From contig MU401601.1 in assembly GCA_022579005.1 (NCBI GenBank), forward strand, positions 31,762-95,761: DNA of 64,000 bases, read 5' to 3'. Source of the DNA: Poronia punctata. Its lineage: Eukaryota > Ascomycota > Sordariomycetes > Xylariales > Xylariaceae. Below the pieces are notes generated by a model. That model saw only the letters and a list, made by a program, of their open reading frames with translations. It had not been told where the DNA came from and did not search any database. Both the position numbers and the translations under genes were made by a program. Positions within the stretch are counted from its first letter, which is position 1, and every line of letters begins with the position of its first letter. Shown one piece after another: positions 1 through 64,000 of the stretch.

Positions 1-3000
1 TTTTAAACTGTTTAAGCGCTTTTAAGTTATTTACTAACTTTTTTTGCTTTAGCAAGCGTTTAGCATATTTTTGCTTTTATAGTAGCTTATGCTTTTTATT
101 AGTATAATGCTAAGTGCTTTATTATTTTTTAGCTTTTTAATATATTATAACTATATTGTTAAGTAATATACGCTGCTTTACTAAAACTTTTTTTAATTTT
201 TTTTAAAGTTTATATTAATAGTTAAAGGCTAGTTAGCTATTATTTTTTAATAGTATAGCGCTTTTAAGCTTTTATACTAATACTTGCTAATAAAAAAAGA
301 AATTTTTTAGGTTTTTATTTTTTTATTGCTAAAGCTTATATAATTACTTTTAAAAAGTTTGCTTAAATAGCTTTAAGTTAACGTTTTTTTGCTAAATAAA
401 TTTTTAAAAGTTATTAAAGGTAGCTTTATTTTTTAAGTTGTTATAATTTAACGTATTTTAATAAAAACGCTAATTTATTTAAATATTAAACTTAGCTTGC
501 ATTAAAGCTTATATAATTTATATTAGATTTTTATAGCTAGGCTTTTGCTAATTGCTTTTTTTTATAACTACAATTTAGTTTTTAATTTTTATAGCAGTAA
601 TATTTTGCTTTAGCTGCTTATAGTTATATATAAAGGCTTTAGCGTTATTTTTATGTTAAAGCTTTCTTTGCTTAGTAAGTAGCTAAAGCAATTATAAGTT
701 TTAATTTATTATATTAATAATTTAATTTAAAAGATTATTTTTTTAGCTTTTTAAACTTTTATAAAAACTATTGTAATAAAAGCTTTTATTAAATAAGCTG
801 CTATATAATAGCAGCTTAAAGTAAAAGAAATAGCTTTTACTTTTTTAACTTTTTTAAAGGTTGCTAGCTGTTAGCTAATTGTTTATTTTAATAAGTAATA
901 TATTTTATTTTAAGTTTTTTAGTTTACTATTAGGTTTTTTGCTTTTTTTATTACGTTTATTATTACTTTTTTGTTTTTAGTTATTTATAAATTTAGCTTA
1001 ATTGTTAGCTAGTTTTTTTAGTTTTTGTTGCTTATTTTTAGTATTAGGTTTATTAAGCTTATTTATATTGTTGCCGGTTATTTGCCTAGCAGTTGCAAAC
1101 TATGCTTAGTTTTTAGTTTAAATCCTTTTGCTAAATATTATATTATAACTTAAAAATATAAAAACAAAAAAGTGTAAAGGTTTAAGTAATAAAGTAGTTA
1201 TAAGGTAATGTTGCTAGCAATTTTAAAAATTAGGTATATTAGATAACTTTTATCTGGTTAGCTAGGTAGGTAACTAAACTAGCTAAAAGGATTAAAAAGG
1301 GTGTAACCGGCAAAGCTTCGGCTATTAGTCGGCGTAGCTTTGGCTAATAGGTAGTCTGTGCGCAGATAGCTTCTTTAGCTAGGTGCTCCGTTATAAAAAC
1401 CTTAGCTTTATTAAAAAAAATAAGTAGCAAAAATATTTTTTAACTAAAAAATTCTAATTTCTTAATAATATTAAAAACTTTTACTTTAAAGTTTATAGTA
1501 AAAATATTTATTAATAGTTTTTAAAATAAAAATTTATAAATAAAAGCTATTAACAAAAAAGCTTAAAACTTTTATTTTTTATAAAAAGCATTTAATACTA
1601 TAAAGAATATATTTTAAGTTTTAAAAATAAAACGTTAGTTATAAGCTTAAAAAGCTAAAAATATAAAAATTAAGCTTATAAAAAAATAATTTTAGCTAAT
1701 ATTAGCATAAATATAAAAAAAGCTATTTAAAAAGCTTACTTATTATTAAAAATGTTTGCTTTATTTAGTACTAGTATATTAGTTAAAAAGCCTTAGGTAT
1801 TATAAAAATCTTAGTTTTAACTAAGTATAAGCTTTTAAACTAAAAAATAGTATAAGCAAAAAGCTATAATATTTAAATTTTTAAAATTTAAAAAATAATA
1901 GTTAAGTAAACCTTAATATGCTATATTTAATTTAACTAATTTACTTTTATAAAAAAGTTTAAAAAACCTACTAGTAAGCAGTAAAAAAAAAGTATTATTA
2001 TTAACAAAAGTATGCTTTTAATATAGTAAATATAGTTATATTAAACCTAAGTGCACTATTTTAAACTCCTTATGCTTAAAACTATAAAAACAAGCATAGC
2101 TAAAAGCTTTAATATTTTTAAATAAAAAAATAAAAAAAGCTAAAGCTAAAAAAAAGCAGTTAACATTTTTTTTAGCAACAATATATTACTTTTTTATTCT
2201 TTATAATATTAAAACTAAAAAATATAATTAAAAAAATAAAAAAAGCTTTTAAGCTAATAAAATAAACTTTTTTTACTATATTTTAAAAACTATAAATTTA
2301 AAAGTTAATAAAAAATTTTTTAAAGATTTATTTAAAAAATTTAATAAATCTAATAAATTTAATAAAAATAGTAAGCTTAAAAAAATTTAAGTACAAATGT
2401 GCATATTATAAAGTTTTTTAGCTAAAGTATTAAATAAACCTTTAAAAAAGCAATAAAATAAAAAACAATTAATACTTATTAAAACGCTTTTAAATAAAAA
2501 CAAAAGTAAAAAATAAAAGCTTAAAAAAAAAACTAGTTATTAAGCTTAAAAAATCTATAAAAAGCTAAGTAAAAAACTATTTAATTATAAAACTTTAGCT
2601 AACTAAATTAAAATAAAAATAAGTTTTATAAACTTATTTTAAGTAAGCTTAAAAACTTTTATAGCTATAAAATATATAGCTACTTAAATTATAATTAAAG
2701 CAAAGCAAAAAGCTAAATATATAGCTTAAATAAAAAAATTAACTTTTATAGTATTAAGCCTAATATTAAGCTTTATAATTATTTATTTAGCTACTATTAT
2801 ATAAAAAGTTACTTTAATACTTTATTATTTAAAAAATAGCTAAACGCTAACTAAATTTTTTTTTATAAGCTTTACTTAAACAAATTAAAAATTTAATATT
2901 AATATTATATTAAAAAAAAAAGTTAAAAAGCTTAAACTAAAGCTTTTAAATTTATTAGATTTAAAATTTAAAAAACTTTTTATAAAAACTTTAAGTAAAA

Positions 3001-6000
3001 ATTTTGCTAAAGTTTTTTATTATATTATTATAACTTTAAAAATTATAAATATATAAAAAACTATATAAGCTATTATAAAAACTTTAGCTTTTAAAAAGCA
3101 AAAAAATAATAAGGTTTATATAATTTTAAGTTTTTTTTAGCTTTAAAACATAGTAGCAATAATTAATATTTAATTAAGCATACTAAGTATTAATAATATA
3201 AAGTAAAAAAATTTAAAAATTTATATTAAAAAACTTGTTATAATTTAATTAATAAGTTATAAACTATTTTTTATACTAAATAGACTTTTTATTAAACTAA
3301 ACCTTAAAGTAGCTTTTAAAAAAATAAAAAAAGCTTTTAATTTAAATAAGTTAGCAAATAATTTAAAAAATAATAGCTTAAATAATTTTAGCAATTTAAA
3401 AAACTAAACTTTTATTTATAACTATATTATTAAGTTGTTTTAAACTACTAAATTATTAAATTTAAAAAAGCTATTATAAGTATTAAATTAAAATTTAGTA
3501 TAAACTTGTTTATAATGCTATTTAAAATTTATTATATAGTTAACTTTTTAAAATTAATTTATTACTTTTAAAATTAAATAATATATTATGCTTTAAAGCT
3601 TAGTACTTATAATATAAGTAAGCAAGCTTATAAAACGTTAGGTTTTATATTATTTATTTTTAGTATAAAAAACTTAGTGCTAAGTTAATATATTATTTTT
3701 AAAAAAAAAGCTATAAATAAAAAGTTTATAAGTTAAAAAATTATAAGATTTATAAATTAAAAAATTAGAAAATTTGCAAATTAAAAGATTATAGTACTTT
3801 TTTTAATAAAGCGCAAACTAATTAAATAATTTATTATAACTTTTAAAAAAATCTTTTTAACTATTATAAAAGCTTAATTTAATAAATTAAGTATATATTT
3901 AAGTTTTTTAGTACTAAATAATCTTAAAAAGAATATTATAAAAACTTTTTATACTTATTAAGATTTTAATATGTTAAGTGTTATAAAAATGTAAGCTATA
4001 AATTTATATAAGCACTATATTAAGCTAAAGCTTAAAGTAAAGCTATAAAATAAATTTAAATAAAAAATTTAAACTTAGCTATAAAAGTACTAAATAAACA
4101 AATTAGTTTAAAAAAGTATAAATTTAAAAATATATAAAAGCATAGTTGCTACTAATAAAAAGCTATTATTATAAAAGTTATAACTTATTATAGTAATAAA
4201 AAATTGCGTTTTTTTATATTTTAACTTATAAAAAAAGCAAAAAATTACGTTTAACTATTAAAATATAAACAAAAATATAATAAGTATTAAAATGCTTTTA
4301 ATAATAAACATATATAACTATTTTAGCAACCTTAGTACTAAAAGCTTTTTTAAATTTAATTTAAAGCACGCGTTTTAAATTATACTAATTTACTTACTAT
4401 ATTATTATATATTTATATTTTTAGTACTAAATTTTTTTTAAATATAACTAATTAAAATGCTATAAAAATTATAAACTTTAGCTTTTTTAATAATAAAGCT
4501 TATAAAAATAGCTTTAAAACTAATTTTAAAGCTAAATTTAAAAAACTTATTATTATAGCTTTAAGCTTTTAAAAAGCTAGTACTTACATTTTTTTATATA
4601 GATAACATTTTTTTATTATATTTTAACTTTTGTAGTTAATAAAAATTTATTAAGCACTATTTTTTTTTAAAAATTTTCTAAGCAATACTAAAATTATCTT
4701 TTAAAAAAGTATATTTAAAGTTTACTAAAATAGTTGCTTTAAAAGTACTTTATTAAATTTATAAAATTTTATAAATAATTTTTAAACAAAGTAAAAAAAT
4801 TAGATTATAGCTAGTACTTAAAAATTAAATTGCTATTAAATTGTTTTTAAAAACTATTAAATATACTTATAAGTAAATAAAAAACTATTTTAAAATAGTT
4901 AAACTTTTAACTAAATTAACTAAGTTAATTATATAAAAATAAAAGCTAGCAAAAGCTTTATTTTTTAATTTTTTAAAAATAAAAGCATTTATAGTAGTTA
5001 AAATATATAAGCATATATTTAATTAAGCTATAAATAAATTTATAAATGCTTTAAAGTTTAAAAAAAGATTTTTAATTATTTAAATTTAAAAAGGCATTAA
5101 TATACTACTAATATATAATAGCTTTTTTTTTATAAAAACTTAATAAAATTATAGCACTTATAAACAAACGCTTTTAGTTATTATAAAGCTTTTTTGCTAC
5201 TATATTTAGTACTTTATTATACTGCTTAAAGTTTAGTTAATTATTTATATAAACTATAAGCTTTTAATATTTTTTATTAATTTAATATATTATAAAAAAA
5301 TATATGCTTAGTAAGCTAATAAGCTTTAGTAACTAAATATTTAAATTAAGTATATTAAAAAAAAAAACAAAGCAGCTAATATTTTATTTAAAATAATTTT
5401 TAAAATAAAAAATTATAATAATGTTAGTATGCTAAAAAAAGCTTAAAAAAACAAATTATATTAAAAAGTAAATTTAAAAAAATAAAAAAAGAAAATATAA
5501 AAATATACTCTTAAAGCTTTTAAAAGCTAAAACTAAAGCTTTTATTTAAGCTAAGTATAACACAACTGCTTAATTAAATAAAGTTAAATTATATGCTTGC
5601 TTTTTATAAAAATAAACTAATAAGTTAAATAAATTTTAAAATCTACTAAACTAAAAATTACTTAAATAGCTAAATAAAAAAGCTTAAATTAATATAATTA
5701 GCAGTTTTTTAACTAAAATATTATATTATTATAATAATAAGTTAGCTAAGTATAAATTTAAACTTTAATATACTAATATTTATAAGCTTTTAAAAAAAAA
5801 GTATTATAATTTTTTAAATTGCTTAAGCAAAAGAATTTTTTTATAAAAATCTTAAAGCTACTAAATATATAATAACTTGCTTAAATATTGTTAAAAAAGC
5901 ATATAGTAACGTTGTTTATATTAAAATAAGGTTGCTTAAGCTTTATAACTAGCTTATAATTAAGCTAGTTATTTTTTTATTTAAATAATAATAAATAAAT

Positions 6001-7330
6001 TAAATAAGTTAGTATACTAGCTTACTATAGTAAAAAATATATAAAATTATTATACTAAATATATAAAATGTGCTAAATTTAGTTTAGCAGTTTTAAAAGC
6101 TTTTAACTTTTTAGTTACTATAAAAGCACTATTTTATATAATTATTATAAACTTTATTAAACTATTTTTTAAAACTAAAAATAAAAACTAATACTATTTT
6201 TTAATAATTAACTATTTTAATTATTTTATTTAAGCATTTAAAATAAAAGATTGCTTAAAACTTATAGCTAAAAAAAAAGTAACTAAATAAATATATTTTA
6301 TAAGTATAATACTATTAAGTATTTATACTAATTTTAAAAAAATATTTATTTTAAAAACTTTTAATTATATACTAAAAAAATTTAGTACTAAGCTAGTAAA
6401 CGTACTATTAAAATTTTATAAGTTAGTTAGTATAATTAAAGCTTATATAAAGATTTTTTAATAAATTTTTAAAAAGCTTATACTTAAAAGCAAAAAATTT
6501 AATAACTAAAACTAACATTTACTAATAATAGTTGCTTAATATAATAAACGCTTTATAATATTTATTAAACTATTTTTTATAAAAATATTATATAAAATTT
6601 TACTTTGTAAACTTTTAAAAATATAATTTTTATTAGCAAATTAAAGTATTTTAAAAAGCTTACTAGCTTTTAAAAAGTTTATTTTGCTATTTAAAAATAA
6701 CTTTTTATAATTTTAAAACTACTTAATAATAAGCTTTTAAGCTTTATATAAAAAGATTTTAAAAAAATAAATATTAAACAAAAGCTTTAATAGCATTAAT
6801 ATAATATAAAGATTTTTAAAATCTAAATAAATAACTTTGTTATGCTATTATAAAACAGTAAACTTTAAAAATTAACTTTTTACTAAAAAAGTCTATTTAT
6901 TATTAAATAATACTTTAAAAAACTATTATTTTATTTAGTAAATTTAAATAGCTTGCTAATAGCTTTATATAATTATTATAAAAATTTGCTAAAAATCTTT
7001 AAGCTAAAAAAAAGCTACTTATATACTAAAAAAAATCTCTTATTGCTAATAAGAGCTAGTATTTAGCTAAAATAATTTAGTAGCTTTATTTTTTTTTATT
7101 ATTATAGCAAAAGCGCTATACTTTTTTTATTTTATTTTATTAGCTTAGTAAAGGTATAAATTTAGCAAAAAAGTAAGTTTAATCTTTTAAACCTACTTTA
7201 ATAAAAAAAAAAAAGCAGTTACTTCCTTTATACCTATTATTTTAAGTTATAACCCCTTTTATTATTAAACCTACCTAAACCTTATTTTAAAGGGTACTTA
7301 TTATATTATTTACATTTTAAAAAATATATA
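1..7330. repeat. AT-rich RIP-degraded transposon block
   Basis: The block is almost pure A/T with no open frame of useful length. Surviving C residues sit mostly in CpT (AGCT, GCTT) contexts and CpA is rare, which is the footprint of RIP (C to T, preferring CpA). The + strand is T-rich up to about 1,070, mixed from 1,070 to 1,410, and A-rich from about 1,440 to 7,050. This suggests at least two inserted elements in opposite orientation whose original coding-strand bias survives. A less mutated island at 1,071-1,410 carries short inverted repeats. The original transposon families cannot be named by eye. Confidence 0.85.
1071..1313. repeat. Possible solo LTR or short element bounded by 10-bp inverted repeat
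   Basis: TTGCCGGTTA at 1071-1080 and its exact reverse complement TAACCGGCAA at 1304-1313 bracket 243 bp inside the RIP block. Perfect short terminal inverted repeats near a TG are what LTR ends look like, and the interval lies where the strand A/T bias flips. No target-site duplication was identified, so a solo LTR is only one reading. Confidence 0.3.
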
Positions 7331-7430
7331 AAAAATACATCACCTTGTTTTTAACTTCTAATTCCCCTTGCAGATCTTATACAGTCTTTTCTATCATCGG
7401 TAGTTACTATCTTTATATAGGTAGTTACAG

Positions 7431-7508
7431 ATACGTTTTAGAGCATACACTATAAGTAGAGTTAGGTTTGATTTTTAACAGCGCTATATAGTTATTTTGC
7501 CTTTGGCT
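7431..7508 (+). repeat. RIP-mutated copy of tRNA-like (SINE-like) segment
   Basis: This 78-bp stretch aligns base for base with 7741-7818, and almost all differences are C-to-T changes in this copy (for example CGTTTT versus CGTCCT, ATTTTGCC versus ATTCCGCC). It is therefore the more heavily mutated member of a direct repeat spaced 310 bp apart. The T-arm-like hairpin of the intact copy is damaged here. Confidence 0.6.
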
Positions 7509-7740
7509 TTTTTAGTACCGCTATTACTTATTGACTAAGAAGCGTGTTGCTACATTGTCTAAGGTCTCTAGTTTAAAACCTTTGCAAAAAAAGCAATTAA
7601 AAGATACGCTTGTAATTTAAACCTTAAGCAATAAGTCCTGTCCTTCAAAGAAATCAGGCTCTAAGCTCTTAAGTTTAGCTAAGTACGTGACCTAAAGCAT
7701 TGGCTAGAGCCGTGGGCGGCTTACGTTGTGTTGTAAGTAG

Positions 7741-7818
7741 ATACGTCCTGGAGCATACACCATAAGTGGAATTAGGTTCGATTCCTAATAGCGCTATATG
7801 GTTATTCCGCCTTTGGCT
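7741..7818 (+). repeat. Less mutated copy of tRNA-like (SINE-like) segment
   Basis: It contains GGTTCGATTCC, an exact match to the RNA polymerase III B-box/T-loop consensus. The T arm folds perfectly (TTAGG, loop TTCGATT, CCTAA). No complete cloverleaf or matching acceptor strand was found, so it is a tRNA-derived repeat or tRNA fragment and not a functional tRNA gene. Its partner copy lies at 7431-7508. Confidence 0.4.
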
Positions 7819-8757
7819 TCTTTGTCACGGGTCGCTAATCTACCGGTAGTCACAAGGAGTGGGGTAACCTTAGGTGGAAGACTAGAACATTACGAGACTA
7901 GGGTCTTTTTATCTTGTGCTATGCATGTTGCATTTTTCGCCCGTATTTTCTAGTTAAACTTAGTAGGTAGTTTTTTCAATTCTCAACAAACCGATACCCT
8001 GGAGTGCTGTACATATGTAGCAGATAGATTAAATGCTGTGGAATCTTGGTAGATGGAGGGTGATTTATATGTATAGCGATGGAGAATTAAACAAAGTCCC
8101 TGCTGTGCTTTGTGATGTATCCGTTTGTTGTACGTGTAGGTAGTCGAAATTACCTACTCGTAGTTGACGGCGTTGTGCTCCCAACAGGGTTCCATTCGCG
8201 GGTGATGAGCTGCAGTTGGTGTTTACGTTTCACAGGGGTTTAGGGTGGCTGACAACTCTGGCGGGCTGAAACGGCCCTGGAAGCGCGCCCCATTACCTAA
8301 ACCTCTATTGGCTTGTTAGTAAAGTTGCCCTAGCAAGCCACTAGCTAGAATTGAAGTAGTTATGTCAAGAATTTACCAATGGTCCACGCAGATATCTACG
8401 TACCTGCACTTCTTGTTGGCTTGATCCTTCCTCTACCACAAGCATCTCTGTTTGTTGCCTTACATATTGTGTTGGTGATTGGGACGAATTTTCTCTTGTC
8501 AGGCTGACAACTATTCTGTGGCACGATAGGGTTTCCCGACGCCCTATCCAGCTTAGTCGAGCTCGTCACTGCATCGCTAATGCTGCAGCTGGACTATCAC
8601 TAGATAGACAACAAGCACAAGGCCCAGAAAAGGTTGTGATGGGAATTTGTATCTGCTTACCAACTAACAAGACGTAACTCTTTCGCTCAACTAGGAACAA
8701 GTCTCAAAGTAGAGAAGGGTGAAGTCGAACCAACTCGACTAGACAGAAAGAAAGAAA

Positions 8758-11700
8758 ATGTCACGGGACGCAAGAGGTGAAGCTACTCGTACTCGTGGGG
8801 TCGTTGGGCTCCATTCCTACCCCCCACTAGGCCGGGTCTCTCAGTCTACTACTAGCCAAGACATTTCCTTTTCGGCGGTATTGGCGGTTGCAGACGACGA
8901 TAGACCGTGGGAGGTCTGTGTCTGGCATTCGTCTGGTGAAGAAGGATCTCCTTGGGAGGAAACGTCGCTGTCCCCCGCCGCGGAAATAGATCGCCCTTCG
9001 CAATTGCCATGCCCGGATCCAAAGGGGAACAGACGGCTTTTCTATCATGCTTCTCTACCTAGACGGAATTGTTCACATTTCACCCTCAAGTTCCGTCCGG
9101 ATCCCACTCAAGCTTGGAGTTGGGCTAAAGACCACCTGGGACTTGATGACGGGCTTGTACTACCCCCGTTTACCCTGGGCCAGGACAATGACTTATCAGA
9201 CGTGATACATGGACTTAACCCCTTGCTCAAGGTCAAGTCGGTCGCAAGCCAGACGCCTCGCACCCAGTTGTGGACTGTTGAAGCTCCTGTTGGACCGGCA
9301 ACCACGGATGAGTCGGGCTATGCAAATGTAGAGCTAGGCACTCCATGGGGACATTTCGTACGGTAGGCATATTTCATGTCGATGTGCTCTGATGAGTGGG
9401 AGGCCTTTAAGGTGATGTTTGCTGTCCATCTATCTACTCCCTGTATCATCATCTAACTATGAGCAATACGGCCGTCTATGTCGATGATCCTGCCCTTGCT
9501 GATAATCCGGTAGCTACTTTGCCTTGGTTCGTCATTCGAATGCCTGGTTGGGCCCCAGACATGGGAAAGACGAGTTCAACATCGATAAGGATGCTCTGCT
9601 TTGTTCCTTTCTTAGCCCCGAAGGGAAACACGTCGTCATTCTGGCAACTAGCAATGTAAACAATGTGATGACTCTTTTCCGAAGCTCTGATACTGGATCG
9701 GTGATGATTCATGTGAGTAGCAATGTCTGGCTTCCGCTGTATGGTCTAATGTGAAGTACAGATGCGCAATGACGGCGACTCGGACTCGAATGGGATCGTA
9801 CTAGCAGCCGTAGGGGAAGATTGCGACAGTGCTATGTCAGCTGTGGTATATCATGCCCGGAGCGTAGTGACATTTACGTCCGAGATGGAGGACAGTATTT
9901 CTCCAAAAGGCACTATCCAGAGCGAGGACGTGAGGCCTGAATGGATGCAGAACTGGTATGATGGATTGGGTTATTGTAAGGACACACGATGGCACCGCAT
10001 CGCACTGTTAGCACAAGGTGCAACAACTGACCTGACTGTGGCGTTATAGGCACTTGGAATGCCCTTGGACAGAATTTAACCGAAGACAAGATCCTGAACG
10101 CAGTCGACTCCTTGAAGGAAAACGATATTCTCATCAGCAACTTGATCATTGATGATAACTGGCAAGATATAGACCGTAGTGGGGCCAACCAACACTCGTA
10201 TGGTTGGAACCGGTTCGAAGCTGAACCCCAGGGTTTTCCAGACGGACTCAAGCATACCATAACCCAGATTCGAGAGAAGTTCTCTAGTATCGAACATGTC
10301 GCTGTTTGGCAGTATGTACATACGCTTGCTTTATCCCCCCCCTTTCTCCAGGATGCTAACGTGCGGCACACCGTGTAATGTAGTGCATTACTTGGCTACT
10401 GGGGTGGTATTTCACCTAACGGGGAGATTGCTAAAAACTACCAGACGGTCAAGGTCGATCGTGAAGCCGATGGACCGATGACGGTAATAAACGAGCCGGA
10501 CGTCGGTCGGTTTTACGACGACTTCTATCGATTCTTATCCTCCTGTGGCATTGACGGGGTAAAGACGGACGGACAATTCATGCTCGATACCTGGGTCTCG
10601 CCAAAACATCGTCGGGATTTGACGAATACCTATCTGGATGCATGGACAATCTCTTGTCTCAGACACTTTGGCGAGAAAGCAATCTCATGCATGTCCCAAG
10701 CGCCGCGAATCTTATTTCGCCAACAACTTCCCCAGACGAGACCGACGATCCCGGTGCGCAACTCTGATGACTTCTTCCCCGACGTGCCGGCCTCGCATCC
10801 GTGGCATATATGGGCCAATGCACATAATGCGCTCTTCACCCAGCATTTGAATGTTCTGCCCGACTGGGATATGTTTCAGACAGGCCACGACCTTGCTGGT
10901 TACCATGCTGCCGCGCGTTGTATCAGTGGCGGTCCGATTTATATCACTGACGTTCCTGGCAAGCACGATGTAAACCTGATTCAGCAGATGACTGCCTTGA
11001 CTCCGCGGGGGAAGACGGTCATCCTTCGACCTAGTGTACTAGGGAGAGCAGTTGACCCCTATATCGGATATGAAGAAGAGTAAGTCGGCAGTTCCATATT
11101 CATTTCATTTATGTTTTCCGTGGCAACCGGCACTTACACACCGTCTATGACCCTCATACTTGATCGCTATACAAGCCCAGTCGCTTACTAACTTCAATCG
11201 TGAACCTTCCTAGCGCTCTTCTCAAAATCGGCTCCTACCACGGAAAATCAGCGACGGGAACGCCGCTCCTCGGAATATTCAACACAAGACCACACACTCT
11301 AACGGATTTCATATCCCTCGACTCATTCCCCGGCATTCTAGCATCGAACAAGTACATATTAAGATCTTACACTACCGGCCTATCCACCCCATCGAAGCGT
11401 TTACTTATGACCTTGCCAATGAGCGGCTACGATATCATCACGGCCCATCCCATCACACAGTTCACCACCGAGACAAACGGTGTCATTTCCATAGCAAGCC
11501 TAGGCCTTGTAGATAAAATGACCGGTGCAACGGCTATCGTATCAAATACCTTTGGGGTCTTACCCAAAGGACGAATCTCGGCAAGAGTTCAGTTGAAGGC
11601 TCTTGGGAAATTGGGTAAGATGGCCGTTTCTTTTTTTTTGAAAAATATTTGAGGGTTTGCTTTCTAACACGAGACATGTTCAGGCTTATATATCTCTGAC

Positions 11701-11901
11701 CTCCCTCACATGAACATCGAAAACGACTTCATGGCCATGATACAAGATTCACCGATTCCCGTGAACCATGTTAGCGTGGATACGCGCAACCCTTGCGTTC
11801 TTGTCATTGATGTCCTTGGGGCGTTTAAAGAGACGGGGTTACGTGTTGGTTGGAGTGATGAGATTTTCGTCAAGGTTTATTTTGATGGGGAACATCTTTA
11901 A
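8758..11901 (+). CDS. Glycoside hydrolase family 36, raffinose synthase (Sip1)-like
   Basis: Seven exons (8758-9362, 9514-9712, 9762-9975, 10050-10311, 10384-11079, 11214-11614, 11684-11901) give an 864-residue protein, the usual size for fungal Sip1-type proteins. Visible family marks are the CTWNALG segment, LIIDDNWQ, the nucleophile region GVKTDGQ (Asp489), QHLNVLPDWDMF (Asp587/Asp589, acid/base region) and the family signature SGGPIYITDVPGKHD. Members hydrolyse alpha-galactosides or transfer galactose, and fungal ones are generally taken as alpha-galactosidases or uncharacterised. No signal peptide is visible, so it is probably cytosolic. All introns have good acceptors, most with CTAAC or CTGAC upstream. 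The start is the first ATG after stop codons, in an AAAATG context. It is the first intact gene after the RIP block, about 1.4 kb away, yet shows no obvious RIP damage. Confidence 0.9.
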
Positions 11902-12153
11902 AGAAAGACATTGCCCGTCTTTTCTTTTCTTTTCTTTCGGTTCGTGTTGAGGAGGGTTATGCGTGGACTGACTTAGATGATGAGAACCGGGGATAGTTTC
12001 AATTTACACTGCAGAGGTAATTAGGCAGGTTAATGAAAAATATCCCCTTGGTCAAATTACATTGCATGCGCATATGTTAATTATTCCCGTTGTCGTTGTC
12101 AATAACTGCCCAAAACATGCTATCATGTCCAATCCTCTCCTCAGAAACAACCT

Positions 12154-13551
12154 TTACGATAGAACCCTCCCCTTCAAAAACCCCGCAACAGCCCTCTTCC
12201 CCTCCTCCCTAAAAAGCGCATCATTATGAAAAGCGCCCGAGACCATTGCCTTACTAACAGGGATATCCAGCTCGACACATTTGTCATAGAGTTGTTGAGT
12301 CAGTTCTGCGGGGACGAGTTCGTCTTTTGCTGCTTGGAGGATGAAGATTTCTGGCTTCTTCTTTTCTTTTTCTCTTTCTCTTTCTCGTACTCGTTGTGAT
12401 TGGGAAGGGGAAGGGGAAGCGACGACGTCCAAATTCCCAAAACTATCAAGCCTATTCCTTAAAAAGGGCCAGAGATATCGATACGGTAACCATTTCTGCG
12501 GATATAGCGCGACTAACATGTCTCTTGTGGAAGTGAATGGTGTTTCGAGGACGAGCGAGTCTATGGGAGTGTGAGTGGGAGTGTGGGCAAGGTCGGCTGC
12601 TAGATTCGTGGCTATGCCGCTGCCTATACTTTGGCCCCAGAGGATGACTTTTATTTCTTTGTTGGGATTGGGATTGTGACTGTGAGTGTGAGTATGGTGA
12701 TGGTGGGATTCGATCCATTGAAAAGCAGCTAATGCGTCGAGCCTTATACCCCTTTCACTGGGTCGACCCCGAGAAGTCCAGTATCCGCGATAACTTAGAC
12801 AGACTATTGTAACTGTACATCTACTTCTTAGCGTTGTTGCTCGGATCGCTGCTGTTTCATTTTCTAGTTCAAGTTGGCGACGGAGGATGGTTAGGGTTTT
12901 GGATAAGTCTGGGAGACGGGGAGGTGTGGAGGAGGCGTTTCCTGGCTTTATTGTCAATAATAATATCATCGTCCATCTCATTCTCACCACAAAAAGCCCA
13001 AAACAGATTAAGGAGGAAAAGGAAAGCAAAAAACACAAACCTTGAAAATAAAGCACATAAACATCCCTCCCCTCTCCCTCTCCTCCATTCCCCCCAACAT
13101 CAACATCAATACCTCCCACGCAAAGCGCAACCTCGACACCATCCAAACTCTTAATCCTCTCCTCTCTCCACCGTATCCCCAAAGTCTTATAATCTTCAAT
13201 CTTCTCCCAGCGGGAATTGGGCGGTAAGAAAGGGTTATAGATTATTTTATCCTGGAATACGATCATCATTATGCATTTCCATGTCCAGAGACCGATGAAT
13301 AGACCGGTGTAGACGAATGGGGCGAGGGCTAGGCCTTCGATGTGAAAGCGTCGGTTAATAGTCAAGCATGGAGGTAAGATGCTGCGGCGGCGGCAGGTAT
13401 AAAATTTGGTTCGATAGAATGTGCGTGAGAGCATGATGGGGTGAATGAGATGAGATGCTATGACGATGACGTGTGCGATGCCGACGCTGGCAACCTCCTT
13501 AGGCTGGGCATTGCAGGTGTCACAGGTGTGGACTGCTGACTCATGTGTCAA
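12154..13551 (-). CDS. Alpha/beta hydrolase, Bem46/ABHD13-like membrane-anchored
   Basis: Two exons (13551-13041 and 12940+1 down to 12154, i.e. 12941-12154) are separated by a 99-nt intron (12942-13040) that is also open in frame. Removing it restores the conserved LYFQGNA segment. The product is 432 residues. An N-terminal hydrophobic stretch (about residues 78-102) could be a membrane anchor, followed by IYNPFLPPNSRWE typical of Bem46-like proteins, YRGYWTSRGRPSERG, the nucleophile elbow GQSIG (Ser275), Asp377 in AAKDELVP and His409 in GAFHND, a complete catalytic triad. The substrate is unknown; the family includes membrane-associated hydrolases. Two low-complexity inserts interrupt the fold: a His/Thr/Ser/Asn/Pro-rich run before the nucleophile strand (250-264) and an Arg/Glu/Lys-rich run before the Asp strand. 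The exact start is uncertain; an internal Met about 40 residues in is an alternative. Confidence 0.8.
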   Translation of the reverse strand: MTHESAVHTCDTCNAQPKEVASVGIAHVIVIASHLIHPIMLSRTFYRTKFYTCRRRSILPPCLTINRRFHIEGLALAPFVYTGLFIGLWTWKCIMMIVFQDKIIYNPFLPPNSRWEKIEDYKTLGIRWREERIKSLDGVEVALCVGGIDVDVGGNGGEGEGRDVYVLYFQGLCFLLSFSSLICFGLFVVRMRWTMILLLTIKPGNASSTPPRLPDLSKTLTILRRQLELENETAAIRATTLRSRCTVTIVCLSYRGYWTSRGRPSERGIRLDALAAFQWIESHHHHTHTHSHNPNPNKEIKVILWGQSIGSGIATNLAADLAHTPTHTPIDSLVLETPFTSTRDMLVALYPQKWLPYRYLWPFLRNRLDSFGNLDVVASPSPSQSQRVREREREKEKKKPEIFILQAAKDELVPAELTQQLYDKCVELDIPVSKAMVSGAFHNDALFREEGKRAVAGFLKGRVLS

Positions 13552-14842
13552 TACCTATAAAAACGATATTGATAATTGGGATAGGGAATACTCTCATGAA
13601 GCTCGGGGTGAATGAGTGATTGTATCTCGAGCTACCTGGTCCATCTTAAATTGACAAGGCTCCCAATTGGTGTCAAGACTATGAGGTAAGATGGATACAA
13701 ATTATACATATGCGACCAGCTGCGAGCCAAATGCAGTGAGCATGTTGACCAGCTAAGCATCGTATACCACCAGCTGAGGGCAAAGAGCGGCCAGGTGCAA
13801 GGCAAATCCGCCAAACTGATGAGCGCTTACCTATGCGATAGAAAGGACCGGTTGAGCCACAACGTCTCTTGGGACAAATCAGTAAAATACGCAAGTAAAG
13901 ATATATAAGTATGGCGTACTAGTAGTGATATTACACCTTGGTAATTAGTCAACATTGGCCAAATAGGTAGTCAAATATTGACCAAGATACCTTGGATTTC
14001 GAGACAGCGTAGCGTTGCACGTACCCACGAGGTCGAGAATCAGTGGAACGTGTTAACGTATACGTATAGGGAATACAGAAAACCAGTGTCTGACAAAGGC
14101 CGAATCTATTCCCTGACCAGACCCGTCATCGTCACTCATAGTGCCCGAGTTTTGGTCGTTAGTAGCTACAATGGAAGTGTTGCCAGCTCCGTTGCCGGTC
14201 TTAGCGATTTATACTCAAGGTGAAAAGGGCAACTCAGGCACGGTTTTTCATTGCACAGAGCTCTGATTATAGAGAAGTCTTTGGTGAGAACTAGTACAAA
14301 AACAAAGAAATCCAAGTGTAAAAAAAGGTATAGTAATATGAAAGGAAGGTGTTTACTGATATTATTGTTGTGATGGCAGGTCCAGGTTGAAGTATTGCAA
14401 CTTAGTTAAAACTAAGGTAATCCAGGGTAGGTAGCTGCTTTAGTTCACATTATCTGGTAAATGCAAGTTAAATGCACTATAGACATAAGTATCACCGTAT
14501 TCTTGTTAGCGATTACTTTCACTTATCAAGACCCCCTCATTCTCCACTTGCATTCTGACCTAACTCTATCGTACTTACAGTATTGCTTTGTCATGGCTGT
14601 ATTTATGCACTCGTACACGTGGATGAGACGCGCACCAGGCCAAACTCCCGTCTAGTCTACCAAATACCATAAATACCTTCACTACTTGGATTCCCAATCC
14701 GACTCACACCATTCGCAAACGTGTGAAACTCAAACCTATGGTCTCTTGTCCCAAAATTAGGACCTTACCCATACAGACTAACCGTCCATCAACCCCTCCC
14801 TCTACCTGGACAACCCGAAAACACTAGATCAACACATACGTC
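13552..14842. other. Intergenic, divergent promoter region
   Basis: This 1.3-kb stretch separates the divergently transcribed hydrolase and SDS22 genes. It contains only short random frames. CT-rich and CCC-rich runs just before 14843 fit a fungal core promoter and 5' UTR. I see no further gene or repeat. Confidence 0.5.
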
Positions 14843-16123
14843 ATGCCTGGCCAGTTCAAGGAGGACGGTGGCACCGAAACACCGCAACATGTCGAAGTCG
14901 CTATAAACGACAAACTCCCACACCACGAACGGAAAGAAGAACCTTCGAGCGCCAATTCGGGCCCTCGAGATAGTAAAGGGTGGGATGGCAAGTTACGTAT
15001 CGATCGTAATGCAATGATTCAAAATCCCGAAGCCCTATCGGATCCAGATTATTCCGACGAGGAGAATGTTTTGGCCGGCGAAGAGCTCGGTGCTGACGAA
15101 GGTCAGATATGACTTTGGATATCGACGGAGCCCTTGCTGATTTCTTGACCATCCTAGATCTCTTGGACGAGGAAGACCTGACCACGGAAGATATTAGTCT
15201 CACACAATGTCGTATCGCTTCGATCCCTGCACTACGGCTAGAACGATTCAAGAATGTTGTGCGTCTGTGCCTCCGCCAGAATATCATACAGAACATCGAA
15301 GGTCTCCCTGCTCTCAAAGACACCTTGCAAGATTTGGACCTCTACGACAACCTCATCTCTCACATCCGGGGCCTGGATGATCTGACCAAACTTACCTCGC
15401 TGGATCTCAGTTTCAACAAGATCAAACACATCAAGCACATTGAACACCTCACAAACCTGACGGACTTGTTCTTTGTGTCCAACAAAATCAGTCGGATTGA
15501 AGGACTCGACACGCTGGTGAATCTTCGCCAGCTCGAACTAGGATCGAACCGAATTCGCGAGATCCAAAACCTCGACTCGCTAAAGAACTTGGAGCAGCTT
15601 TGGTTGGCCAAAAACAAGATCAGCGAGCTCAAAGGTCTCGGCGGCCTCCCGAAACTAAGAGTGTTGAGTATTCAGTCGAACCGGATTAGCGACCTTTCAC
15701 CTCTACGAGAAGTCCCTCACCTCAAAGAGTTATATATCTCGCATAATGCGATTCATGATCTTGAGGGTCTAAGCGGAAACCCCAATCTTACAACAATTGA
15801 TATTTCAAACAACATGGTCAAAAGCCTCAAAGGCTTGGGCGGCTTGGATGAGCTCGAAGAACTCTGGGCTAGCAACAATCAACTAGCAGATTTTGCTGAT
15901 GTGGAATGTCAGCTTGGTCCCAAGAAGAAACTGACGACGGTCTACTTTGAGGGTAACCCTCTTCAGACGAAACAGCCGGCTTTGTACCGCAACAAAGTCC
16001 GTCTTATGCTACCGCAGATCACACAGATCGATGCCAGTATGTCATTACTTCCGTGGACAAATGCCCAAACGACACAGCTGACACCCGTTTTTAGCCTTTG
16101 TCAGACCAACACAGATGGCCTGA
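14843..16123 (+). CDS. sds22: Protein phosphatase 1 regulatory subunit SDS22 (LRR protein)
   Basis: Three exons (14843-15101, 15158-16036, 16095-16123) encode 388 residues. The N-terminus is acidic and disordered (SDPDYSDEEN), followed by about eleven 22-residue leucine-rich repeats (pattern LxxLxLxxNxIxxIxxL) and an LRR-cap ending in QIDATFVRPTQMA. SDS22 binds PP1 catalytic subunit and controls its biogenesis and mitotic function, so the product acts in nucleus and cytosol. Two introns are needed: 15102-15157 joins GADE to DLLDEED, and 16037-16094 replaces a non-conserved read-through tail with the family's conserved C-terminal ATFVR. The second has a strong GTATGT donor and a CTGAC branch site. 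The first donor (GTCAGA) is weak. This is a conserved housekeeping gene and a good anchor for synteny. Confidence 0.95.
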
Positions 16124-16612
16124 TCCATTGTACCGATGATTTGTCATTTATTACTGCATAGCCATGGCGTTCGGGTTAAGACTGGACTGGTATGATGAGC
16201 CAAAGGCTCCAGAGTCGTTGCTATCAACTGTTCGAGATGAACGATACGATGTTATGGTAATTCAGGGCATCAGAATCAGAATTGGCTGATATCAAGATAT
16301 AGACTCATGCACGTCTGGGGAACGAATAGTGACTTTTAAGTTTTTTCATAAATATTGTCAGGTTCTATGCCAAGTTCCTTTGCGACCTGTGTCGGATTTG
16401 AGACGATAGTATGTACGGCAGGAAGGGTATTACCCTGTCTAATGTTGGTTCCCTCTACTCCGTATACCACAAGAAGTCCACGACTTCTCCCCGGCTAACC
16501 CTCGAAACGACCAAGCTTGTTATATGCAGGCCATTGTTTGGGGCAGCTAAGCCTCTAAAGACACTTCAAGGTGTTTAAATAGGCTTGACCACAAAACCAC
16601 CACTGCTTCCGC
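16124..16612. other. Intergenic between convergent genes
   Basis: The 3' flanks of SDS22 and the xylose reductase gene face each other here. Nothing beyond presumed 3' UTR and terminator sequence is visible. Confidence 0.5.
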
Positions 16613-18144
16613 TTAACCGAAGATCCAGAACTTATCGGTAGGGAAGTACTAGTGATCCGACCGATAATTAGCAAACATGCCTCAGACACTAGGGTGGTTG
16701 ATCAAATCAACAGGGATTAGGAAAACTCACGTTTGAGGGCTGGTTAAACCGAACACCGGTATCCTTGGCGGTGATCTTGTCAACATCAGCCTGCTCCAGG
16801 TCGAATCCAGTGCAGTCAAGGTTCTGCGACATGACAGCAGTACGCTTGGTCTTGGGGATGACGGCAAGGCCGCGCTGGGTAGCCCAGCGGAGGAGGACCT
16901 GCGAAGGCTGCTTGTTGTACTTCTTGCCCAACTCGACGATGACGGGGTCCTCCATCAGGGGAACGAGGTTCTTGGCATGGGCGAAGCCCTCGAAGCCGAC
17001 GAAGCTGGCGGGGCCGAAAGACGAATAAGCCGTGACGGCAATACCCTCGGCCTTGCACAGGTTCAGCAGCTCCTGCTGGACCAACAGAGGGTGGTGCTCG
17101 ATCTGCAGAGCGGCGGGCGGGATGCGCGCATACCGCAACATGTCGTAGATCAACTGGGCCTGGAAGTTGGACACGCCGATGGATCGCGCAAGTCCCTTAT
17201 CGACGACGGACTCCATGGCGGCCCATGTCACGTGCATGGGGGTGTTGCTGCGCACTACCTCGGACTTGCCGTCGTAGTGCCAGCCCGGAGGATACCGCAC
17301 GGCAGGGTCGACGTACTTGAGAGCGCCGGGGAAATGGATCAGGTACAGGTCGAAGTACTCTAGTCCCCAGTCGGCCAGGGACCGGCGGATGGCCGGCTCG
17401 ACTTTGTCGCCGTCTTCGAAGACGGGCCAGAGCTTGGATGTGATGAAGAGCTCTTCACGCTTCACTAGACCGTCTTTGATAGCGCGGGCTACGCCCTCGC
17501 CGCATTCCTTTTCGTTGCCGTAATCTGTTTGTTTTTTTGGTTGTCTCGTTAGTTCGGTCCCTTTCTTCTTCCTTGCCAAGTGTGTCGGGACGAAATAGGA
17601 ATAGCGATGCAACATCGGGGGAGAAGGGAAGGATGTTTTGTGGCATGTGATCTCGGATATGGGTGATGGGTAAGTTGCGCTCAGCTCAGCTCAGCTCAGC
17701 TAACGGGGGCAATTCTTCCGAAGACGCGAACAGGGGGATTTTCGTTTCGCTATCTTTCCTTCCACCCCCCCTCCAACCCCCCCCCCCCCCCATTGGCGGG
17801 GTTAAAGTAAGACCAGCTTTTCCACCTCCTAGACTGTGAAGCTCGCCATGTGTACAAAAAGAATATTGAAAAAAAAAAAGGGAAGGGATGTTCTTACCGC
17901 AAGCACCATCAAACAATCTATAGCCAACCTTGATGGCGTTATAAACGATATCGGCAGCCTCGGCATTCTCGACCTTCCACAGACCGAAGCCCACCTGGGG
18001 CATCTCATAGCCGCTGCTGAGTTTTATCGTGGGAGTCATGATTCTGGATGTTCTCTTTCTCGTCGTGGTGCTAAAAGTTTTACTACTGGTACGTCGAATT
18101 GATGTTGTCGCTGCTCGGTATGTTCGGAGGAAGAAGGGAATCAT
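16613..18144 (-). CDS. NAD(P)H-dependent D-xylose reductase (aldo-keto reductase)
   Basis: Three exons (18144-17898, 17524-16731, 16648-16613) give 358 residues; from the internal Met at 18039 the length is 323, the usual size for fungal xylose reductase. It reduces D-xylose to xylitol and L-arabinose to arabitol in pentose catabolism. Counting from that internal Met, the AKR tetrad is complete: Asp44, Tyr49, Lys78 and His111 (LIHFP). GVSNF and the cofactor segment IPKTKR are present. The last 12-codon exon supplies the conserved NYF...FWIFG terminus after a GTGAGT donor. The extra 35 N-terminal residues are rich in Arg, Ser and Thr with no acidic residue, like a mitochondrial presequence, so alternative starts may give two locations. 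Intron 1 is unusually long (373 nt) and holds a 15-C run and AGCTC repeats. Confidence 0.9.
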
Positions 18145-20129
18145 GAGAAATGGGAATAGAGGAAAGAAGGAGAAAGAATAAACAGTTGGTTAAAAAAAAG
18201 TATAAGTAGTGTTATAAGCTAAAAAAAATGATACTAGTAGGTCAGAGGAACAAGGAACATGGGAGAAACGGGATACTTGTCCCGTTTTTATTTTATTCCA
18301 AAGCCAGACCGACCGACCTACAATGCAAGTAATACGATACGTCTATGTAAGTAGGTAGTAATGTCTTCTTCTTTTTTTCGGACCTGGGAAAGAAGGGCCG
18401 TAAAACCAACCGCCTCTACGCGCCGCCGGTGGGGGGGAGGTAACGGGTTCCCCAAGTATATCGCGCTTATCCGGACGTTTCAAGACATGTATGTATGTAT
18501 GTATGTCACATGGTTGTTAAAAAAACATCTCGTACGTTGTATAATGTATGTCTACAAGGCACCCTTTTGTTCCCCCCCTTCTCAGTTGATATCATAGACT
18601 AGCTAGGTAGACTACTAAGGAAACATGGGGTTCTAATTATTTTCCCGCGTCACTGTGGCTCTTTCGAAGCTTAAAATCTGACTCGTGGACGCCCGCGATG
18701 CGCCTTTCAGCTGCTGATTGGTATTTATGTATTACGGCTATTTGTACGAGATACCTACACCTACCTACCTACCTTACATTACGTACAGACAGTTACAGTT
18801 ACATGTGAGAAGGAATAGGAGTATCGAGATGGAAACGCAGTCCACCGTTGAAGGCCTGATTTATCATTTTTGATTGGTCAATGTCATACTTACTCTATCT
18901 CCATGTCCTAATGTATCCATGTACATACGTTCCCAATCGTGAGCCCTATACAATGCTGATCATGTCTATCTATTCCCCCCGTTAAACCAACGAGTCGCGC
19001 AAAAAATCGAAAAAAGAAAAAGAGAGTTGGGGGTGCGGTGGTGTGGGTTGAAGTTTCCTATCTCGGCGCCAATCCGTCTTCTCATTGGTGCGGGTTTAAA
19101 GCCTTCTCCAAGCTCTTGGGAAAATCCAATTGAGGGGTAAAATAAATTTGAAAGTTTTGGAGGGGTAGTACTCGTACAGTACAGATCTGCAGTCTTATGT
19201 AACAAACAACTTTAAGCTAAGTAGGTACTTTACCTACCACGTTCAACCAAACTGCGTCCCGCCGCATACAAAAAGTGACAAGGTTTAAGAACGGAGAAAA
19301 AGAAAAAAGAAAACCAAGATCTACACTTGTGAGATGAGGGGATAAAAGTTGCGGCTCTTCTATTGATATTTAGGAGAATGATTTCACCGGTATCTGCCTC
19401 GAATAAGACGTAACCTAGGTACTTGTAAAAAGGAAAGGAAAGCAAAAGCAAGTACAAGTAAGCAAGCAAGCAAGCAAGCCACCAGGCAAATCATTTAGGC
19501 TAAATCACCCTTCTTTGAGCCCACTTGCGGCTAATTGGGGTTGTTCTCCAGTTTGGAAACTTTCTAGTCCGATCACGAGCTACAAGTAGACTTGTAAACA
19601 CTGACGTCGGAGACGATCTACGCACAGTGTCTTCACAGTCTTATCTTCACGTTTCTCTGTTTCTGCCCTGTCTATCTAGCCGTATTCAAACAAATTCAAA
19701 GTCCCAACCGGATGCACACGTACCTGGATATCTGCGTCAACTTCACCCCACTGAGTAAGTTAGGTAGGTAGTTGAAAAGCCACGATGGAGATCCGTCGGT
19801 GCAAAGACGGCCAGTTCTTATCTATCTACTGTCTATCTTCATCGTTTGGCTATCTACATTATATAATACTGAGGAATAGACGTTGGATTACAATTACAAG
19901 TTGAATCTGTCCTTCCTGATTTAACGCTAAAAGAAAAATCTCCGGCCCCCTGACACATTTGCCAAGATATTTGCATATATCCATCAAGTCTAACTAAAAC
20001 AGGAAAGGTCCAACTGCAACCCGTCCACCCCGACTGGCTGATGTGTCATCACCAGGGCCTGTTTGTCCCACCACATCGTACACTGCTCCATGACCATTTC
20101 TTTTCATTTCTTTCACCTTCGCCGCATTA
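18145..20129. other. Intergenic with microsatellites
   Basis: No gene is supported in this 2-kb stretch. It contains an ATGT tetranucleotide run near 18,487-18,506, TACC runs near 18,760, and a CAAG run near 19,460-19,480. The part next to 18,145 is the presumed promoter of the xylose reductase gene, and the part before 20,130 is the 3' flank of the kinase gene. Confidence 0.5.
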
Positions 20130-22195
20130 TCAGCGTCGGCGATGATGAAGATGGCCTCCTAGGACAGGTAGGTTCGGGAGCAAAGGCATGTCCCAATAGT
20201 CCCCGTACCTGTCCGGCTCTTGAGGGGGGTTCCAGAAGTAGTCGTTCTCAAACTTCTTGGTGAGAGCCATTGGCTCCGTCGTGCCCTTGGGTACCCGGAC
20301 CTGGGTATGGACGTAATCGTAAGCTCCGGCAGGCACACCGTTTCTTCTGAGCTCCTCGGCATCCCACCTTGCCTCGTCCTCTAGGTCTGCGATCCGGCGG
20401 AAGCAGGTATCCTGCAACACATCGAGAGTGGGCCGCTCCGCCGGATCGTGAGCCATGCACCCGACTATGAGCGTCCGGAGCGTCAAATCGACATTATCGT
20501 AGTTAGGCTGGATGGGCAGGAAATCGGTCCCTATGAGGCGCCAGCCGTACGTAACTACCGATCGGGGCGGGTTATCGCCGAATTGGATCGTGCGCTCCTG
20601 CAATGTCAAATCGGTCGCCTCCACGGGCAAAATGAGGATGAGTTCTTGCATGGCCTGGTGAGCACCGGTCAGTTGTCACCATCAGTTTAGGTAAGATGTG
20701 AAAGGGAGGAAGACGAGAGGGCAAGACTTGTTGCTACCTCTGTTGGGATTGACATACGGCTCCTATTTGATACACGTTTGAATGTGCATCTAGAGCGCCC
20801 GGCAGCAGTGTAAGCTCCGGGATCCTTACTTCCTGGGAAAAGAGCTTAGTCAACTTATCGAGATTGTCTGTGGCCGAAGGTATGAGACTTACAGGTGGCA
20901 TATATAGCGTCTTTCCAGCACGATATTGGAGCTTCCTACACAATCGGACGTTGGTATATGCCTCTATTCAGGGGTAAATATGTCGTAAGTGACATCTGTA
21001 CCATTGATGCCATACTTACTTTTGATCTCTCCAGCGATCGTCCCACTCTCTCATTAACCCGTAATCGGCAATCTATACCCAGACGAACCGCCTTCAGCAA
21101 AACGACGTCCAGTTTTCAACAAGATGTGGCCAAAGTAACTGACCTTGGCTACTGGGCATGCATTATGCTCAATGTTTCTGGTATACTCAGGTGTCGGCTC
21201 ACTGAGAAAAACTGGCGCGCGCTCCCTCCTGATTAACACCTGATACGGCTTTATGCCTTGGGGGAATGGCCACAATTGTTCATAGGGAAAAGCTTACTAT
21301 TCAAGACATCAATGTCGAAATGAACAATCTTCCTCGGCTTTCTATTTTCGCCCGGATGAGGGACCTGCTCGCAGATCCTGCTGCCCATGTTCTGCTCGGG
21401 GTTTTCAGGAGGCCAAGCCATGGCAATGCAGCCTCGGACCACTAACCATATTTTCTCTCATCAGCTCCCCATCATGTTTCCTGTTCATGGATATTTACTA
21501 CTTACTACAGAGGAAGAGGGACCAGAGTATTCGAGTCGGGATATATTCCATCCTCGGCTCCTCGAGGGGACGGCGGTTCGTATTGATCCACTTCGCTTGG
21601 TGTACCTGTTGCAGGACCTGTTTCAGACTACCGAGGCCCGAGTATTCCATAATCATCAGCGGGTTCTGTCTGTCAGGGCTGACGAAGGACGGGGTATAGC
21701 TCCTGTTTATGTCGTAATTGGGCATGACGGCCGGATCTAGATCGACCAGTTGTATCATATGCTCGCATCCGGTGAACATCTGTTGCCGAAAACTCGGCGA
21801 GAAATGGTAAGCTGTCCATCCGACTAATACCTAACTAGTGGGTGGCCCTGATAGGAGACTGCGCTCAGGCTTGGGATATTGTGCCGACTTACCTTGGTCC
21901 AAGCGATTTCGTTCCGCTGGGCCTCTATATTAGCAGGCATTCTGGGATTGATGAGAGCCTTTATGGCGATCGGGCGCTCGAGGGCCCCTGTTTCCGGCCT
22001 GTGCACCGTCCATAGCTGCACCAGGCCATACCCGCCGTGGCCCAGCACCTTGACATATCTCAAGTAACCCAGCTGCTCAAAGTATGAGAACTGCGACCTT
22101 ATCTTCTTCCATGCCTTTTGCTTTTCGGGGAACCGCTTGTATATCAAATCCGCCAGAATATCAACAGTGATATTGGGCGGAAAGTTTCGGGGCAT
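20130..22195 (-). CDS. Protein kinase domain protein, fungal-specific divergent family
   Basis: Eight exons (22195-21893, 21779-21506, 21441-21298, 21211-21144, 21072-21020, 20935-20893, 20832-20758, 20654-20130) encode 494 residues. The kinase core is complete: glycine loop GHGGYG (52-57), ATP-anchoring Lys79 (AIK), hinge MEYSGLGSL, catalytic loop HFDIDVLN (Asp235, Asn240) followed by IFL, and metal-binding Asp266 in ADYGL. HFD replaces HRD and DYG replaces DFG; both occur in active kinases, so activity is plausible. Exons 5 and 6 are only 53 and 43 nt. The substrate is unknown. A naive reading through intron 4 would give KVSYFG and make this look like a pseudokinase; splicing 21073-21143 removes that. 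The C-terminal 80 residues after the kinase lobe have no recognised domain. Confidence 0.8.
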
Positions 22196-22925
22196 ATTGT
22201 TTCTCTTCTAGGTGAGAGGGTGATTACAGATCAGCAAATATTGATGCTCTCGCAAAGCCTTGACGTTTTGGAAAGTCGAGTTATGCTGTACATACTACAA
22301 CTACAATGATTAGAAAACTGCACACCAATAACGGTGGGGCCCTTGAACTCGACCATTTTCAAAAGCTTCTTTGAACTTTGTAGAAAGAACAAAGTGACCG
22401 AAATTAAGCTGACATGACAATAACGAAAGAGGATTTGCCGTTTTCGTAATTCTTCTAGAAGCGACGCATTGTTCCCATATAAATCCGAGACATTGCACCA
22501 GTGCAGCTACAACCATGGAATCGGGTTGTGCTTGCTTCCAGCACCTGCACCTTCATGCTTGGTCCTCTCCTGGCAAGCCAATCAATCACTGCTGTTATTA
22601 ACACGTCCCTTACATAATATTGAGCCTTGGTTGAAACACTGCAAGGTTCACGCCGACGTTGGGTACATGTAGATTTAAAACAAGCAGGTACCAAATGACA
22701 CTAGTGGCATACGGTATGAATGCGAACCTCTTTTTCAAAGCCCTTCATTATCAGGTGGGTAAACAATCATGATATGCTTATTATATGCTTTAATGGCAAA
22801 ATCCAAAACAGGAACCCTTATGCAAAGTATTTGCCTAGAGGTAGGTGACGAATGAGATGTTGGCCATTTAATATGCCCCCCCTTTACTTAGAGGGGCCTG
22901 ACATAGCCATTAACATGGGTAAAAT
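22196..22925. other. Intergenic
   Basis: Presumed promoter of the kinase gene and 3' flank of the small upstream gene. Only short frames are present and no repeat was recognised. Confidence 0.4.
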
Positions 22926-23129
22926 TCACCGGCTCGAGCTTCTATCCAATTCCCTTTTCAACTTGTCGTTGGTTCCCTGCATCTTCTTAATGTTAATGTT
23001 GACCGCCACAGGCTTGACGTCCTTGTATTCCTTGAGTGCGTCATCCATCCTCGTGGTATGCTCACGGAGGGTTTGGCGTGCTTCTGAATGCTCTTTGGTT
23101 TGGCCAGACGTTTTGGGTGTTGAAGACAT
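22926..23129 (-). CDS. Small charged helical protein, function unknown
   Basis: This is an intronless 67-codon frame with a hydrophilic, helix-forming composition (many Lys, Glu, Asp, Arg, Thr; few aromatics), including a heptad-like segment ending in KRELDRSSSR. It has no signal peptide or membrane segment. Support for a real gene comes from an appropriately placed TATA box 142-148 bp upstream, an AC-rich 5' leader (ACCTAAAACATTTCAAC) before the ATG, and a non-random amino-acid profile. I do not recognise the family. It could be a small coiled-coil or stress-type protein. Confidence 0.5.
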   Translation of the reverse strand: MSSTPKTSGQTKEHSEARQTLREHTTRMDDALKEYKDVKPVAVNINIKKMQGTNDKLKRELDRSSSR

Positions 23130-23270
23130 GTTGAAATGTTTTAGGTGTATGGTTATTGTTTAAGACAGCTGTTTGACCAAGATTGATATGCGTAGAAGTA
23201 GTTATTGTGGACGCCTTGTGCTGAAGATGGAGGGAAAAAGCTGCATCTTACTTGAGAGCTTGGAAGAGTG

Positions 23271-23276
23271 TTTATA
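23271..23276 (-). promoter_or_regulatory. TATA box of the small charged-protein gene
   Basis: On the minus strand the sequence reads GCATATAAACACTCTTCC, a canonical TATAAA with a downstream CT-rich initiator-like stretch. It lies about 142 bp upstream of the ATG at 23129. Confidence 0.4.
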
Positions 23277-24206
23277 TGCACCTTCATCTGTTTGGATTTC
23301 TTATTCACAGAGACCAACATCCCGGTGTGTTTATTCAGAAGGTATGTCGTTTTCCCCCTGACTCCCCCATATTGTGACTCGCTGGGTCCGACGGGATGCG
23401 GGTCGCAGTTAAAAACCATGACCGAGTTTGCCTGGTCCATACATTCCATCGTCTGTTCCGTCATTCCTGTATTCTTCCTATTTCCCCTTCCCGTCAATCA
23501 ATTTCCGCCCCGGCTTGTCAACATAGCAACTGCATGGTAGCACGGCGTTCCAATCCATATTCAACTATTTTTTTGTGCTGAGTTGCAGTATCACTTAGAG
23601 TAAGTGGGTGTGTTGTCAGTTGGGACCGCCTGTGTTTGATCGCTGAAACTCTTTTGTCCAACGGCCCACCATTCCTCGCCGAGCTTGTCTTGTTTTCTCT
23701 CGGCCGTACCTCGCATCGCGATCCGGCTATGTAGGGATACTCCCAGCCTTCAACTCCATAACGATTACCACTCCCACATCACCATGCAAGCTGTGCTTCG
23801 ATGGGCAGACGATGTGACAGCCGGGGTGCAATCAGTCATCGAGTATGGTATGGCTTGTTATATCCCAAGTGTCGACGGGTCCATGTTGCCATTTAGGAGA
23901 TGCGGGTTGTAACCAGACAGACAACTTCAATCGGTCAAGCTTCAATTGCGAAATGGCGACGTGTCCAACACTCCAACCATCATGCTTCATCGCTCTGTAA
24001 TGTACGTTGGGTGGTGGTCAAGGCGTGGCTTTTGTTTCCTCCGGCCCTGGCTTAGATGCGTTCGTCGACTGGCGATTTTCGAGCCGTAATGCTAGCGGTA
24101 GGCATGTGGGTTTCTCTCGTCCGGTGCGAGTTTTTCTTTTCTGCCGAGCGACATGTCGAATGCTAAGGTTGAATACCTCATCGAGATCAAGCACTCCTTC
24201 GGCCAT
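23277..24206. other. Intergenic
   Basis: Lies between the small charged-protein gene and the 3' end of the membrane-protein gene. No supported gene or repeat. Confidence 0.4.
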
Positions 24207-25438
24207 TCACCGGGGACTATCAGCGCGTTCCTTGAAATCCCCCACAGCATCCAGTTCGGCACGCGCGTTCGAATCCAACTCCCTTGGAAGCGGCCTTGCA
24301 TCTGCCTCTTGCACGAAGTCATCGCCCTGGAGTTCGTAGATGGCTTTCTGGCCGGAGTTAGCCTCCACGACACGAGCCTCAGTACCAGCTTCTATGTGTT
24401 CGTGCCCGACATCCTTTATGTTCTCATCTATTTCCTTGATTTCCTGATCGTGTGCTTCTAGTTCTGCCTTGCGATAACTCGATCGTAAACCGGAGACCCC
24501 GGCCACATCACCATCGTCGCCGTTGGGGTCGTTTTCGTGGCCGTCAGCACCTTCGCCGCGTCTGGCATTTGCGGACCCGAGCGATTTTCGCCTGTAATAG
24601 AGCACCAAACTCACCAGGCCTGCGAATATGCCTAGACCTGCCAAAACGCCTACAACTATGCCCGCTATAGCGCCCCGACTCAATCCCGGACCCGTAGTAT
24701 CATCGTTATCGTCGCTCTTGTTGTTTCCTGCGCTCGGGCTCTGATGTCCGGAATCCCGTGTCTGCCCTGCGAAGCCTGCGAGTGTGGCCGTCTCTGTCCT
24801 AAAATGCGTCGATGGTGTAGATGTGTATGTCTCCGATTGGCTTTGCGATGCATCACTTTTCACCGACGACAGTATCGTGCCGCTTCCTGAAGTAACGGAA
24901 CTAGTCCGAGGTGGGTCGTTATAACCCCAAACGGTCCATACGTGGAACCAGTTTGTGCTCGTGCTTTTCTTGCCGTCGCTATATACGATCCGAAGGCTAA
25001 AGTCCAGCTCCGCAGGATTCGCATAGCCTAGAGGCTGCTGTGCAAGCCAGTCATACGACATCTTACTGAGGTCAAGGTTATCTGTAACGCAAACGTTAGC
25101 AGTTTGTATGACGTTCAGATTTAGAACTCCGGTGTCGAGCTCGCTTCTGTCTTTCTCTTTAGTCGCCGATGTAAAACAAGACACTCACCCTCTATAACTT
25201 CCGTCGCCGCATATTCGGGGGTGTCGGTGCCATTTTTAATAGCCAACTGCAGGATCCCTTTTGAATCACTTGCGTCTACATTCCCTTCCCATCTGAGGTA
25301 GAACGTCGTCCCTTCATCTAGCACTTGACCAGTAGGTATTATGTTTTCTTCAATGAACACCTCGGTGACTGCTGCTATTATTTTAACTTCAGCAATCAAC
25401 GTAACAATCGCTAGGAGCCACCAGCGGTTTCCAATCAT
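24207..25438 (-). CDS. Single-pass type I membrane protein, secreted ectodomain
   Basis: Two exons (25438-25189, 25081-24207) joined across a 107-nt intron give 374 residues. The N-terminal hydrophobic segment (residues 1-23) is a likely signal peptide. A roughly 140-residue ectodomain with conserved-looking Trp/Tyr positions (NWFHVWTVWGYND) is followed by a Ser/Thr-rich stalk (about 141-215). Next come one transmembrane helix (about 221-245) ending in YYRRK and an acidic cytoplasmic tail of about 125 residues. The architecture resembles fungal cell-surface sensor or adhesion proteins with an AGIVVGV-type helix, but I do not recognise a named family and assign no function. Confidence 0.75.
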
Positions 25439-28123
25439 GATCGCAAGCGTTTGAATATCACATAGGAGCTAGATAGACATTGGGGAGTTTAGAAGAACGA
25501 GAGTCTGACCCTGCGGGTTAGATGATGGCGAAACAGCATTCCGATCCGTCGCGAATCCACAGAGTCGGTATCTGGCTTGAATGAAAGAACAAGAGAAAGA
25601 GACGGAGAAAAATGAAACCTTTTCTCCTGTGAAAACGATAGGTACCCGAAACGCACAGATACGTCAAATTACCATCTTGCCGATCTTGTCAATAGATGAT
25701 CCCCGTAGCGGCACAGACCTTGGACTAGGCAGTCGATGGTTAGAGCCTACGCAAATCTAGCCAAAAGAAGAAAGTAAAAGTATGTACTTACACAGTCTAG
25801 GTTACAGTGTAGAAATCCCCTACCAGGGGCAGAGCAGGGGGTGCGGGGGTTCCCATAGATGGTCCCCCTAGGTTAGTAGGTTTAATAAAGAGAACCATAA
25901 AGCGTCGGTACCTACTTTAGAGCGCTGCCCCTTGAGTTATGTTTAGTAGATAGAGTTGAGCAAGTTTAACAAGGGAGGATGACGGGTAGATAGATCACCT
26001 ACCACCGAAGAAACGTACTCGTAGGCTAGAACATAACGGAACATAAAATCTGTGTGGTCGATGAATACCTGCTCTGTAGGTAGCTTCTTACTCGTAGTTG
26101 ATTTCAGATAACGATGATTCCAAAATGCCAAGGGTTCTAGCTGAATCTGCCGAGATAGAGCCCACGCTTTCTTAGGAAGTTCTTACCTATTATTAGTTTA
26201 CAGCTTGGTAAGTACCTAGACTTACTTGTCTCAGCTCGGGATAGGGCTGATCGTGTCCCTGGCGCTCATCGGAGGCTAAGTCTTCATTTCGGGTGTACTC
26301 GTACGTACGTGTATTCTTTTGCTACAGGCAGGGGCAGTATCACTTCTGGGTAGCCTCGATTCAGAATCTCGTATGGTGTTCCCTAGTTAAGGAGAGTAAT
26401 CCCATCATGTTGTCCATGCGAAGTTCTCAACATGTTCGGAAAACCTGGTGGGGGTGAGGCGAGGGAATGGCGGAGTTGGGGTCACTTGTCGGCGTCAATG
26501 TAACTCGGGGTCAATTTGCTCAAATATACCATGCGATATATTGGCCTGCGCGCTGCGTGCCGTGTGTTCATTTGGACCATTAATCGGAAGTTCGAGTCCA
26601 GTGTTACTATCTTCTGGTTATGACAATCCTCGCGGCGTCAAACAAGACGTTGAATCTGCTCGTGCAATGCGGCTAAGCAATATATTCGAACAGTTTCCGA
26701 TTCAAGCCGCCCTTCACCAAGCGGTAACGGGTAATTATCAATATTGGCAAATTTGGAGAAGACGGCGGCGTTTTTAAACTTTTCTGACGCTCTTTCGTAT
26801 TACTCCAAGGCAAGTCGCTCTAACGCGAGTGTCAAATATGCGGATAAACGAGCGCGCGAGCTGTAGAAAACCTATTCATGCGGTCGTCAGGTTCGCCACA
26901 GGTTCGATAGTGCTTGTTTTGCTATTTTTGCTGCTTCTCCAGCTGGACAACACTCCAACGTCGCCCCGTAGGAGTACAGAGGACCGTGATCACATTACCA
27001 ACTGTTTCTTAAGCCATTGTTCTGTGGCAGAACGTACTCGCTTTCATTTAACCGTACCACTAGGGTGGACAATGAGCGAGCATGTTCGTGATGAGTGTGA
27101 TGAGAAGTAGCGTGTTTGAGATGAATATATAAATTGAGGGAGTGATGAGAAAGCGAATAAGGCGACAAGCTGACCGTTTTATATATTTTCAAGCCAGGAT
27201 CCTGGTGGGTTCCTCTCCCGTGACGCCGTTCCGCCTCACGCATGTCTACCGCGGATTGGTTCCTATATGACACCAACGAGCTTCGTGGCCGTGTGAATAG
27301 TATCGGTGTAAAAGGGGCGGCCAACCGTTGGATGAACCAGAATGACAGCTGGGTTCAACCCGGTATGTAGTACGAACTGCGAACTACCTCGCCGGGTGCA
27401 TATAACAGCGGCGCACCCAGGGCTTGGGAGGTTGGTAAGTACCTGACTGATTCCAGACTTATGCTGGCGCTGGTTTACATCTCAAGGGCATCTCAAGTAC
27501 ATCACTCGGATTCTACTTGTTTACTCTCAGATTGTTTCGCTGCACCGAACGCGCAGGCTTTCTGGCCCATGTCCGGTATTCCCAAATGTTTGACGTAACC
27601 TTCTTTGATCTGGCCAATTCGAGCTCAAAGTCAAATATGTAGTCTTGTCGCGCCTTCTCCTCCTGCGTTCCGACTAGCTACCTACTTACCTATTCGTACC
27701 TGCCTTAGGATAGGCCGTTAACATAGCATCATTACTTCCCTAGGTACTTACGCTACAAATCTTCGGATGAGTTGGCCTTTTCTTTTAGGGTAAACGTTAG
27801 TCGTGCCACTGCGACATACATAGTTCTTTCCTGCTGATAAGCAAACACTAACCCCAGACATCACAGTCCATTAATCAATTAAATAGCTCGGCATCAACGA
27901 CTGCACAAACACAAGGCAAATGACGCCTCCGACTTCCGGTTGGAAGGTGAAATGGTACAACAAAATCTGTGTGCACTGTACTAAGGGTGAGATCCTGTTG
28001 CACGTCATTCAAAATGGAACCAACCACCTCGGCAATGTATCACATGCCCGGATTACCAATTGCGCACTGAAACTCTATCGCTGTCTAATTGTATCGCATA
28101 ACCGGATTACTCCCCTTCTAGTT
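25439..28123. other. Gene-free intergenic stretch
   Basis: This 2.7-kb interval separates the housekeeping side from the biosynthetic cluster. Frames are short and lack codon structure or family motifs; one (26829-27110) has a hydrophobic run but no promoter or splice support. No repeat family was recognised. It is a reasonable candidate for the cluster boundary. Confidence 0.5.
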
Positions 28124-30013
28124 CTAATTCTTTACACGTTTAAATAACAGATTCTTATGCTCATCCGGCACGATTAGCGGGCCAATCTCTATGTTGGGAT
28201 ACCGCTCCTTGCTCCCGTCGGCATTCTTGAAGTCGTAATCGAGGATTAACCGCACTAGAAGCATCTTCATCTCCTGGGCAGCGAAAAAGCGTCCAGGGCA
28301 GGCATGGCGACCGTAGCCGAAGAATAAGCTCTGCTCGTGGCTCGCGACGAATTGATGCCGAGCGTGGTCGGTCGCGCCGGCATCGGGCCGTGTCCGCCGG
28401 CGGTAATGCCTCAACCCGTCGAACTCGGCCGCATCGACGCCGTCTTGCCCGTAGTGCTCATTGTCCCGCATAATGGCCCGCGACGCGAGCTCGATGGTCG
28501 CGCCAGTCGGCACGCGGGTCCCTTGCGGTAGTGTCAGTCCGCGCTTCCCTACCACTCGGTGGAATGTCGTCGTTAGAGGCGGACTGAGCCGTAGCGACTC
28601 CTTCATGAAACTGTCTAGCTTGAACATCTGCTGCAGGGCGTGCGAGTTCATCTCGCCGCCGTGAGAGGCTAGGACTTCGCGGATTTCTTCCCGCAGCGGC
28701 CCTATGTATTCGGGTCGTACAGCGAGGTCGTACATTCTGGTAAGTTCTGTTAGCCAAGTCTTGCCTCGAACAAGGTAGGGTCAGGCTGCGCATACATATG
28801 GGTCATGGATTCACTCGTGGTGTGCACCGCCGCGAAAATGATTCCTAGCTGGATCTGGGCCATCTCAGCAGCCGTCACGATACCGCGGCCCTCGCTCTTA
28901 CGCATCAGAACCGACAGCATGTCATCGGGTGCTTGCTCGCCTCTCTTCTCGGCATCCAGTCTCGCCTGCACTAGGGGTTCGAAGAATCGGGCTGCGCTGG
29001 CTTCGCGGAGACGCAACCGGCGGACAGAGGCTAGTCGTGGAGCCAAGAAGGGCCGGAGAAGCGGATTCATTTGCTTGACCTCGACTTGGGCCGCAGACAC
29101 ATCGACAGCGTAGTTGATGGCATTGTCCAGGTACTCGGGGCTGCGGCACAGGCCTTCGCCAACGAAGACGCGGCCTGTGATCTTGGCGACCATGTTGGCG
29201 ATGGTCATGTAGATGGGCACCGGCGTCCAGTCGGAGCACTCGGGCATTTCGACTTTGAAGGCACTTTCGACCTCGTCTACGACGAGTGGGTTCAACCGAG
29301 CTGAAGCTTGTTAGACAGGTTCGAAATCACCAGCCTGGGCGGGGTAAGGGGCGAATTACCGAGGGCAGGCGTAAGCTCGGCCCGGACTGAGTGGGCAACG
29401 GCCGACAGGTCGGTCAGAACGCCGGTGTATTTGCTCTCGAGGATCTTTGGAATTGGAAGTCAGCGGGGGGGCAGGATATTTTGTGATGGACAAGTAACGA
29501 ACGCGCTTACCTTTGCCGCAGCCGGATAAAAGTTCAGGTCGGAGTCGGACAGCGTTCTCAGGTCACGCATAAACTTGGGTGGGATAACCACATTCTCGAC
29601 GTCTTGAACACGAATGTCAGCATCTTGAGGAAACTAAGCCGGCCCCTCAGCTAGCCAGTATTACGTACCATCCGACGTCGGCATGCGATAGGCCTCATCT
29701 TTAAACTGTGGCGCCCGTTAGCTCAAATCTCCAAAGTCTCATGGCTGTCAGATCCCACCTTTTGGTAACCAGCCTGGTACAGTTGGTGAGCGGTTTGCAG
29801 GAAGGCCTTGCGCTTCTCGTCGACGCTCGCATCTCCGTTCAAGACGGGAAGCTGGGCAAGCTGGGCGCGTAGTCGGGCCTTTGGCGAGAGGATAGTGAGA
29901 CGTAGTAAGAGGAAGACAAGCACGGCGGCAGTAGACAGGGCCGGGATGGGGTGAGCGATGGCCAGCGCGAGGGCTGTTTCGCCTTTATCTTGGATGAGCT
30001 GTAACACTGCCAT
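28124..30013 (-). CDS. Cytochrome P450 A (ent-kaurene-oxidase-like class)
   Basis: Six exons (30013-29759, 29705-29669, 29602-29511, 29444-29360, 29300-28796, 28736-28124) encode 528 residues. An N-terminal membrane anchor (about residues 18-45) places it on the ER. Family marks are the I-helix segment AAVHTTSES, the K-helix ExxR (KESLR) and the heme loop FFGYGRHACPGRFFA with Cys471. This heme-loop type is shared with fungal P450s of diterpene and related pathways, so it likely oxidises a terpene skeleton. The first ATG of the open frame (30145) is upstream; I chose 30013 because it directly precedes the hydrophobic anchor. Intron phases give the conserved joins GYQK-FKDEAYR, AAAK-ILESKY and THI-MYDLAVRP. 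It lies 1.3 kb downstream of the terpene cyclase on the same strand. Confidence 0.85.
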
Positions 30014-31316
30014 CCTGGACTTGGCCAAGAAACACAGACACACAGACACACAAACAAGAAGCACTGAAATGAAAGACACAGTTAGAGTCCCACGCGCAAC
30101 ACTTGAGAAAGAATTAAAGAAAAAAGGTTGAGAACAGCTTATCAAGACTTAATCGGCGCCTATACTATGCAAGGGCTCGGTCATTTTCCATGCTGTAGGT
30201 AAATCTTTTTTTTTTAGATTTCTATCTCGTCCCTCACTTTTTTTTTTGGCACCCCGATCTAACCCCCCGGCATGCATGCAGGGATGGGGCGGGTCGCCGA
30301 GAAGCCGGCACGCTGACAAGTGTGGTAAGGTGTGATCGCTGCCGGGGGTTGTGGGACGGGCAATTTCCCCAATAGGATACTCCCAGACACCTCCACCTAG
30401 CATCGATTATCTAAGCACTTTAAAGTTAATCGTGGCAATGTCGTATTCTCACAAGCCCGCGTTTCACACACTCTTTTAGGATACCGCGTTTAATCTAGGG
30501 GTTGCCGGCCTATTCGTCACCTGTTTGGCAGGAACCGCCTGGTGTCCTTGCCCCGTATAGGTACATACCCTGATTAAATCCTCTTATCGCCGCCCACGCC
30601 CAACTAGTCTGTCGGGCCGAGGAAGGAGCTACGTGTAGGTAGTCTAGGTCACAGCTCCAAAATTCTTGTTGTTTTGTCTTCTCTTGGCGGTCCAAATGTG
30701 GGCGCGTATTTCGGTGCAAGTCAAAAGTTCGGGGCTTGTGGTGATTAGGACTAGCTTTAATATTTACAGGATGTAGCTTCAGTTGGTTGTACAGTAGGTT
30801 ACGTAGTTGACGAACGTCACCAGCTGTGTGAAGAATCAATGTCGTAGGATTTTCCCATCTAGATGCATAATCGTGTTATTTTGATGCGAATCAACACAGG
30901 TTTCCAGCTCTTGCGAAATAAGATATACAACTAAGTCTAGGGTTAGGAAGGGATGACAAGAAAAACTAAACATTGGCAGCAGGAACGAAACCTGCGCATC
31001 TGTACTGTAGGTAGCTAGATTATTTCACCTCACTATAGTCAATTAAGAAATATGAATTAAATGAGTGTTCTCTACAGCAGGATTGCAAAGAGAAATGATT
31101 ACTTCTTATTCATGACCATGCCAAAAGATATCTATCTTGTAATGACGTGTTGTCGCTTGTCTATTGAAATAGCTGGCTAGCTAGCTAGCTACGAGTTTCT
31201 ACACAGAAAATGTTGCAATACATGGAAAAAAAGAAACAAACAAAAACAAACTGAACTACTTATGCATGCCCTTGCTAAATGAAAAGAAATAGAAATGGAA
31301 AGAGAATAATGCTATT
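30014..31316. other. Intergenic between terpene cyclase and P450 A
   Basis: Contains the promoter and 5' UTR of P450 A near 30,014-30,420 and the cyclase 3' flank. Poly-T tracts near 30,200-30,250 and a GCTA run near 31,172-31,192 are the only low-complexity features. No gene supported. Confidence 0.5.
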
Positions 31317-32925
31317 TTACGCCTTGACGGCCTGAGGGGGAGGAGCATGTTCCAAGAAAGAAGGATTCATGAGGACATCAATCTTTCGCAGATTTAGGAC
31401 TTGGTCGCCTTTGCTTCCAAAGTAACGTCCTGATCGGAAGCTGTTTTGATTTTTAATGTTAGTAGGGTTTTTTGAGTAAGTGGAAAAAGAAGCATTGGAG
31501 TAAGAAGTAGGGGAAAAACTTGCCTCCAGCTCAGATTCGCCTGCACTATATTCTGAATTCCCTGGATATACAACCGTACCTGCCTGTCGACGGATCCTCC
31601 CCACGAGGGTAGCGACCGGACGGCCTCTTCCCAGAGAGCGAAGCGAGAGTCTACCATGGCGGCGATCTCGTCAAATGCCTCTTGGGCTGAGGATCCGTTC
31701 ATTCGGCATACGGCTACCATGTTGAAGGGGCAGTTCTCGCTCTGTTTCGTCATGTTAGCAGGGGATGGTTATGAGATTTGGTGGATGTAGGTGAACGTAC
31801 CTCTTCCTTTCGGTAGGATAGAATGTCATTCATACTAAAATAAAAGTTAGTCAAGGGGGTTATGAGATGTGGTGATAGAAGAAATGGGGATAAAAAAACT
31901 CACAGCATGACGAATTCCGCACCGAGATCTTCCAGCGTTCGCACAATCGGATGCTCGAATACCTCGTCCGGCAAGTTGAGACTGTATGCGAACTCCACTA
32001 GGGGATACATGGGGAACACGCCGATGGACATGCGGCGCGTCTCGATCATCTCTTCTACGGATACCACTTTGTCGGTTACGTGGTCTTGCACGTGCTTCAA
32101 CGCGCCGGCGCAGTACGATTCCATCGCTTGGATGTATCGGCCTAGAAGGCCGCCCGAGCGCGATACATGCACCGGGGAGGTGTTGCTCGACTTTCTTCTT
32201 GTTCGTGCGGAGCCCTGACGTTGTGACATGTTAGAGGGCTTTTTTTTTTCTGGTGTTTGGTGATGTGGGTGGGTCGGGAAATGTAACATACCGAGGCTAG
32301 ACGCCTGAAGATGTCGTCGTGTGCCGTGACTACTGTCGGTTGTTGATGTGATGAGTGCGGCGTGTCGGGTCGCATGATGTTTAGGAGGTTGTTGATGATC
32401 TTTTCGGAACCGATGGGGTCTTCGGTTAGTTCGCCTTCGTCAAACACTGTTTTTTTGGTTGGTTAGTCTGGCCCTAGAGATATCAAAAAAGGTAGATGGT
32501 GTCTTTTCGTACTGTCATCGAAGAGGAAGACCTGGAAGACATTGTAGATTAGTATTTTTGCTTGTATGTTTGTTATAGAGTTGGAACTCACCCAGTTTCC
32601 CCAATCCGAGACTACGCGGAGCTTATCCCGCGGGCAGTGCGGTACAAGCACGGCACAAAAGTAGGAGAAATCGCAAATGTTGACTCGTCGATGTTGCTTG
32701 GGTGTGAGGCCCATGATGCTGTGAATCATGTTTGTTAGTATAAGAACATACTGGACTTGTGAGAATTTCAGAATCAACCAACCTTCGAAGCCATTCCTCC
32801 GACTCGGGCCGTACACTCTTGTAGTGACGGTTCAGAACAGGCTCCTTGACAAGGAAGCTCTGGTACATGTCCGGCAGCGTGACCATGACCCTGCGGTCAT
32901 CCTCTTTCTTGGTTATCTCGGGCAT
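31317..32925 (-). CDS. Class I sesquiterpene cyclase
   Basis: Eight exons (32925-32783, 32718-32592, 32531-32513, 32446-32292, 32214-31904, 31834-31801, 31741-31524, 31440-31317) give 376 residues, the normal size for fungal sesquiterpene synthases. The Asp-rich metal site WVFLFDDMFDEGEL (DDMFDE, 95-100), the second metal site NDILSYRKE (254-262, NSE type) and the C-terminal Arg341-Tyr342 pair (SGRYFG) are all intact. The expected reaction is ionisation and cyclisation of farnesyl diphosphate in the cytosol. There is no prenyltransferase domain, so the precursor must come from primary metabolism. Two oddities: a 19-nt microexon carries the first two aspartates, and the last intron (31441-31523) has a GC donor (GAG|GCAAGT). 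The product skeleton cannot be read from sequence. Confidence 0.9.
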
Positions 32926-34285
32926 GATGGCTGATTAATTCTCTTTTACTTTTCTTGTTATACTCTTAATGATGAAAAAAAACAGGGTAGAAAAAGATGA
33001 TTGACTGGTCTGGTCTATCAAGCTCTTCTCTATATTAAACGGCGGAAGCCTGGTTGATGTAGTAGCTCCAAGTGTCTTATTGATGACTACATACCCTCAC
33101 CTTACACGGCTGCGGGACTTCTCGGGCCGTTATTCTAGATTCCGTTCCCTTGCTCTATTGGTCGCCTGGCAGTTCGCCTGAGCCGAACTCTCTCTATCCC
33201 TCTCTCCCCCCCCAGTTTCAATTTCCTTGCGAGCGAACCGAGGGGCCAAGGGGGGAGGGGGGCGAAATGCTATATCGGGTACATGCCGCGATTAGTAAAA
33301 GTCCGTTCCATGTAACAAGTAAGCAAAGTAAAAGTACGTATCATCGTCGGCGGGGACAGCTCTTTTGCCCCATAACTGGAATATTCTTCGAGCTGCCTGC
33401 CTAACCCAGTGAACGAACCCCTTCATGCACGTGTCGACGTTTCCTCGAATATGGATCTATTTTACCTGCTCGAAAACAGGTAGATACGCAGGCAGGCCGA
33501 CAGGCAGGCAGACAGGGCTGGGTAATTCGGTTACAATGCATTCCTTTACACATACATCTCCGGTGTGGGTTGTCTCCGCCCTGGTCTAGACAAACAAGGT
33601 GGCGGCGCTTTGCCCCACGGCGGGTGCATGTTCCTCTGTAGTTAATCTCAACGTCCCGTCTCGTGTCAAGGGCAAGATCTGCAAAGGCAGGTACGTACTT
33701 ACGTTACTACTTCTACGAAAAATAGAGGGTCGATAGTGTCCCGTTATCGATCCTGTCTTCTAGCTTCGTCTTCGGCAGTCTCCCGGACGATCGACTCGAG
33801 CCGCCTGGCTCGTGAATACCTCCAGGATGGTGGGGATGTTTAATTTCAAGTGGACTAATGCATCAAGACGAATCCACGCATGAAAGAGACCTATATGTGA
33901 ACCCACTCACGATGATATATGTGGATAAAAACCACTTTGAAGGCAATATCAGGGATGGCGGAGATATTATAAAATACGGGGTGGTTCTACTTTTTCGGGA
34001 CAAAGGGCAGTCTTCCACTCGTCACGATCTCGTGGTTTGGCGGTTGATGAGAAGAAAGGACTCTAGTCTCTGCGGGCGTTTTCTGGGTCATGTGTAGGTT
34101 AGAGAAAAGCTAGAGAAAGCTGTTTTACATTATTTATATGCTGATATCTGACAGTTTGCTTGTGCTTTCCTTTTGTGCACCGAGCTTCTCGATTTCAACC
34201 CAAGAATTCCAATAAAAAAGGCCATTCACCGTATGTCTAATTCCCAACGAAAAATCAAATAGTACCAGAGGCAGAAGAACTACAC
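32926..34285. other. Intergenic upstream of terpene cyclase
   Basis: Holds the cyclase promoter (about 32,930-33,100) and the 3' flank of P450 B. It has a CAGG-rich tract near 33,490-33,520 and poly-C/G stretches near 33,207 and 33,250. A 79-codon frame at 33858-34097 has no supporting signal. Confidence 0.5.
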
Positions 34286-36025
34286 TTAGGTAGTGTTGAA
34301 CCCCACCGGATAGGCCTTGATGCCCGATGTATTCTTCGGCACCACGATCGTGTGATCCTTTGCCGGCAGAACGCAGTTGACATCCGTGTCCTCATGCAGC
34401 TTAAACTGGACACGGCGGACTAGGTTGGCTGTGAGCATGTACATCTCGGCGGTTGCCATGCTAGTTGGGTCGCTGTTAGTATTTTTTATCTGTAAGATGA
34501 ATAAAACAGGGCAGACTTACTTGATTCCCAGGCAAGCGCGATTTCCCTTGAGGAAGAGCGCAAGATGGCTCTCCAAGTGCTCGCCTCGCTCGGCAGCGCG
34601 GATCCATCTTTGAGGATCGAATTTCCATGGGTCGGGGAATAGTTCCTCATTGGTGTGGACGAAATAGGTGGCTGTGCTGCAAGGAGTCTAGAAACCGGGG
34701 TTAACATGCCGAACCCAAAGAGAAGTATGGATTCAAGAGGGGAAGACACTTACTCCGGGAGGAATGGCCCAGTCCTTGTAGTGCAGAACGCGATCTGGCG
34801 CCACACGGGGATGACGTGTCAATGTTCCTAGCGATAGGCGGAGGCCTTCGTTGACAACACCTCTCTGTTTTCCGTTGTTAGTCACATGGGCGGGTTTTGC
34901 AAAGAGTTGGTTCTCTTAACTTACCAGCAGTGGCAGACTCTCTAGTACCGACAACGGCGGGCATTCGTTAGGGTCAGGCATGACGGCTTTGAGCTCCTCG
35001 AATAGGCTGTCAAAGATGGCAGGGTTGTCGATGAGGTAGAAAAGGGTGACACTCAAGCTGTACGCCGTGGTCTCGGTTCCGGCTGCGAGCACGACGAAAC
35101 CCTCGTCCTCGAGACGGCCTAGTGTGCGCTCCGCGGCAGGTAGCTCCGGGTTGGCCAGGGCTGCAAACATGTTCTCGTGCGGCGCCTTGGGTTCGACCGA
35201 GTTGAGTACGCCCAGGGCGAGATCACTGATAGTGCGGTGCGTGCGCAACACGGTGGCCGCCTGGGGGAACAGGTGGGAGACTAGGCCCGGAGGCATCTTC
35301 TTGGCATTGGAGAAGCGAATAGGGATGAACTTCAGCCAGTGGCCCATGGCCAACACGGACTGAGTTGCCTCGGACAGAATGTTACGGCCCGAGGCGTCAT
35401 CGAGACAGCCGATGGAGACACCGTAGGCGTAATGCGAGATGGTGTCGGCAGTGAAAGCGGCGGCGAGGGCAGTCAAACTAACATGCTTGCCAGCCTCTTT
35501 GGCCTCCCGCATGCGAAGGATGACGCGCTCGACCTTGTCCTGGATGATGGGCTGGATGTTGTTGATGGACCGCTTGGAAAAGAACTTGGTCAAGGGCTTC
35601 CTGCGCGCCTCGTGCAGTTCGTGCTCTACGGCGGCGAACATGGACTCGGTCACGCCTGTGGACCTCGTGAAGCGGGGGTCGCCATTGACCCGCTTGGGGT
35701 TTCCAGCATAGATCTCGCTGTAGAAGGCCGGATCACTGATGTGGAGCTCATGAGGTGTAATTCTCACGATGGGGCCTGCAGACGGTTAGAAAATTGCAGA
35801 GGACCGAAGGATGGAAAGCTCCATACCGTATTTCTTGTGTAAACGCTCAATCTCCCAGATAAGCTCTCCATCGCGAACAATGGACCAGTAAAACTCAAAC
35901 AAGTGCGTCGCAGCAGCGAACTTGGGACCAGGGAACTTGGCCAGAGGGTGGAAATAGAGGTTGTAGATGACTTTGCCTACGCGCCAAACGACAAAGGCCA
36001 AGGCCAGGCCGAGATAGAGATTCAT
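34286..36025 (-). CDS. Cytochrome P450 B (trichodiene-oxygenase-like class)
   Basis: Five exons (36025-35827, 35775-34925, 34864-34754, 34687-34521, 34460-34286) encode 500 residues. It has an N-terminal anchor (residues 1-25), the proline-rich hinge [10 protein letters not shown], the oxygen-binding I-helix AAGTETTA, ExxR (NEGLRLS) and the heme loop [11 protein letters not shown] with Cys439. It is a divergently transcribed paralog of P450 C: the four introns fall at equivalent places and exons 3 and 5 have identical lengths (111 and 175 nt). A role in oxidising the cyclase product at the ER membrane is inferred from context. The 675-bp gap to P450 C is probably a shared promoter. Confidence 0.9.
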
Positions 36026-36700
36026 TTTGGCGATGCAGGGACAGACAGGAAAAGAGGGTATGGGGAAACCGAAACTAGGGAGCAGGGAAGCAGGGGGGCC
36101 AAGTGTATAGAGAATGACAACGACGAGGTCGTTCCAATTTGATCTAATTGAAGGGTTTAGATACTACCCTACCCGAGGTGACGGGAATTGTTATTCGGGT
36201 CGGCCGTGTCGTCCCGACCAGCATCGAGCCGGCCCCGCTGCGGACGGCAGACCGGGGACTTTACCTTTGCGTCACGGGCCTGTACGTGAATGCACATATT
36301 CAAGGACAGCTGCCCAAGGTGGTAAGACCGAGGAAGACCATGTACCGAAGTAGCAGTGACCCGACGGACGCCGCTGCCCCACCCACGCTGCATCGGTACA
36401 TTATGTATGCAGGTACATTTTTTTTGGGTAGGTGGGGTCAGGGAAATCCAGGGTACATGCCTATTCTATTCTTGCATGCGGACATGCGGGACATGCGGAC
36501 ATAGGCCCTTTTCCTTTTTCTCTTTTTTCTCGTCTTGCTGCTCGTGTTATATCATCTCGTCGCCTCATACTTTCCTTGAGTCGCTTACTCGTACTTAGAC
36601 CAGCTTCAGACAAAAACAAACCCAGGTCATCTTTTCCTCCCTCATCACCTGAGTCTGACAAGTTGTTTCCGAGTCGATCTTCGACTCGCCTTGTGTCAAG
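36026..36700. promoter_or_regulatory. Bidirectional promoter between P450 B and P450 C
   Basis: This 675-bp space lies between the two start codons of head-to-head P450 genes. It contains three copies of CATGCGG (about 36,475-36,500), a CT-rich tract at 36,508-36,560 and an AflR-type palindrome just before the P450 C start. Co-regulation of the pair is expected. Confidence 0.5.
36674..36684. promoter_or_regulatory. Candidate AflR-type binding site (TCGN5CGA)
   Basis: TCGATCTTCGA matches the TCG(N5)CGA consensus of AflR-type Zn2Cys6 regulators and lies inside a longer palindrome (GAGTCGA-TCT-TCGACTC). The cluster encodes an AflR-like protein at 51.5-53.1 kb. The site is only 16 bp from the P450 C start codon, close for an activator site, and a chance match is possible. 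Confidence 0.3.
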
Positions 36701-38546
36701 ATGGATTTCAACGATTTGAAATACACTGCTCTTGATTATATCAACCAGTTCGAGCCACCTGCGCCAGTCCTACGAGCTGTCGCCATGTTGCCGACGGCCT
36801 TTGCGCTTGGCCTCGCCTATCTCGTGGTTCGAACCGTGTACCGCCTGTACTTCCATCCCCTCTCTCACATCCCCGGCCCCAAGATAGCGGCTGTCAGCCA
36901 TTTGTACGAGTTATACCACGATGCGATACGCGGTGGCATGTACATCTGGGAGGTGGAGAAGATGCACAAGAAATATGGTTGGTACTCCCGGTCCATGTCC
37001 ACTGTCTCTGTCGTCCTAATTTGCGCCATGCTAACCGACCATGTTTCACAGGCCCTGTAGTACGGATAAATCCCCGCGAGGTGCACATCAAGGATCCTCA
37101 CTTCTATGACGAGGTGTACGCGCCTGCATCGCGCAAGCGCGAGAAGGACGGCGCTTTCGTGGGCGTCTTTGGTTTCCCGCTATCCATGATCGCTACCGTC
37201 GGCCACGAGCACCACCGCATAAGACGCTCCCTGCTCAACGCCTTCTTTAGCAAGAAACAGGTCCAGGCTCTGGCCGGGTCAGTCCTGGCCGAGCAGGAGA
37301 ACAAGCTGATTGCGCGCCTGACGGAGGCTCACAACGAGGGAAGAACTGTGCGCCTCGATGACGCCTACGCCGCCCTGACTGCCGACACCATCTCACAGTA
37401 CTCGTGGGGCCGCAGCTCCGGCTTCCTCGACGACCCATCCTTCAAGAACGACATCCGCGCCGCCCTCGACGAGATCTCGCAGTACGTCCACATTGCCCGC
37501 TTCTTTCCCATCATGACGACCATCACGCGCGCATTGCCCCGACCGATCTTGCGCTGGCTGCGACCTGCTGCCACGGCCGTGCTGGACATGCAGGACATGG
37601 TCACGCAGTCGAGCGAGGAGAAGCAAGTGGTTGGTAGCCGCGGCACCGTGTTCGACGCCCTGCGCGACCCGAGCGTCTCACCCGAAGAGCGGTCCAAGGC
37701 CCGCATCGAGGAGGAAGGCCTGATCCTGGTCGTTGCTGGTACCGAAACCACGGCGCGCACACTGACCATTGCGTCCTATCACCTGTTCGGCAACCGGCCA
37801 CTACTGTTACGCCTGCGCGAAGAGCTCTGCACAATAATGCCCAGGCCCGATACCGAAGTCACATGGTCCCAACTCGAGCAACTGCCATTACTAGTGAGTA
37901 TCCCCCATCCTTGCCTGTCCAGCAATTCTCTGCATTCGTGGATATACATATTCACGACGGCTGGTCCTTGTAGAACGGTGTAGTCAACGAGTCGATCCGT
38001 CTCTCGTTCGGCCCCATCTTCCGCTCCACAAGAGTTGCCCCGACCGAGTCATTGGTATACAAGAAGACAGTGATCCCGCCCAAGGTACGTCATCTCTTTT
38101 TCCGCGTCAAGCGGATTCCTCTTCGTGATGCCTTACTAACGTGCCTTCCGCGACAGACGCCCATTAGCATGTCTACTTACTTTGTCCATATGGACGAGGA
38201 AATTTTCCCTGAGCCTGCGAGCTTCAAGCCCGAACGCTGGATCGAGTCCCAGGGTCAACATTTGACCAAGTTCATTACTGCGTTTGGCAAGGGAAGCAGA
38301 AATTGTCTCGGCATGAAGTGAGTGCATATATCGCCCTCCAAGATTTGCGCGCGCGACTAATCGTCTTCTAGCCTGGCGTATGCCGAATTGTACTTGACAC
38401 TGGCGGCCATGATCCGTCGGTTCGAAATCGAGCTGGTCGACGCCGGCCCGCATAGCATCCGCATCGAGCGCGAGATGGGTATCGGCCAGCCTATAAAGGG
38501 AGACTTTATAGTGCAGGCTAAGATCAAGAAGATCATTACAGAGTAA
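36701..38546 (+). CDS. Cytochrome P450 C (paralog of P450 B)
   Basis: Five exons (36701-36977, 37052-37893, 37974-38084, 38157-38317, 38372-38546) encode 521 residues. It has a hydrophobic anchor at residues 24-45, hinge [11 protein letters not shown]-helix VAGTETTA, ExxR (NESIRLS) and heme loop [11 protein letters not shown] with Cys460. Exon lengths 277/842/111/161/175 mirror P450 B (199/851/111/167/175), and the splice phases are identical, which shows descent from one duplicated gene. The two proteins share segments such as YFHPL, KMHKKYG/RLHKKYG and [19 protein letters not shown]. It is probably a second tailoring oxygenase of the same pathway, acting at a different carbon or on a later intermediate. 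Confidence 0.9.
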
Positions 38547-39176
38547 AATAATGCACGTTTTGTTGTTTCAATACCTTTGAGTTAAATACCCCACCATTTA
38601 CTTGTACCCAATCAATCATGCGGGTGACTAGAGAAAAACTGAAATGGGCGAGAGGCGGCGTACATACCACGACCACCACCATCATGATGAAATGTCCATA
38701 AACAATATAGAATTTTTAACTTTATAGTCTGAATTATTCGTGGTCATTTTATTGGTGATTCTTTGAAAGATTTTTGTGGTTGAGGGGATTGAGGTGGCTG
38801 TACACGTAGAAATATTTGCAAGAGGTTTGGCCCTTGGGGGTTTCGTCCTTCATTCTCGTTGCTCCAATTTATTATTTCACCCCTCGGTTAGTAAGTATGT
38901 GGGTCTAGACTACTTGATCTAACCAACTTTAAGCTAGTATGTACTACGCTTTTACTTGTACGAGAAATATTCTTACCTGAACCCCTGAGATGCTATTTCG
39001 TTGAATAATTGTGTGTACTAGTAATAAGGAGGTGGAAAGTAATGCCGGAATGTCCAGCCGCGTTTTGTTTCTTGGTTCTTGGTTCTTCTTTTTTCTTTTT
39101 TGTCTTGATGCTTGAGCTTATAGTTATAAATGTCTGATTGTAAGTTTCGCGCCATTACAAGTTTGTGGACTGAGTA
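38547..39176. other. Intergenic downstream of P450 C
   Basis: 3' flank of P450 C running up to the TA that borders the inserted element. No gene or repeat seen. Confidence 0.4.
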
Positions 39177-40142
39177 CAGTCGTTTTCAATCGAAGTGTCG
39201 GTGGAGCCACACCGCGCTAAATCGCAGTGTACCGTTTTTTCCAACCACCTCACTTTTTCCAATTTCCAACCTTTACACCACCTTTCTAGCCAAAAAGGTC
39301 GTTTTGAAGCCATCTCCATTCTTCAGAACACTATAACTACTTGTTTTCAAAGGCTGTATTATTTTAAAGCCATCAATGTGCTTTTTCCGGTACAAATAAG
39401 GTTACTAACGCGTATTGCACCTGTTTTTAACCAATGCAATTAACCCTACGTCATAGCCTCGCAAACCTGCGAAGAGACCAGTCAACCTACTGACCTGCGA
39501 AGAGACCAGTCAACCTACTGACCTGCGAAGAGACCTGCGAATAGACCTGCGAAAAGACCAGTCAACCTACCTACTTGCAAAAGGACCTGCGAATAGACCT
39601 GCCAACCTACCTACTTGCGAATAGACCTGCCAACCTACCTACTTGCGAATAGACTTGCGAAAAGACCTGCGAAAAGACCTGCGAAAAGACCAGTCAACCT
39701 ACCTACTTGCAAAAGGACCTGCAAATAGACCTGCCAACCTACCTACTTGCGAATAGACCTGCGAAAAGACCAGCCAACCTACCTACTTGCAAAAAGACCT
39801 GCGAATAGACCAGCCAACCTACCTACTTGCGAATAGACCTGCGAATAGACCAGCCAACCTACCTACTTGCAAAAAGACCTGCGAATAGACCTGCGAAAAG
39901 ACCTGCCAACCTACCTACTTGCAAATAGCTCAACCTATTGACTTGCAAATGACCTTATATATAGCCAAGCTAAAATATACGCCTTATTTTATCTAGGGAC
40001 ATGTTTATAATTAGAAAAGTCACATTTTTGGGCAGAAGGGTGGTGTAAAGGTTGGAAATTGGAAAAAGTGAGGTGAATGAAAAACGGTACACTGCGATTT
40101 AGCGCGGTGTGGCTCCACCGACACTTCGATTGAAAACGACTC
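39177..40142. mobile_element. Non-autonomous Tc1/mariner-like element (MITE) with 120-bp TIRs
   Basis: The first 120 bp (39177-39296) and the last 120 bp (40023-40142) are near-perfect inverted repeats, starting CAGTCGTTTTCAATCGAAG on the left and GAGTCGTTTTCAATCGAAG on the right. Both outer edges are flanked by TA (39175-39176, 40143-40144), the target duplication of Tc1/mariner elements. The 966-bp element has no transposase frame. Its middle (about 39,460-39,950) is a minisatellite built from variants of a 12-mer like GCGAATAGACCT plus CAACCTACCTACTT. It lies inside the terpenoid cluster between P450 C and the DFR-like gene and disrupts no frame. Confidence 0.85.
39464..39950. repeat. Minisatellite inside the MITE
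   Basis: Imperfect tandem array of two interleaved modules: GACCTGCGAATA/AAAA (12 bp) repeated one to three times, and CCAACCTACCTACTTGC as spacer. Higher-order units of about 40-75 bp repeat across roughly 490 bp. Array length probably varies among isolates. Confidence 0.85.
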
Positions 40143-40348
40143 TATTCACATCCAAACAGTCTAATTTAGCCCTACGGTTTAATATATAGTACCGAGTTTT
40201 AAGTAACCACCCAGTCCTCGCCAGTCCCGTAATTATAGTTAGACTAAAACAGCAGGGAAAGACCATGTAATTAAGTGCTTACGAGTAGGTAGGTAGGTAG
40301 GTTAACAGTTATTTTAGTGTCTGAGCTACCCTACCGGGCCGTCCCGCT

Positions 40349-41654
40349 TTACGCGGACGCCTTCCCGGAATCTTCCAACCACCGCAACCCCTCGACAGCA
40401 TCAGCTATCGACTCCTCAAGAGAGGTCCATCCTGGCCTTCCGAGCTCCTTCAAGATCCGCTCGGCCTCGGCCCGCGGCTCGATCTCATTCGGGTCCTCAC
40501 CACCGGAAAAGTCGGCGGGTATGCGCGCCAATTTGTCCGGGTCGTCGGCTAATAGCTTCCGGAGTATTCCCAGGATCATGTCCCAGTTGTAGCGCGATGC
40601 GAATCCGAATATTCGGCGGCCGCGCACGCTGTCGAGAATTGCGGCGGCTACGTGCAGACGGCCTATGTCTTGGACGTCGACGAAATATTCTGGGGAATTT
40701 GTTAGTTATGGTAGAGAGAATGAGGAGGGGAAAAAGGCGGGGGGGGGGGGGGGGTGCTTACGGCGGGGGACAAGACGGTGGTAATCTACTACCTGGCCTT
40801 GGTATAATAGCGCAACCATGCCGGCTGTGCTGGAGTACCCCTGGTTTACGGGATCTAGGGATTTGCCCAGGGTCATGTTTGGCAATACTAGAATTGATTA
40901 GCAAACGTCAGCAAAAAAGCGGATGCATTTTTCGGTGAAGAGAGTAAGTTGACAGAACTGACCCGTATTGACGACTATATCGGGTCGTCTCTCGGCGTTT
41001 TCCCGATAATATTTCCAAATAGCCTGCTCGGCCAACGTCTTACTAGCCGAGTACACGGCATGCGACCTCTCCGGCGTATACGGCGGCGGGGCCCAGGCTT
41101 CGACCACGGCCTGTTCATTGTAAGTCTCCTCGGTTACCACGATGCCCGGCTTGCCGGTCACGGCTAGCACGGCGGCACTACTCGATGAGCAGAAGACGAA
41201 TCGCTTCGTGCTGGGCTCGCTGTATGCCGCTTTGATTGCGTTTAGGGCAAAGTCCACGGCGCCGGGGATCACTTCGTTGGGATCGTGCGCTAGTGTCATT
41301 ATTGAGGCAGAGTGCACTACGGCTGATACGCCTGTTTTTTTTTGTCTCACGTGTTAGAAACATGGGTGGGGACGGGAACGGGACGGGACGGGACTTGCCT
41401 TTTACCGCCTCATCGAATGCGCCGGGGGCGGCCATGTCGCGTAGGGGAAATAGCTCGAATTGTCCCTTGCCATATTGCGAATCGAGTAGATTGGTCATCC
41501 AGACATTCTTGGCGGCATCCCGGACGGTGCCCCGGACCCGGAAGCCGCGTTCTAGGAATTGGTTGGCGATGTGTGAGCCGATGAGGCCGTTACATCCCGT
41601 TACGAGGACGGTGGACCCGGCCGGGATGGCTGAGTCTTTTGTGGCTGTGGCCAT
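40349..41654 (-). CDS. NAD(P)-dependent reductase, DFR/epimerase-like extended SDR
   Basis: Four exons (41654-41399, 41331-40963, 40887-40762, 40689-40349) encode 363 residues. The N-terminal Rossmann motif GCNGLIG (20-26) binds NAD(P), the active site is YSASK (Tyr179, Lys183), and the strand VSAVVHSAS is typical of dihydroflavonol-reductase-like extended SDRs. Fungal relatives reduce ketones or aldehydes of secondary metabolites. Intron 1 (41332-41398) uses a GC donor (AAAG|GCAAGT); the nearby GT alternative would put the next exon out of frame. Intron 3 contains a 16-G run. The gene is divergent from the SDR at 42410, sharing a 755-bp upstream region. The substrate is unknown; a role in carbonyl reduction of the terpenoid is inferred. 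Confidence 0.85.
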
Positions 41655-42409
41655 GATCTCGATCTGACAAGGATTGGGTTTGTGGCTGGAGAGAATATGT
41701 GAGGTAATACGGAAGCAGCCGCGCGCGAAGGGTGTTAAGTGGTCTGTCTGGTGTAACTAAGCCTTAGTTGGGTAGGGTAGGACTAAAAACAATGTAGGTA
41801 CAGTACAGTGAATGGTGCGGGGGCTCTAGGTTTATCTTGTGTTCATTATACCAGTAATTTGGTGTGTCGCGGGTGGGCGATGGCGGTATTACTACTTGCA
41901 GGTGACGGTTCCTTACTGGAAGGGTTGGTCCCCCGGTCGGCTGACTTCTACTTCGGTGGGATTCCCAACGGGTTTCACCAATTTCCAACGGGGTTCAAGA
42001 AATCGCGGCCGGCAAGTTCGTCTTGGCAAACCCCACCGAAAGAAGTCGATGGACGCCAGAGCAGGCTGTGAAGGTCGCATTCCCACGTGCTAATGGCGTA
42101 TTTTCACATGGATAGATGAAGTTTTTTCCTTCATTTATTCGGTCTAAAGACAAACCGGATTGGTAATCCAGCGAACAATCCCGAAACTACTTTTCGATGC
42201 GCGCCGCTCCCTGAGTCCTGACCAAGGAGTTTCGACCCCTCAGCGTTTTCCTAAAGCATATCTAGCCAAATACCCCCTACCCCTACGCCCCTTGAGAATT
42301 AACTTAGTCCTTTTTCTCATTTCCCAGCTTACTCTAGAACTAAAACTAAAATCCTTCATACAAGTTCTTTTGAGTCTAGTAATATCATATTTCAGTACTT
42401 TTGCCCAGC
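41655..42409. promoter_or_regulatory. Bidirectional promoter between DFR-like and SDR genes
   Basis: This 755-bp gap separates two divergent start codons. It has no supported frame. No complete TCGN5CGA site was found; TCGATGGACGC near 42,047 is one base short. Confidence 0.4.
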
Positions 42410-43561
42410 ATGCCCCGCACCGCCCCCTACGCCGAGCTATTCACGGACCCCAAGGGCCCTGGCGATATTCGCCCCACCGCGGCCAAGGTCATAGAGGACC
42501 AGGGCCTCGTCGACAGCCCCGACTGGAAAGGCAGAGTCGTTCTTATCACCGGCTGCTCGCCCGGAGGTGGCCTCGGACCCGAGACTGCCAAGGCCCTCCG
42601 TCTCACCGGCGCCGATATCTACATCACAAACCGAAACCTCGAGAGGGGCCAGCAGGTTGTCCAGGAGCTCTTGGCCGATGGAAAACAACGCGGAAAGGTC
42701 GAGGCCATCGAATTGGACCTGAGCTCGCTAAAGAGCATCCGTGCTGGCGCGCAGGACTTCCTCCAGAAGAGCGGAAACAAGCTCAACGTGTTGATCAACA
42801 ATGCCGGTAAGTACCCCTTTGTCTTGGCGCGTATGTGTTGGGCGCATATTTCTTTGCATTGCTAACCAAATGCTAGGTATCATGGCTCCTCCTCTAGGCA
42901 GGACCGAAGATGGATTTGAGCTGCAATTCGGCACAAACCATCTAGGTATGTTACCTCCAATCCTGTCTTCCAAGCAGGCCAGAGACTAACCATTTCTCTA
43001 GGCCACTTCTACCTCTTCAACCTAGTCAAGGACGCTCTCATCGCTTCGTCCACCCCCTCATTCAAGTCCCGTGTTGTCTCCGTGTCCTCGGGCGCGCACC
43101 GCAACACCCAAATCGACCTCGACGACCTCAACTGGGAGAAGCGCGAGTACCTCCCCCTCAAGGCCTACGGTCAATCCAAGTTGGCCAACGTACACTTCGC
43201 CAGCGAGGTCGACCGTCGGTACAAGGACCAGGGCATCCGCGCCAACGCGCTGCACCCCGGCGGCATCCTTACCCCGCTTGCCCGCTACCTCCCCTACGAA
43301 CGCGCCGAGGGTCTCAAGGAGATCCCCGAAGTCTACCGCTGGTTGATGGAGCCCCCGCAAGGTGCCGCCACGAGCACCTGGGCTGCCGTCGCCCGCGAGC
43401 TCGAGGACCGCGGAGCTCTCTATCTGGACGAGGTTGCCGAAGCTGAGGAGGTCGTGCCCGAGCCATACCATCTGCCTGGTTACGGCCCCCAGGCCTTCAA
43501 CCCCGAAGTGGAGAAGAAATTGTGGGAGGCTAGCTTGAAGCTAGTTGGTCTCTCGGAGTAA
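42410..43561 (+). CDS. Short-chain dehydrogenase/reductase (retinol-dehydrogenase-like)
   Basis: Three exons (42410-42806, 42877-42945, 43002-43561) give 341 residues. The classical SDR set is present: TGCSPGGGLG cofactor loop (47-56), NNAG, Ser184/Ser185 and YGQSK (Tyr211, Lys215), with the FELQFGTNHLGHF segment that marks the retinol dehydrogenase/WWOX-like branch. It likely interconverts an alcohol and a ketone or aldehyde on a lipophilic substrate using NAD(P)H. The ATG at 42410 is the first in frame. Introns are 70 and 56 nt with clear GTAAGT/GTATGT donors and CTAAC branch sites. The DFR-like reductase is divergent to it and the acyltransferase follows downstream. Confidence 0.9.
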
Positions 43562-44186
43562 AGAGCGCGGGGAGAAAGAAGAGCGGGTGACTACTCAGCC
43601 GGTTCCTGTTATGCATTCGTTGTATACGAAGCTTCGGTCGGATTGAGTTCTTTGCTGGTTTCGGAAGGTAGACACCACAAAGTAGACTAGAATATAGTGC
43701 TCACCCAATCAAAAGTTGTCTTTGTTATTTTCTCTGAGAGCTGAAAACGTGATGCATTAGCTTACTTGGCCCATGTAACTAGGATCTTTCGTATGTGTAC
43801 GTTCAAAGGTGACCCCGCAATGTTGCCACCTACGGCACCCCGGCACACACGGGTGTATTCACATGTCTCTCGTCCGACCAACACGACAGATCCAGAAAAA
43901 AAAAAAAAAGCCAAACCATTCCGCGTTACCTATGTGATTCAAGATGATTGACCCTCGTGTTCTATTTTTCTTGGACTCACATGCTAAGGAAAACCGATGC
44001 GTTAGCTGCAACGTCGACAGGGCCCGATCCTTCGAACCCTTACTTACAAACCTGGTCTATTACTGCATCCGGAATTGGTCCGGCTTGGAGTGCTTGGGCT
44101 TCCACAAAAAAAAACGACGAACATCTTTCGAAGCCTTGGTTTTAATTTTGAAAGAATAACCAACCGGCAATTGGAAGTCACTGCCT
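43562..44186. other. Intergenic upstream of the acyltransferase
   Basis: SDR 3' flank plus acyltransferase promoter. It includes the CGAAGCTTCG palindrome near 43,628 and poly-A tracts near 43,896. Short frames here are not supported. Confidence 0.4.
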
Positions 44187-45740
44187 ATGACCGCCACCAT
44201 GATGCCAACGGCCAGAAAGATGGGGTTCAAGACTTTGAGCACGTGGAACCAGATGGCGCCCCGTGTCTATACGGGCCACTGCTTCTGTTTCCCCTATCTC
44301 CCTAACGGCAATGCCCAGGCGCTGGAAAGCCATCTGCGCACCACTCTAGATGCCTTGGCCAGTCGGGTCCCGCTGCTTCGGCACGTCATCAAGCCTCACC
44401 CAGACCATCCGGACAAGATAGTTCTGGTCCCCAGCGGCGACGATGCCCCGGCCATCCCGCTCAAGGTCACGGACGAGCGCCGTTCTTTCGGCTGGACATA
44501 CCGCCAGCTTCAGAGCCGGAGCTTCCCGGCCCAAGCCTTTGTCGGGAACGCTTTTGAGCTTCCACCCTCGCTGCCCACTCCCGACCGCGGCGTCCCTCTC
44601 TTTGGCGTCGACGCGAAACTCATAGAAGGCGGCCTGCTGATAGTCAATCGCCTACATCACTCCGTTGCCGACGGCGTTGGCCGTACAGCCATCACCAATG
44701 CATTCGCTTCCCTGACGCGCGACCCGAGCGCACAAGTCCCGCCCATCGATATCGACGCTGATATATCCCCGGCTGCGGAACCAGATCTCCCGGCCGCAGA
44801 GCTAATGGCCCAGACTCCCGAGTACCGCCTTCTCGACGCGCCATACGGCCCTACTATCCCTTATCTCGGCCCGCCCGGCCCGCCCTTTGGTAGCATTCGC
44901 CGCACAGGCCGCACTTTCGTCGTGGCGCCCCACGCGCTAGCACAGCTCCGCCAGCAACTCACAGGCAATAGTGGCGCTAAGCCACCCTCGTCATTTACTA
45001 GTCTTGCTGCCTTGACATGGGCACACGCGACGAAAGCTCGTCTTTCTGCCATTGAGGGCTCGGCTGCTGCTACCGTCGATAGTAATACCAATACCGGCGC
45101 GGCGCAAAGCATAGCAGAGGACGGATCGGAGTACTGGGAGCAAGGAAAGGGCAAAGGCGAGACGGCGCGCATCGTCACTGTGGTCAATTGGCGCGGACGC
45201 GCCTTTAAAAACGTGCCTGAGTTGACGGCTACTGCTGGCAACGCCGTGGCTATCCCCGCCGCCGATGTTGCGCTAGGGACTGTGCTGGCTGCGGCTGGCC
45301 ATCACAAGGATGCGAACGGGTCTGGCATCGAGGCGCTCCGTGCTGTGGCGCAGGCCATCGAGGCGTCTGCGAGAACTGTTGATGATGGGTTTGTAGCGAC
45401 TAGGACGGCCCTAGCTCGTCGGATACATGATTTACGCTTTCTCGGGATTGAGGGGGATCCCAGAGAGGCCAAGGCGTTTGCTTTCAATACGTGGAGACAT
45501 TTGTATACGGAGACACCTGGTTGGGTATTGCCTGGTGTACCGCAGCAGGGGGATGATGGAGTGCAGCCGGATGCGGTCAGGAGGTCCCAAAAGGAGTGGG
45601 ATATGGGCTATGGCTTCATCTTACCTCAGAGAAAGGGCTTTGATGGATTGGAGGTGCTGGTGACGCTTGAGCCGGAGGCCATGGATGCTTTGGTGGCTGA
45701 TAAGTCGTGGAGGAGTTGGATGAAGGAGGTGATTGAATAG
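44187..45740 (+). CDS. BAHD/trichothecene-acetyltransferase-like acyltransferase
   Basis: A single exon encodes 517 residues, the usual size for fungal members. The catalytic HxxxD motif is intact as HHSVADG (His158, Asp162), and DMGYGF near residue 476 stands in place of the DFGWG structural motif. Family members move an acyl group (often acetyl) from CoA to a hydroxyl or amine in the cytosol. In this cluster it would esterify a hydroxyl made by a P450. The ATG at 44187 is the first after an in-frame stop at 44157. The N-terminus is slightly shorter than in some relatives, but the conserved NQMAPRVY segment is present. No intron is needed, unlike most neighbours. Confidence 0.88.
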   Translation: MTATMMPTARKMGFKTLSTWNQMAPRVYTGHCFCFPYLPNGNAQALESHLRTTLDALASRVPLLRHVIKPHPDHPDKIVLVPSGDDAPAIPLKVTDERRSFGWTYRQLQSRSFPAQAFVGNAFELPPSLPTPDRGVPLFGVDAKLIEGGLLIVNRLHHSVADGVGRTAITNAFASLTRDPSAQVPPIDIDADISPAAEPDLPAAELMAQTPEYRLLDAPYGPTIPYLGPPGPPFGSIRRTGRTFVVAPHALAQLRQQLTGNSGAKPPSSFTSLAALTWAHATKARLSAIEGSAAATVDSNTNTGAAQSIAEDGSEYWEQGKGKGETARIVTVVNWRGRAFKNVPELTATAGNAVAIPAADVALGTVLAAAGHHKDANGSGIEALRAVAQAIEASARTVDDGFVATRTALARRIHDLRFLGIEGDPREAKAFAFNTWRHLYTETPGWVLPGVPQQGDDGVQPDAVRRSQKEWDMGYGFILPQRKGFDGLEVLVTLEPEAMDALVADKSWRSWMKEVIE

Positions 45741-46715
45741 AATGTAATTATATCTGTCTTTTAGAATTATAGAAAGCGAGCGAAAGTAGTTCAATGCTAA
45801 GAGTGTCCTCTTTTATTTTCGTTCGGTTTGTGTCGTGTAAATGTGTCTTCGTTATCCTGCCGCCTTATCGTAGGTCAAGAGAATGTGCTTTGCTCCCTAC
45901 TATTGAAAGATGATTGAAGAGCGACAACAAGACATAATTGTCATATGTCAAGTCCCAACAGCTTTTTCATTTGCCATTGTTTGGACTACCTTAGGCAAAA
46001 CTCCAACCGGAACTTGCAACTGAGAAACGCGTAAATCAGACACGTCAATTCAACGCGTCATAACATACCATATCGCCCATTGAAGCAGTCTCAGCCATCG
46101 TGCAGCAATATACTTTTCGCAGGCAACAGTTTAGCAGTTAGACGTCTAGAACCGAAGTTCTGGTCGGTCAAGACGTCCTCTGGTCAGTGGTAAGTGAAGA
46201 GGTAAATACCTACCTTTTCCTTACAGCCTGACTCCCGACACTTGGTAGCTGCCAGCTGCATGCCCACAGCACAGCCTGCCCCGGTCCTGCCACGCGAAGC
46301 ACCACAAATTCTCAGCTGAAACATTGCACTAGCCAGCTCTACACGCTAAGCCCTAACGGGACAGGCTCGTATATCGTGAACGCCTTCCTCACAGTGAGCT
46401 GAGAATTTGCGGTGCCGTCACGCCACAGCTAAGAACGCACTTTCTTTGGACGCGCACCCCAATGACATTTGCCAATCATAATTGTATTGCCTACAGCGAC
46501 GCATTTCTACTCCAATAGTTGCAGACCCGCAAGTGCGATAGGCAAGGTGTCACATTCTCGCCCCTATTAGAATTGTCAACCAATAAGGATGATTAACCTT
46601 GGCCGACTAGCCAAGTGCTGTGAAGCAATTAAGAACTAACTAGTAACAACGTCTAAATACAATAAAAAAAAAACACCTGCGCCGCCAACAGCCTGTGGTT
46701 CTACAACCGCAAAAA
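45741..46715. other. Intergenic between convergent genes, with hairpin element
   Basis: Convergent 3' flanks of the acyltransferase and the FAD oxidase. The only structure recognised is a 19-bp inverted repeat near 46,300-46,415, listed separately. Confidence 0.5.
46299..46415. repeat. Small inverted-repeat (hairpin/MITE-like) element
   Basis: GCACCACAAATTCTCAGCT (46299-46317) pairs with AGCTGAGAATTTGCGGTGC (46397-46415), with 18 of 19 positions complementary, around a 79-nt loop. No clear target duplication is seen. It could be a tiny MITE or a structured 3' region. Confidence 0.5.
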
Positions 46716-48497
46716 CTAGGACTGGACGATGGGGTTGTAATACCGGAACTTGTTCAACGGGTCGTACGCCTCCTTCAGGGCGGTCAACCGTTCCAGACGC
46801 CACGAGTCGTAGCCATAGATGGACTCCAGAGACTCGGTACCGTTGGCGTAGTTGACATAGGTAACAACGTTGACGCCCGGTTGACCGGCGTCCCACATGT
46901 CGCGAATGTCGGCCGCCCACTGGTTAGCCACATCAGTTAGGTGGGCATATTCAGGGCGCACCAGGACGTTGACGACACTAGGGTTAGGATATCTATCAGC
47001 ATACGGTCGTCATTGGGAAAGCGGGTATTGAACTGGGTCTGCTTACTTGTTATGGTTATATTCGCGCCAAGCGTAGGCCGAGTCTTCGTCAGCGACGGCT
47101 TTCATACCGGCGTTGGCGTAACCCTCGTGCGTGACGCTGCCCAATAGCTCGGGGTATCTGTCAGCGTAGTCGTTGTACAGCTCGTATAGCTGGCGCTCAG
47201 CTGTGACGTTGTATTCGATCAGGGTAGAGGTCGCTGAGATCCAAGTGTTGTTCTTGTAGCACGCGCCCGAGTCCAAGTTGGTGCCTTGGATCACCGAGAT
47301 GCCTGGCAAGGTCGTGTCCCCCGACTCGTTATAGTAGGCAGGGATGGCGTTGAAGGGGGCCAGAATCGCCTCCGCTTCCTCGGCAGAGCCGCGCCACGCA
47401 AAGTTCCAGTTTATGACAGCCTGTGGAGATGTTCATGTTAGGGGCTTGAAGCACAATATGGTTGCTTGATGGGATATCACTCACCCTGTCGCTGATGGAC
47501 GCGTTCTTCTCAAAGGTGCCAACGTTCAAGCCCATTCCGAGCGGCGTCGTGCCGTTATCGGACTTGTGGAACTTGATGATCTCTTCGAAGATCTGCTCGA
47601 GTTTATCGTCGGTCCAGATGTAGTTGTGGTAGTGCCATGTGTCGACTAGTCTCGGGTGGATCTTGAGCTCAAAGCTGGTGACGATGCCAAAGTTGTGGCC
47701 GGCGCCTTGCATGCCCCAGAAGAGGTCGGCGTGGCTGGTCGAATTGACCCGGATCGCTGTTCCGTTGGCAAGCACAACGTTGAGGTTGACAATGTTGTCG
47801 CTGATGAGGCCGTACAAGCCTTCGTTACGACCGTGGCCGCCGCCTAGACCGGGACCCATCATGCCGACGCAGTCACAGCTACCAGTGGCTAGTACCGATG
47901 TTAGCATTCCGCTTTGCTAACATTATCTAAGAGGAGGACCTACTGGCAACAAAGCCCAGGTCCCACAAGTATTCCATGACCTGTCCATCGTATGTGCCGC
48001 CTTGGAACCAGGCAGTCTTGTTGTCGGACTGGACGTCGATGTTCTGAAGCGGGCTCAGATCAATCATGAGGCCCTGGAAGGTAGCGGTAGCGGAGGCATG
48101 GCCGTGAGCACGGTTAACGGCCAAGAAGTCGATACTGTTCTCGTTCGAGTACGCGACCTGATCCCTGTTAGTTCGCGTTGCTAACCTTAGCAGTATCGTG
48201 AACAAGACTTACTGTGGTAGCGATATCATCCTCTGTTCCCGGCTGTACGACGATCTTGACATCGGGCACAGCATAGTTGGTATAACGCTCGGTGGCACTT
48301 GCGAAGCGCGAATCTTCCGGCCCAAATATGGAGGCCTCGGCAGACAGCAGCTTTCCAAGCTCGGTCGCGACGGTTGTGACGTCTAAGTCACTGCGCGTGA
48401 AGGGAGTGCGCCGGAAGTAGCGAGGAATGGCTTCGCCGGCTGCAATGGACGGCAGCACGGCGAGGACGAGCGAGGCTAATGAAGCGAATGACTTCAT
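46716..48497 (-). CDS. Secreted FAD-linked oxidoreductase (berberine-bridge-enzyme type)
   Basis: Five exons (48497-48213, 48157-47944, 47888-47485, 47420-47047, 46992-46716) give 517 residues, typical for this family. An N-terminal signal peptide (about residues 1-21, ending AAG) and several N-glycosylation sequons (for example NGT, NST, NAS) suggest secretion or an ER/vesicle location. The FAD-binding half has the RAHGHA region, a candidate covalent His, and [18 protein letters not shown], where the Cys-containing strand suggests possible bicovalent FAD. The C-terminal half ends in [11 protein letters not shown], a classic BBE motif. These enzymes oxidise alcohols or C-H bonds, or drive ring closures, with O2. 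It is divergent from the SnoaL-like gene across 1.7 kb and convergent with the acyltransferase. Confidence 0.9.
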
Positions 48498-50244
48498 CTT
48501 GACTATACAACTATCTGCTTGGGGAGCAATGCTCGTACTCGTACAGACGCGGAAGAAGACAGACTATGACATATTGTACTGGGGCGATTTCTTTTTATAT
48601 ATACATAAGTCGCGGAGCTTTTACGCGCGACCGAGTAGGCAACGCACCGTAGGAATAGGTAGCCAAGGGGGCGGCGCGTTTACCAACGCTCGCCGAAGAC
48701 ACCGGCTTCAAAGCCACTTTCTGATTTGCATTACACGCCTTATTTCTCCAAAGATCCTTCAAGTTAGGTAATCAAATCATTCTTCTTTCTTTCAAATCCG
48801 AAACTCCTCGGGCCCGATCGATCTAGGGAGCCAGAGTTATACACAGATAATAATTTGCTCTACTTTTTTTTCTTTCCTGTTCCCCAATTCCTTTTGCTCT
48901 CTGCACAATTGCTAAGATGGAAGGTCCCATCGAATTGACCAATTTGCCATGTTTTACTCCAAGAGATCTACCCACGTGTCGTATCGATATTACAGTTATT
49001 CTGGGATACAGCTCAGCCCCATACTAAGTAAGGTACCTTCTATGTAACCCCAATGGGCCCGTCGAGGCTTGGGTGACACAGCTTAAGCGAGGCCTCGTGA
49101 GAACCAGGGAGCTGGCGCCTTGGAAGAGTTCCAGAATACCATGCATCTCACGGGCAATTCCTGGATTGGGAAGGGATCGCTTAAGCTGGATGATATTCTC
49201 CTGGGTTCTGTACTAGCGCCGTCATGACGAGGGCGGAACGAGAAGACGTAAAGTCAGATTAAGGTTCCATGCAGCGGCCTAAAAAGGGAACAACCCGAAG
49301 CCCTTGCATTATGCAGATTACGTGTGTGATGGTACCGTGTATGCGCAGTTGTACGTACTGTGTCCACACACATAGGGATTAGCCCTTACCCTGTGGATGA
49401 AACTTCCCCTGTCCCAGCTAATGCGACCCAGAGAATCCTTTTGCGGGGTCCACATAAGCTAGATATAGGGCCAATGTGACATGTCATGCTCTCCATATAC
49501 GTGGGGTCTGGCGTGCAGATACACGTCTTTCCCGAAAGGGTAAAAGCCCGATATTTTTAAGCTTAACGAGACTTGCAGCTTTGCCCGCTTTTCTCCACTG
49601 CATATCCTACCACATCAAGTTGCGCACCGCTTAAGCTGGACAACCAACAAGCGAATCGGCCACCAATGCCGCTCTTGCGCCTTACCCATCTAAGCTGTGA
49701 CCATTAACAGATCAGGTGCGGACGAGAATAAGGGGGGATAGGTAAAGGTGCCAGCCATGTGTAGCCGGCAAACAGGTGTTGTCAGGCCGGCTCAGCCCCA
49801 TTTTCCGAGGCGTACAACGACTACCTGGTTATAGGCTGAGAAGAATCCGAGGCAAAGATGTTGATACATACTTGTAGTGGTAACTATCTCGGCCTTGCTC
49901 ACTACACTGGCAACACCTGTCCGACACCTCCTTTCGGAAATGGACGTTTTTGGCTTTTTACACACTGCACTACCGTATCAAGTCTCACGAAGCGGGAAAG
50001 AGGCGTCCGGTTTAGCCTCGTGGCGGCGGTAGGTAGTATTGTATTTAGCCTTCCCATAGATCAGCGTGTGTGTGGTATTTCAGAACATTATCTGAAGTCC
50101 GTTTCTCACTCTTTACAACGGATTTCCGTAAATCCAAATCCCTTACCTTGCCTTAAACATACCTTGCTTCTCCCTCTAGGTTGAACTCCTATTTTTTCCT
50201 TCTTCTTCTTCTCCTAAACTATAAACTCCGAACCCGCGAGAATC
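48498..50244. other. Bidirectional upstream region between FAD oxidase and SnoaL-like genes
   Basis: 1.75 kb without a supported gene. GCTTAAGCTGGA occurs twice (about 49,189 and 49,630) with a related GCTTAAGCG near 49,082, a possible regulatory word. Frames at 49,858-50,184 look like 5' leader sequence. Confidence 0.4.
48594..48601 (-). promoter_or_regulatory. TATA box of the FAD oxidase gene
   Basis: The minus strand reads TATATATAAAAAG about 97-104 bp upstream of the start codon at 48497, a strong fungal TATA element suggesting a regulated promoter. Confidence 0.45.
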
Positions 50245-50718
50245 ATGGCCGACCAGACTTTGATTTTGGACCTTCAGCGCCGACTACAGAGGCTCGAGGA
50301 CAAGGATGCCATCGCCTCCCTCATGTACCGATATGGCAAGATGGCCGACAGCCACAGATGGGAGGATTACGCGGCCTGCTTTGCCGAGGACGGCGTCGTG
50401 CGGTTCGACGACTGGGACGATGTGGTCGGGAGGGAAAAGATCGCCGCCCTCATCGGTGGTGGTCTGAGCAATTTCCAGGGTCTCCAGCATTCTTTCTCCA
50501 ATATCCAGGTCGACGTCGACGGCGATAAGGCTACGGGTACCTGCTATCTCTGGTTTGCCGCTACTATCGATATGACGAAGCCGCACGAGTTCCAAGGGTT
50601 CGGTGGCCCGTATGAAATTACTTTTGTTCGCACGGCGGAGGGCTGGAAAATATCGACGTTGAAGTTGAGGAAGATTTGGACGCAGAGTACCGATTCGGCG
50701 AAGCCTATTGGGGGTTGA
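50245..50718 (+). CDS. SnoaL-like (NTF2 fold) protein, possible dehydratase or cyclase
   Basis: A single exon encodes 157 residues. The opening ALASLMYRYGKMAD-type helix (here ASLMYRYGKMAD) and the strand order ending in WKISTLKLRKIW match the SnoaL_4/NTF2-like fold. The early Asp and the LxHSFSN-type His (QHSFSN) sit where scytalone-dehydratase-like relatives have catalytic residues. Members act as dehydratases, isomerases, cyclases or hydroxylase partners in secondary metabolism. There is no signal peptide. Adjacency to the FAD oxidase and the AflR-like regulator suggests it is part of the terpenoid pathway. Its exact reaction cannot be read from sequence, and a non-catalytic binding role is possible. 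Confidence 0.8.
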   Translation: MADQTLILDLQRRLQRLEDKDAIASLMYRYGKMADSHRWEDYAACFAEDGVVRFDDWDDVVGREKIAALIGGGLSNFQGLQHSFSNIQVDVDGDKATGTCYLWFAATIDMTKPHEFQGFGGPYEITFVRTAEGWKISTLKLRKIWTQSTDSAKPIGG

Positions 50719-51478
50719 ACAAGGGTACATATTATTGATGGAAGAGCAGGATATGGCGCTGCCAGTGGACTGGGGCTATGTTTCGGAAAAAAGCAGGCCT
50801 TGTCTGCGAAGTTGGAGATATCGTGGGAGAAAAAAAAAGGGGGGGATTCAGGAGGTCTACAATGCAACAAAGGACACTATGAGCCGAAGTTTTGGGATGA
50901 GGATTGGTTGCTACCACTAGCATTACCCTTAATCTTGTAGGTAATGGCGGAATGTAGGGGGCAACATATTGTGCGGCCTTCTTTAAATGTAGGCTACGCG
51001 TTCAGTCTCAGGGGCTAGGGTTCCTTTTCGGAGAAGTGTACTATGTCAATCAGGTCTCTCGAAAAATTACAAGTCTGAAAATATGTCAAAATTCTCAAAG
51101 TCAAGTGGTGAATTCGTAGTTGGCTAAAGTTCCTTGCGTAGATCCCGTCACATGTAAGCTGCCAGTCATCTTTTCACAAATCGCGTCTTCCATATGTTTA
51201 CACCCAATGTTAGGCAAATTAGAGCTAAAGTTTTATATATGTCTTATTGCGGATGAAAAATCATACCGTGCTCGCCTGCGTTTATTCGTCATCTCTGCGA
51301 AATCATATCTATCCTATCCTCTAAAACATAATAAAGACAACAATAATCGTATAACACGTAATAAACTGATGAGTGCCACTTTTGATATATCCGGAACCCC
51401 CATACCATGCGTCTTCTAGTTCCTCTTGGACACGATTGATCAAACCCCAACGCCTTCCCCATTTTGCCGATTAGTAAT
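50719..51478. other. Intergenic between convergent genes
   Basis: 3' flanks of the SnoaL-like gene and the regulator. No further gene recognised. Confidence 0.45.
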
Positions 51479-53102
51479 TTAGTTAGACGGCAACTCGTTC
51501 TCTCCGGAGGGTTCCAGCCCCGCCTCGCGCAACATCTCCCGCAACGCCTTGCTGCACACACCCAGTCGTCGACTCATGGGACCAGACGACGTGCACGCCG
51601 CTACATGTCGCAGCTGTTGTGTAAGGTCGTACAATTGCAACAACTGGAAGCGTAGCAGCCCCGCGACGACGAAGAGGTACTCGTCAGGTGCGTCGACGTT
51701 GTACACCCGTCCGTCCTCACCGGGCGCTGGCGTGTCTGGTGGACCCCGTAGTAGGAGCCACGGTGCCGTCCCGGATGAGCCCGGCCTCAGGTCGCTGGTG
51801 CTGCTGCTTCTGCTCATGCTTCTCTCGCCATTGCTATTAAGCCCCATGGCGCAGGCCTCACCTACGCGCCGACACACCCGCACTAGCTTGTCTACTAGGA
51901 TGGCGAGAATCATCATGTTCTCTGCCCGGCTCGTGCAGGCTGCGCACTGCAGCATCGCGGCTCCGCGGCCTAATGCTTCTTTATGTGCTGCCATGGCCCC
52001 GTCCAGTGACATTAGATCGTGTCCGTCCACGATGGACTCTATCTCGTCGACCAATACCACTAGACGCCGCAGACACCAGCATGCTGCCCCGTCGTCGTCG
52101 TCGTCCTCCTCTTCGTCGTCTTCGTCTACTTCGTCGCCGTAGTTTGTAAGGTTGAGGGCCTTGCTTGAAGGACCTGCCGTGGTGGGCGCTGCGATGGGTG
52201 ATATGTCTAGTGACGTCGGCACCCACCCGTTCGACTCCCATGTATCAAACGCCTCCCAGGAATCCACGCCCGCTAGCATGTCCAGATGTGAAGGTGTCAC
52301 GCATGCAGGCCGCTTGCCCATATCTGAGGTTGTATAGTTGTTTTCTAGAATCGACCCGGGCGAGGTTGCTCCGGATGATCCCATCAGGTTCATGTTATTG
52401 CCTCCTAAAGAGTCCATGAACGGCATCATGAAGTCGTCCACGTCCATGTCCATTTCTGACCCCACCAGTGACGGCATCTTGGATGAGTCCCCCGTCACCG
52501 TGGTGTCTTGGCTTATGGGTGTCGACGTGGTTTCCGACATGGCTGTGTCATGACTCTTGTCGCTCGGCACCTCGGATGGCGGCGCGCTACTAGTTCCCTC
52601 CTCGGCTTGTTTTGATGACTTTCGCGACCATCGCGCCTTTTTTCCTGTCGCCGGAGGTGATGATGATGATGATGTTGTTGCGGCTTCTTCGGCCGTCTGC
52701 TGCTGCTGGTCCGATGCCGATGCCGATGAAGTTGCGGCGGCGCCGGTACTAGCTCCTTTCGATTTCCGCCGGCTACTTTTGCCGGAGCCGGAGGTTGTGG
52801 TTTCATATATGCACTCTCGTCCCTATTAAACCAACACGGAATTCCGAGTTAGATTTTGATTTTTACGGCGTAGCAAGAACGCTCTGATTGGGGGAGGTGG
52901 TAATGGCGTTTTCGAATGCACGTACCGATGAAATGCAGCGCTCGCAGCCTCCGACTACCCAGATGCATTTTACTTTCCTGGCCCGGCAGTTGGAGCAGGC
53001 TTGCAATCCGGTTCTCTTCGCCGTCACGGGGTCGAACCCGACGGGCAGCTTGGTCAACGTCTCCCATCCGCCTTTACTCGATGGCTTCCAGCTGAGAAAC
53101 AT
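51479..53102 (-). CDS. AflR-like Zn2Cys6 transcription factor
   Basis: Two exons (53102-52926, 52822-51479) encode 506 residues. The binuclear zinc cluster is perfect (C-x2-C-x6-C-x6-C-x2-C-x6-C, Cys36, 39, 46, 53, 56, 63) and needs the 103-nt intron removed to supply the sixth cysteine. A Ser/Gln/Ala-rich linker follows, then an acidic run DEVDEDDEEEDDDDDGA. The C-terminal AflR-type domain has CWCLRRL, a long helix and LQCAACTSRAENMM. Such proteins bind TCGN5CGA-type sites and switch on their own clusters, so this is the probable pathway activator. An in-frame upstream ATG at 53183 would add 27 residues; the intervening sequence is rich in CAACAACTACAAG-type leader, so I prefer 53102. Confidence 0.9.
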
Positions 53103-56100
53103 GGCTGGCTTCGGTGTCTTCTTTGTCTCTTGTAGTTGTTGGAGAAATAATACCCGGGTACATAAGTTGCCGTCAATATGCATCGTGTGTTTTCCAAAGC
53201 ATTGGGCTGCGGGCAGGTGGCGTTGTTTTCTTTCCGATTAGGACTGCCACTCTATATAAGGGAGCTAAGCAGATAAATTTCGAATCGCACTTATAGTACG
53301 CTTATCATCCGGCAGACTAGAGCTATCAAATTGTGGACAGGCGAAAGGACTATCTACACCATATTCTGGGGCAACTATGTACGAGTAAGGTGGACTGATA
53401 GGTACGTACATGTATCTTTGCAGAAACGGGAACTAAAGCAGGCCCGGATAGCGAAGCACCTTAGGTTGCAAGGGGGATACTTAGTTTTTGACCCCCCACC
53501 CCACCTTCCCTCATCCCAGGGTCTTGAGGATTACGTTTACATCTACGATGCATGTTACATGGGAAGTAGAATACCTATCGTCACGCCCAGAAGTGTACAT
53601 AATAGGTGTCGTCACTAAGCCACCATGGGTAATATGTGAACTTGATCTTTTTATTTCTTTCTTAAATCATTCTCTCCCTTCTTCTAAAGGATGCGGAACC
53701 CTTGAGTGCCGGCGGCCGGCGGCACAGTCAATAAGCTTTTAGTTGTCACTCCCTAATCTCTTCTAGACACCTGCCTTAAAGGCGCTCGGATTTTAGGAAG
53801 GTCTGGACCATGCACAGAGCCTGCGGAGTTATGCAAGATTCTCTTTCGCTTTTTTCTCTCTTTTTCGTTTTGCCTTTATGGTGTAGTGCATACAGACTAG
53901 TATGGCTTTTGTCGTTCGTAAACGCCGAGCCGGCCCACACTTCACCCTTTTGCCGGGAGCCCGGTCGACATTATGTGGGGCTCCCCAATGGTACCCCGAA
54001 AAGCGGACCGAACCACATAATTCCCATTTGTATATCGTTGCACAACTCGTGGCAGGAACGTGTGATTAAGTAATTTGGAGTTCCATCTTTATTTTATTGG
54101 GGTCGGATTTTTCATTTCTCGGGTTATTGTTACTAATCGTTTAAAGTTTGAAGGTTTTCACCTTCGGAGATAAATATAGACGGGCGGGAAAAAGCAACAA
54201 GACAAAATAAACCAAGACAAACTCGGTAGCAAGGAAGCAAGCGCCCTAGCAAGACAAGCATTTTAATCTACAATGAAACGCAGCTAAAAGATGTAGTAAT
54301 ACGGCGCAGCTTAGGTCTAGGTATCTATTCCTACTCGGCACCGGTCGGTTAACCGTGGTCAAAGTCCTTTGGATCTAGGGCCATTCATTGGTTCAAAAGG
54401 TAGAGACACACTCTCTACCCGCACACACACAATCCAAGGCAGGGCGAGGTCCAAGGATCGATAACCTAGGTAATCCATGTCTGCCGTCCAATCTATCCAC
54501 GTACGCCTGTACAGAGAAGAAAAAGCTTAGACGAAATGCGTGTTCTATCTACCTACTCAAAGAGTAAGAGTATCTTTCTCTGTTTGGTCTAGGTTGGAAC
54601 TTTTCCAGCAGTGTTCGAATCCTGATAGGATTTATTATTTTACTAGGGACTATGTACTTTTTAATATGTACCTGACTAAGCGGCTTAATCCTCCGGGATC
54701 TGAATCGGTACTAGTCGGGCTAGGATCGTCGTCCAGACTCTGCCTAGTGTATATTCCTACCGAAAATCTCTTACCTACAGGCTACAGGTATTCGGGGCAT
54801 GTCCGACAGCTCTCCTTCTGCTTTGATTGACTATGTAGCAATAGATTAGATTGTTGATAATATGGAAAAACAGAAGTAAGCAACCCAGGTTTTCGGCACT
54901 TCGGTGTCGCGTCATCATCCGACTTATTTGGACACATTATATATCTTCAGTACGTAGGTAGGTCCTTAATACAGGCAACCTTTGTTATAAGCACAAGGCA
55001 GGTTGTATCTATATGATTACAAGTATGACACGATTGTCTATATTGCGAACTCTAGGCAACTGTGCAACTAGTCTAGGACTCCCAAATGTTGTATAAATAA
55101 TACGTAACCGTGATTACGTATCATCATATACACACAAGTAGCCTAGAATCATATGTATGCGGCTGTTTACATAGGCTAAGTTTAAAGTCTGATTCGTCTA
55201 GATGGTCAAACGATGAATCAGACTAGTAGATGCGATGCTATCTAGACTAATAGACGTAATTACCTACCTAGGCAGGCGGTTACAAACCCTAAGGCTTAGC
55301 ACTCTCTTGGTACACGAACAATCTCTTAGCTCAGATAGCTAAATTCAACTACTAAGACACTTGTGAACGTCGTATAAGCGCCTAGGTTTATATACACGTA
55401 CGACTTTTCAGCTTTCGAGATTTAGGCGGTTGGAATAAGGGGGAAGGGGGGGTAACATCGTGTGTTCCTGCATTCGCCTAGGTAATGTGATTTAATCATT
55501 AGGTAAAACGAAAAAAGAACCACAGACAGCGCCCGGGGCTATGGTTTGCGAGAAACGATGCTACCTTTCCATTTTGCCAAGGGTAACGTGTTGGGTAAAT
55601 CGCGTGCTTGGTTTTTTTGAATCGTTCTTCTCGATCTTGCTCTTTTCTCCTCCCAAGAAATGGCACACGTGGTCCCTGGTGTATCAGATACGTCCACAGT
55701 TCATGCATGTTAGCTGCGGGTTTAATATCTCCTTGCACTCGTAGTGTCAACAATGCCCGGGAATAACGTATTTCCTGTTGCTTTAGAAACATGTCAAAAA
55801 GGCAAAGAGGTCATTACTAATCCTGTCCCTGTCGAAAGTAAGCTTCTGCCTTGTATTAAAATTAGATACGGTAATTTCTTCCATTTTCACTTGCATCTGC
55901 AGAGTCTAGCGTTATGTAAGTCAGAAACAACCCAGCCGATAATCATTTGATAAGGAAGCAAGAGAAGAAAGAAAAATGAACCGTTGGATAGAAAACGTCC
56001 TGGGGGTGCTTATACCGAGTACCTTGTCATAACCGATGTTCTTCCCATGTAGGGTACATCGAAAACATCCCGCCCCTCCAATAAGGTGAGGCAAGAAAGC

Positions 56101-59100
56101 AAGGTAGGCCGCCACTTACGACCACCCTACATGGGGGGTGTGGGTGTAGGGTGTGGTGTGGCCCGTGGGTGGCTGCAGGTGAAGGTGGTGTGCCACAGTG
56201 CGCTACATTATTCACCTAGACCTCTTCTCTTCTAGCCAATTGCGGCTCTTGGTAGGGGGTTGCGGTAGCTAACTTTTTAGTTTCAGTGGCTTCTTCAACG
56301 GCCTTGACCAGGTTGTACACACTGTACGCCCAACGTGGGGGTCCTTGGCTTTTGTTTATTGTTATTTGGCTTGACGGCCTGCCAAAAGTTTTAAAAAAGC
56401 CAAGACCCCTTACCTGTAACCCTTGCGCCCTTGTTCATTTTGATGCGATAGAATACATGGGGGCCGGTAACACCGTTGTTACAAATTGCAGGGCAATATA
56501 TGTATGTTCGGGATTACTTAATGCATCGCCTAGTGTACGAATGGAAAAAAAAAAAAAATTGCTTGTTGGTTCTCCGTGGACTTCCGTCCGTCCGTCCGTC
56601 CGTGCCGATTTCGATTTCGATTTCTATTTCTATTCTATCATTCTGCAGCTATACCAAGCCTACTTAAAAGTACCATCACGTCATATCGTCTTCTCTTGCT
56701 GTACCGTTTGTTTTTAGGGCTTAGGTTAGGGAGGTAGCTTATCGATCTACGCGTACTGCTCGTTGCGGATGGTTTCCGTGTGGCATGCTGATCAATTACC
56801 TGTGACCAACCGGTTCTCGAAGGATTCGCACAGGGGAGGTCGCTAAGTACCTCATACGAAATACGCTTGCCTTGTCGCTCACTGCCACTCAGCAATGCGA
56901 GTGGAAAAAACGGCCATGTCAACCTTTAGACAGGCAGTTGTTTACAACATAGGCACATAGATAATCCTGACCGATTTTTAATCTGTTTTTAACCTTTTCT
57001 CAGGGTCTCTTACTAATTTATGCGCGCTTACTCGCATCGTAGATTATAAACCCTTATGGCATACATACAAACAAGCATGCGTTTGGGGAAGATCTCAACC
57101 GACAGGCCCTAGATTACTGACTCATCCTCCGTACCCTGGACTTGGTAGCATTCTACCGTCTGTGTGTAGGTACTCTTGAGCCCAGCTCCCCTTTGTAGGT
57201 TGAGTATGTTATGTAGGTATGTTACATCTAGGGGTTCAGCTGCATGAGGATTTCGTGCCAGATTGAATGATTGCTACCGTCTGATAGCAAGCTATGGATC
57301 CATCTTGTGAAAAATGGAGTTGCCACATCTCCACTCGTATTGTTCGGGTCCTGTGCTGGCGCTTGACTCCCTTTGGTGGTGCAATCGTAGCTTTGAAGCC
57401 TGGGTGGTGTTGAGACGGTGCTGTCTTATTAGGTAAACAACCGTGGCTAAGTTCAAAAACCGAGGTAAACATATCTATCTAGATTCCGGAGGTTAGCTTA
57501 AATGTTTATAACCACATACTTAATACGCAATACGCGATACACGCTAGGTTAGTTGCATGCGGGTTAGGCTTAGCACGGGTTGGTCAAGGTGAAGAAAAAA
57601 GTATTGTTCTTCTCTCCCCTTCGCTTAGGTGATTTGGCTTGGTTGCCCATCCTTGTGCAAAGTCCTCTTGGCAACGATGGAATCTATTCCGGGTTTAAAG
57701 TTTTGTAAACCTGCCAAGTCCGTCGGGCTCCACACCGAGTTTTAGTCGTTACCTTGTGGGAGGTGGGTCTGTAAGTTCGTCTAGAGAGGGGTAATTCTCT
57801 TGGCTAAACACGATTGCACTTTTACCTTCTGGGCTTAGTTGCGCCCGCCGGGCTTCCTAATCTAAACTAGGGAAAATCTTTCTAGATTGATGGAGGGGCG
57901 GTCTTGCACCGCGATAGCTCAGGACGAAGGATGTAGGATGAATAAGCTCTGATCTGAATTCCGTAGGGCGCTAGATACGCGTAAGCCGGATTTTCAAGGG
58001 CGAACTAAGGCGTGCGATCTTAGGTTGAATCCGAATCCCGTCGGCATTGCAATATGTATGACATAAGCCGGCAGCTACCTAATGTAAGCCGTCAAGCCAC
58101 TGAACCAGGGAGCCGCAGTACCTACGTTTTGGTATGATGGCTGTTTTTTCCCCCTGCAAGTATGCTTTCACAGCGTCGTACTGTACTCGACTATCTCTCG
58201 TAATCACAGTTGCCCTGCAGTCTCCACTTATACCAGTCGCAGTATCTATACTACCCCTGTTACGAGGGTTGACATTATGGGTACGGGCAAGAGCACAATT
58301 TTTGAAGCAGGTGCTACGTAACTGTAATGTATAGTAGTAACAATCCCTATCTTGTTGTACGTATGAATGGGTCTATAGGTCGAGGTGACTATGCAAGATG
58401 TGTTACTAGACTGCTAAGGCTTGACTAAAAAAAGTTTAGCCCGTCGTTATGTAGGTTAAGAAAAGGGAAAGTGCAAAAGTGAATTCGTCGTCGTACTTGG
58501 ACTCAATAGGTGGGTAATTACGAAGAGGAATGCCACCGTTCGACTAACTAGTTTAGCGTCCGTTACTCTTATTCTGACTTCGGCTGTGCGGTGGCAGAAT
58601 GCTACGTACATACATGGCCCCAGGGCTCAACGATGGGCGAAACTACCAGTGTGAACGTGTTGGTTCCATGTTCACCTCTACGTTCGTCAGGGAACACTGC
58701 AAGCGTTCGTTTAGGATTACGTGGAGTATATGTTCCGACATGTAGCCGTGTGGCGTAAAGATTGGTTAGTCAGAAATGCAACGATCACGCAATTCTACAT
58801 ATCCCGAATTCGCTTATGAAATGTAACAAAGTTGATGTATGCCTCACTAGACCCACTTCCATAATATGATACCTGGTAAGAATTATCTTGCTCTTGGCCC
58901 ATGTTGAAGCTTATCCTATAAGTCTAGATTGCATCGGTATGATTCACCTTGGTTCTTTTGCAAATATCTTATCCTTTCTTAATGTCGCCATTCTTCACCG
59001 CAAAATCAATATAAGCACTATTCTCACATGCGGCCGCTGAAGTACTCGCGCTAAGAGGACTGCTGCGGTTCCTTCAACTCATACGAGCAGAGAGAGGGCC

Positions 59101-60439
59101 CCCGAACACTGCCGGAGACACCGCCCTGGAGGAGTCCCCATCGCTGCGTTTTTTGTCGGGACCCCTTGCTTGCAAAATTTTGTTCGTAGGGTCGTACTAT
59201 GGTAGTTGATTCTGTTAGTCATACTACCTGTAGACTGGATAACAAACAGATCTTTCTTTATCTGGCAAGTAAAAAGCCATGTGTGTAAATAGGCACCTAA
59301 ATATGTACCTGCAGGCAGTAACATTGGATATATTGTCCTTGATTGGGCAAGGCGAGAAAAGACCATGTGGAAATAGGGGCTATCTCTGGACACTGGCTTC
59401 TGGCAAACATGTAGGGTATGATCGTTTCAACACTCGACCGGCCTAGCCTCGCGTCCCGAGGAAAGATACCAACGACAAACCAAACATCGGCACCACGGGC
59501 CAATGATATCGGATCTCCTTATTTCCGTGCCTAGCCGTGCCATCGGTAAGGTAATAGTGGTATCAGGGCAGACACCCTCGCCACGTGAAAATCTGTTTAT
59601 CCGTGGAGTTGAAGAGTGGGGCTAAGGATACCACGACGATGGAAGACATCTTTGGAAGCGACGACGAATGAGGTGGAGAATTTAACCGCTGCCGAGCCTT
59701 CGATCGATGATAGAGGGAAAAGGTTTTTGTAGCTAAGGGGCATGAGGCGATTGCCGAGTTCCATCCTATCTCGGGAAGTGGGTGGAGCTGGAGATAACTA
59801 TGAGGCAAACACGTAGTAGTGCCTGCTTGTATGGATGTTTTCTTGGCAGACATTCGATGCTACTTAAGTTAAAAGGAAGGAAGTTGCAGGACAGCGGAGA
59901 ATTCAGCAGGGTCATGGCGGTTGCCAGGGGCGTTATACCTGCCACATCTATACCGCTCTTTAGAATCTGATGTTAATCTATTCCCGTAGCTTGCGACCTA
60001 CAGTTCTTTCTCAATATAACACCCATACCTGCGATTCCTTTCGAATAAAAAGGTCAATCAAAGTAGGAGCTAACGATTTATGCCTTGCAAGTAGGTTCAT
60101 TTGCTGTTTATTCAAAAGAACAGGAGTAATTGCAGCAGGTTTTATGGCTCAGTGGTCTCGAGGCGTTTACCAAAGGTAGGGTTAGTTGCCGCTGCTTAAA
60201 ACGTATGTTTTCCATGTGTAACGGTGGGTAGCATCCTTCTAACAAGCGTTTCCCTTTAATATCGACGAAGTGGTCTGACAGGTGCTTTTGGTTATTGTCG
60301 TCGTTTTATTAAACACCAGGGGGTGACTCGTAGCTAACCTTCTACAGAACCCCGATCGATTAGCTGCATGCAAGCGTTTTAAGCTCCCTAGATCCTCAAA
60401 TATTTTACATTACGTACAACTGTCTCGTTTCCCAAGTCT
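53103..60439. other. Long gene-free intergenic region
   Basis: Over 7 kb downstream of the cluster (53.1-60.4 kb) I find no frame with family motifs, splice structure or promoter support. GC content is normal to slightly low, with scattered TACC/GTAGGTA tracts and a CCGT run near 56,586-56,604. Two longer frames (53810-54073, 55499-55792) look random. It may contain long non-coding transcripts or unrecognised decayed elements. Confidence 0.5.
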
Positions 60440-61450
60440 AGATGGCTAGGACCACTTTCTTTGCTGCACACCACCGGCAACACTCGAGGAGGTGTGCTAC
60501 AGCTGCTAAACAACTGGTGGCTGGGTGACGCACAGCATAGCTGCGCATCCCCTAGCACTGCCTACTTACAATTAAAGCTATTTGCCGTTTTTGCAACGTC
60601 TTTAACAACATTGAACGTATCTTGTATTAGGTACCTAGGTGTTCGCAGCCCCTTTAATCCCCTTTAATCCCTTTGAATTCTTTAATACTCTTCTCCCTTT
60701 TAATTACCTGCAACAAAAAAACTCTAATTTTAGGAAGCCGGGCATGCTATGGTAGATTTAAAGACATGTCCCTTTACACGTAGAGAGGTAGGTAGTTGTT
60801 AAGGTGCCGGTGGTTGACACTGTATCAGCTGTTACCACCTGACTTCCAATGGCACTGCACTACAATAAATATAGCAGACACCCTACAGCAGATGCAGCAC
60901 ACCTCTATAAGTAGATACAGGAGACATCTGATTCTTAGGGAAACCTCCCCTCCTGGATGCAATAACAATAATTTATGGGCTATGCTAGATCTGCTGTCAG
61001 GTCTGTACTGCGTTTGCTGTTGTGCAGTGGCTGGCGGCTGCTAACAGCTAAACTACAGTGTAAGCAATCCCTTTGCTAAACTGTACGCGGAGTTAATGTT
61101 CGACTTGGCCCTGTACTGCCTAGCGCCGCATTTCTAGGTACTTAAGTAGGTTACTAGTATATATTTATTACCTATATACCTATTACCTATGTACTTATTA
61201 CCTATAATAAGATTGCAGTACTAACGCAAAAATGCGCATATTGCAAATTAACCTTATGTAATTTAAAAAGGCAAAGGTTAAAGGTCAAAGGTTAAAGGTT
61301 AAAGGTTAAAGGTTAAAGGTAAAGAGTGCATAGGGTCCGGGAGTTTTACCGGTCGGACTGTATTGCAAGTGCATGCAGCCGCCTGCCACTACACAACAGC
61401 AGATGTAGTACAGACCCGACAGCAGATCCAGCACAGCCCTAATTTATTAC
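60440..61450. repeat. Inverted-repeat element family, copy group 1
   Basis: The segment 60960-61045 and the reverse complement of 61370-61445 align over about 80 bp around a core resembling GCTGGATCTGCTGTC. A forward core copy also lies near 60,860-60,910. 60,455-60,660 shares its 3' part (AAAGCTATTTGCCGTTTTTGCAAC, then TTTAATCC repeats) with 63,390-63,430. Between the arms is a 7-bp tandem repeat AGGTTAA (61,265-61,320). Differences between copies are mainly C/T and G/A transitions. Confidence 0.65.
61265..61321. repeat. Heptamer tandem repeat AGGTTAA
   Basis: About seven units of AGGTTAA, with one AGGTCAA variant differing by a CpA/TpA transition. It does not match the usual fungal telomere repeat TTAGGG. 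Confidence 0.8.
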
Positions 61451-62176
61451 ATACCCTCCGGCAGTGTAGACTGTGGCTCTCTACCTATGTAAACCTGGTG
61501 CTAATGTCCTAACAGGATACTTGCAGTGCTACCTATTTTGCTATTACTCTTGGCTGTGCATTTAAATTTTGGACAGTATCTGATATCATCGTCTTGAGCC
61601 TCACCTTCATCTCCGTTGCCCGAAGTTTAAATTTCAATCAGTAGTTCCTTCCTAATAGCTCCTGTTTTCCTTCCTAGCTGGTTACAAATTTCACAGCTTT
61701 CACCTTCCCATCCACGGTTTCAACTTCCAAAAGTTCTGGTAGAGCTTGCCAATATGTACACATTCCCTCCCCTGACTGTGCCACTGGTGAACAGTCAAAG
61801 AATAGGTCAGGAAGGCACACAGGAGGTGATCAATGCCGGGACAGGTACTGCGACGTAATTAGCAGGTCTGGTCCTTATAACCTTGACATAACGGGTAGTT
61901 GCAAGGGTCCAGGTGGCTAAAATTTCTTTCATTTTTTCTGTATATTTAACTGTCACTTGCTCTCTGTCTCTTACAGGAGTTACTCACCTATCCACCCACA
62001 CACCCGAATATACGAAGCCTTACCTTTCAGAATACCTTCATGTCACCAGAATCAATGCAATGCCCTTGGAATCCAGTTGAGGCGTCCATTCAGTTGGACC
62101 TCCTCTGTTGTGAAGGTGTTGGTTTATCAAATGGTCATTGTGCCTTACAGTAAACCTCCAGTTTCATTGCAGTACA

Positions 62177-62184
62177 TATATAAA
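62177..62184 (+). promoter_or_regulatory. TATA box of the 74-residue membrane protein gene
   Basis: TATATAAA within CATATATAAACACAC, about 96-103 bp upstream of the ATG at 62280, followed by a C/A-rich leader (CAGTCTCAACAAATACACC) typical of fungal transcripts. Confidence 0.4.
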
Positions 62185-62279
62185 CACACACGGCCGCAGC
62201 CTAGACAGTCTCAACAAATACACCAAAGCTCCCGCAAACTTCAACCCCATTCACTGTTGCTCACAGCAACGGAATAAAG

Positions 62280-62504
62280 ATGCAGGACGGCGCAGTCATC
62301 GGGCCAGAGGCCCCCATGGAATGGGTCCGCCTGGACCCGGAAGCGGGGAGGACGACCCCCCAAGAATTCCGCCCACCACCACCCGTCTGGAATCATTTAC
62401 AGAAACAGCTGAAGACCCCGGGTTTTTGGATTAGGCTCATCGCATTATCAGCACTTGTGGTCTTCATTATTCTTCTCGACCAAGGGGTGTTCTCGAGACA
62501 TTAA
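62280..62504 (+). CDS. Small single-pass membrane protein, unknown
   Basis: A 74-codon intronless frame has a Pro/Glu/Arg-rich hydrophilic N-terminal half and one clear transmembrane helix (about residues 47-67, IRLIALSALVVFIILL) followed by a short GVFSRH tail. A TATA box and leader-like sequence upstream support expression. I do not recognise a family. It is isolated among repeats, so it could also be a repeat-derived frame. Confidence 0.45.
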   Translation: MQDGAVIGPEAPMEWVRLDPEAGRTTPQEFRPPPPVWNHLQKQLKTPGFWIRLIALSALVVFIILLDQGVFSRH

Positions 62505-63429
62505 TATCGATTATTCCTATGGTGTAGGCCTATCCGCGTAGCTTTTTCAAGGTACGTTATTGGCAACAATAAGTATTTTGCATCTCAGCAGAGTCAGAAT
62601 AAATATCTCTGAAAGCGGGTTGCATGTAAATTGTCCTATATACTAAAGAAGACTATGAAATACAGATATGTTTTACCAAACCGAGCATCAATACCTACCG
62701 CCTAGGATAGGGAAATATCAAGAACGAAAATCTACCAAACGATCGAGTGCGACCCCGACGACCCCGAGGCGGCGTAAATTACATATATGTATATCATAAC
62801 GCGCTTGTTTACACTATTTTGCGTTATTCAAACCTTGCTAGACAATTAAAGGGGGCGTTAGGTAGTGCTTGATTGGCCTCTTAACCCTGTCTCTCTGGTG
62901 TTGACAACCATCCGCCACTGCACTACAGCAAACGCAGCACATGTCCTACAACAGATCCAGCACAGCCCTATTAGGTAATTACCTGCCTCTGTACCTTATA
63001 CAGGAGAATAAACTTGCAGACTCCCACGCACCGGTCACAACACAGGGTGGTAAATCGTAAAGGCATATGGAGGGAGAGTGAAGGGTCACAACCCGAACAG
63101 AGGACAACGACTAGGATATATGGTTACAAGCTTTATTTCCCTAAGAACATACCAATGGTGCTAGATCTACTGTAGTGCAGTGCTAGGCACCTGGTGCCGG
63201 ATGACGCACAGTCTAGTAACACATCTAGTGACAGTGCCTAAGTACCTATCCTTGCCTTTAAAATTGAGATATGCTGCATCTGCTGTAGGGTCGGTGCTAG
63301 ATGTGCTGTAGTGCAGTGCCGAACACCTGGTCACAAATGGCATACAGTGTGGTCGCGTACCTACTGGTACTGTCTACCTACCCTTACCTAAAGAGATTGA
63401 AGCTATTCCCAGTTTTTGCAACCTCTTTT
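62505..63429. repeat. Inverted/tandem repeat family, copy group 2
   Basis: A forward copy at about 62,915-62,985 (CACTGCACTACAGCA ... CAGATCCAGCACAGCCC) matches 61,385-61,435. Two reverse copies arranged in tandem (63,166-63,255 and 63,288-63,400) share GGTGCTAGAT-TGTAGTGCAGTGC-GCACAC/GGCATACAG words. This region is gene-free. Confidence 0.6.
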
Positions 63430-63862
63430 TAATTCAATCTAATTTAATCCAATCCAATTTAATCTAATTCAATCTAATTCAATCCAATTTAATCCAATTT
63501 AATCTAATTCAATCTAATTCAATCTAATTCAATCTAATTTAATCTAATTTAATCCAATTTAATCTAATTTAATCCAATTCAATCTAATTCAATCCAATTT
63601 AATCCAATTCAATCCAATTCAATCCAATTCAATCCAATTTAATCTAATTCAATCCAATTTAATCCAATTTAATCCAATTTAATCTAATTTAATCTAATTT
63701 AATCCAATTTAATCCAATTCAATCTAATTCAATCCAATTCAATCCAATTTAATCCAATTCAATCCAATTCAATCCAATTCAATCCAATTCAATCCAATTC
63801 AATCTAATTCAATCCAATTCAATCCAATTCAATCCAATTCAATCCAATTTAATCCCTTTTAA
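63430..63862. repeat. AATYY pentamer satellite with RIP-type variation
   Basis: About 86 pentamers, mostly alternating AATC(C/T) and AATT(C/T). The variable base is always C or T and always precedes A, so every variant is CpA versus TpA. Confidence 0.9.
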
Positions 63863-63924
63863 CCTACTGCCTCAATTGACCTTGACCCTTTAAAGCCGCA
63901 AAATGTCTTTTTTCCAGGCCCGAA

Positions 63925-63953
63925 GGGGGGGGGGGGGGGGGGGGGGGGGGGGG
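63925..63953. repeat. 29-G homopolymer
   Basis: An uninterrupted run of 29 G followed by GTTTTATATG and A/T runs near the end of the window. It may be genuine or mark an assembly edge; homopolymer length is unreliable. Confidence 0.7.
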
Positions 63954-64000
63954 TGGTGTTTTATATGTTTTAAAAAAAATTTTTTTTATTTTTGTTTTTG

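What the first reader, a model, noticed from the sequence alone, without database searches (positions are those of the whole stretch)
28124..53102. Candidate undescribed sesquiterpenoid gene cluster (ten genes)
In 25 kb there are a class I sesquiterpene cyclase with intact metal sites, three P450s, a DFR-like reductase, an SDR, a BAHD-type acyltransferase, a secreted FAD-linked oxidase, a SnoaL-like protein and an AflR-type regulator. No PKS, NRPS or prenyltransferase is present. The botrydial cluster (one cyclase, three P450s, an acetyltransferase, a Zn2Cys6 factor) is the nearest logic I know, but the FAD oxidase, SnoaL-like protein and DFR-like enzyme are extra. I cannot match the set to a named pathway.
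Basis: partly seen in the sequence, partly recalled or inferred. Interest (0 to 1): 0.9.

Follow-up and report, generated by a model that had tools for sequence, protein, structure and literature searches.

The report
Probable punctaporonin gene cluster of Poronia
A dung fungus carries a ten-gene cluster that very probably makes an oxygenated sesquiterpene, most likely the punctaporonins, known antibiotics for which I found no gene cluster in the open papers I could search.

Summary
Ten intact genes lie at 28124-53183: a class I sesquiterpene cyclase with both metal sites, three P450s, a DFR-like reductase, an SDR, a TRI101-like acyltransferase, a secreted FAD oxidase, a SnoaL-like protein and a Zn2Cys6 regulator; 'AflR-type' is not supported. 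The window is Poronia punctata, first source of the punctaporonins, caryophyllene-type sesquiterpenes. The cyclase belongs to a clade of Xylariales and allies, separate from botrydial's BOT2. Cyclase, one P450 and the SnoaL-like protein lie on contigs of equal length in other fungi; in Xylaria curta and X. polymorpha the cyclase and SnoaL gene numbers differ by two; Pestalotiopsis, a punctaporonin genus, has both. The two other cyclase loci here with two or more P450s nearby are aristolochene synthases. Best reading: punctaporonin pathway, confidence 0.6; the cyclase product is untested. The SnoaL-like protein (dehydratase-like fold) may ionise an allylic alcohol and close the third ring. The right border is open: the contig ends with the window.

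The parts
28124..30013 (-). P450a, 528 aa, 6 exons, heme motif FGYGRHACPG
   Evidence: gene model; PF00067 E 7.5e-35
31317..32925 (-). Sesquiterpene cyclase, 376 aa, 8 exons, last intron GC-AG
   Evidence: equals P0001; PF19086 E 1.2e-41
34286..36025 (-). P450b, 500 aa, 5 exons, 42% identical to P450c
36701..38546 (+). P450c, 521 aa, 5 exons, CYP58-like (47% to a protein named CYP58D1), divergent from P450b across 675 bp
39171..40148 (.). Repetitive element with inverted terminal arms and inner tandem repeats, lying between P450c and DFR; not a pathway gene
   Evidence: 21 arm matches in the genome, this element's two included
40349..41654 (-). DFR-like reductase, 363 aa, 4 exons, first intron GC-AG; nearest solved: aldehyde reductase II
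   Evidence: 1ujm E 3e-75
42410..43561 (+). Short-chain dehydrogenase, 341 aa, 3 exons
44187..45740 (+). TRI101-like acyltransferase, 517 aa, single exon
46716..48497 (-). FAD-linked oxidase, 512 aa, 5 exons, N-terminal signal-like stretch (by eye)
50245..50718 (+). SnoaL-like protein, 157 aa, single exon, single copy in the genome by tblastn-type search
51479..53183 (-). Zn2Cys6 regulator, 533 aa, 2 exons; start may be 53102

Best explanation
This is a sesquiterpenoid biosynthetic cluster of Poronia punctata, most likely the one that makes the punctaporonins (punctatins). Shown: ten intact genes, and co-location of the cyclase, P450c and SnoaL-like genes in other fungi. Inferred: the cyclase closes farnesyl diphosphate 1,11 through humulyl and caryophyllenyl cations and releases a caryophyllene; the three P450s add the three hydroxyls of punctaporonin B (ring-fusion C-1, an allylic position C-4 or C-6, and C-14); the SnoaL-like protein ionises the allylic alcohol so that C-4 and C-8 join across the nine-membered ring, giving the tricyclic isomeric allylic alcohols (A, D, E, F); the two reductases and the FAD oxidase adjust oxidation level; the acyltransferase acylates a hydroxyl; the Zn2Cys6 protein controls the cluster.
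For: Punctaporonins A, D-F are from P. punctata; punctaporonins are also reported from Pestalotiopsis, Hansfordia, Cytospora and Stromatoneurospora. Tree: 15-row clade, SH-aLRT 100. BOT2, a relative, passes through the caryophyllene cation and makes minor beta-caryophyllene; of its product-shaping residues W118, F138, Y211, F and Y are kept here and W is L. Of 9 other cyclase loci in the genome, the two with two or more P450s within about 11 kb are aristolochene synthases; the only family paralogue, C15, showed no P450 motif in the 30 kb read. SnoaL model: pLDDT 89.9, closest solved folds include dehydratases. Precedent: an FAD oxidase beside a caryophyllene synthase oxidises caryophyllene in Hypholoma.
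Against: Cyclisation mode cannot be read from sequence: guaia-6,10(14)-diene synthase 9wf7 scores as well as BOT2, and a protein named (+)-eremophilene synthase (P0068) is 42% identical. W118 is replaced by other residues throughout the family: W occurs in 2 of 99 aligned rows, BOT2 and 9wf7, so its loss is not specific to this clade. SnoaL relatives were named in only 5 of 13 other clade species and P450c relatives in 3 of 13 (P450c list shows 120 of 939). Most clade species (Xylaria, Hypoxylon, Ustulina, Nemania, Diaporthe) were not named as caryophyllene sources in anything I read. Equal contig length is indirect, and weak on megabase contigs. Gene order differs: six genes separate cyclase and SnoaL here. 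P450a, P450b, DFR, SDR, acyltransferase, FAD oxidase and regulator were not tested for linkage. I read of no acylated punctaporonin from P. punctata itself. Atypical caryophyllene synthases exist and could escape the Pfam search.
Confidence: 0.6

Rival explanations
1. A cluster for another 1,11-derived sesquiterpenoid (koraiol/caryolane, presilphiperfolane, humulane or protoilludane type) that is not a punctaporonin, made by the same logic of cyclase, P450 oxidation and acylation.
For: The sister branch of the clade holds Fusarium rows, and Fusarium STC4 makes koraiol, a caryophyllene-related alcohol; the clade contains genera not named as punctaporonin sources in what I read.
Against: P. punctata is known for punctaporonins and I found no second suitable locus among the 9 other cyclase loci. 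Which Fusarium row is STC4 could not be verified.
Confidence: 0.2
2. A 1,10-derived (guaiane, eremophilane or similar) cluster; punctaporonins are made elsewhere in the genome, perhaps by an atypical synthase.
For: 9wf7, a guaiadiene synthase, matches as well as BOT2; P0068 is named (+)-eremophilene synthase; an atypical synthase makes the naematolin caryophyllene.
Against: 9wf7 and BOT2 both lie outside the branch of this cyclase; aristolochene-type loci C1 and C109 already account for 1,10 chemistry in this genome.
Confidence: 0.12
3. The ten genes are two neighbouring units: cyclase with three P450s on the left and, beyond the repetitive element at 39171-40148, a set of unrelated metabolic genes on the right.
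For: The element separates P450c from DFR by 1.8 kb; linkage of DFR, SDR, acyltransferase, FAD oxidase and regulator is untested.
Against: SnoaL, on the right, shares contigs with the left-hand cyclase in 5 of 5 genomes and with P450c in Hypoxylon crocopeplum (412,301 bp) and X. acuta.
Confidence: 0.08

Closest known systems
Botrydial cluster (Botrytis cinerea; BOT2)
   Same: Logic: one class I cyclase, three P450s, an acetyltransferase and a Zn2Cys6 factor (make-up as given in the finding, not fetched). Cyclases are homologous (8h6q, E 4.4e-51).
   Different: BOT2 is not the orthologue (31% over 318 columns); W118 is L here. SnoaL-like protein, FAD oxidase and DFR-like reductase are extra.
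Koraiol synthase STC4 of Fusarium
   Same: 1,11-closing cyclase giving a caryophyllene-related alcohol; Fusarium rows lie in the sister branch.
   Different: I could not verify which Fusarium row is STC4; no comparable tailoring set was in the passages read.
Naematolin genes of Hypholoma (caryophyllene synthase Hfas344 plus FAD oxidase)
   Same: Caryophyllene-type product and an adjacent FAD oxidase acting on it.
   Different: Basidiomycete and an atypical synthase; no SnoaL partner in the passages read.
NTF2-fold dehydratases (scytalone dehydratase, bile-acid 7-alpha dehydratase, LdpA)
   Different: 9-29% identity in the listed rows; ketosteroid isomerases and designed binders score nearly as high; a shared fold shows no function.

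Membership tests
Class I terpene synthase (PF19086) | Aspartate-rich and NSE metal motifs in an intact domain | tested here: met
   PF19086 E 1.2e-41; DDMFD from 95, NDILSYRKE from 254; frame equals P0001
Botrydial-type cluster | Cyclase is a BOT2 orthologue | tested here: not met
   BOT2 groups with 9wf7 outside the 48-row branch with this cyclase (support 96, quick tree)
Punctaporonin (caryophyllene) pathway | Cyclase makes a caryophyllene | not testable with these tools
   Needs expression and GC-MS
Punctaporonin (caryophyllene) pathway | Cluster core present in known producer genera | tested here: inconclusive
   Poronia and Pestalotiopsis NC0098 have cyclase and SnoaL; Seiridium cupressi has SnoaL; no Cytospora or Hansfordia row listed; also present in genera not named as sources
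Punctaporonin (caryophyllene) pathway | Enough oxygenases for three hydroxyls | tested here: met
   Three P450s and an FAD oxidase; three hydroxyls in punctaporonin B deduced from punctaporonin H being 2-acetoxy-B, C17H26O5
Eremophilane cluster | Aristolochene-synthase-type cyclase | tested here: not met
   None among the 60 of 76 PDB matches shown, while loci C1 and C109 match it at E 2.6e-90 and 2.6e-39
AflR-type regulator | Zn2Cys6 plus AflR domain | tested here: not met
   Zn_clus only; no AflR match at E up to 10
SnoaL_4 / NTF2 superfamily | SnoaL_4 profile and NTF2 fold | tested here: met
   PF13577 E 5.3e-31; model pLDDT 89.9, top matches NTF2-fold
TRI101/BAHD acyltransferase | HxxxD and DFGWG motifs in a Transferase domain | tested here: inconclusive
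   PF02458 and PF22664; HHSVADG present, DMGYG in place of DFGWG (by eye)

The most novel reading that the evidence does not exclude
The cyclase and the SnoaL-like protein are a dedicated pair: the cyclase makes caryophyllene and, after allylic hydroxylation, the NTF2-fold protein acts as a second, metal-free cyclase that ionises the allylic alcohol and forms the transannular C4-C8 bond, so that one cluster yields both bicyclic and tricyclic punctaporonins. The same pair would underlie the punctaporonin and pestalotiopsin family across Xylariales and allies.
Probability: 0.3. Interest if true: 0.75.

Novelty: new member of a known kind. Interest (0 to 1): 0.58.

Why it matters
Punctaporonins have been known since 1984 (reference list seen), yet I found no genes for them in the open papers searched. 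If the assignment is right, the cyclase, the oxygenases and a probable ring-closing or allylic-rearranging partner can be tested one by one, and the same core marks candidate clusters for the pestalotiopsin and punctaporonin family in Pestalotiopsis, Xylaria and Apiospora. A cyclase with a dedicated SnoaL-like partner would be a useful genome-mining mark for caryophyllene-type clusters.

Tried and rejected
Orthology to botrydial's BOT2: rejected by the tree. Eremophilane type: rejected for this cyclase. AflR-type regulator: no domain support. A cluster-wide regulator site: a scan for TCGN5CGA and CGG-type pairs upstream of the genes gave scattered matches, no control was run, no conclusion. 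W118 as a clade mark: dropped, since W is absent from nearly the whole family. Identity of the Fusarium rows as STC4: not verified; the paper that might tell was out of reach and another is not held. TRI5 (PF06330) and PF03936 searches of the genome found nothing, but rang in no control genome, so they show no absence. Rfam: no match. NCBIfam: only weak bacterial terpene-synthase matches below cut-off. PMC12903903 held none of the residues asked for. My first cyclase model skipped the GC donor and an intermediate exon bound was wrong; both mended. The C15 paralogue model is probably mis-spliced at its 3' end and was used only as one tree row. Tree rows: 49 of 97 cyclase hits, plus C15 and 4 PDB stretches; quick method, SH-aLRT only.
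Full report
WHAT IS THERE. I modelled each gene with a small splice-aware program trained on this window and checked frames and splice sites. Ten intact genes lie between 28124 and 53183: P450a, sesquiterpene cyclase, P450b, P450c, DFR-like reductase, SDR, TRI101-like acyltransferase, secreted FAD oxidase, SnoaL-like protein and Zn2Cys6 regulator; Pfam agrees for all ten. The cyclase model equals a deposited protein over 376 aa once the last intron is read with a GC donor. Gaps between neighbours are 0.6-1.8 kb. P450b and P450c are divergently transcribed across 675 bp and 42% identical. To the left lie a kinase-like gene, an aldo-keto reductase and a leucine-rich-repeat protein, beyond a gap of about 2.7 kb with a membrane-protein-like frame at its far side. 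To the right no gene was modelled above threshold in 53.2-64 kb, and the contig ends at the window's last base, so the right border is open.

WHOSE IT IS. Cyclase and P450c match proteins labelled Poronia punctata at 100%; the SnoaL protein matches at 100% on a contig of the same length, 99,868 bases, which is longer than the 95,761-base contig held here, so assembly or strain may differ. [quoted passage not shown] Related punctaporonins are reported from Hansfordia (PMC4113805, parts 1 and 2 of 4 read), Cytospora (PMC5674490, 12 of 15 passages), Pestalotiopsis and Stromatoneurospora (PMC7558325, passages). Pestalotiopsins, related caryophyllenes, are named from Pestalotiopsis, and caryophyllenes from Seiridium, in PMC10808731 (passages).

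THE CYCLASE. Its best solved relatives are BOT2 (8h6q, E 4.4e-51) and a guaiadiene synthase (9wf7, E 4.2e-50). In a quick maximum-likelihood tree of 54 rows it falls in a 15-row clade (SH-aLRT 100) of Poronia, Ustulina, Xylaria, Hypoxylon, Nemania, Pestalotiopsis, Apiospora, Diaporthe and an unnamed Xylariaceae; the sister branch (94) holds Fusarium, Colletotrichum, Pyricularia, Periconia and others; BOT2 and 9wf7 lie outside. BOT2 passes through the caryophyllene cation and makes minor beta-caryophyllene (PMC11228982, 4 passages). Its residues W118, F138 and Y211 shape the product (PMC11756643, passages). By an offset of 33 between chain and paper numbering, which places all three letters correctly, the Poronia enzyme has L, F and Y there; but W is found in only 2 of 99 aligned rows, BOT2 and 9wf7, so this is weak evidence. 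The family holds both 1,11- and 1,10-type enzymes, so the product remains an inference.

CO-LOCATION ELSEWHERE. The protein database gives contig lengths. Among named genomes other than Poronia where both a clade cyclase and a SnoaL relative were listed, 5 of 5 agree in contig length: Xylaria curta (10,016; gene numbers g6353 and g6355), X. polymorpha (123,953; g3318 and g3320), X. acuta (941,835), Pestalotiopsis NC0098 (2,472,340) and Apiospora marii (5,463,509, through a truncated cyclase row that is 89% identical to the longer A. marii row). Cyclase and P450c agree in 3 of 3 (Hypoxylon trugodes, X. acuta, A. marii), and P450c and SnoaL in H. crocopeplum and X. acuta. The SnoaL search scored 46 candidates and returned 28, of which 25 (the window's own included) are at least 49% identical: a small, specific family; it is single-copy in this genome. 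Against: of 13 other species in the cyclase clade, SnoaL was named in 5 and P450c in 3; the P450c list shows only 120 of 939 matches.

RIVAL LOCI IN THE SAME GENOME. PF19086 finds nine other cyclase loci. I read about 10 kb on each side of eight of them (C103 is cut by its contig end) and 30 kb around C15. A P450 heme-motif scan, which found all three window P450s, and a Pfam P450 search, which scored only 92 of 211 candidates, place two or more P450s within about 11 kb only at C1 and C109; both cyclases match aristolochene synthase (E 2.6e-90 and 2.6e-39). C323 has one P450 about 6 kb away and C103 one about 14.5 kb away; the C103 cyclase is nearest to terpene cyclase 6. C15 is the only family paralogue (48-49% on two exons) and sits beside glucan-synthase-like and hydrolase-like genes without a P450 motif.

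HOW IT PROBABLY WORKS. Inferred steps: FPP to caryophyllene; three P450 hydroxylations giving the C-1, C-4 (or C-6) and C-14 oxygens seen in punctaporonin B (deduced from punctaporonin H being its 2-acetoxy derivative); ring closure between C-4 and C-8, which I read from the quaternary carbon shifts of punctaporonins L and M, giving isomeric allylic alcohols; final redox and acylation. The SnoaL-like protein is the candidate for the ionisation and ring-closing step: its model (pLDDT 89.9) is an NTF2 fold whose best matches include a putative scytalone dehydratase, bile-acid 7-alpha dehydratases and LdpA, with Y30, D35, H82 and N86 invariant or nearly so across 24 relatives. Ketosteroid isomerases and designed binders score nearly as well, so fold alone does not fix the reaction. 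An FAD oxidase beside a caryophyllene synthase is known to oxidise caryophyllene in Hypholoma (PMC7019648, 9 passages).

COMPARISON AND NOVELTY. It works like other fungal sesquiterpenoid clusters and resembles botrydial's in logic, but it is not a botrydial-type cluster by descent. I found no described cluster for punctaporonins or pestalotiopsins in the listings; this covers open-access papers only, and MIBiG was not available. I therefore file it as a new member of a known kind; the conserved cyclase-SnoaL pair is its unusual side.

Noticed in passing
window 39171-40148: Element with about 130-base inverted terminal arms and inner 12/28/40-base tandem repeats between P450c and DFR; 21 arm matches in the genome, with pairs about 1 kb apart on C62, C125 and C46 and about 4.3 kb apart on C136 and C266, perhaps longer relatives.
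   Followed up: partly
window 1-8000 and L021: Very AT-rich stretch left of the cluster: GC 0.16-0.18 in the first 8 kb and 0.29 in the 10 kb before the window; mutation of repeats (RIP) is a guess.
   Followed up: no
window 31441-31523 and 41332-41398: Two GC-AG introns in one cluster, in the cyclase and the DFR-like gene.
   Followed up: partly
P0100, P0220: Diplogelasinospora grovesii, placed outside Xylariales (recalled), has P450c and SnoaL relatives at 81% and 77% identity, closer than most Xylariales rows; possible horizontal transfer.
   Followed up: no
G000 C1 about 31-47 kb and C109 about 27-45 kb: Two aristolochene-synthase loci with P450s nearby, candidate eremophilane clusters of the same fungus.
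   Followed up: partly
window 10379-11080: Frame matching raffinose synthase/Sip1 (PF05691, E 1.4e-39), left of the cluster.
   Followed up: no
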